DNA of 38,974 bases from Deltaproteobacteria bacterium (GTDB lineage Bacteria; Desulfobacterota; Desulfobacteria; Desulfobacterales; C00003060). The notes below the pieces were generated by a model. It did not search any database. It was given only the letters and a program-made list of their open reading frames with translations, and was not told where the DNA came from. The stretch spans positions 1-38,974 of the forward strand of contig JAFDFO010000003.1 of the NCBI GenBank assembly GCA_019309815.1, in the 5' to 3' direction. Within the stretch, counting starts at the first letter, position 1. The number at the start of each line of letters is the position of its first letter. The position numbers and the translations under genes were made by a program. Shown one piece after another: positions 1 to 38,974 of this stretch.

Positions 1-135
1 CTTAGCAGCTCAACCGCAAGTGCGCGATAAGCCGGTCAATGTTTTTTTCTTCCTGAAAAACATCATCCATCTCCTATTCTACGAAAGTGTATCTATTGTG
101 ATCTCACTAAACAAGTGGATTCTGTTGGGCATTCG

Positions 136-714
136 CTATGGGCGAAGCACACTCAAAATCCGATTGAACCCGGCTGAAAGTTTTGTATCCCGAGCACACA
201 GGAACTCCAAATCAGCTTGGGCCACAAGCTCGGGACGGGCCTCCAGAATCAGCCGAGCCGCTGCCTGGGCTGCTTTTCCGGTATGGAGTGTGCACAGCTT
301 CATCAAGGCCTTTTGATCGTGGCGAACTTTTTTTGTCAGGACTTTGCAGCAAGTGGATCCGAATTCGGATCGAAAGAGGTCATGCAGTTCTCTGCCTTTA
401 ACCTGGACTGTCTTGAGCCCCCTAGCGCCCAAGCCCTGCCGGCCGAGGAACAATCCCACGGCCATCAAGGCCCCGCTGAAACCTCCGCAAGCGCAGCCGG
501 CTCCGCCAATGCCCTCGGAAAAAGGAGAGGCGATCCGAATGGCGGCCTCCGGGGGCAGCCCCCCTTCCAATCCTTGATTCAGCGTGTGGAGAACAGCCTC
601 GGAGCAGAGGAGTTGGTGGGTCTTGAAGAGGTTTTCCGCCCGGCGGCGGATCAGGCCCACCAACTCGTCAGCGCTTCGGGCCAAAGTGACTTCGTTTGTG
701 TCTTTTAGTGACAT
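136..714 (-). CDS. C_GCAxxG_C_C family putative redox-active protein
   Basis: Minus-strand ORF; translation contains GIGGAGCACGGFSGALMAVGLFLGRQG plus flanking Cys residues (LLCSEAVL, STCCKVL, KLCTLHTG) typical of the C_GCAxxG_C_C family. MSLKDTNE at 714 is a more plausible start than the longer ORF start at 906, which overlaps the rhodanese gene. Confidence 0.8.
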   Translation of the reverse strand: MSLKDTNEVTLARSADELVGLIRRRAENLFKTHQLLCSEAVLHTLNQGLEGGLPPEAAIRIASPFSEGIGGAGCACGGFSGALMAVGLFLGRQGLGARGLKTVQVKGRELHDLFRSEFGSTCCKVLTKKVRHDQKALMKLCTLHTGKAAQAAARLILEARPELVAQADLEFLCARDTKLSAGFNRILSVLRP

Positions 715-721
715 CGACTGT

Positions 722-1270
722 CTATTTGACTTTCTCAACCGGATAATTCGCTTCTTTCCACCCCTTGATACCGCCGGGGTATCGGTAGACGTTTTTGTAG
801 CCAAGCTTAACCGCCCACATGGCTCCGTTGTGACTCCGGTCGCATTTGACGAAGCCGCAATACACCACAATTGTCTTGTTCTTGTCCGGACCCAGGAGCT
901 TCGCATAATCCTCTTTGCTCTTGCCGGCTGTCTCAGATGTATTCCACGCCGTCATATCACCTGCTTTGGGAAACAAGAACTGAACAGCACCCGGCACATG
1001 GCCTTTCTTGTAGCCGGCCTCGAAGGGCATGGTGTCGACAATGACCATGTCTTTCTTGTTGTCTATCCAGGCCTTGAGTTCATCTGTGGTAACGATTTGG
1101 TATCCACCTCTCTGAACTTCTCTGACCAGATTCACAGAAATCTTTTCCGTCTCGAGCTCCTTTTTGCCAAGGCAAAGCCCGTTGCTCGCCAGACCCAGAG
1201 TAAAGATCACACACATCAAAACCACCAAAGACGCTTTTCTGTCACACATCCTTTTGCATTCCCCTTTCAT
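722..1270 (-). CDS. Exported rhodanese-like domain protein
   Basis: N-terminal hydrophobic signal-like segment; rhodanese pattern DTMPFEAGYKKGHVPGAVQF and active-site loop VVYCGFVKCDRSHNGAMWAVKLGYKNVYRYPGGIKGWKEANYPV. Confidence 0.85.
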   Translation of the reverse strand: MKGECKRMCDRKASLVVLMCVIFTLGLASNGLCLGKKELETEKISVNLVREVQRGGYQIVTTDELKAWIDNKKDMVIVDTMPFEAGYKKGHVPGAVQFLFPKAGDMTAWNTSETAGKSKEDYAKLLGPDKNKTIVVYCGFVKCDRSHNGAMWAVKLGYKNVYRYPGGIKGWKEANYPVEKVK

Positions 1271-1283
1271 GATATTTGACAGT

Positions 1284-1802
1284 TTATGAAGCAGTCTGTC
1301 TGAGCCTTCTTAGGGAGCTATCCCGTTTCACGAAGGCTTTCAGGGAAAAAATGTCCCGGGGGGAGGATCTGGTGGCCCAGCGCCACCAGAAAAGATAAAG
1401 CCCTGCGGCAAACATCCCCAAATCTCGATACAAAGCCAGCCTAAGAGAGCTGTGTTCCGCCAGCTCGTCTGCGGAAAAACAACCGCAGTCAATGTCCAGA
1501 TCCTTGAGGATTCCAAACCACAAGACAAAGGCGAACATTACCAGCAGAGCGAGGATGGTGGTCAAGCTGCCTCGCACATCGAAGATCAGGCAAAGCCCAG
1601 CCGCCAGCTCCACTGCCGGAAGACCGAACGCCACTGGTATCAGTAAGTTCTCCGGTACCAGTTCGTAGGTAGAGATGATGTTGGCAAAGCTTTCAACGTC
1701 TAAGAGCTTGGCCAAGCCGGCCCAGACAAAGATGGTTCCCAGGCTGACGCGGACCAGCCGATATGTCCACAAGGAGACCAGTATGTTTTTCAGGCTCTGC
1801 AA
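1284..1802 (-). CDS. DoxX/MauE-like integral membrane protein
   Basis: Four hydrophobic segments; RVSLGTIFVWAGLAKLLDVESFANIISTYELVP and LDIDCGCFSADELAEHSS, typical of MauE/DoxX-type proteins. Confidence 0.75.
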   Translation of the reverse strand: MQSLKNILVSLWTYRLVRVSLGTIFVWAGLAKLLDVESFANIISTYELVPENLLIPVAFGLPAVELAAGLCLIFDVRGSLTTILALLVMFAFVLWFGILKDLDIDCGCFSADELAEHSSLRLALYRDLGMFAAGLYLFWWRWATRSSPRDIFSLKAFVKRDSSLRRLRQTAS

Positions 1803-2078
1803 TTAGGTTCCTCTCCCTGCTCCTGTTTTTCTGGTGAGGCAAGGGGTTGTTTTTGTAACCAAAAACTACTTGATAAAGCTTGTAGAAGTCCAATACTTAA
1901 TATCGATAGAAGCCGGGGGGTATTATAGAAAATATCTATGGGAGAGAAGGTTGGCCGGTTGGACCCGTTTTGCCGGTTAAGCCCGTTTCTTGGTGCACAA
2001 AGATTTCTCGCTTCCGCCTTCGTCGAGCCCACAGTACTTCGGGGAACAGGTCGCTCGAAATGACAAGACGGAAGAGTC

Positions 2079-2128
2079 GTAGGGGCGGGGTTTATCCCCG
2101 CCCGGGCGGGCATAAAGCCCGCCCCTAC
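2079..2128. repeat. GC-rich intergenic inverted repeat (GTAGGGGCGGG...CCCGCCCCTAC)
   Basis: Left arm gtaggggcggggtttat (2079-2095) and right arm ataaagcccgcccctac (2112-2128) are reverse complements with one mismatch. Confidence 0.85.
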
Positions 2129-2183
2129 ATCACTGGTTCTTCAAGATAGCAAAGGGCGTTAGATGAGATTTTGAAATGACTTC

Positions 2184-4103
2184 TTAGGTGAGGCGGGTGC
2201 CGGGTTCAGCGGGCCCGTCCACAGTGACCAACCGGCAGGTCCCCTTGTTCGTGGCAGTCAAGACCATCCCGTGCGACAGGATGCCCATCAACTTGGTGGG
2301 TTTGATGTTTGCCACAACAACGACTTGTTTTCCAATCAAATCTTCAGGATCGTAGTTTTCCGCGATTCCAGCAACCACGGTCTGGTTTTTCCCCATATCT
2401 ATCTTCAATTTGAGAAGCTTTTTTGATCTTGGCACAGGTTCGGCATCAAGGACCGTGGCGACGCGAAGATCCATTTTTTGAAACGCTTCCAGGGGAATCT
2501 CGGCCTTTTCGGAGATGGATGCTTGCTTTGACATGTTTGCCTCGCGGTCTGAGGACTGAACTTTAGTTTGCTCGATCCTTGGAAAGAGGGTAAGCGTTTT
2601 CGGGAGCTGGGTGCCGGGAGCTGTCTTCCCCCAAACGCTGAGGTCCGCAAGTGTCTGGAATGATTCTGGCGATGACATGGCCAGATGTTCTTGCATGATT
2701 CGGGCGGTCCGCGGCATGACGGGATAAATCAGCCCGGCAATGATACGGAGCCCCTCAATGATATTATACAGGACTGTCTGCAATTCTTCGTGCAGCTCCT
2801 TCCTCTTGGCAAGTTCCCACGGGGCAGTCACATCAATGTATTTGTTGATGTGGTTGATGAATTCCCAAATCGCCATCAGGGCCTTGTGAAAGGCATATTC
2901 CTCCATGGCTTCATGATAATCCTGCAATGCCTTCTCAGAGTTGGCTACCAAGGCCGAGTCCAGACCGCTTTCCGTCCCCGGGACCGCTTGTGGGACTACC
3001 CCTTTAAAGTATTTGTGAACCATGGTCAGGCTGCGACTGAACAGGTTCCCAAGGTCATTAGCCAAATCTGAGTTGTAGCGTTGAATAAAGGCCTCTTCAT
3101 TGAAGCTCGAATCAAGACCGAAGACCATCTCCCGCATCAGGAAATAGCGAAATGCATCTGCGCCGTACACTCCTTTTAACTCAAGGGGATCTACGACATT
3201 CCCAAGACTCTTTGACATCTTGGTTTCGTCCACATTCCAGTAGCCATGAACGTTCAGGTGCTGATAGAGCGGGATCCCTGCTGCCCTTAACATGATCGGC
3301 CAGTATATGCCGTGCGGTTTGAGGATGTCTTTTGCTACCAGGTGGGAGACACCGGGCCACAACTTCTCAAAGAGTTCACCATCAGGGTATCCCAAGGCAG
3401 AGACATAGTTTAGAAGGGCATCGAACCAGACATACGTCACGTAGTTGTCATCAAAGGGGAGGGTAATGCCCCATTGAAGCCGACTCTTAGGACGAGAAAT
3501 GCAGAGATCCTCGAGAGGTTCCCGCAAGAAGGCGAGCACCTCATTCTTGTAACGTTCGGGGCGTATGAAGTCAGAATTCGTGTTGACGTAATCGATGAGC
3601 CACTGTTGATATTTGCTCATCCTGAAGAAGTAATTGGATTCGCGGATCACTTCAGGAATCGTCTTGTGGTCCGGACACCTGCCATCTACCAGCTCACGTT
3701 CTGAATAGAACCGCTCACATCCAAAGCAGTATGCGCCTTCGTATTCACTAAAGTAAATGTCTCCGCTATCATAGATTTGTTGGAGGACTTCCTTAACAAC
3801 CTTGATGTGCGCCGGGTCTGTGGTTCGTATAAAGTAGTCATATTCTATATCGAGTTCGGGCCACATGGCTTTGAACAGTCCGCTGATCTGATCCGCGTAT
3901 GCCAGCGGGCTCATGCCCTCGTCCTTGGCTGCTTGGACCACTTTGTCACCATGTTCATCCGTCCCTGTGAGAAAATAGGTCTCCTCGCCGCAGATCTTGC
4001 GGAATCGATTCAAGACGTCGGCAACCACCGTTGTATAGGCATGCCCAAGGTGGGGACGGGCATTCACGTAGTAGATAGGGGTAGTAATGTAGAATACACT
4101 CAC
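2184..4103 (-). CDS. metG: Methionyl-tRNA synthetase
   Basis: 639 aa; FYITTPIYYVNARPHLGHAYTTVVADVLNR (HIGH region), KMSKSLGNVVDP (KMSKS) and a C-terminal tRNA-binding domain (DLRVATVLDAEPVPRSKKLLKLKIDMG). Confidence 0.98.
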   Translation of the reverse strand: MSVFYITTPIYYVNARPHLGHAYTTVVADVLNRFRKICGEETYFLTGTDEHGDKVVQAAKDEGMSPLAYADQISGLFKAMWPELDIEYDYFIRTTDPAHIKVVKEVLQQIYDSGDIYFSEYEGAYCFGCERFYSERELVDGRCPDHKTIPEVIRESNYFFRMSKYQQWLIDYVNTNSDFIRPERYKNEVLAFLREPLEDLCISRPKSRLQWGITLPFDDNYVTYVWFDALLNYVSALGYPDGELFEKLWPGVSHLVAKDILKPHGIYWPIMLRAAGIPLYQHLNVHGYWNVDETKMSKSLGNVVDPLELKGVYGADAFRYFLMREMVFGLDSSFNEEAFIQRYNSDLANDLGNLFSRSLTMVHKYFKGVVPQAVPGTESGLDSALVANSEKALQDYHEAMEEYAFHKALMAIWEFINHINKYIDVTAPWELAKRKELHEELQTVLYNIIEGLRIIAGLIYPVMPRTARIMQEHLAMSSPESFQTLADLSVWGKTAPGTQLPKTLTLFPRIEQTKVQSSDREANMSKQASISEKAEIPLEAFQKMDLRVATVLDAEPVPRSKKLLKLKIDMGKNQTVVAGIAENYDPEDLIGKQVVVVANIKPTKLMGILSHGMVLTATNKGTCRLVTVDGPAEPGTRLT

Positions 4104-4906
4104 GCAGCTGTCTCCTCGATGACCTGATCCAATCCGACGTCCAGCTCATCACCCTCGTCGGTCTTGATGGTGATTGATTCCTTCAACATATTTTGTCTAA
4201 GTACCTTGCCGTTCCCCAACTTCGTCCGGATCCGTTTTCCGGTTTCCGGGAACTTACATTTGAGATCACAGTATGCTTTGTGTTCAAAGGCTAAACAGCA
4301 CATCAGTCGTCCACACAGGCCCGAAATCTTGGACGGATTCAGCAAAAGGCCTTGCTCTTTGGCCATTCGAATTGACACAGGCTCGAAGTCTTTCATGAAG
4401 GTGGCACAGCAGAGAGTATGTCCGCACCTTCCGATTCCACCGCATATCTTTGCCCGGTTGCGCACGCCGATCTGGCGGAGTTCAATACGCATCCGGTACT
4501 CCTTGGTTAGCATCTTAACCAATTCCCGAAAATCGACGCGCCCATCGGCTGTGAAATAAAAGGTAAGCTTGGTGACATCAAATTGGCTTCGCACAGAAAC
4601 GAGGTTCATTTCCAGCCCAAGTTCATTGATGCATTTCTGGCAGTAGACACGGGATTTCTTTTCCATGTCCACGTTCTTTGTGTGTTGGGCCATATCCCGT
4701 TCGTTTGCCAGGCGGTAGACCTTCTTCATAGGAATCTTCGACTCTTCCTCGGTCGCCGGTCTGGGGGGTGTGGCTACAGAGCCGAACTCCAGCCCGTTCT
4801 CGGTCTCCACAATGACCTGACTGCCGGGGGAGAGCACAAACAGACCGGCATCAAGGGTGTACATCCTGCCTCCCGGTCCTACGCTTACGCCGACGATTTT
4901 ACCCAT
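4100..4906 (-). CDS. PSP1 domain protein, YaaT/RicT-like
   Basis: RICGGIGRCGHTLCCATFMKDFEPVSIRMAKEQGLLLNPSKISGLCGRLMCCLAFE is the Cys-rich PSP1/YaaT signature; overlaps metG by 4 nt. Start taken at MGKIVGVSV; the ORF track begins at 4930. Confidence 0.9.
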   Translation of the reverse strand: MGKIVGVSVGPGGRMYTLDAGLFVLSPGSQVIVETENGLEFGSVATPPRPATEEESKIPMKKVYRLANERDMAQHTKNVDMEKKSRVYCQKCINELGLEMNLVSVRSQFDVTKLTFYFTADGRVDFRELVKMLTKEYRMRIELRQIGVRNRAKICGGIGRCGHTLCCATFMKDFEPVSIRMAKEQGLLLNPSKISGLCGRLMCCLAFEHKAYCDLKCKFPETGKRIRTKLGNGKVLRQNMLKESITIKTDEGDELDVGLDQVIEETAA

Positions 4907-4940
4907 GATGGCTCCACAAAAAGTGTCCAAAAGAACAAAA

Positions 4941-5210
4941 AACTATCACGAAAGCACGAAAGAAAACGAAAGCACGAAAAGCCTAACAATAAACAACTAT
5001 TATGAAAACACGTGATGTTCTCAAGGCACAAGCCGCAAAAGAAGAGAAAGCACGAAACAAGAGAGATGTAAACATTAGTTTACAACCCCCTCCAATTCGT
5101 TGGCGGTGCATGATCTTGTGATGACGTTCGTCCATTATATCTATCTCTTTCGTGCTTTTCTTTCACTTTCGTGTTTTGCGGCTGCGCCTTATACTGAAGC
5201 GTGATTAATT
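4941..5210. repeat. Intergenic CACGAAA-rich element, copy 1, with inverted ends
   Basis: Left side actatcacgaaagcacgaaagaaaacgaaagcacgaaaa; right side tctttcgtgcttttctttcactttcgtgttttgcggctgcgccttatactgaagcgtgattaatt. It shares ends with the copy at 9155-9372. Confidence 0.8.
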
Positions 5211-6191
5211 TCTTCCATCACCTCTCCGGAGGTGCAGGAGCATCACCTCTATGGTCAGCCGGGCATTGGCGTTTTTAGAGAGGGCCTTTTGTGCAGAATG
5301 CACAGCTTCCACTTTTTCCAAGAGCGAACTAACTGACTCCCTTTGCGAAGCCAACCGGAGCTTGGCCTCAAAGTCCTCATTAATAATCCTGTCCGGAGTG
5401 ACCTTGAACATAAGAACGTCCCTGAACCACATCATGATCATCTCCAGAGCATCGGCGAGTCTATCCTTGGCTCCGGACAAGGTCTCCGCAAAGGCAAAGA
5501 GAGGCTGAATCGTCTCTCCGGAAAGCGTTGAAATCTGCTCAACGAGACTGCTACGCCACGCTTTCCACTTTTCTACATCCATTGACAGCGCCTTGCCGAG
5601 GCTTCCCTTTGTTGTTATTGCCAGCGTCCTCGCCGTTTGCCTGTCAAGCCCCCGGTCCTCAATCAAAAGCTGCGCCACTTTTTCGTGGGGAATCGGCCTG
5701 AAAGCAATTTGCTGACACCGAGAGACAATCGTGGGAAGCAGGTCTGTTGTCTGACTTGCAGTAAGGATGAAGATTGTATGCTTGGGCGGTTCCTCCAAGA
5801 TCTTGAGCATAGCATTCGATGCTTCAAGGTTCATTGCTTGGGCATCATTGATGATCATGATCCGCCAGCCTCCCTCAAGGGGGGCGAATCTCAGCTGCCT
5901 GGATATGTCCCGCACCTGGTTAATCTTGATGAATACCCCATCAGGTTCTACGGTGACCATGTCCGGGTGGGATCCGGAAATTATCTTGTGACACGAGGCA
6001 CACTTTCCACAAGCCGACACGCCCACAGGATTCGGGCAGTTGAGCGCCATGCCCAAGGTTATAGCCGTCCTCTGTCTACCAATCCCGTCTACTCCCGTAA
6101 ACAGCAAGGCGGTGGGAATACTCCTCTTCTCAAGCATTTGGGTCAAGAACCGAGCGGGGCGTTCTTGGCCAATGATAGCATCAAACACCAT
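5205..6191 (-). CDS. holB: DNA polymerase III subunit delta'
   Basis: FDAIIGQERPARFLTQMLEKRSIPTALLFTGVDGIGRQRTAITLGMALNC, Zn-binding CGKCASCHKI, EEPPKHTIFILTASQTTDLLPTIVSRCQ. Start chosen at MVFDAIIG. Confidence 0.93.
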   Translation of the reverse strand: MVFDAIIGQERPARFLTQMLEKRSIPTALLFTGVDGIGRQRTAITLGMALNCPNPVGVSACGKCASCHKIISGSHPDMVTVEPDGVFIKINQVRDISRQLRFAPLEGGWRIMIINDAQAMNLEASNAMLKILEEPPKHTIFILTASQTTDLLPTIVSRCQQIAFRPIPHEKVAQLLIEDRGLDRQTARTLAITTKGSLGKALSMDVEKWKAWRSSLVEQISTLSGETIQPLFAFAETLSGAKDRLADALEMIMMWFRDVLMFKVTPDRIINEDFEAKLRLASQRESVSSLLEKVEAVHSAQKALSKNANARLTIEVMLLHLRRGDGRN

Positions 6192-6744
6192 CTGTATCGT
6201 TCTTCTCCACAAACCACCACTCATCTGAGGCGGTATTCAGGATCTCTTTTGCGATGGATTGACCAGCACTGGTTCTAACCCGGCCTACCACATGGGGAAG
6301 CCAGCTTTCGGGTCCATCGTTTCCTGCATCTTGCAGGGCTTTCAGTTCCAAGACAAGGGCGAGTTGATCCGCGTCATGGGCAAGCTGCGCTTCCAGGGTC
6401 TCTGCCCCATTGAACTCTTCTATGAGGTCGGCCACGGCCTCACCAAAGGGAAGATTTTCCGTAAGATCTTCAACAGCCCGAGATTCATCAACTGCAAGGT
6501 ACTTCTTTTGAACATAGTTCAGATCACCGGTTCTGGCTTCCGTGAGATCATGAATCAGGCACATCTGAAGAAGTTTCAGCGCGTCTGCTTCCGGGACCAC
6601 ATGCGACAGGACATAACCTATGAAGGTCGTCATGAAGCTGTGATCAGCCACTGATTCACTGCCAGACCCCAGGAAGTTGAACCCGGACCTTGGAATGCCT
6701 TTCAGGATTCGGGCCTCAAAAAGGAGGTTTGCTATGGATTTCAT
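6181..6744 (-). CDS. HD domain-containing hydrolase (YfbR/HDDC2-like)
   Basis: SVADHSFMTTFIGYVLS and LKLLQMCLIHDLTEARTGDLNY give the HD metal motif; LEAQLAHDADQLALVLELKALQDAG. Overlaps the holB start. Confidence 0.88.
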   Translation of the reverse strand: MKSIANLLFEARILKGIPRSGFNFLGSGSESVADHSFMTTFIGYVLSHVVPEADALKLLQMCLIHDLTEARTGDLNYVQKKYLAVDESRAVEDLTENLPFGEAVADLIEEFNGAETLEAQLAHDADQLALVLELKALQDAGNDGPESWLPHVVGRVRTSAGQSIAKEILNTASDEWWFVEKNDTDGV

Positions 6745-6833
6745 AAATGCTGTAGCTGCCGATCTCTGGAATATGGTGTTATTTATAAGCGTTTGGCGAA
6801 ATTTCCGGGTTTCATGGCTTCATCCGCAAAGAA

Positions 6834-6902
6834 CCAGGCCAGAGGCAAGAGGCCAGGGGCCAGAGGAAAACCTATTGCCTCTCGCCCATTGCCTCAAGCC
6901 TG
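6834..6902. repeat. Imperfect inverted repeat of GAGGC/GGCCAG type
   Basis: ccaggccagaggcaagaggccaggggccagagg pairs imperfectly with cctctcgcccattgcctcaagcctg. Confidence 0.6.
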
Positions 6903-7119
6903 ATGAAGTCGACCATACTGCTCAACGCTTGTATTCAATATTCCGTGTGTTTTCAGAGTTTACATTTATACAAAAGGGGGGAGTAAGGCAACCGGAAAAT
7001 GACTTGACACCCTCAAGAACGTCATATAACTTCGCTCCAAAATTACACATTTTGCAAAGCTGCGTTAAGGAGAAATGACGCATTGAAAGACAGAACCCTA
7101 CCTTATTGAAAGGTGTGCC

Positions 7120-7845
7120 ATGTTGGAAGCAACGAGCAGCGACATCATTCACATGATCATTTACGCGGGCCCGATGGTTCGTCTTGTCCTATTGTTACTG
7201 CTGTTCTTTTCGGTCGTTTCCTGGGCCATCATCTTCGCGAAGTATCGGTCTATTAGAAAAGCCCGAAGAGAATCGGCCCATTTCCTTGACATCTTTTGGA
7301 ATAGCCGTGATCTTGCCGAGGCCTTTGCAGCCTCAAAACGTCTTCGGCAAAGCCCCGTTGCGAGGGTATTTCGTGTAGCTTATGTCGAACTCAGAAGGGT
7401 GAACAAATCACAGCCGGCGGCCACGGGTGACATCAATACGGACGAGGGATTGCTGACTCAAAACATGGTTGCTGGTGATAACGTCAAAAGGGCGCTGCGG
7501 CGAGCCGTCAACATGGAACTGACCGGACTGGGCAAGGCCCTGCCTTTCTTGGCAACGACCGGGAACACAACACCTTTCATCGGTCTTTTTGGAACGGTTT
7601 GGGGGATCATGAACGCCTTTCGAGGCATCGGCCTGAAAGGTTCCGCAAGTTTGGCGGTGGTGGCCCCAGGCATTTCAGAGGCCCTCATTGCAACGGCTGC
7701 AGGATTGGCTGCGGCAATACCAGCCGTTGTGGCCTTCAATTATTTCAACAATAAGGTCCATATTCTGGAATCAGAGATGCAGAATTTCTCGGCCGACTTC
7801 TTGAACCTCGTAGAACGAGACCTCATGAGGCGAAGGGGGAATTAG
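7120..7845 (+). CDS. tolQ: TolQ, MotA/TolQ/ExbB proton channel family
   Basis: [74 protein letters not shown]; followed by tolR/A/B. Confidence 0.97.
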
Positions 7846-7849
7846 ACGC

Positions 7850-8278
7850 ATGTCTATACAAGGTGGCAATAGCAGTTCCTTCATGTCGGACATAAACGTA
7901 ACGCCTCTGGTAGATGTCATGTTGGTTCTGCTCATCATTTTCATGGTCACAGCCCCGATGATGATGCAGGGGGTTAACGTGTCACTGCCAAAGACCACGT
8001 CCAAGGCGCTTCCTGCTGAAAAAGAGCATCTGATTATCACGATCGACCGTAGCCAGCAGGTTTACATTAATGACTACAAGGTTTCATTGGAGGCTCTGCA
8101 ACTCAAGCTCAAGAGGATCTATGAAGGCCGTCGTGACCGCAAGGTCTACCTTCGAGCTGACAAGGGTGTGCCTTACGGCGTTGTCGTGCGAGTGATGGCA
8201 GAAGTGAAGAACGCTGGTGTGGAGAAGTTGGGGATGGTCACCGAGCCGATGAAGGAGACCGCCAAGAGGCAAAAATAG
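7850..8278 (+). CDS. tolR: TolR, ExbD/TolR family
   Basis: MSDINVTPLVDVMLVLLIIFMVTAPMMMQGVNVSLPKT; 4 nt after tolQ. Confidence 0.97.
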   Translation: MSIQGGNSSSFMSDINVTPLVDVMLVLLIIFMVTAPMMMQGVNVSLPKTTSKALPAEKEHLIITIDRSQQVYINDYKVSLEALQLKLKRIYEGRRDRKVYLRADKGVPYGVVVRVMAEVKNAGVEKLGMVTEPMKETAKRQK

Positions 8279-8281
8279 CCC

Positions 8282-9139
8282 ATGCCTGCCCGTGCAGATC
8301 TTTGGGACCAAGGCCCGGGCACCCTCCGTGTCTGGGTCGTGATGACAGGGCTTTCCGTCCTGTTTCATGTCCTTTTTTTCTCAGGTGTTCTCTTCCTGCC
8401 TGAGTTGAGAAGCCATAGACAATATATACCGTCTAGTGTTGAGGTGGATCTTGTAAGTCTCCCGAGAGCTGCTCCCCAGGGCCAGCCAGCCCCCCGGCAG
8501 GTCGGCCCCCCCCCAAAGCCGGCGGAAGACGCGGAACCGGTGAAGCCGGAGCCAAAACCCATAGAGCCTCCTCCGCCGAAGCCAGAGCAAGTGTCCGAAA
8601 AGCCTGTACCCGTAAAACCAAGTAAGTTGGAGGTCAAGAAATCAGTAAAAAAGAAGACCTTTGATGCGTCCAAGGCCATCAAGAGTGCTATTGCGAGGAT
8701 CGAGAAGGAGGCTGTCGAATCAAGGCCACACTCGGTGCTTCAGGCCATCGATAAGCTGAAAACGGAGGTTGGCAGCGAAGGTGGGGTGGTCATGCGGGGA
8801 GGCACCGCGACGGGCGGACAAAGTAAGAAGACGATAGATCTTCTGGACATCTACAACGCCGAAATCTGGCACCAGATACAAAGGAACTGGGCCTTTTCCG
8901 AGGAGATGGTTCGAGGGCGTACTGATTTGGAAGCCACGATTATTGTAAAGATCATGAAACAGGGTGAGATACGGGATGTGTGGTTTGAAAGTAGGTCAGG
9001 CAACACGTATTTCGACGACACCGTCTTTAAGGCTGTGAAGAAATCTGATCCACTACCGCCATTGCCTGAAAGCTATCGTGGGCCCTTTTACGAAGTGGGG
9101 TTTCGTTTTAATTTGTCTGAGCTTCAAAGTGGATATTAG
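8282..9139 (+). CDS. tolA: TolA-like protein with TonB C-terminal domain
   Basis: N-terminal TM helix, Pro/Lys-rich linker (PPPKPAEDAEPVKPEPKPIEPPPPKPE), C-terminal TonB-like domain; position between tolR and tolB. Confidence 0.85.
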   Translation: MPARADLWDQGPGTLRVWVVMTGLSVLFHVLFFSGVLFLPELRSHRQYIPSSVEVDLVSLPRAAPQGQPAPRQVGPPPKPAEDAEPVKPEPKPIEPPPPKPEQVSEKPVPVKPSKLEVKKSVKKKTFDASKAIKSAIARIEKEAVESRPHSVLQAIDKLKTEVGSEGGVVMRGGTATGGQSKKTIDLLDIYNAEIWHQIQRNWAFSEEMVRGRTDLEATIIVKIMKQGEIRDVWFESRSGNTYFDDTVFKAVKKSDPLPPLPESYRGPFYEVGFRFNLSELQSGY

Positions 9140-9154
9140 AGAGCAGTAAAAAAT

Positions 9155-9372
9155 GAATCACGAAAACACGAAAGAAAAAGAAAAACGAATCACGAAAACA
9201 CGAAAACAGAGTGACAGCCCTTCGGGCTGTTTCTACCGACTCCACTGCCTGCGGACTCGTCTGATAGAAGAGGAAGTTGCAGCGCGGAGCGCTGCAACTT
9301 TCTTTCTTTTTCGTGCCTTCTCTTTTCTTTCGTGCGTTGCGGCTTACGCCTTATAAAGAGGCGTGATAATTC
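9155..9372. repeat. Intergenic CACGAAA-rich element, copy 2, with internal perfect hairpins
   Basis: aatcacgaaaacacgaaagaaaaag...cacgaaaacacg on the left and tctttcgtgcgttgcggcttacgccttataaagaggcgtgataatt on the right. Internal perfect stems: acagccc-ttc-gggctgt (9214-9230) and aagttgcagcgc-gga-gcgctgcaactt (9274-9300). Confidence 0.85.
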
Positions 9373-9399
9373 TTTTCTTCACTTCATCACTCCTTCGAA

Positions 9400-10740
9400 T
9401 TGGATTGTAAGAAATTGAAAAGATTACACTTTGCCGTTGTCCTGATGCTGCTCGCTGCACTGCTGTTTTGCCTGTCCAGGCCATGCGAAGCGGGGCGTGT
9501 GTATATCGACATAAATGCCCCCTATTTGAGGAAAATCCCAACAGCAATCCCGATCTTCAGGGACATGGCCGGAGGACAAACCCAGGGTCAGGTGGCAAAC
9601 AAGCTTTCCGATCTTCTGACCGCATCATTAGACTTTACGGGCTTCTTTAAGATCCTTAACCGTGAGAGCTTTCTGGAAAACTCCGAAGAAGCCGGTCTGG
9701 TGCAGCAAGAGATCAATTTCTCCAACTGGACCGTGATCGGTGCAGAGCTCCTGATAAAGGGCGGGTTCAAGTATAACGGGGACCTGCTTGAGGTAGAGCT
9801 GCGGCTTTTTGACACCTTCAGCGGTCGGCTGATTGTGGGCAGGCGCTATACGGGCCGCATGGAGGATCGCAGGCGGATCATCCACCGCTTCTGCAACGAG
9901 GTCATCCTTCGACTGACCGGCCGCCCCGGTATCTTCAGTAGCCAAATTGCCTTTGTGTCAACCACAACAGGGGTCAAGGAGCTCTACATTGCAGATTTTG
10001 ACGGATATGATCCCAGGCAGTTTACCAAGAGCGGAACGATTTCCATGTTTCCGGCCTGGTCTTCGGATGGGAGATGGCTGGCTTACACAGATTACGAGCG
10101 GGGGCAACCAGATCTTTTCATCAGGAATATTAAGAGCAAACAGGACACCGTGGTCAGCTTAAAGGGATTCAGTATTACACCGGCTTGGGTTCCCGGGCAG
10201 TTTGCTTTGGCGGCTTCCCTTTCCCATAAAGGGAACCCCTCTATCTATCTGTTGAGTGGAAGCGGAAAGATCTTGCGAAAACTGACACGCCATTGGGGGA
10301 TCGATGTCGCTCCTACGTATTCACCTGATGGTAAGAAGTTTGCGTTTGTGTCGAACCGATCAGGATCTCCCCAGATTTACATCCAAAACGTCAAAGACGG
10401 CAAGGTCCGCAGACTGACATACGAGGGGAAGTACAACTCCTGGCCCCAGTGGTCCCCCCGAGGGAACTACATTGCCTATGTGGGCTCAAGCAATACCTTT
10501 TCCGATATTTATGTGATTCGGGCCGACGGGAAGGGACGGAAGCAATTGACCCGAAATGCCGGGCACAATGAGTCCCCTACCTGGTCTCCGGACGGGACGC
10601 TTATTGCCTTTAGTTCTACCAGGGAAGGGCCGTCCAGGATCTATGTCATGAATGCGAACGGAACGGATCAACGGCGCCTGTTGGTCCTGAAGGGTGAGCA
10701 GAGCAACCCGAGCTGGTCACCGCGGCTCACCGGGCGCTGA
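9400..10740 (+). CDS. tolB: TolB, Tol-Pal system beta-propeller protein
   Basis: Signal peptide; repeated PD40 units (SPDGKKFAFVSNRSGSPQIYIQNVKDGKVRRLTYEG, SPRGNYIAYVGSSN, SPDGTLIAFSSTREGPSRIYVMNANGTDQRRL). TTG start is uncertain. Confidence 0.96.
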   Translation: MDCKKLKRLHFAVVLMLLAALLFCLSRPCEAGRVYIDINAPYLRKIPTAIPIFRDMAGGQTQGQVANKLSDLLTASLDFTGFFKILNRESFLENSEEAGLVQQEINFSNWTVIGAELLIKGGFKYNGDLLEVELRLFDTFSGRLIVGRRYTGRMEDRRRIIHRFCNEVILRLTGRPGIFSSQIAFVSTTTGVKELYIADFDGYDPRQFTKSGTISMFPAWSSDGRWLAYTDYERGQPDLFIRNIKSKQDTVVSLKGFSITPAWVPGQFALAASLSHKGNPSIYLLSGSGKILRKLTRHWGIDVAPTYSPDGKKFAFVSNRSGSPQIYIQNVKDGKVRRLTYEGKYNSWPQWSPRGNYIAYVGSSNTFSDIYVIRADGKGRKQLTRNAGHNESPTWSPDGTLIAFSSTREGPSRIYVMNANGTDQRRLLVLKGEQSNPSWSPRLTGR

Positions 10741-10808
10741 GGCTCGATGTTGCCCCGAGTTGGCCTATAGTCGTGAGGGGTTTTTACAGGCTTTCTGAAT
10801 GATGATCT

Positions 10809-10879
10809 GATGCTGGATCCTGGATACTTGATCCTGGCTAATGCTTTATTCCAGCATCCAGCATCCAGCATCCAGTATC
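10809..10879. repeat. Inverted repeat of GATGCTGGATCC/CCAGCATCCAGCATC heptad type
   Basis: tgatgctggatcctggatacttgatcctgg facing ccagcatccagcatccagcatccagtatc. Confidence 0.8.
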
Positions 10880-11082
10880 GTGACGCTTAGCACTCAACGC
10901 AATCAGATTTGGGGGTGAATGCGCTGCTACCGTCATATAGCTCGGAGTCCCGACGGGATTGTGGCATTTGCTTGACTTTTTTCCAGGTTTCAACTAATTA
11001 CATGAGTTCAAATGTACATGTGGGCACTGTCCCGTGAAAATATTCTCTAGTACTCAACTTTTGCTTTAGAGGAGGTAGGATC

Positions 11083-11622
11083 ATGAGAAACAGGTTCTGG
11101 GTAGTCTTGGCGCTTCTGTTGGTGATTCCGGGGCTGATGTTGACAGCTTCCTGTGCCAAAAAACAGGTTTCTGGGGCCGGGGTAACTCCTTCACCGGAAG
11201 GGGCAGCTATGAGCGACGAGGACGCTCGAGCGCGGGCCCTCGAAGAGCAGCGCTTGCGGGAGCAGCGTGCAGTCACGGCTGCTATGGAAAGATTCGAAAA
11301 CCAGGACATCAACTTCGATTTTGACAAGTCTTCCCTTACGCCGGCAGCGCAGGCAATTCTCCGCGACAAGGCAGCATATCTAATGGCAAATCCCGATGTC
11401 TCGGTTATTATTGAAGGGCATTGTGACGAACGCGGAACCAACGAGTACAATATGGCTCTTGGGGATCGACGTGCCGGCAGTGCAAAGAGTTTTCTGGTCG
11501 ACTTAGGGATCGAATCGCGACGGCTGACAACAATCAGTTATGGCGAGGAGAAACCGGTCGATCCGGCGAGCAATGAAACGGCATGGACCAAGAACAGACG
11601 GGGTCATTGCATCATAGACTAG
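11083..11622 (+). CDS. pal: Peptidoglycan-associated lipoprotein Pal (OmpA family)
   Basis: Lipobox-like LTASC; OmpA-type INFDFDKSSLTPAAQAILRDKAAYLMANPDVSVIIEGHCDERGTNEYNMALGDRRAGSAKSFLVDLGIESRRLTTISYGEEKPVD. Confidence 0.96.
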   Translation: MRNRFWVVLALLLVIPGLMLTASCAKKQVSGAGVTPSPEGAAMSDEDARARALEEQRLREQRAVTAAMERFENQDINFDFDKSSLTPAAQAILRDKAAYLMANPDVSVIIEGHCDERGTNEYNMALGDRRAGSAKSFLVDLGIESRRLTTISYGEEKPVDPASNETAWTKNRRGHCIID

Positions 11623-11648
11623 AATACAACTCACGACCATCATCGGTG

Positions 11649-11685
11649 TTCCCATTGATTCCTTTCATAACCGGGTCAATGGGAA
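11649..11685. terminator. Candidate stem-loop downstream of pal
   Basis: Perfect 10-bp arms ttcccattga (11649-11658) and tcaatgggaa (11676-11685). No clear U-tract, so terminator versus other function is open. Confidence 0.4.
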
Positions 11686-11808
11686 GGCCTTGCTCCACAT
11701 GGCTTCAAGACTGAACCGCCGACCGTTTTTTCAAACGGGGGAAAGAAGTCTACTTCCTCAGCGTGCCTGAACTAGACCGATTGGCAGTCTGCAGAGAGTT
11801 CAAGTTTT

Positions 11809-12612
11809 ATGCGTGAAAAGATAGGTGTATCTTGGGTCGTCCTTATGACAGCAGGGCTCATCCTTTGGGGGGGGTGCGCCACCCAGGATGGTCTTGTAAC
11901 GCTCAGTAATCGGGTGACTGCCTTAGAGCGCAGGGCCGAGAAAGAGAGGGCAGGACTTCGGTCCGATCAAGAAGATCAGACGCAGGACTCGCGCAGCAGA
12001 GACGCTGAACTGCGCGCCCTTTTTGATGAGCTGAGGGACGAGATGACGGGGCTGAGAGGAGCCGTGGAGGAGGACCAACACGGTGCCGATCAGTGGCAGA
12101 CCCGCTTCCAAATTCTCGAAGAGTCTCTTCAAAGCCTTGAGGATCGGCTTGTTCGTATAGAACTATATTTGGGGCTCCGGCTGTCAGATGAAGTTCCCGC
12201 TTCGGATACGGATCAGGTTAAGCCGACAGTAGAACCCAAAACGCCTGAGGCCCTTTATGACAGGGCCGAACAGCTTTTTGACAAGGGTGAGTATGAGGAT
12301 GCCCGAGAAGTGCTTCGGTCTTTCTTGAAACAGTATCCGAGGTCCAAAACAGCTGGCAGTGCCCAGTTCTTACTGGGAGAGATATACTTCCACGAGAAAT
12401 GGTACGAAAAAGCCATCCTGGAATACCAGAAGGTGATTGAGAACTACCCAAAGGCGGACAAAACGTCGAACGCTTTACTTAAGCAAGGCTTTGCCTTTTT
12501 CAGTCTTGGCGACGACGCAAATGCGGGACTCATCTTGAAAGAGTTGATTCGGAAGTTTCCGGATTCCGACGAGGCTAATATCGCCAAGAACAAGCTAAAG
12601 ACACTGAAATAA
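11809..12612 (+). CDS. cpoB: Tol-Pal system protein YbgF/CpoB (coiled coil + TPR)
   Basis: Lipobox-like WGGCAT, coiled-coil region, C-terminal TPRs (LYDRAEQLFDKGEYEDAREVLRSFLKQYPRSKTAGSAQFLLGEIYFHEKWYEKAILEYQKVIENYPK); downstream of pal. Confidence 0.92.
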   Translation: MREKIGVSWVVLMTAGLILWGGCATQDGLVTLSNRVTALERRAEKERAGLRSDQEDQTQDSRSRDAELRALFDELRDEMTGLRGAVEEDQHGADQWQTRFQILEESLQSLEDRLVRIELYLGLRLSDEVPASDTDQVKPTVEPKTPEALYDRAEQLFDKGEYEDAREVLRSFLKQYPRSKTAGSAQFLLGEIYFHEKWYEKAILEYQKVIENYPKADKTSNALLKQGFAFFSLGDDANAGLILKELIRKFPDSDEANIAKNKLKTLK

Positions 12613-12634
12613 TCAATAGGGCCGAAACCTGGGT

Positions 12635-13120
12635 TTGAAGAAAACACTAAAGGTTGTCGGGATAGATCCAGGGTTAGCTGAGACCGGGTTTGGGGTTGTC
12701 CACGGGTCCATTTCCCGGATCAGAGACTACACCTTCGGCACAATTCGAACCTCAAAGGCCGAAACTTTGCCTGACAGGCTTCACCACATCTTTTCTGAGC
12801 TTTGTTCCATTCTTGATTCCGAGAAACCCAATCTGATGGTCATTGAAGACATCTTTTCCATCAAGGAATACCCAAAGTCGGGGATTGCCCTTGGAAAGGT
12901 TTGCGGGGTCATTTTGCTTGCCTGTTCTCAGTACGGCGTTCAGGCGATGGATGTCCCTGTGCGGGAAGTCAAGCGCATACTGACAGGAAGCGGAAGCGCT
13001 TCCAAGAGCCAGATGGAAAGGGTGGTCAGACACTTGTTGAAAAGGGACAAACCCATTACGCCGTCACACGCATCCGATGCCATAGCCCTGGCACTGGTGG
13101 GGGTATTCAGGAACGGATAG
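12635..13120 (+). CDS. ruvC: Crossover junction endodeoxyribonuclease RuvC
   Basis: VVGIDPGLAETGFGVV, LMVIEDIFSIKEYPKSGIALGKVCGVIL, VREVKRILTGSGSASKSQMERVV, SHASDAIALALV; TTG start. Confidence 0.97.
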   Translation: MKKTLKVVGIDPGLAETGFGVVHGSISRIRDYTFGTIRTSKAETLPDRLHHIFSELCSILDSEKPNLMVIEDIFSIKEYPKSGIALGKVCGVILLACSQYGVQAMDVPVREVKRILTGSGSASKSQMERVVRHLLKRDKPITPSHASDAIALALVGVFRNG

Positions 13121-13167
13121 TGGGATGATCAGGGGTTGGCATCATTGAGGTCCGTATCGACCCATTT

Positions 13168-13254
13168 GGAGTAATGGAGTAATGGAAGAAGCCAAGCCAA
13201 CCAGTTCTCAGGATCCACCTTCTCTTTCAGCACTCCAGTACTCCAATACTCCAG
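13168..13254. repeat. GGAGTAATGG/CTCCAATACT inverted tandem repeat, copy 1
   Basis: tggagtaatggagtaatgg versus cactccagtactccaatactccag, between ruvC and ruvA. Confidence 0.8.
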
Positions 13255-13316
13255 CATTTTTGTATTCTATGAGTCTGTTACCACACAGGGCAGGGTTACC
13301 ATAACGGGGCGAACAG

Positions 13317-13943
13317 ATGATCGGGTATCTGGAAGGCAAGCTGCTAAAAAAGGATGAAGACCGGATATTGCTGTTGAATAACCAGGTCGGCTACGAAATA
13401 CTCCTTCCCGCTTTTGTCAGAAAAACCTTTCATTCTAAGGAAATTGGAGATGATGTTGCCCTGTACATTCACTACCATCAAACTGAGCGGCAGCCAAAAC
13501 CGATCCTGATTGGTTTCAACCTGGAGGTGGAGCGGGAGTTCTTCCGTCATTTCATATCCGTTGAAGATATTGGACCCATGAAGGCTGTTCAGGCGCTAAC
13601 AGTTTCGGTCCGGGACATTGCCAGGGCCATAGAGTCGAGGGATTCAGCGTATCTTATAAGGCTGAAGGGGATCGGAAACAGGACAGCGCAGAAGATATTG
13701 GCCACGCTAGAAGGAAAGGTGGCTAAGTTTGCCCTGATCCGGCAGGTCGAAAAAGCCGCAACGGAGACCCCGCCGGAAGATTTCATAGATCAGGTCCAAG
13801 AGGTCCTTTCAAAACAACTTGGCCACACGGTGAGAGAGGCCAAGGAGTTGATCGGCGCCGCCTTGAGAAGGAATAAGAACATCACTACAGCAGAGGAACT
13901 GTTTGAAGAGGTCTATCGCGGGGAAGCATCAAACGCCGGATAG
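13317..13943 (+). CDS. ruvA: Holliday junction branch migration protein RuvA
   Basis: MIGYLEGKLLKKDEDRILLLNNQVGYEILLP, LKGIGNRTAQKILATLEGK (HhH), between ruvC and ruvB. Confidence 0.95.
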   Translation: MIGYLEGKLLKKDEDRILLLNNQVGYEILLPAFVRKTFHSKEIGDDVALYIHYHQTERQPKPILIGFNLEVEREFFRHFISVEDIGPMKAVQALTVSVRDIARAIESRDSAYLIRLKGIGNRTAQKILATLEGKVAKFALIRQVEKAATETPPEDFIDQVQEVLSKQLGHTVREAKELIGAALRRNKNITTAEELFEEVYRGEASNAG

Positions 13944-13959
13944 ATTAGAAGAAGAAAAG

Positions 13960-13998
13960 ATTATCACGAAGACACGAAAAGAACGAAAACACGAAAGG
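13960..13998. repeat. Partial CACGAAA element (left-end type), copy 3
   Basis: attatcacgaagacacgaaaagaacgaaaacacgaaagg in the ruvA-ruvB gap; matches the left ends of copies 1 and 2. Confidence 0.75.
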
Positions 13999-14014
13999 TA
14001 TTTCTAAAAGGCTG

Positions 14015-15025
14015 ATGCCAGACAGAGACCCTGAAGAGAACACGGATATGGATGAGAAGTCGGAATTCATTAGCCTTAGGCCAAAGCACCTGGAGGAATA
14101 CGTTGGTCAGGCCAAGGTGGTGGAGACTCTCCAGATTGCCATTGAGGCGGCGCTTAAACGGAATGAGCCACTGGATCACGTCTTGTTTCACGCTCCTCCC
14201 GGTCTGGGGAAAACGACTCTTGCTCACATCATTGCTGAAGAGATGGGTGTCAGGATTACTGTTACATCCGGGCCCGCTTTGGAGAAAGGGGGCGATCTTC
14301 TGGGTATTCTCACCCATCTAGAAGAAGGAGATGTCCTCTTCATCGACGAGATTCACCGCCTTCCCAGGGTGATTGAGGAGTTTCTCTATCCTGCGATGGA
14401 AGACTTTGCGGTTGATTTCATCTTTGACAAAGGGATACATGCGAGGAGTCATCGTTATCGGCTCGAACGGTTCGTTTTGGTTGGGGCCACGACTCGAGCA
14501 GGATCTCTATCGCCCCCTCTACGTGAGCGGTTTGGGATATTCAGGACTCTTGATTTCTATGTTGAGGAGGACTTGACTCGCATTGCGAAGCGATCAGCGG
14601 CCCTGTTGGATGTAGTCGTGGACGATAATGGTGCCCAAGAGATCGCCTGCCGTTCACGAGGCACCCCTCGAATCGTAAACCGGCTCTTGAAACGGGTACG
14701 AGACTTCGCCCAGGTGAGGGGCGACGGAGTCATCCATAAGGGGACCGTCCAGGAGGCATTGGCACTGGAAGGGGTAGATGAAAAGGGGCTAACCACCCTG
14801 GACAGAAAGTTTTTGAGAAGCATCATAGACTTCTACAAGGGTGGTCCTGCGGGAATCGAAGCCATTGCCGCTACTCTGCAAGAAGAGTCTGACACGCTTG
14901 TTGACGTGGTAGAACCCTATCTACTGCAAATCGGATTCCTGACACGCACCTCTTCCGGCCGAAAGGTCTCGGAAGACGCATACAAGCATTTCGGTTTGCC
15001 AGTCCACCCCGGGCTGTTTCAATAG
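14015..15025 (+). CDS. ruvB: Holliday junction DNA helicase RuvB
   Basis: [84 protein letters not shown]. Confidence 0.98.
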
Positions 15026-15030
15026 TAGAA

Positions 15031-15235
15031 GATTGGAATAATGGAAGACTGGAATGATGGAAGACTGGAAGAATAGAACTATGGAAGAATGGAATAGTGG
15101 AAAATTGGAATGGTGGAGCAATAATAATCCGGAGTAATGGAGTATTGGAGTGATGGAGTAATGGTTGAGAAAAAAGATAAAGGAGTCTCTGTTTCTCGTT
15201 CCAGTACTCCAATACTCCAGCACTCCAATACTCCA
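15031..15235. repeat. TGGAATGATGG / GGAGTAATGG ... CTCCAATACTCCAG inverted tandem repeat, copy 2
   Basis: gattggaataatggaagactggaatgatgg...ggagtaatggagtattggagtgatggagtaatgg on the left; ccagtactccaatactccagcactccaatactcc on the right. Confidence 0.85.
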
Positions 15236-15291
15236 AAAGCGTTTGATACCTCGCATGAGTCTCAGCCGCTGTAATCCCAGCAATACCCAAC

Positions 15292-16116
15292 ATGAAGAAA
15301 TCCTCCGTTATTACGCTTCTCACTGATTTCGGCCTTCAGGACGAGTACGTGGGCGTGATGAAGGGGGTTATCCTGTCCATAAACCCCAGGGTTCAACTGG
15401 TCGATATCACCCACAACATAAGCAGGCACGATATTGGACAGGCAGCGCTCGCACTCAATGCCTCCTTCCGGTTCTTTCCGAAAGGTTCCATCCACGTGGT
15501 TGTTGTTGATCCCGGGGTCGGCGGAGAGAGAAAGACCGTTTGTCTTAAACAGGAAGGGCATGTCTTTATCGCCCCGGACAATGGCGTGCTGACAATGGTC
15601 ATCCAGGATAAGAAAGTCCGGAAAATCTGTGCTGTAACAAAACAGAGATATTTTCTTAAGCCGGTGAGTGACACTTTTCACGGCCGTGATATATTCGCCC
15701 CTGTGGCAGCCCATTTGTCAAAGGGATTGGACATGCTGAGCCTGGGGAAAGAGCTCGGGCTCAAGGACCTGGCTACACTGGAGATTCCCGTGCCCTTTGT
15801 CTCTGCCAAACATGAGCTGGTTGGCGCTGTTATGGCGATTGATCGTTTCGGAAGCCTCGTGACGAATATCAGCGAGCGAACCCTAAAGAAGTTTCAAGAT
15901 GATGAGGGATCACAACGGGTTGAACTCAGGCTGGGAAGGTTCAAGATTAAGGGGGTGTCGCAGTCTTATGACAGTGTGAAGGTGGGTGCGCCAATCGCCA
16001 TCATCGGAAGCCGAAACCTCCTTGAGATTGCGTTAAACCAGGGAGATGCCCGCAAGTATTTCAAGGCCAGAATCGGCCAGGCAGTGAAGGTCAGGTTTGT
16101 CGCCAGGGGGAAGTAA
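15292..16116 (+). CDS. SAM hydroxide adenosyltransferase (DUF62 / SAM hydrolase family)
   Basis: VITLLTDFGLQDEYVGVMKGVILSINPRVQLVDITHNISRHDIGQAALAL, VVDPGVGGERKTVCL, TFHGRDIFAPVAAHL, AIDRFGSLVTNIS. Confidence 0.93.
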   Translation: MKKSSVITLLTDFGLQDEYVGVMKGVILSINPRVQLVDITHNISRHDIGQAALALNASFRFFPKGSIHVVVVDPGVGGERKTVCLKQEGHVFIAPDNGVLTMVIQDKKVRKICAVTKQRYFLKPVSDTFHGRDIFAPVAAHLSKGLDMLSLGKELGLKDLATLEIPVPFVSAKHELVGAVMAIDRFGSLVTNISERTLKKFQDDEGSQRVELRLGRFKIKGVSQSYDSVKVGAPIAIIGSRNLLEIALNQGDARKYFKARIGQAVKVRFVARGK

Positions 16117-16219
16117 CGACTACGGTGCGCTTTACGCCGCCAGCTTATATCGCTATCATATTTCGCCTTTTACTCACCGCCTGCATGGCCAAGGGCCTTC
16201 GCCTACTGACTGCACCAAA

Positions 16220-17272
16220 TTACTGACCGAGTATTCTCGCGCAGATCGGTTTGAGAACTTGTGCTGCATCCAGGTGCATCTCGGGAGTCGGATAGTACAG
16301 GTTGTATTCCCAGAGCCCATGAAAATCTTCTCTGTCCAGACTTAGATCGACAGTTGTCGGCCTGCCCGTAAATCGATCTACCAGCAACTGGGGGGTTCCT
16401 CGCTTGCTAATGCACTCAACATAGTGATCACAGTGCCCCCTTAGTTCATGAATCATCTGCGAGTTGACTAACTGAGGAAAACCGCTGAATAGCGATTGAA
16501 GCCCATCGTAACGTTCTTTATAACCGGGCTCCCTCCTTGAGAAGTAAAAGAGGATCTTCGGAACCTTAATTCTGTGTATCAGTTGCGTGAAGTTTCTTGT
16601 CCAATTGGCTCTTGTCTCGCTCACGATTCGTTTGACGCGATTTCGCGCAAGAAAACAAAGGGAGATCTGTTTCCCTCCTAACTTGATGCGCCATCTTGTA
16701 TGTTTCCTCAGCAGATCTTGGTAAGCGGCGTCGGCACCGATCCGAACACCATCACTTAGCCTTGTCAGGTATTCGAGTCCGCCGCTGTGGAACAAGGAAT
16801 TGCTCTCACTCCTTCCGGACATTACCAGAACGATGGCGAACCGGGCATTGTTGACATACTCCAGCAGGGCCGGGTGCTTTAGGAAGAAGAAAGGTCCAGC
16901 CCCGCCGTAACCCAGGTTCAGTACATCAAGGCCTATCCTCTCCTGTAACAGCACCGGATAAGGTTTTTCACAGAAGCATCCAAACGTTTGGGCGGCGCCA
17001 ATGCATGCGAAGTAGTTATTGCGCTGCAGGTTGTCGGGCTTGGGGCCACGAAACCAAAGATTGGTATTGGGCAGGCAGTACAAATGGTAGTCTACAATTC
17101 TCCAGTCTCTTTGCGCGTAGCCGGGCAGGTGCTCCGTCGATCTGAGCAAATTACTCCTCGCAGGGTTTCTCTTCGTTCTTTGAGGGCTCTTGGATGATGC
17201 AGTAGAGTGTTTTTTCGCTTTCAACCAATCAAAGACAGCCTGAGGGGCACGATATAATAACTGATCCTTCAA
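16220..17272 (-). CDS. Uncharacterized protein, possibly DUF6473-like
   Basis: 350 aa; NNYFACIGAAQTFGCFCEKPYPVLLQERIGLDVLNLGYGGAGPFFFLKHPALLEYVNNARFAIVLVMSGRSESNSLF resembles a DUF6473-type N-terminus from memory; overlaps the upstream GNAT gene by 4 nt. Confidence 0.6.
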   Translation of the reverse strand: MKDQLLYRAPQAVFDWLKAKKHSTASSKSPQRTKRNPARSNLLRSTEHLPGYAQRDWRIVDYHLYCLPNTNLWFRGPKPDNLQRNNYFACIGAAQTFGCFCEKPYPVLLQERIGLDVLNLGYGGAGPFFFLKHPALLEYVNNARFAIVLVMSGRSESNSLFHSGGLEYLTRLSDGVRIGADAAYQDLLRKHTRWRIKLGGKQISLCFLARNRVKRIVSETRANWTRNFTQLIHRIKVPKILFYFSRREPGYKERYDGLQSLFSGFPQLVNSQMIHELRGHCDHYVECISKRGTPQLLVDRFTGRPTTVDLSLDREDFHGLWEYNLYYPTPEMHLDAAQVLKPICARILGQ

Positions 17273-17790
17273 GCCTTCAGGTACATTTCGAACATCTGCT
17301 CAGTCAGCTTTCTCCCCCACTGTTCAAGATCATGCTTTTCGCGAAGTTGGAACCCCGCACGTTCGTATAGAAAGCGGGCTGCGTCCAGGCCCTCAAATGT
17401 CCATAAATATATCTTCTTGTAACCAGTGCTTCTACAGAATTCGATGGCTTCTTTGAGCAAAAGCCGTCCTATGCCGCGTCCGTGGAACGCTGGATCAACG
17501 ATGAGCCACCGGAGTCGAGCCTCATGCAAATTTGCCTGTTTCCCATCAATAGCAATGGAGCCCGCAAACTCTCCAGCCACGGTGGCTACCCAGAATCCGT
17601 CCTGATTCTTCTGAAATCCACTGATGAACTCTGATAGCTCCCTCCCCACCTGGGTTTCAAAAGAGACATCCAGATCCCAGTTGTCATGGTAGTATGTGGC
17701 GTGAAGTTCGGTTATCTTTCCTATTGCACCCGGAAAATACCCGGTCAATTGCACATCACTCAACGGAGAACCCTCATCTATCACGCGCAA
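17269..17790 (-). CDS. GNAT family N-acetyltransferase
   Basis: LRWLIVDPAFHGRGIGRLLLKEAIEFCRSTGYKKIYLWTFEGLDAARFLYERAGFQLREKH is a typical GNAT core. Confidence 0.92.
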   Translation of the reverse strand: MRVIDEGSPLSDVQLTGYFPGAIGKITELHATYYHDNWDLDVSFETQVGRELSEFISGFQKNQDGFWVATVAGEFAGSIAIDGKQANLHEARLRWLIVDPAFHGRGIGRLLLKEAIEFCRSTGYKKIYLWTFEGLDAARFLYERAGFQLREKHDLEQWGRKLTEQMFEMYLKA

Positions 17791-17802
17791 AGGCAGGCCC
17801 TA

Positions 17803-18252
17803 TCACCTGACTTCGGTTTCTGCCTTTGCGAGGCTTGTGGCCGGTACGGCCATCAACGTTACCAAGGCCTTAGAGACCAGTCTTTCCTGTTCACCAGAAA
17901 CGCTAAAGACTTCAGACTCTGAAACAATGATCTTCTTTCCCCTGTTGATCACCTTTGAACGGCATACAATGGTCTCATCGGTAGCAGGCCTGAAGTAGTT
18001 TATCTTGAATTCGATTGTCAGAATACGGGATTCTGCTGTGACCGTTGTAAAAGCCGCATATCCCGCCGAATGGTCCGCCATGGTCGCAATCACCCCTGCA
18101 TGGACAAATCCGTCCTGCTGTCTATGATCAGGACGGACCTTCAGGCTGGTGTGGAACTCACCATCTCCAACCAGATCGACTTCGTATCCACAATAAGCCG
18201 GAAACCCCTGCACAAAATCCCGTCGCAAAAACCGGGCCCATTCCTCGTCCAT
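17803..18252 (-). CDS. PaaI-like hotdog-fold thioesterase
   Basis: LKVRPDHRQQDGFVHAGVIATMADHSAGYAAFTTVTAESRILTIEFKINYFRPAT; start taken at MDEEWARFL (track ORF begins at 18357). Confidence 0.85.
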   Translation of the reverse strand: MDEEWARFLRRDFVQGFPAYCGYEVDLVGDGEFHTSLKVRPDHRQQDGFVHAGVIATMADHSAGYAAFTTVTAESRILTIEFKINYFRPATDETIVCRSKVINRGKKIIVSESEVFSVSGEQERLVSKALVTLMAVPATSLAKAETEVR

Positions 18253-18501
18253 TGATTGCCACTGTCCCTTTCTTCCGCCAGGAGACAAGGCGGATTTACT
18301 CGTGAAGCTATCTCTGATTTCGTGCACTATGAGAGTGTTTACACAGTATATACGCACGGATGACTCCGTATATAGGGTGACATCAAAATCGTCAAGGCCA
18401 AAGGCAACCCGCTGTCAGTGTGGCTCCACTGCCTTTCCCCCCGCGTTTTGCCCGCAATAAAGGAGCGTTGCAATTCAAGACACATGTGGCATCGTGACCG
18501 A

Positions 18502-19172
18502 CATGCTCCCCGCCCGCACTGTCCGGAAAGGCGGGGGGGCTTGACTTCCATCCAAACGTATTTTCTGCTGTTGATCGTCCTGAGGATTATTCCTCAATGT
18601 CTCGCAAAGCGGGGAGTTGGCTGGAGGGTAAAAGGAAAAGGAGAACTGAAAAAAGGAGGCTCACAATGAAACATTGTAGACAGGTAGTCACGTTATGCTT
18701 AGTGATAGGGTTGGTTGTGGCTCTATCGCTCCCGTTATGGGCTGAGGAAACACAGCAGGTCAACATCAACACAGCTTCTGCTGTGGAGCTTACTCAACTG
18801 AAGGGGATAGGAACGAAATACGCCGAGCGCATCGTTCAGTACCGCGAAGAACACGGACCCTTTAGCAGCGCCGAGGATATGACAAAGGTACCAGGCATAG
18901 GTCCGAAGACCTGTGAGGTAAACAAAGATCGAATAACTGTGGAATAGTTTTTCACAAAAGCCCCCCTTTCCCGGACAAAAAGAGTTAGAGAAACCCAGAG
19001 AACATTCCTCTTACATGTGAAGTCTCCCCGCCCTTCCGGGCGGGGGGTCTGCCTTGAGGCAGTGCTTCACAGCCCGGAAAGGAAATTTGCCATTCTGAGA
19101 TAGTTCCCCTCGACCCCGCCCTTCCGGGCGAGCGTTCCGCCTGGCGGCGGCAGTTCGTGTCCGGGGAGCATG
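18502..19172. repeat. Nested imperfect inverted repeats flanking a comEA-like gene
   Basis: catgctccccg (18502-18512) is the exact reverse complement of cggggagcatg (19162-19172). ggcgggggggcttgacttcc near 18531-18550 resembles the reverse complement of catgtgaagtctccccgcc near 19014-19032. Strong hairpin ccccgccc-ttcc-gggcgggg at 19026-19045. Confidence 0.5.
18666..18947 (+). CDS. ComEA-like exported helix-hairpin-helix protein
   Basis: Signal peptide MKHCRQVVTLCLVIGLVVALSLPLWAEE followed by VNINTASAVELTQLKGIGTKYAERIVQYREEHGPFSSAEDMTKVPGIGPKTCEVNKDRI. Confidence 0.9.
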   Translation: MKHCRQVVTLCLVIGLVVALSLPLWAEETQQVNINTASAVELTQLKGIGTKYAERIVQYREEHGPFSSAEDMTKVPGIGPKTCEVNKDRITVE

Positions 19173-19733
19173 CCGGTCGAGTTTCCCCATGGCAGACGGG
19201 TTGAATCGAAACCCCAAATCGCGTACCCTCCGCACGCCCCAATCTAACTCTCGAAAATCCTGTGGAAGCATCCATTTCTTTGTTGATTCTTGACCAAAAA
19301 TGTGGTTATGTTCTGGGCGTTCAAAATTTGAACACTTGCCAATTTCCGGCAATTGATTTAATCATTCATTCTGAACTTGGCAATCCAGCTGTCACAACAA
19401 AAATATATACATATCAGTCGCTTATGGAAGGCGCCCTTGCGTAATCGACCAAGCGGAGCTGTGGCGCCGTACTTCATGCCTGACCCAACCTCCTCTCCAG
19501 AGCCAACTTCCCAAACCCCCCAGCCCATTGTACGTCTTCCCATGGTGTAAAACGGTTACGTTCAAGGGGAGTGGAGTATGCTGGGATCGAACATCTCGCA
19601 GAAGGGTGAGTTGATGAAAAAGGCCCTTATCTAGTTGCATATCTTACGGGACTGTTGACAGGCTGTATTGATGGTATGTTGGGTTACATAACTGAACAGA
19701 GAGTGCCGTTAACTTGCCATAGGATTGGTTAGC

Positions 19734-20423
19734 ATGGTTTTTAAAGATGAAGTAGAACAGCGTTACCGTGGAGAAGCTGGAAAGGGGTATCACCAAACAA
19801 CACATTCCGTCCCTGATTTGTCTTATTCGTGGGTTGCACAGCTTCGGGCGAGCAAGATCAGTCCTTATGTGCATAGGAAGGATACAGTACTTGAATACGG
19901 TGTGGGGATCGGCTGGAACCTGGCACGGTTAGAATGCGAAAGGAGGCTCGGTTTTGATCTATCCGAGAGCGTAGAACCTGTCATTCAGAGCCATGGCATT
20001 GAATTCGTGAGAGATGTCAGTAACATTGCCGACAAATCCATAGACATAGTTATCTGCCACCATGTGCTTGAACACACCAGCCATCCACCGGAAATCCTGG
20101 AAGAGATAAAGCGCATGCTTTGCCACAAGGGTAAACTCCTGTTGTTTGTTCCATACGAAAAAGAAAGACGATTCCGTCATTACAATTCAAAGCAAGCTAA
20201 CCATCACCTTTATTCCTGGAATGTACAAACACTTGGCAACCTTGTCGAAAATATGGGGTTAAAGGTCGTGGAAGGAAAGCTCGGGAGATTTGGTTATGAC
20301 CGTTTTGCAGCTGTCTGGGCCAGTCGGTTTCGCCTGGGTGAATCCGGATTCAGAGTGGTGAGAAGAGCGGTTCATCTTCTAAAGCCTATGTTTGAGGTTC
20401 GAGTCGTTGCTGAGAGGGAATAA
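19734..20423 (+). CDS. Class I SAM-dependent methyltransferase
   Basis: VLEYGVGIGWNLARLECERRLGFDLSESV, IDIVICHHVLEHTSHPPEILEEIKRMLCHKGKLLLFVPYE. Confidence 0.85.
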   Translation: MVFKDEVEQRYRGEAGKGYHQTTHSVPDLSYSWVAQLRASKISPYVHRKDTVLEYGVGIGWNLARLECERRLGFDLSESVEPVIQSHGIEFVRDVSNIADKSIDIVICHHVLEHTSHPPEILEEIKRMLCHKGKLLLFVPYEKERRFRHYNSKQANHHLYSWNVQTLGNLVENMGLKVVEGKLGRFGYDRFAAVWASRFRLGESGFRVVRRAVHLLKPMFEVRVVAERE

Positions 20424-20756
20424 GGCCACTTACCCGGTAAAGCGGGCCCCTTGCCTGGTCTCTCCGAGCCGGTTTGACACCGGTGGTATGCGGCATGAAC
20501 CGTCGATGCAAATAGCTGTTATTGATGGATATTCTCATCCAGCAGGGTGTTTTTCAGGCTAACCGTTTGACGTTCCGTTTGGATACCTGTAAAAGGTCAC
20601 ATTTCCTCCGAATTTGTTGCTATGTCCTGACCACTGTGCATTCCTTCTATGAATTCCCTTGTCCCTTACCACACTTGATACGCGACGGGTCATTCCAGAA
20701 GGGTCGCCAATCGAGGTCCTTATGCGAAACCACATACTGATGACTGAGGAAAAACC

Positions 20757-22235
20757 ATGAAACGTGTCGTGTTGCTTTATCCATCGAACAAACTTGGGGG
20801 TTCAGTTCAACCGAGAGTTGAGTTGCCTTTAGGCCTTCTCAGCGTGGGCACACCGCTGGACAGGGCAGGGTATGACGTTAGGATCATAGATGAGAGGATA
20901 GACGAGCACTGGAGAGAAAGTCTTCTAGAAGAAATCAGAAAGGAGCCGATTTGCGTTGGGATAACCTCCATGACAGGGCCGCAGATACAAAGCGGGTTAG
21001 AGGCGTCGCGTTTTGTAAGACAGCATGGAAATATTCCGGTTGTGTGGGGAGGTATCCATGCCACGTTGCTGCCCGAACAAACACTGCAAAATGAAAATAT
21101 CGATATTGTTGTACAGAGAGAGGGGGAAGAAACCTTCTTTGAGCTAGTACAGGCACTGGAAAATGGCAAGGACCTAGCTCGGGTGAAAGGAATCTGGTAC
21201 AAGGAAGACGGAGAAACAAAAAACACGGGGCCAAGGCCTCTGATTAACTTGAACCAACAACCTCCGCTGTCATACCACCTGGTTGACATGAAGCAATACA
21301 TGGTCAACGTCTTCGGAGAGGGTCACATAAGCTTTGAGACAAGCAGGGGTTGTCCGTTTCAGTGTACTTATTGTTATAACTCCACGGTTTATAAAGGCAG
21401 ATGGAGGGGGTTGACGGTCGATGAGACGATAAGGCGAATCAAGTTACTCATAGAAGAGTATGGGGTGAAGGGCATATTGTTTTCTGATGATAATTTTTTC
21501 GGAAACAAGAAGAGGGCGCTGGAGATCCTGCGACGGATAGCAGAAGAAAACCTTGGAGTTCTGTTGTCCAAGATCGACGTTCATGTTTCGATGCTATCAA
21601 GGCTGACTGACAGCGAAATGCGCCTTATTAGGAGAAGCGGCTGTAAAATGGTGATGATGGGGATAGAATCAGGCTCGCCTAGAATGTTGAAAATAATGAA
21701 AAAGAGGATGAGGATTCCTGAGCTAATAGAAGTGAACAAAAGGTTAAAAAAATTCGATATCATGCCTCACTATTTTTTTATGATGGGTTTTCCTACGGAG
21801 ACCGAGGAAGATTTGGCCAAAACCATGTCGCTGAAAATGAGACTTTCATCTGACAACAGGCATGCGGTGCCGCGATTCAATATCTACACGCCTTTTCCTG
21901 GAACCGAGCTTTTCAACCTCTCAGTGAAAAATGGCCTTAAAGTTCCCCAGAAGCTGGAGGATTGGGTGTCATTCAATTATCGGACAGTAAATGACAGCGC
22001 TGTGTGGGTATCGGAGAGGATGAAGAAATTAATCCGTATGCTGCACTTTGCTACCCTGCTGGCAGAGCCGAATAACTTCATAAATTCTTACAAAAGGACA
22101 AGTTTTCCGGTAGCCCTCGCAGCAGCAATCTATTACCCCATCGCAAAAATGAGGGTGAAAAATTTGTACTATCAGTTTCCGATTGACCTAAAACTCGCAG
22201 AATTGTTGGGCGTCTATCCAAAACAAGGAGGGTAA
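20757..22235 (+). CDS. Radical SAM protein with N-terminal B12-binding-like domain (BchE/class B-like), paralog 1
   Basis: N-terminal Rossmann/B12-like region (LPLGLLSVGTPLDRAGYDVRIID...VVWGGIHATLLPEQTL) and radical SAM CX3CX2C motif SRGCPFQCTYCYNSTVYKGRWR. Confidence 0.92.
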   Translation: MKRVVLLYPSNKLGGSVQPRVELPLGLLSVGTPLDRAGYDVRIIDERIDEHWRESLLEEIRKEPICVGITSMTGPQIQSGLEASRFVRQHGNIPVVWGGIHATLLPEQTLQNENIDIVVQREGEETFFELVQALENGKDLARVKGIWYKEDGETKNTGPRPLINLNQQPPLSYHLVDMKQYMVNVFGEGHISFETSRGCPFQCTYCYNSTVYKGRWRGLTVDETIRRIKLLIEEYGVKGILFSDDNFFGNKKRALEILRRIAEENLGVLLSKIDVHVSMLSRLTDSEMRLIRRSGCKMVMMGIESGSPRMLKIMKKRMRIPELIEVNKRLKKFDIMPHYFFMMGFPTETEEDLAKTMSLKMRLSSDNRHAVPRFNIYTPFPGTELFNLSVKNGLKVPQKLEDWVSFNYRTVNDSAVWVSERMKKLIRMLHFATLLAEPNNFINSYKRTSFPVALAAAIYYPIAKMRVKNLYYQFPIDLKLAELLGVYPKQGG

Positions 22236-22239
22236 TGAA

Positions 22240-23727
22240 TTGAAGGATAAGGGGCACATTGTTCTTTTCACCCCCGCCGTGAGAATGGGAAAAGAGCAAC
22301 AAAGAAGGACCGGCATACCTTCCGGTTTGCTCGCCATAGCGACACCGCTAGACCTGGCAGGGTATACGATCAAGATAATCGACCAGAATTTTGAAGACAG
22401 ATGGAAGGATATGCTTCTCTCAGAACTGAAGAAGAGACCAATCTGCGTGGGCGTGTCGGCAAAGACCGGTCCTCAGATCAAATATGGGATCGAGGCATCG
22501 AGGATGGTCAAGCAATACGATACAATTCCAGTGGTCTGGGGAGGCGTCCATGCCAGTTTGGCTCCGGAACAGACACTCGCGAATGAGAACATTGATATCG
22601 TTGTTCAGGGAGAAGGGGATGAAACATTCTTTGAACTCGTTCAGGCGTTGGAAAAGGGCGAGCCTCTGAGCAAAGTCAGAGGAATCTGGTACAAAGAAAA
22701 TGGTGAAATCAAGAAGACCCAACCCAGACCGTTTATCGATTTGGAGAAGCAACCTTCGCCCTCATACCATCTCATAGACGTGAAAAAAGTCCTGGTAAGG
22801 AGTTTTGGTGAAGATCACCTCAGGTTTTCAAGTGCCAGAGGGTGCCCATACAGGTGTGGTTTCTGCTACAACACGACATTCTACAAAAGAAGATGGAGGG
22901 CCTTATCAGCTGAAAGAACATATGAAGAGATAAAGAAAATAAGGACCAAATTCGGGATCAGGGGTATTCGGTTCTCAGATGATCTCTTCTTTGGGGATGT
23001 AGAAAGGGTCAGAAAGCTCCTCACAAAGATTGTGGATGAAAAACTCGATGTCGTTGTCACAAAGCTAGACATACACGTGAACGAGCTTTCCAGACTGGAC
23101 GATGATTTTTTGAGACTCCTTGAAAGGGCTGGGGCTAAGGCACTCGTGGTGGGAGTGGAATCCGGCTCTCAGAGGATTCTGGATCTGATAAAGAAGGGAA
23201 TCAAGATTTCAGAGGTTATTGATTTCAACAAGAGGGTGGCGAAATTCAACCTGATCCCCAAATATTGCTTTATGATGGGATTTCCTACTGAGACGAAAGA
23301 AGATATTCGTGAGACCGTTGCCCTGATTTTTCGACTTTTGGAAGACAACAAAGAAGCCATAAAAGACATCAACATTTACACGCCGTATCCCGGCACGGAA
23401 CTGTTCCATTTATCTGTCAAGCACGGGTTTAAACCCCCGGAAAAGCTTGAAGGTTGGGTATCTTTTAACTGGCGTACTATCAACAGAAAGCGTACGCCCT
23501 GGATCACGAAGGAGAGGGAGCGGTTGTTAAGAATGCTCCATTGTTCTTCGCTATTCTTGGAGAAGAACTACTTCCTGGAGCCACAATGGCCCACAAACCC
23601 CTTGGTTGTCATGTTGGCCAGGCTTTATCACCCCATAGCCAAGAAAAGGGTTGAGAATCTGTATGATAAGTTTCCAATAGAGATTAAATTGGTGGAGTGG
23701 CTACGTCTGTATCCAAAGCAGGTTTGA
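22240..23727 (+). CDS. Radical SAM protein with N-terminal B12-binding-like domain, paralog 2
   Basis: Same architecture as the preceding gene (IPSGLLAIATPLDLAGYTIKIID...VVWGGVHASLAPEQTL; ARGCPYRCGFCYNTTFYKRRWR); TTG start 4 nt after the previous stop. Confidence 0.92.
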   Translation: MKDKGHIVLFTPAVRMGKEQQRRTGIPSGLLAIATPLDLAGYTIKIIDQNFEDRWKDMLLSELKKRPICVGVSAKTGPQIKYGIEASRMVKQYDTIPVVWGGVHASLAPEQTLANENIDIVVQGEGDETFFELVQALEKGEPLSKVRGIWYKENGEIKKTQPRPFIDLEKQPSPSYHLIDVKKVLVRSFGEDHLRFSSARGCPYRCGFCYNTTFYKRRWRALSAERTYEEIKKIRTKFGIRGIRFSDDLFFGDVERVRKLLTKIVDEKLDVVVTKLDIHVNELSRLDDDFLRLLERAGAKALVVGVESGSQRILDLIKKGIKISEVIDFNKRVAKFNLIPKYCFMMGFPTETKEDIRETVALIFRLLEDNKEAIKDINIYTPYPGTELFHLSVKHGFKPPEKLEGWVSFNWRTINRKRTPWITKERERLLRMLHCSSLFLEKNYFLEPQWPTNPLVVMLARLYHPIAKKRVENLYDKFPIEIKLVEWLRLYPKQV

Positions 23728-23866
23728 AAAAGGCAGCAAAGAATCGCCCTCAAAGATGTTCAGTTCCTATATCAGATGGGGCTGTCCGCCTGAAGGAGAC
23801 GCCGGCGGGGCGGGGAATACCGTTGTTTCTGCCGTTCAGAATAGTGTTTGTGGGTTAGAATAAAGC

Positions 23867-25003
23867 ATGGCAACACTGAATGAAAAGGTGAGATTGTTCA
23901 GAGGGCTGCTTACCGGTGAGACCGCCGAAGCAGGGCCGTTCTATGTCCTGGTGGACGTCACGCGTTCATGCAATCTCGCCTGTCTGGGATGTCGCTATCA
24001 TTCTCCTCACGTGAAGGTCCCGTCACCAGGTGACAGGAGCAAGAAGAACATCTCTTTCCATCTCTTCAGGGAACTGTGCAAGCAACTCAGGGCCATGGGT
24101 ACAGGGAGGTTAATTCTAACGGGAGAAGGGGAACCCTTTCTCCACCCTCGTCTCCTGGAAATGATTTCTACTGCCAAGAGCGTGGGACTTCACGTCACCT
24201 TGTTTACCAATGGTACGTTGCTTGACGAAGGCAAGGTACAATCGCTCATAGATTCTCAACTCGATGTCCTGACAGTGAGTCTGTGGGCTGGTTCACAAGA
24301 AGAATACGAACGAAACCACCCAGGCGCGGGGCCGGAGTACTTCAACACCATTGTTGATGCTCTCCAGCGTATGGCCCGTCTCAAGGCCGACCAAGCGAGT
24401 CATCTTCCCTCAGTTGTTATGCATCATCCTATATATCGCAACAACTTTGGCAGTATCCAAGCAATGGCTGACCTTGCTCAAGAAACGGGGTGCAATACGC
24501 TGTCTTTTTCTCCGCTCAGAACCCGGCGGGGGAAACTAGAGTCATTTGCTCTGACCCAGGATGAGACGAGACTCTTAAGCCTGAACTTGGCGGGGATCAA
24601 GAGGCGGCTGGATTCACTTGCCATAGGGCACAATATAGACAATACCATTTTGCGCTACCGGACGGGCGAAAAGGTGTGGGAAAAAGTGCCTTGTTACGTT
24701 GGCTGGGTCCAGGCTCATATCAAAGTGGATGGTACAGTCCTCCCGTGCAATTCATGCAGCTTGCCGATGGGCAATCTCAATGAGGACAGGTTGAGCGATA
24801 TATGGAATGGCCCTTCTCTGAAAAGGTTCCGCAGGCAGACGCTTACGAAAGAAGGCCTGGCACACGTGGGGTTGCACTGTGACTGTCATTTCTGTTGCCA
24901 TGTGGAGGACAACATGCGTGTTCACCGGATCTTTCGCTGGTTTTCGCCCTTTTTACCCGGCAAGAGAAACAGAAAAGCGTGGTTGCCTCTTGAGACATCG
25001 TAG
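23867..25003 (+). CDS. Radical SAM protein with SPASM-like C-terminal Cys cluster
   Basis: VDVTRSCNLACLGCRYHSPHVK (CX3CX2C); C-terminal HIKVDGTVLPCNSCSLPMGNLNEDRLSDIWNGPSLKRFRRQTL...HCDCHFCCH. Confidence 0.88.
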   Translation: MATLNEKVRLFRGLLTGETAEAGPFYVLVDVTRSCNLACLGCRYHSPHVKVPSPGDRSKKNISFHLFRELCKQLRAMGTGRLILTGEGEPFLHPRLLEMISTAKSVGLHVTLFTNGTLLDEGKVQSLIDSQLDVLTVSLWAGSQEEYERNHPGAGPEYFNTIVDALQRMARLKADQASHLPSVVMHHPIYRNNFGSIQAMADLAQETGCNTLSFSPLRTRRGKLESFALTQDETRLLSLNLAGIKRRLDSLAIGHNIDNTILRYRTGEKVWEKVPCYVGWVQAHIKVDGTVLPCNSCSLPMGNLNEDRLSDIWNGPSLKRFRRQTLTKEGLAHVGLHCDCHFCCHVEDNMRVHRIFRWFSPFLPGKRNRKAWLPLETS

Positions 25004-25086
25004 CTCAAAGGGTCTTTAGGATACGATCCCTTGTCATCCTTGCGGTTCAATCCCTCTGAAGCGGGACTGCAGGGATTTTCAATTCT

Positions 25087-26703
25087 TTGTTTGGAAGCCG
25101 AATGAATCGCACATCAGGGGTTCGAATTGAAGAGCTTTGGTTGGGTACCCGCTTCCTCCTGGAGTTGCCGTTTTTCCTGCGACGTCCGGTGCAAAGGAAG
25201 GAAGCGGACAAATGTCTCCGACTCCGTTTTGAGAAAAGGCAGCCCCGGTTTCTGAACCTGGTGCGTGACACCATTTACAGCGCACCTGGGAGTCCTTATC
25301 GGAAACTTCTTGGCTGGGCGGGGTGCGAGGCCGGAGACCTGGAGAAGCTGGTCCATCACGAAGGTGTTGAAGGAGCACTCACAGAATTGTGCCGAGCAGG
25401 GGTCTATCTTACCGTGGATGAGTTCAAGGGCCGTTGCCCGATCGTTCGGGGCAGTCAAAAGCTCACAGTTCAACCCCATCTCTTTCACAACCCAACCCCA
25501 TCTCCCTCCATAGGCATTCGAACCAGCGGCAGTCGAAGCGCCGGTATTCCTGTACCGGTGGATTTCGCGTTTATCCGAAGCCGCTCAATAAACGCCTTGC
25601 TCGGCCTGTCAGCCCGAGGAGGAAATGAATGGCATCATGCCGTCTGGGGAATTCCGGGCGGCTCGGCAATGGTTCACCTGCTGGAATTCAGCGGGTTTGG
25701 GATCCACCCTGTGAAGTGGTTTTCGCACGTGGATCCGGCGACACCGGGACTACATCCGCGCTACCATTGGAGTGCCCTCACACTCCGTTGGGCAGGATTC
25801 CTGGGAGGCGTGTCCCTTCCCGGTCTGCAGTATGTTCCGGTCAGTGATCCTTTGCCGATATTGGACTGGTTTATCCAGGTTCTGCGCTCCGGCAAGGTGC
25901 CTCACCTTCTCACCTACATGAGTTCTGCTCTGCGTCTTTGCCGGGCAGCAGAGGAAATGGGTGTCGAAATTCCTGGGGCTCAATTCACGGTGTTGGGAGA
26001 GCCGGTCACAGAGATTGGTCTGTCCACAATACGGCGGACCGGAGCAGAGGCCGTTTCCAGATACGGCAGCGCCGAGTGTGGAACAATCGGGTATGGATGT
26101 CTCAGACCTGAAGCGCCCGATGAGGTGCATCTCCTACACGATCGCGTGGCCCTCGTTCAGGTAAAAGAAGAGAACAAGGATGCGGGAATCCCTTCGGGCG
26201 CGCTTTTCGTTTCTACGCTTGAGTCAGCCACACCGTTTATTCTGCTGAATGTTTCACTCGGGGATCAGGCGGTTATGGTAGAACGCGACTGCGGGTGTCG
26301 TCTCCAAGAACTCGGCTGGACAAGACACCTGCACTCAATCCGCAGCTATGAAAAACTCATTGCCGGAGGCATGTCGTTCTTAGATACGGACCTGGCCCTG
26401 GTGATGGAGGAGACCCTCCCGGAACGCTTCGGAGGTGCTCCGACGCACTATCAGTTGCTGGAAGACAGTGACGAGGGGGGACTCCAATGTTTTCGGCTTC
26501 TGGTGCATCCCGAGGTGGGGCCGGTCGAACCTGAGGCAGTCGTCGAGACATTCCTGACCGCCCTCAGTTCGGGCAATGGGGTTGAAAGGATGATGGGTAT
26601 GGTGTGTAAGGATGCTCAGCTCCTCACCGTGGAGCGTACCCCTCCTTTGACGACAAGTTCGGGCAAGATTCTCCATTTTCACCAGGCGCGCCAGGCACCT
26701 TGA
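25087..26703 (+). CDS. Adenylate-forming enzyme, coenzyme F390 synthetase/phenylacetate-CoA ligase-like
   Basis: IRTSGSRSAGIPVP (A3-like P-loop), SRYGSAECGTIGYGC (A5-like YGxxE), C-terminal TTSSGKILHFHQAR. Confidence 0.65.
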   Translation: MFGSRMNRTSGVRIEELWLGTRFLLELPFFLRRPVQRKEADKCLRLRFEKRQPRFLNLVRDTIYSAPGSPYRKLLGWAGCEAGDLEKLVHHEGVEGALTELCRAGVYLTVDEFKGRCPIVRGSQKLTVQPHLFHNPTPSPSIGIRTSGSRSAGIPVPVDFAFIRSRSINALLGLSARGGNEWHHAVWGIPGGSAMVHLLEFSGFGIHPVKWFSHVDPATPGLHPRYHWSALTLRWAGFLGGVSLPGLQYVPVSDPLPILDWFIQVLRSGKVPHLLTYMSSALRLCRAAEEMGVEIPGAQFTVLGEPVTEIGLSTIRRTGAEAVSRYGSAECGTIGYGCLRPEAPDEVHLLHDRVALVQVKEENKDAGIPSGALFVSTLESATPFILLNVSLGDQAVMVERDCGCRLQELGWTRHLHSIRSYEKLIAGGMSFLDTDLALVMEETLPERFGGAPTHYQLLEDSDEGGLQCFRLLVHPEVGPVEPEAVVETFLTALSSGNGVERMMGMVCKDAQLLTVERTPPLTTSSGKILHFHQARQAP

Positions 26704-26836
26704 TGGGTTTATGTCTCTCACTTTGCCGGATGCTTTCTAAAGGGAATGAAGGATAGGAGTTCAACCTGGTAGAATAAAGCGGAAACAGGGTTTCCCCAAA
26801 ATCTTTTTGTAGTCAGATGCCTAGGAGGTCTCTACA

Positions 26837-28312
26837 GTGTCAGAGAGCAATCTAATCGAAAGAGCAAGAGAAATTAGAAGACAACTGAACACCGAACTCA
26901 AGGAGTTGCAACAACTGGGCTTGGAGATAGAGGATTATGAACAAAGAGGGAGATACATATACTTCTTTAAGAGCGGTTCACGAATAAAGTCGAAAGATGT
27001 GTTTTCATCACACATCTCTGACGTACAGGAGATAAATCTATACGTACACATACCGTTCTGCATAAACAGGTGTACATTCTGTTGTTGTTTCAGCACCGGT
27101 AAACAGCCGGAATCAATAGTAGAGGAGTACATCAATACACTAAAGAAAGAAGTGGAGCTACTGATAAGGACCTCCAGATTCGAGAATGCTGCCATAAGAT
27201 ACATCTATTTTGGCGGTGGAACCCCCACTTATCTCAGCGCCAAACAACTCGAAGATCTCATTGGATTTCTAAAGAGCAGACTGAACATTCTTCCCGACGC
27301 AGGTTTCACATGCGAAACGAGTCCTGAAACCACGGTTGGGAGTGCCGGGAAAGAGCGACTTCAAGCCTTACTGGAAAACGGTGTCAACCGGTTAAGTATG
27401 GGCATACAGTCCTTCGACGACAATATCCTCAAGCGGATTGGCAGAAAGCACAGTGCAAAGACAGCGATATCTGCATATAGAAATTCCCATGAGGCAGGTT
27501 TCACAAACATGAACATCGATCTCCTGTTCGGCTTACCCGAACAAACACTTGAAAAATGGGAAGCCGACCTGAAGATTGCCACTGACCTAAATCCTGGTTG
27601 GATTAGTTCATACCGTCTTCGGATAGAAAATCCAAAGATGCATGGAGCATTCATAAGAGAAGCCGATCTTTTTCCGGACAAAGAAACCGTCTTGTTGATG
27701 AATATCATGTCTATTGAAAAGCTCACCGATTCAGGATACCAACAGGCACAGGCCCCTCATACTTTTCTTCTGCCATCTAAACTACAACTCACCCCGCGCC
27801 ATTACCTGGGCGAAGAAGAACTTGGTCTTGGCGTATCGGCACGGTCCTATCTCGACGGTGTTCGATATGAGAACTTTCATAATCTAAAAAGATACATGGT
27901 GTCCGTCGACAAAGGACAGTTGGCAATTTCATTTGCAGGGAAATATTCCAGGAGGCAACAGATGGAAAGAGAGACTGTCATGATGTTCAGGGGGCCAAAG
28001 GGAGTCAATAGAGGTGATTTCAATACCAGATTTGGGCTTGACGTTGACAGCGTTCTTGGTGAACGCCTTCAAAGACTGAAAAAGGCAGGGATGATCACCG
28101 ACGATGGAGAAACCCTTAGATTGTCAAATAAAGGTTTGCTCTTTGCTGTTGAGGTACTCAAACAGTTTTACTCTCAAGACGCTGTTAGCAGGTTCAAGAA
28201 TATGATTTACAACAACGAATCGTTAAAAGGTCTCTTCCTCGACAAGAAGTATAGTAGATCCGGTGAAGTCATCGCAAATATCGTTAAGACAGTGGCTGGT
28301 TATGCAAAATGA
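26837..28312 (+). CDS. HemN/HemW-like (coproporphyrinogen oxidase-type) radical SAM protein
   Basis: LYVHIPFCINRCTFCCCFSTG (CX3CX2C), YIYFGGGTPTYLSAKQLEDLI, GVNRLSMGIQSFDDNILKRIGRKHSAKTAISAYRNSHEAGFTNMNIDLLFGLPEQTLEKWEADL; GTG start. Confidence 0.9.
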   Translation: MSESNLIERAREIRRQLNTELKELQQLGLEIEDYEQRGRYIYFFKSGSRIKSKDVFSSHISDVQEINLYVHIPFCINRCTFCCCFSTGKQPESIVEEYINTLKKEVELLIRTSRFENAAIRYIYFGGGTPTYLSAKQLEDLIGFLKSRLNILPDAGFTCETSPETTVGSAGKERLQALLENGVNRLSMGIQSFDDNILKRIGRKHSAKTAISAYRNSHEAGFTNMNIDLLFGLPEQTLEKWEADLKIATDLNPGWISSYRLRIENPKMHGAFIREADLFPDKETVLLMNIMSIEKLTDSGYQQAQAPHTFLLPSKLQLTPRHYLGEEELGLGVSARSYLDGVRYENFHNLKRYMVSVDKGQLAISFAGKYSRRQQMERETVMMFRGPKGVNRGDFNTRFGLDVDSVLGERLQRLKKAGMITDDGETLRLSNKGLLFAVEVLKQFYSQDAVSRFKNMIYNNESLKGLFLDKKYSRSGEVIANIVKTVAGYAK

Positions 28313-28489
28313 GAAGGAGGGGGTTTTTGCGGACGCCCGACGGGTTTGAACTTGGACAGTGACTGCAACTTTTCATGATAAGAAACTCTTTTCGAAGACA
28401 ATAGACTTCATGAATTCAGAGCGACTGCGACTTCACGCAAATCCGACCTGAACACTTGGAAACTAGACCAAGGGAAAAGACATAAATAA

Positions 28490-29305
28490 GTGGTTCTGAT
28501 CATTACAGGACATCAACGCTCTGGTACCACATTGCTCCTGGAACTGTGCAACAGTCATCCCGACATCTCACTGACTATGGAATTTGGAAATTTTTGTTCC
28601 ATTGGTAAGCCTTATATAGTGTACATGTCACGGATGATTAAGCGGTGGTTGGGTATCGGGATAAGATATTGGCCTTTAGTCGTAACACAAGCCGGGGTCT
28701 TTACATCCATTGTCAAGAGGCAGAAGCGAATGACGATTGCACGAAACCATGCCTTTGTCCTGCATTATCTTTTCAAGATGTTGAGACATTGGCAGAGACG
28801 TGTAAATGTCCAGGCCATTGAAGCAACCCTCAAGAATATCTTTCCTGGAAAGCGCATTGTTGGTGATAAGTACCCTGATTACGTTTTTGAACTGAGCGAA
28901 CTGGCAGGCGCTGATAATCTGTCTATCCTGGTTATATGTCGTGATTGCAGGGACGTAACCAGCTCTGCTTTAAGGACGGTGTCCACAGCATGGCGAAACA
29001 TGCCGGTGCTCAGGAAGAAGATGGATACAGCCGAAAAAATTGCAGAACGTTGGGTGCAAGCTATTGAACTGATGGATCGCCACAGGGACAAATTATGCGT
29101 TATTCACTACGAGGACCTGATTAAAGAGAAGGAGCGGGAACTCAAAGCGCTTGGGAACTGGTTAGGCGTGGACCCTGCGGGTTTTAATGCAGAGGTGATC
29201 CGTGACAATACGATAGGAAAATACAAAAATGGTCTTTCAGATATAGACCTGATGACGGTTATGGACGTTGCCGGGCCGACAATGGCTAAAATGGGTTATC
29301 TGTAG
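28490..29305 (+). CDS. Sulfotransferase family protein, PAPS-type
   Basis: IITGHQRSGTTLLLELCNSHPDISL (5'-phosphosulfate-binding loop), LSILVICRDCRDVTSSALRTVSTAWR, LCVIHYEDLIKEKERELKALGNWLGVD; GTG start. Confidence 0.85.
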   Translation: MVLIITGHQRSGTTLLLELCNSHPDISLTMEFGNFCSIGKPYIVYMSRMIKRWLGIGIRYWPLVVTQAGVFTSIVKRQKRMTIARNHAFVLHYLFKMLRHWQRRVNVQAIEATLKNIFPGKRIVGDKYPDYVFELSELAGADNLSILVICRDCRDVTSSALRTVSTAWRNMPVLRKKMDTAEKIAERWVQAIELMDRHRDKLCVIHYEDLIKEKERELKALGNWLGVDPAGFNAEVIRDNTIGKYKNGLSDIDLMTVMDVAGPTMAKMGYL

Positions 29306-29352
29306 ACCGTCTTTCATTGTCAGACTTCTTTTCGGTCAATATCTTTACATAG

Positions 29353-30495
29353 GTGACGAGCATGAATGATGGCTTGACATTGAGTGGGATGATTCCAGGT
29401 TGGACGTTTCCCTCAGGCGAAAAAGCAGAATATACGATAGGGGTTCTGCCGGGAGAGGGGATTGGTCCGGAGATTATCGAGGTGTCCCTGAACGTGCTGG
29501 ATGCCGTAACTCGAGGGACCCCCGCCCAGTTCGAAGTTAAAGAAGGGGGGGACATTGGACTGCTGGCCGAACAGAAGACGGGTCAGATTCTGACCAAGGA
29601 AGTTGTCTCCTTTGTCGAATCCGTGTTTTCAGCAGGGGGCGCAGTGTTGTGTGGGCCTGGCGGCGGACGTTTCGTCTATGAGCTTCGCTCCGAGTTCGAT
29701 CTCTTTTGCAAGGTCACCCCAATACGGCCTCTGTCCCCGTTGCTGGACGTGGGCGTCATCAAGACGGACAACTTGAACGACGTGGACGTCCTGATAGTGC
29801 GGGAGAACGCGGGGGGCATTTATTTCGGGCGATGGGAAGAAACGCAGGAGACGGATGAGTTAAAGGCCTCACACACGTTTGAGTATCGGGAGAGCGAGGT
29901 GGAAAGGATCCTTGGCGTTGCTGTCGCACTTGCCCGTGGGCGGCGTCGGCGTCTGACCCTGGTACTTAAGCCTGACGGTATACCATCCATCAGTCGCTTG
30001 TGGATTGAAGTATTCAAACGAGTGGTAAAGGATTCGGGTCTTGAGTCCCAGATCTTGCAGGTAGACTATGCTGCCTATCATCTCATCCATGCAGCTCAGG
30101 ATTTTGATGTCATTGTCTGTCCCAACCTTTTCGGCGATATTCTGTCTGACTTAGGCGGTTTGTTGATGGGTTCGCGCGGCATGTGTTTCTCGGGAAACTT
30201 CGGAAAGGAAGGGAGAGCAGTCTATCAAACCGGGCACGGCGCGGCTTATGATCTATCCGGCCGCGACCAGGCCAACCCGATTGGACAGCTCTGCTCCCTG
30301 GCCATGTTGCTTCGCGTGAGTTTCGGCCAGCAGGGGCTTGCACAGCGCATTGAGGCTGCCATGGGAAAGGTCCTTCGAGAAGGGTGGAGGACACCGGATA
30401 TCGTATCGCCAGGTTGCAGAGTCATCGGGACCCGGGAACTGGGCGATCGAATCGTTGAAGCAATTGAAGCGCTCAACGAAGCAAGGGCCGCATGA
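29353..30495 (+). CDS. Isocitrate/isopropylmalate dehydrogenase family enzyme (divergent)
   Basis: IGVLPGEGIGPEIIEVSLNVLDAV, VDVLIVRENAGGIYFGRWEE, DFDVIVCPNLFGDILSDLGGLLMGSRGM, TGHGAAYDLSGRDQANPIGQLCSLAMLLR. Confidence 0.88.
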   Translation: MTSMNDGLTLSGMIPGWTFPSGEKAEYTIGVLPGEGIGPEIIEVSLNVLDAVTRGTPAQFEVKEGGDIGLLAEQKTGQILTKEVVSFVESVFSAGGAVLCGPGGGRFVYELRSEFDLFCKVTPIRPLSPLLDVGVIKTDNLNDVDVLIVRENAGGIYFGRWEETQETDELKASHTFEYRESEVERILGVAVALARGRRRRLTLVLKPDGIPSISRLWIEVFKRVVKDSGLESQILQVDYAAYHLIHAAQDFDVIVCPNLFGDILSDLGGLLMGSRGMCFSGNFGKEGRAVYQTGHGAAYDLSGRDQANPIGQLCSLAMLLRVSFGQQGLAQRIEAAMGKVLREGWRTPDIVSPGCRVIGTRELGDRIVEAIEALNEARAA

Positions 30496-32525
30496 AACCC
30501 GTTCTGCTGTTAGTGGATCTGCAAAAGGATTTCCTGTCCAGGCCGGCCCTGGAGCCTCCGGCTGAGGAACTCATCCCACGAGTGGGGCAGTTGCTCAAAG
30601 GCTGCCGGGAGTTAGGCGTTCCCGTTATTCATGCCCATACAGTGGTTCGGGCTGACGGGGAAGACCGGATGCCGCACTGGAAGAGCGCAGGGATTTGGGA
30701 GTGTATTGCAGGCAGACCGGGTTCAGCCCCCCCCGAGGAATTGCAACCACGAGACCAGGAGCCGGTTTTTGAAAAGCAGTTCTACAGTGCCTTTGCTGAC
30801 AGGTCCCTTCACGCCACGCTGGAAGAGTTAGACGCAGATACGCTCATTGTAGCGGGGGTCTACCTGCACGGATGCGTGCGCTCCACGGTTATGGATGCCT
30901 ACGAACGGGGCTTCGAGATCTGGGTAGCAGAAGACGCCACAGCTTCCACCGAAGCCGTTCATGCAAGAGTAACCAAGGACTACCTCGCAGATCGCATGGC
31001 CACCTTCCTCTCCTCTGACACGATACTGGCCAGACTCAAAAGGAATGGAACGGTTCTCCGAACCCCTGGGGTGAGGGTCCATCCGGTAGGCAATATTGGA
31101 GGGGACTGGTTGGGGGCATCCAGCCATGGCCTGTGGGAACAGAGAAACCCGTCGAAATGGGACGAAATTCTGGGCCTGATACCGCTGGCGTCACGGGAAG
31201 AAGTAGCCGGTGCCGCCGCTGCTTCCAGGAGTGCACAGGTCGACTGGCGTCGGATTTCGCCAAGGTCCAGGAGCGAACTGCTTATTGCCTGGGCGGCGAA
31301 GTTGGCAGGGCGGGAAGCCGATTTCGCGGGTCTCATGGCACTCGAGCTGGGCAAACCGATCGGTGTCGGTCACGATGAGGTACGTTTTGCGGTGGAATTG
31401 CTCCACGAAACGGCCTCCATCGTGGCCAGAGAGCAGGCTCTGACGGGCTACGACCTAAATAGGGCCAAAACCCGTTCTTGTCCGGTGGGCGTCATTGGAG
31501 TTATTACTCCTTGGAATAACCCGATTGCTATTCCTGTTGGAAAGCTGGGGGCGGCCATTGTCTTTGGCAACGGTGTTGTGTGGAAAGCAGCCCTTCAGGC
31601 TCCCCGCACCACAAGACTGGTCCTTGAGACGCTGTTTGAGGCTGGACCGCCCAATGGACTGGTGAACCTCCTTTTCGGGGGTGTGAACACGGCTAAGCAG
31701 CTGATTCTTCAGCCCGAGGTTCAAGGGATATCACTGACCGGGTCTTGTGCAACGGGCAGGGAAGTGGCAAGGCTGTGCGCTCGTTTTCCGAAGCCCTTTC
31801 AGGCGGAGCTGGGAGGAAACAACGCTGCCATTGTCATGCCGGACGCAGACGTGGAAAGGGCCGCGCAGGAGTTAGCGCTGGCGGCTTTCAGCTTTTCGGG
31901 CCAACGCTGCACTGCAACACGGCGGTTCATCGTGCATCGAGACATACGTAAGGGTTTCATCGAGGCATTGGTCGCTTCCATAAACGCTTTGAAGTTGGGC
32001 GATCCCCTGGATGTTGAGACCCAGATGGGGCCGGTCATCTCCCGGACAAAGCAGACAAGGCTCGAAGACCTGGTGAAAGCTGCTGTTTCCCATGACGCAA
32101 GGATTCTGTGTGGGGGGAGAATTCCGGCCGAGTGGGACTTTGGATGCTGGTTTGAACCCACACTTCTGGACACCCCGGAACCGACCCTTGGCGTGGTTCA
32201 GGAAGAGACCTTCGGTCCGATCGCCGTACTTCAGACGGCCAAGGACTTGGATGATGCCTTGTCATTGCTCAACGGGGTACCTCACGGTCTTGTCGCCAGC
32301 CTCTATTCAGAAGACCCTGCCTGTCAAAGACGTTTCCTGGAAGGGGCAGAAGTCGGGATTCTGAAACTTAACCAGTCCACTTTGGGGGCAGCACCCGGGG
32401 CTCCTTTCGGGGGCTGGAAGGCCTCTGGCGTGGGCCCCCCCGAGCACGGTGTGTGGGATCAGATATTTTACACCCGACCGCAGGCTTTGTATGGACAGTC
32501 TCTGGATGAAGACGCACTGCCGTGA
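30492..32525 (+). CDS. Fusion protein: N-terminal isochorismatase-like cysteine hydrolase + C-terminal aldehyde dehydrogenase
   Basis: 677 aa. N-terminal PVLLLVDLQKDFL ... VFEKQFYSAF ... LIVAGVYLHGCVRSTVMDAYERGFEIWVAEDA. C-terminal GVIGVITPWNNPIAIPVGKLGAAIVFGNGVVWKAA, GISLTGSCATGREVAR, FQAELGGNNAAIVMPDADVE, FSGQRCTATRRFIVHR, VQEETFGPIAVLQ. Confidence 0.93.
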   Translation: MKPVLLLVDLQKDFLSRPALEPPAEELIPRVGQLLKGCRELGVPVIHAHTVVRADGEDRMPHWKSAGIWECIAGRPGSAPPEELQPRDQEPVFEKQFYSAFADRSLHATLEELDADTLIVAGVYLHGCVRSTVMDAYERGFEIWVAEDATASTEAVHARVTKDYLADRMATFLSSDTILARLKRNGTVLRTPGVRVHPVGNIGGDWLGASSHGLWEQRNPSKWDEILGLIPLASREEVAGAAAASRSAQVDWRRISPRSRSELLIAWAAKLAGREADFAGLMALELGKPIGVGHDEVRFAVELLHETASIVAREQALTGYDLNRAKTRSCPVGVIGVITPWNNPIAIPVGKLGAAIVFGNGVVWKAALQAPRTTRLVLETLFEAGPPNGLVNLLFGGVNTAKQLILQPEVQGISLTGSCATGREVARLCARFPKPFQAELGGNNAAIVMPDADVERAAQELALAAFSFSGQRCTATRRFIVHRDIRKGFIEALVASINALKLGDPLDVETQMGPVISRTKQTRLEDLVKAAVSHDARILCGGRIPAEWDFGCWFEPTLLDTPEPTLGVVQEETFGPIAVLQTAKDLDDALSLLNGVPHGLVASLYSEDPACQRRFLEGAEVGILKLNQSTLGAAPGAPFGGWKASGVGPPEHGVWDQIFYTRPQALYGQSLDEDALP

Positions 32526-32583
32526 CCAACCGATTTGTCAGATATACCTTCCGAATATTTTGCCTTGTGAGGGGATTTCCTGA

Positions 32584-33585
32584 TTGATGGATTCCTTTCA
32601 AGGTCCAACAGTCTCGATTATCATACCGGTATACAATGGAGGGGAGAAGTTTCGGCGTTGTTTGTCAAGTGTTGCGGCATGTACCCCTCCTCCGGAAGAA
32701 GTCATCGTGGTGGCAGATGGCGACACCGACGGCTCCTGGCGTGTGGCAGAGGAATACGGGACTCAGGTTCTCAGAATGCCTACCCCTGGGGGACCTGCCC
32801 GAGCACGAAATCTGGGCGCGGGAGAGGCAAAGGGGGACATCCTTTTCTTTGTTGATGCAGACGTGACCATCCCGCAAGATGCCATAAGCCAAGTCGCGGG
32901 GGCATTTCAGGACGATTCCGAGTTATCTGCTATTTTCGGGTCTTATGATGACGCGCCGTTTGAGACAAATTTTTTGTCACAGTACAAGAATCTTTTTCAC
33001 CACTATGTCCACCAGGGTGCTAAGGAAGATGCCTCCACCTTCTGGGCAGCTTGCGGGGCAATTCGCCGCGGGGTGTTTTCTGCAATGGGAGGCTTTGACG
33101 AGGCATACCGCCGACCCTCCATTGAAGACATAGAGTTGGGTTACAGGTTCAGAAGGGCTGGCCACAAAATTCGTCTCCTGAAGGGACTCAAAGTGAAGCA
33201 CCTGAAGCGCTGGGGTATTGTTTCCCTTTTGCGAGCCGACTTCTTCTACCGGGCCTTGCCCTGGACGGATTTGATTTTGCGTGAAAGCGAGTTCATCGAC
33301 GACCTGAACGTAACAATCTCCAACCGCGTAAGTGTCATATTTACTTACGTATTTTGCCTGGCCTTGTTGGGGTCGTGGTGTATGCCATGGCTTCTTCCTG
33401 TTGCCCTTCTCGCGATGATAGGGCTGCTTGTGATTCATTGGGATTTCTATCGTTTCTTCAAAGATAAACACGGCTGGGCATTTGCGGCAAAAACAATCCC
33501 CTGGCACTGGTTTTATTTCTTCTACGGCGGACTGGCTTTTGGTATAGGTTCTGCGAAGTTTCACTTTGAGAGACTAAGATCCTGA
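32584..33585 (+). CDS. Glycosyltransferase family 2 with C-terminal membrane segments
   Basis: VSIIIPVYNGGEKFRRCLSSVAACTPPPEEVIVVADGDTDGS, FFVDADVTIPQDAI, GGFDEAYRRPSIEDIELGYRFRRAG; start may be 32587. Confidence 0.92.
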   Translation: MMDSFQGPTVSIIIPVYNGGEKFRRCLSSVAACTPPPEEVIVVADGDTDGSWRVAEEYGTQVLRMPTPGGPARARNLGAGEAKGDILFFVDADVTIPQDAISQVAGAFQDDSELSAIFGSYDDAPFETNFLSQYKNLFHHYVHQGAKEDASTFWAACGAIRRGVFSAMGGFDEAYRRPSIEDIELGYRFRRAGHKIRLLKGLKVKHLKRWGIVSLLRADFFYRALPWTDLILRESEFIDDLNVTISNRVSVIFTYVFCLALLGSWCMPWLLPVALLAMIGLLVIHWDFYRFFKDKHGWAFAAKTIPWHWFYFFYGGLAFGIGSAKFHFERLRS

Positions 33586-33589
33586 TGGC

Positions 33590-35398
33590 ATGCCGGACAT
33601 CATCTCGGACCAGCACCAACCGAAACTGGCCATGAGTAACGAATCTGTTGTTATCATAGGAGGCGGCCCTGCAGGTCTGTCAGCAGCCCATGAGTGCATT
33701 AAGGGGGGCATCAAGCCCATTGTGCTCGAAAGGGCTGACAAGGTCGGAGGGATTTCACGCACAGAGACCTACAAAGGCTACTATTTCGATATTGGGGGGC
33801 ACCGTTTCTATACAAAGATTGAGGAGATTGACCGGCTGTGGCACGAAATGCTCGGCGACGATTTTCTCAAGGTCCGTCGGATGTCCCGCATTTATTATCA
33901 GGGCCGTTTCTTCAACTATCCCCTTGGGTTTGCCAATGCCCTGATGAACCTGGGGTTGGTTGAAACCTCTCTGATCCTGTTGAGCTATCTTAAGGCGCAG
34001 GTCTGGTCCCACCCGGAAGAAGTAAACTTCGAGCAGTGGGTGTGTAATCGTTTTGGCCAGCGTCTCTATCAGACGTTTTTTCGGACATACACGGAGAAGG
34101 TGTGGGGAACCCCTTGCCATAAGATTCAGGCCGACTGGGCGGCGCAGCGCATCAAAGGATTGTCACTTATTGTGGCGGTGTCTAATGCGCTTTTCGGGGG
34201 CCAGAAAGCGAAGACCTTGATCAGTGAGTTTGACTACCCATTAAGGGGTCCGGGAATGATGTGGCAGCGTTTCCAGGATGTGGTGGGGGCAAATGGAGGG
34301 GAGGTCCGACTCAACACAGACGCTACTGGCCTGAGCCATGAAAATGGCCGAATCGTGAAGGTGAATTACGTTGACAACGGCGAAACAGTAACCATCCCGG
34401 CTGACCAAGTCATTGCCAGTATTCCCGTCACCAGGCTTGTAGCCTTGCTTGATCCGAAAGCACCGAAGCATGTCCTCGAGGCGGCTTCCAACCTTTCCTA
34501 TCGGGCATTTGTTCTTGTGGGACTTATTGTTGACCGGGAAGACCTTTTTCCGGACCAGTGGATATATGTACACAGTCCCGATGTGAGGGTTGGGCGCATT
34601 CAGAACCTCAAGAACTGGAGTGCAGCCATGGTCCCCGATCCTAAGAAGACAAGTGTGGCAATGGAGTACTTCTGTAACGAAGATGACGAAACCTGGACGA
34701 TGCCCGATAGTGAACTGATAGACCTGGCATCTCAGGAATTGTCCAAGCTGGGACTGGCTGACACTGATGATATCATGGACGGGTTTGTAATACGCCAGCC
34801 AAAGGCATACCCGGTCTATGATGATGCATACAAAGAACATCTCATGGTCGTTCGGGATTACCTCGCGACCTTCGACAATCTCCAAACCGTAGGCCGAAAT
34901 GGCATGCACCGATACAATAATATGGACCATTCGATGCTCACGGGAATGCTTGCCGCCCGAAACTTGTCTGGCGCAAATCACGACCTGTGGGAGATAGGTG
35001 AACAGGACGAGTATCTTGAAGCAGATAAAAAGGCGAAAGCCCAACGGCTCGTTCCTGAGAAAATACTCACAAAGACATTTGCCAGGATAGACAAGCTGGC
35101 ATTTGCAACAGCCATAGGAGGCGTATCAGGCCTGTTCATGTTTCTTGCGACCATTTGGCTGGTCATGAAGGGGGGCGAAATGGTCGGCCCCACTCTCAGG
35201 CTTCTCTCCCAGTATTTTGTTGGCTATTCCGTGACCGTAAGAGGGGCCTTTGTTGCTTTTGGTTACACGTTCTTCTGCGGCTTCTTGTTTGGCTGGCTGT
35301 TTGCCTATCTTCGGAACCTCTTTCTTGCCTTCTACGTCTATAGTGCAAAGAAGAAAGCTGAGTTGCTGTCTCTCAGAGATTTTTTTGATAACCTGTAG
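33590..35398 (+). CDS. FAD-dependent oxidoreductase (UDP-galactopyranose mutase/amine oxidase-like) with C-terminal membrane domain
   Basis: VVIIGGGPAGLSAAHECIKGGIKPIVLERADKVGGISRTETYKGYYFDIGGHRFYTK, FFRTYTEKVWGTPCHKIQADWAAQRIKGL; C-terminal hydrophobic segments GGVSGLFMFLATIWLVMKGGEMVGPTLRLLSQYFVGYSV. Confidence 0.88.
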   Translation: MPDIISDQHQPKLAMSNESVVIIGGGPAGLSAAHECIKGGIKPIVLERADKVGGISRTETYKGYYFDIGGHRFYTKIEEIDRLWHEMLGDDFLKVRRMSRIYYQGRFFNYPLGFANALMNLGLVETSLILLSYLKAQVWSHPEEVNFEQWVCNRFGQRLYQTFFRTYTEKVWGTPCHKIQADWAAQRIKGLSLIVAVSNALFGGQKAKTLISEFDYPLRGPGMMWQRFQDVVGANGGEVRLNTDATGLSHENGRIVKVNYVDNGETVTIPADQVIASIPVTRLVALLDPKAPKHVLEAASNLSYRAFVLVGLIVDREDLFPDQWIYVHSPDVRVGRIQNLKNWSAAMVPDPKKTSVAMEYFCNEDDETWTMPDSELIDLASQELSKLGLADTDDIMDGFVIRQPKAYPVYDDAYKEHLMVVRDYLATFDNLQTVGRNGMHRYNNMDHSMLTGMLAARNLSGANHDLWEIGEQDEYLEADKKAKAQRLVPEKILTKTFARIDKLAFATAIGGVSGLFMFLATIWLVMKGGEMVGPTLRLLSQYFVGYSVTVRGAFVAFGYTFFCGFLFGWLFAYLRNLFLAFYVYSAKKKAELLSLRDFFDNL

Positions 35399-35427
35399 TT
35401 GATTTACCGACGTCAGGAGATTTTATC

Positions 35428-35748
35428 GTGAAAACAAAGAATGAAAACCAGACGACGGAAGAAGAAAGGCTGTTTCGTGGGGTCCTCTGGCTGAACGCTA
35501 AGGCTCTCGGGCTTGTTCTCGGCTTGCTGTGCGGCCTTGCGGTATTTGTCGCGACAAACTGGCTTGTGATCAAAGGAGGGGATCCGGTGGGCCCGCACCT
35601 GAGACTCTTGAGTCAGTACTTCATTGGCTACAGGGTTTCTTTTCTTGGCAGCCTCATTGGGTTTGTTTATGGTTTTGCGGTGGGGACCTTGAGCGGAGCA
35701 CTCATTGGGTGGATTTATAACGCGGTTGCCTCGTTCAGGAAATCCTAG
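35428..35748 (+). CDS. Small membrane protein homologous to the C-terminal domain of the upstream flavoprotein
   Basis: 106 aa; LCGLAVFVATNWLVIKGGDPVGPHLRLLSQYFIGYRVSFLGSLIGFVYGF aligns without gaps to the flavoprotein C-terminus. Confidence 0.8.
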   Translation: MKTKNENQTTEEERLFRGVLWLNAKALGLVLGLLCGLAVFVATNWLVIKGGDPVGPHLRLLSQYFIGYRVSFLGSLIGFVYGFAVGTLSGALIGWIYNAVASFRKS

Positions 35749-35788
35749 CTCTTTCCATGATGTACCTCATTCTCCCCTGATAAAAACG

Positions 35789-36598
35789 ATGTCCGACAGT
35801 TATACCAGCCATTATTGGGACACGATTGTTGAAAGACCGGGCGGCAGGGACCATGAAGATTTATGGAGAGCCCACCTGCAAGGGATTTACAGGGAGTTAA
35901 TGGACAGATGGACAGTCGGTTCCCCGGATGGACTTATCCTCAAGACCGATCTATATGACGAAGCCGTAAGCAAGTATAATCTTCTACCTTTGTGCAGGGG
36001 GAAGTGTGGGCGTGTCATTGGAACAGATGTTTCTTTTGAAGTTGCGGCGGCAGCCAAAGAAAGGATGACCAGAACATGGGACGGTTGGCATAATGCTGTG
36101 TGCGCTGACGTCAGGCGGTTACCGTTCATGTCTGAGTCATTTGACGCTGTCATCTCTAATTCAACGCTGGATCACTTTTCACATAAGGAGAGTATCCTGG
36201 CGAGCCTTAGAGATATTCACAGATTGTTGAAGCCCGGAGGATCACTGCTCATTACCCTTGACAACCCATCAAATCCAGTCATCTTCTTAAGAAATGCGGT
36301 TCCTTACAGGTTATTGAAGGGCTCCCGACTTATTCCGTTCTACATGGGGGTCACTTTGTCAGAATCTCAACTGGTCCGCATTTTGGAAGTGTGTGGTTTT
36401 GAAGTTCATGAGACCATGGCCATTGTCCACAGCCCCCGTATTCTCGCCATTTGGACGGGACACATCCTGAACAGGACGGGGAACAAAAAGATAAAGCAAT
36501 ATGCGAGACAGGTTCTTAGGATATGTGAACGGCTGGAAAAACTCCCGACGAGATATCTGACCGGGTATTATGTTGCCGCAATAGCTACGAAGAGATAA
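35789..36598 (+). CDS. Class I SAM-dependent methyltransferase
   Basis: LLPLCRGKCGRVIGTDVSFEVAAAAKERM, CADVRRLPFMSESFDAVISNSTLDHFSHKESILASLRDIHRLLKPGGSLLITLDNPSNP; start at MSDSYTSHYW. Confidence 0.88.
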   Translation: MSDSYTSHYWDTIVERPGGRDHEDLWRAHLQGIYRELMDRWTVGSPDGLILKTDLYDEAVSKYNLLPLCRGKCGRVIGTDVSFEVAAAAKERMTRTWDGWHNAVCADVRRLPFMSESFDAVISNSTLDHFSHKESILASLRDIHRLLKPGGSLLITLDNPSNPVIFLRNAVPYRLLKGSRLIPFYMGVTLSESQLVRILEVCGFEVHETMAIVHSPRILAIWTGHILNRTGNKKIKQYARQVLRICERLEKLPTRYLTGYYVAAIATKR

Positions 36599-36668
36599 GT
36601 TGCATTCTCCTCGCCCCTAAACGCGAACCCCTCAAGATCGCCCAGAAGTCTCATCGAGTCATGCAACA

Positions 36669-36698
36669 GGCGGCTTTCATTTTGGTGTGAAAGCCGTC
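36669..36698. terminator. Stem-loop between the methyltransferase and sulfotransferase genes
   Basis: cggctttca (36671-36679) and tgaaagccg (36688-36696) are exact reverse complements, extendable to ggcggctttca/tgaaagccgtc with a G-T pair. No U-tract. Confidence 0.4.
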
Positions 36699-36743
36699 TT
36701 TGGGGCTATCTGTCAACACATAAGAAGTAAAATACAGTTGCCA

Positions 36744-37604
36744 ATGATCAGGAAATACGCAAAAGGGACCCTGCCGAACCTGATAATAATTGGGGCCCAA
36801 AAATGCGGTACAACAAGTCTGCATTACTATTTGGGCCTTCATCCCCAAATATCGATGTCCAGAGAAAAAGAGCTGGAATTCTTCATGGAAGACCGTACCT
36901 GGCACAAGGGGATCGAATGGTACAAGTCACATTTCATGACCAGGGCGAAGGTTCACGGGGAGTCGTCGCCTAACTACACAGCTTATCCTAGATGGGAGGG
37001 CGTGCCGGAGAAAATGCATTCTGTCATACCGGATACCAAATTGATCTATATCCTTCGAGATCCCATTGATCGAATGGTTTCTCAGTATGTTCAATACCTG
37101 TCGGTAGGATTGGACAACAGGGCAGTAGAAATCGCTTTCAAACCTCTTAATAATGACAACTACTATGTTCGCAGGAGCAGATACTTTATGCAACTGCAGC
37201 AATATCTAAAATATTTTCCGAGCTCCAATATTCTGATAATGACTGCGGAGGATTTGCTCAATGAGCGTCGAAAAACATTGGAGAAGGTATTTGCATTCTT
37301 AAATGTTGATGAAACCTTCTATTCCCCAAAGTTTCTCAACCTCAAGCATGGGTCTGTCGGAAGAAGGCAGAAGAACCGGATTGGTTTGCTTCTGAAGCAG
37401 TTTGCCGAAAGCAATATTGCAAAGATATTTTCAACTGACGTGCGAATGAAGATTGGGGGAGTGATAGAATTGGCGTTCTCGACTGAAATTGCCAGACCCG
37501 TATTGGGTGAGAGCTTACGGGCCGAACTGATTAGTTTTTTCAAAGAGGATACAGATCCTTTGAAAGAATTCACCGGCTCCGATTTTGCGGCCTGGTGTGT
37601 ATAG
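36744..37604 (+). CDS. Sulfotransferase domain protein
   Basis: LIIIGAQKCGTTSLHYYLGLHPQISMSREKELEFF, KLIYILRDPIDRMVSQYVQYL. The ORF track starts at a GTG (36687) inside a stem-loop; ATG at 36744 is offered as an alternative. Confidence 0.88.
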   Translation: MIRKYAKGTLPNLIIIGAQKCGTTSLHYYLGLHPQISMSREKELEFFMEDRTWHKGIEWYKSHFMTRAKVHGESSPNYTAYPRWEGVPEKMHSVIPDTKLIYILRDPIDRMVSQYVQYLSVGLDNRAVEIAFKPLNNDNYYVRRSRYFMQLQQYLKYFPSSNILIMTAEDLLNERRKTLEKVFAFLNVDETFYSPKFLNLKHGSVGRRQKNRIGLLLKQFAESNIAKIFSTDVRMKIGGVIELAFSTEIARPVLGESLRAELISFFKEDTDPLKEFTGSDFAAWCV

Positions 37605-37755
37605 CTCCTGCAAATTAGTCATAAATGAAAAGGCGCGGGGCAGTCTTTCAGCGAAAAGAACAACTCGGATGTTTTGAAACCCATGGAAACGGTGAAGTGT
37701 CCTCAGGAATCCTCCCCTGTGTCCGGCCAATGACAGAACAACCAATCAAATTAGC

Positions 37756-38974
37756 ATGAACAGAGTGAATCAACCTTCTCAGCACCTTGTTCGCAACATG
37801 ATGACAGGAAGTATCCGCATCTTCTTTGCTGAGGTGCTGATAATTCCTGTCGGATTCATAACAGCGGTCTTTCTTGCCCGCCAACTCGGCCCGGTTAACT
37901 TTGGCCTATTTGCCATAGCCTTAAGGCTTGTCACATGGGTCGAGTGGACCAGCCTGACCGTCTTTTACAGCGCCACAGTCAAGTTTGTTAGCGAGGAAGA
38001 TGATTGGCGGGCGGTTGGGACTACGGTAGTTCGGCTGCATCTTGTAGTAGGTGTTGGTATTGCAGCTTTGCTATGGATAACGGCTTCGCCTTTAGCCCGT
38101 GCATTCAATGAACCGGCCATGGCCACCTACCTGAAGCTTTTTGCCATAGATATTCCGATTTTTAGCCTGTTCTCCGTACATAGCAGCATCTTGGTTGGAA
38201 GGGGTTTGTTCAAGGAGCGGGCCTGGACTCGTTTTGTTCGTGGAGATGGGCCTGTCTGTTAACGGCGCGATTATAGGAGTCATTGGTGCCTCCATGGTTG
38301 GATTGATAATGAGCAGATTTTTTATCAGACCCCCTGTCTTTTCCGGAGCTACATTCCCAGTGCGGCGTCTGTTGGGCTTCTCAGCTCCAGTTTTCATGTC
38401 GTCGCTGAGTTTGCGAATGCTCAGGCTGGACGTAATCGCCCTAAAGGTGCTGGGAGCAACGGCTGCCCAGGTGGGCTTCTATAGTGCGGGACAGAGCCTG
38501 TCCATTCATACTAGTCTGCTTTCCGGGGCACTCTCTCCACCTTTGCTGTCCACTTTGAGCCGCTTGATTAGACAAGGAGATGAGTCCAAGGCCAAAGATA
38601 TTGGGCGGACCGCGATGCGTTTGGTGATTTGGCTGCTGCCGTTTGCTGCGATGACGGCTGGGGCAGCTACGGAGATAGTTGACCTTGTTTTCGGCAAGGA
38701 ATTCGTGTCTGCCGGTCCAATTTTGGCCTATTTGATCTTTGCAGCCGTGGGGTTTATCGGTATCACCATGGCAAGGGCCATCATCCTTGCTATAGGGAGG
38801 CCCGGCTGGACTTTCCTGGTGACCGGTCCGATGTTCCCAATAGCCGTCATTGGTTATCTGATCCTCATACCATGGATGGGTGGGGTTGGAGCAGCAATTG
38901 TAACGACTTGTGCCACCTGTTTGGCAGCGGTTGCCTCATTTCTGGCTGTCTACAAGCTTTGGGGAATCCTGCCG
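37756..38974 (+). pseudogene. Oligosaccharide flippase (Wzx/polysaccharide biosynthesis protein), frame disrupted at about 38220-38246 and running off the window
   Basis: Frame 1 (37756-38262): FFAEVLIIPVGFITAVFLARQLGPVNFGLFAIALRLVTWVEWT...LVGRGLFKERA then stop. A different frame is open from about 38228 to the window end: LVLFVEMGLSVNGAIIGVIGASMVGLIMSRFF...LLGFSAPVFMSSLSLRMLRLDVIALKVLGATAAQVGFYSAGQSL... Pseudogene versus sequencing error is unresolved. Confidence 0.75.

Follow-up and report, generated by a model that had tools for sequence, protein, structure and literature searches.

The second half of this contig carries four radical SAM enzymes, an adenylate-forming ligase, a dehydrogenase, a hydrolase-aldehyde dehydrogenase (ALDH) fusion, two sulfotransferases and a set of surface-glycan genes, and raises the question of whether these genes form one pathway or, if not, which of them belong together. 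The window, by which we mean the whole stretch of DNA analysed (38,974 nucleotides, numbered 1-38974), is one entire contig (C321) of a 2.88 Mb, 416-contig MAG, and the locus therefore cannot be extended past position 38974. Housekeeping genes (metG, PSP1, holB, tol-pal, ruvB and a SAM hydroxide adenosyltransferase) fill the first half of the window, and their order (metG-PSP1-holB and tol-pal) gives a hint of a Desulfobacterota-like lineage. From 19.7 kb to the contig end, minus-strand open reading frames were taken as shadows and the plus-strand genes were scanned against Pfam and NCBIfam. The earlier note on this DNA had placed all genes of these ∼19 kb on the plus strand, and this holds for every family-supported gene from 19,725 to the contig end; nearly all of the families in its domain list were likewise backed by Pfam or NCBIfam. 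The genes for the isopropylmalate dehydrogenase (IPMDH)-like protein (29353..30495) and the fusion (30492..32525) overlap by 4 bp and the other intergenic gaps between 20.7 and 32.6 kb are 4 to 177 bp, so that a single operon over this stretch is plausible.

The part of the locus that recurs elsewhere is the dehydrogenase-fusion pair. When the fusion protein was searched against 85,462 species genomes, four close relatives came up, in Planctomycetales, Rhodothermia, Verrucomicrobia and Akkermansiaceae MAGs, and in all four the dehydrogenase gene lies directly upstream of the fusion gene. Further genome searches added eight loci with the pair. The two genes, with the fusion counted also in its split or ALDH-only form, are adjacent or near each other in 12 more genomes, which belong to Planctomycetota, Verrucomicrobiota and Rhodothermia (loci L105, L064, L065, L099, L100, L101, L068, L069, L070, L021, L071 and L104). 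The window itself probably comes from another phylum than these carriers. Hydrolase and ALDH form a single protein at 11 of the 13 loci, the window included; they are two separate genes at L021, and the ALDH is present without the hydrolase at L071. At L099, the dehydrogenase and fusion genes point away from each other, and a PhyH-like gene separates them. As controls, 13 loci fetched by similarity to the ALDH or the hydrolase alone (L023-L031, L066, L067, L102 and L103) were searched for the dehydrogenase, with flanks mostly up to 10 kb, and none had it. Given 12 other loci with the pair against 0 of 13 controls, chance is ruled out and the core pair is a real unit.

It is also a rare and sporadically distributed one. 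Strong matches were found in 3 of 171 and 5 of 395 genomes in the Planctomycetota samples, in 4 of 242 genomes of one Verrucomicrobia order and in 2 of 252 genomes of the class Rhodothermia, some of these lacking the module. Its frequency is thus about 1-2% or lower in the sampled genomes, and the fusion is absent from 21 congeners. The ALDH-only same-phylum relatives at L066 and L067 were rejected as module members because they have no dehydrogenase nearby. A plasmid location of the module found no support, as the fusion was not matched over 80% of its length by any plasmid record. The carriers for which a record title is available are all MAGs.

The dehydrogenase belongs to the LeuB superfamily of beta-decarboxylating dehydrogenases (Iso_dh, 245 bits in Pfam) and falls under all NCBIfam cut-offs, including that of the leuB equivalog (232 bits against 353). 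An alignment and a tree were made with 12 module dehydrogenases, that of L021 being omitted as it is broken by a stop. The module dehydrogenases form one clade (support 100/100, branch length 2.34) apart from the LeuB-type paralogues, and have a mean identity of 46% among themselves and 35% to those paralogues. Another LeuB-family gene is present in all 10 carrier genomes checked. Within the clade, the Planctomycetota and Verrucomicrobiota sequences interleave, as would be expected from horizontal transfer.

The module proteins share the fold family and the catalytic Tyr, Lys and Asp of LeuB and of isocitrate, homoisocitrate and tartrate dehydrogenases, but differ at the substrate site. The 'NLRP' motif of LeuB is replaced by K-x-[TNSV]-P in 12 of 12 ('KVTP' in the window), whereas the LeuB-type paralogues keep the R, and a loop of LeuB is missing, again in 12 of 12. 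In IPMDH structures, the NLRP arginine touches the malate part of the substrate, and the missing loop is the one that in LeuB carries the side-chain pocket. Loss of both, with the catalytic residues retained, indicates a change of substrate, perhaps to one that lacks the second carboxylate.

Both halves of the fusion (Isochorismatase-fold and Aldedh domains in Pfam) keep their catalytic residues. The Asp/Lys/Cys triad of the hydrolase half, shared with N-carbamoylsarcosine amidase, nicotinamidase and biuret hydrolase, is conserved, L101 included, and the ALDH half retains the catalytic Cys and general-base Glu (AELGGNN and GQRCT motifs). Many isochorismatase-fold cysteine hydrolases are similar to the hydrolase half, with no clear closest function among them. 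It differs from them in having an ALDH fused on, and its Cys presumably makes it an amide hydrolase rather than an isochorismatase.

The partners of the pair at other loci give an indication of what it may do. An enzyme of an activating type is present at 9 of the 12 other loci: NRPS adenylation proteins at L064, L068, L069, L099 and L104, PaaK-like ligases at L021 and L071 as in the window, and, by eye and without Pfam support, an ATP-grasp-like protein at L105 and L101. At two Verrucomicrobia loci, a PaaK-like ligase accompanies the dehydrogenase and the fusion, the latter counted also when split or ALDH-only. The adenylation domain of L104 has Gly where amino-acid-specific domains use an Asp to bind the amino group, which suggests that it takes a non-amino acid; by eye, this position is not Asp in L068 and L069 either. 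An oxygenase is found at nine or ten of the 12 other loci, either PhyH-like (L068, L069, L071, L099, L100 and L104, with a remnant in L021) or Rieske (L064, L101 and L105). The PhyH-like protein conserves HxD...H, its PDB profile match is weak (E 0.35) and its single-sequence fold has a pLDDT of 34. There is no recognised activating enzyme in reach at L100, L065 or L070, and no oxygenase in reach at L065, which the end of its contig truncates, or at L070.

The ligase of the window (25087..26703) as a single sequence gave no match in Pfam, NCBIfam or the PDB. However, a five-sequence profile of the ligase and four relatives matches best to the natural-product PaaK-like ligases 6siw (E 4e-20) and AjiA1 6wuq (E 2e-19), and from this profile similarity the protein is predicted to be a PaaK/F390-type adenylate-forming ligase. 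It differs from these enzymes in being too divergent for a Pfam or NCBIfam match and in its gene context. The homologue beside the core pair in L071 (Akkermansiaceae) is 32% identical over about 150 residues only. Relatives within the window's order (L050-L054) lie in some cases near radical SAM genes, several are fragments, and none of these five loci has the dehydrogenase-fusion module. In one of them, L051, a 32% homologue lies next to two radical SAM genes.

Most of the remaining genes are specific to the window. The B12-binding radical SAM proteins A (20757..22235; BchE/HpnJ/PhpK-like in Pfam and NCBIfam, under every NCBIfam cut-off shown) and B (22240..23727; Pfam and NCBIfam) are tandem paralogues, 53% identical, and their closest homologues found in the order (33-34%) adjoin an ectoine-type gene set. 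A radical SAM/SPASM protein follows (23867..25003; Pfam and NCBIfam, no family cut-off reached). No homologue of the B12 pair, the SPASM protein, the sulfotransferases (28490..29305, Sulfotransfer_3; 36687..37604, Sulfotransfer_1), the family 2 glycosyltransferase (GT2; 32584..33585), the flavoprotein (33590..35398) or the second methyltransferase (MT2; 35705..36598) was found at the 12 other loci, in flanks of ∼10 kb either way or as far as the contig reaches. We thus take the B12 radical SAM pair, both sulfotransferases and the glycan genes to be locus-specific, and the whole 19 kb was rejected as a conserved unit. The earlier note had seen the four radical SAM enzymes, sulfotransferases and glycan genes as one candidate cluster, to be checked by co-occurrence of the fusion, the ligase and the HemN-like protein in other genomes; the dehydrogenase-fusion pair recurs at 12 loci and the 19 kb as a unit does not. 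Gene GC in the cluster spans 0.44-0.58, against 0.50-0.53 in the first half of the window, a spread that suggests a mosaic.

The fourth radical SAM protein (26837..28312, 491 residues) shares Radical_SAM and HemN_C domains and a C-x3-C-x2-C-x-C motif with the HemN, HemW, HutW and STM4012 family, but sits on a branch of its own in the tree (length 1.86) and falls below the STM4012 and HutW cut-offs. HemN-type proteins are also found at L064 and L101, its sole counterparts at other module loci; they are distant and separate from the window protein in the tree, and its place as a conserved module member is not supported. The flavoprotein, which has a C-terminal membrane segment, is an FAD-dependent amine-oxidase-like protein that scores 674 bits with the PRK07208 family. 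Its earlier label as UGM-like does not hold in the strict sense, and UDP-galactopyranose mutase is ruled out (38.6 bits against a cut-off of 303.75).

The reading that we prefer, with a probability of roughly one half, is that a mosaic surface-glycan or glycolipid cluster has acquired a two-enzyme module (29.35-32.53 kb) that would make a non-amino carboxylic acid, which the ligase would then activate. An oxidised precursor would be supplied by the PhyH-like or Rieske oxygenase in other genomes and may be supplied by one or more of the radical SAM enzymes in the window. The dehydrogenase would oxidise a hydroxy-acid, probably with decarboxylation, the substrate lacking one of the two carboxylates of the malate type. 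In the step order assumed here, the resulting aldehyde would be converted to a carboxylic acid by the ALDH half, and the hydrolase half would cleave an amide. The PaaK-like ligase, or elsewhere an NRPS adenylation domain or ATP-grasp-like protein, would activate the resulting non-amino acid for attachment to a putative glycan, lipid or peptide acceptor. Sulfation of the conjugate, its assembly and its export would fall to the sulfotransferases, GT2, flavoprotein and flippase. The unusual small moiety proposed in the earlier note finds support: one is probably made and activated here, as the pair occurs with a PaaK-like ligase at two loci and in ten more genomes besides, in most of these with an activating enzyme of some kind.

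It is possible, though we think it unlikely, that the pair is instead a small catabolic cassette for amide hydrolysis, aldehyde oxidation and oxidative decarboxylation of a hydroxy-acid, lying inside the glycan cluster by chance. Such a role would suit the best models for the ALDH half (ketoglutarate-semialdehyde, dioxovalerate and betaine-aldehyde dehydrogenase, all below the cut-offs shown), and isochorismatase-fold cysteine hydrolases are often catabolic amidases. L065 and L070, with neither oxygenase nor activating enzyme in reach and L070 with no biosynthetic partner there at all, and L100, with no recognised activating enzyme, speak against the preferred reading and would allow the pair to be catabolic or free-standing. 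Against a catabolic cassette stand the NRPS, PaaK-like or ATP-grasp-like enzymes at nine of the 12 other loci, as do an ABC transporter homologue common to three module loci and a family 28 glycosyltransferase common to two.

A single dedicated 19 kb pathway, in which the four radical SAM enzymes, ligase, dehydrogenase, fusion and sulfotransferases all serve one sulfated glycolipid or glycan, is also doubtful. It is at odds with the 44-58% spread in gene GC, with the lack of B12 pair, sulfotransferase, GT2, flavoprotein and MT2 homologues at the other module loci fetched, and with the position of the closest B12 homologues by ectoine-type genes, not in a glycan cluster, although the single strand, the mostly short gaps and the ligase with radical SAM neighbours at L051 are in its favour. 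The mosaic GC would also fit a glycan island in which unrelated genes have gathered side by side by chance, with the radical SAM proteins housekeeping-like (HemW) or orphan. Sulfotransferases and flippases are frequent in glycan islands, and the HemN-like protein scores barely above the HemW cut-off (208.2 against 205.4 bits). We nevertheless regard chance juxtaposition as very improbable for the locus, and for the core pair it is refuted by the 12 other loci and the 13 negative controls.

The acquired-module reading can be extended, more tentatively, to an undescribed cross-phylum module in which oxidative decarboxylation leads to a new activated non-amino acid, NRPS, PaaK-like and ATP-grasp-like enzymes being interchangeable; in the window, radical SAM enzymes would replace the oxygenase and the acid would go to a sulfated surface glycan. 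The mechanism proposed for the module resembles in its logic bacterial sterol C-4 demethylation, where the Rieske oxygenase SdmA acts with the NADP-dependent reductase SdmB (PMC10202945): a group is oxidised and a hydroxy-acid is then oxidatively decarboxylated. The sole NCBIfam match of the L105 Rieske protein is SdmA, at 85 bits against a cut-off of 600, but the module uses a LeuB-type enzyme and not an SDR, so the likeness is one of analogy only. The enzyme families are known, whereas no description of the module, its arrangement or the dehydrogenase clade was found in the open literature searched (MIBiG and antiSMASH lying outside that search), in agreement with the earlier view that the combination is not a recognised pathway. 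If the reading is correct, the pair is a marker for biosynthetic clusters of a so far unrecognised family in hard-to-culture bacteria, which could be searched for directly with it, and its dehydrogenase would give the LeuB superfamily a new class of substrate. The exchange of oxygenase for radical SAM around one core would provide testable aerobic and anaerobic versions of one pathway. The usual position of the pair near an acid-activating enzyme suggests that this pathway leads to a small acid for decorating surface sugars or peptides.

The class I SAM methyltransferase MT1 (19725..20423; Methyltransf_23, Pfam 59.5 bits) more likely starts at an in-frame ATG at 19734. A small membrane protein (35428..35748), by eye resembling the C-terminal membrane segment of the flavoprotein, overlaps the start of MT2, also a class I SAM methyltransferase, whose true start is probably downstream of the overlap. 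The flippase (37756..38974; Polysacc_synt_3) was correctly assigned to its family in the earlier note. A frameshift near 38.2 kb splits its reading frame, and the contig end truncates it.

A shared methyltransferase and ATP-grasp-like protein adjoin the dehydrogenase-fusion module in two Planctomycetota genomes, at L101 (about 5880-7590) and L105 (15753-17515), and at one Verrucomicrobia module locus, L068, a transposase-like ORF (3933-4526; integrase core, judged by eye) adjoins a PhyH-like gene. Locus L066, fetched by ALDH similarity, holds a polysaccharide cluster (4627-13377) in which a related ALDH (37%) is accompanied by NeuB-like, SDR, transketolase-like and ABC export genes; the dehydrogenase is absent from this cluster.

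Rows of three consecutive B12 radical SAM genes were seen next to an ectoine-type gene set, the set being judged by eye, at L110 (9197-13383) and L111 (6340-10505), and this arrangement is kept in these two genomes of one genus. For the PaaK-like ligase, short ORFs with similarity limited to parts of the protein occur in other genomes of the order (L052, 1297-1890; L053, 9897-10493; L054, 10012-10551), and these are possibly decayed copies.

Within the window, the 106-residue membrane protein encoded at 35428-35748 is similar to the membrane segment at the C terminus of the flavoprotein immediately upstream, as if it were a duplicate of that segment. The reading frame of the flippase (37756-38974) is broken in two by one frameshift near 38.2 kb, which may stem from an error in sequencing or assembly or may mark the gene as a pseudogene.
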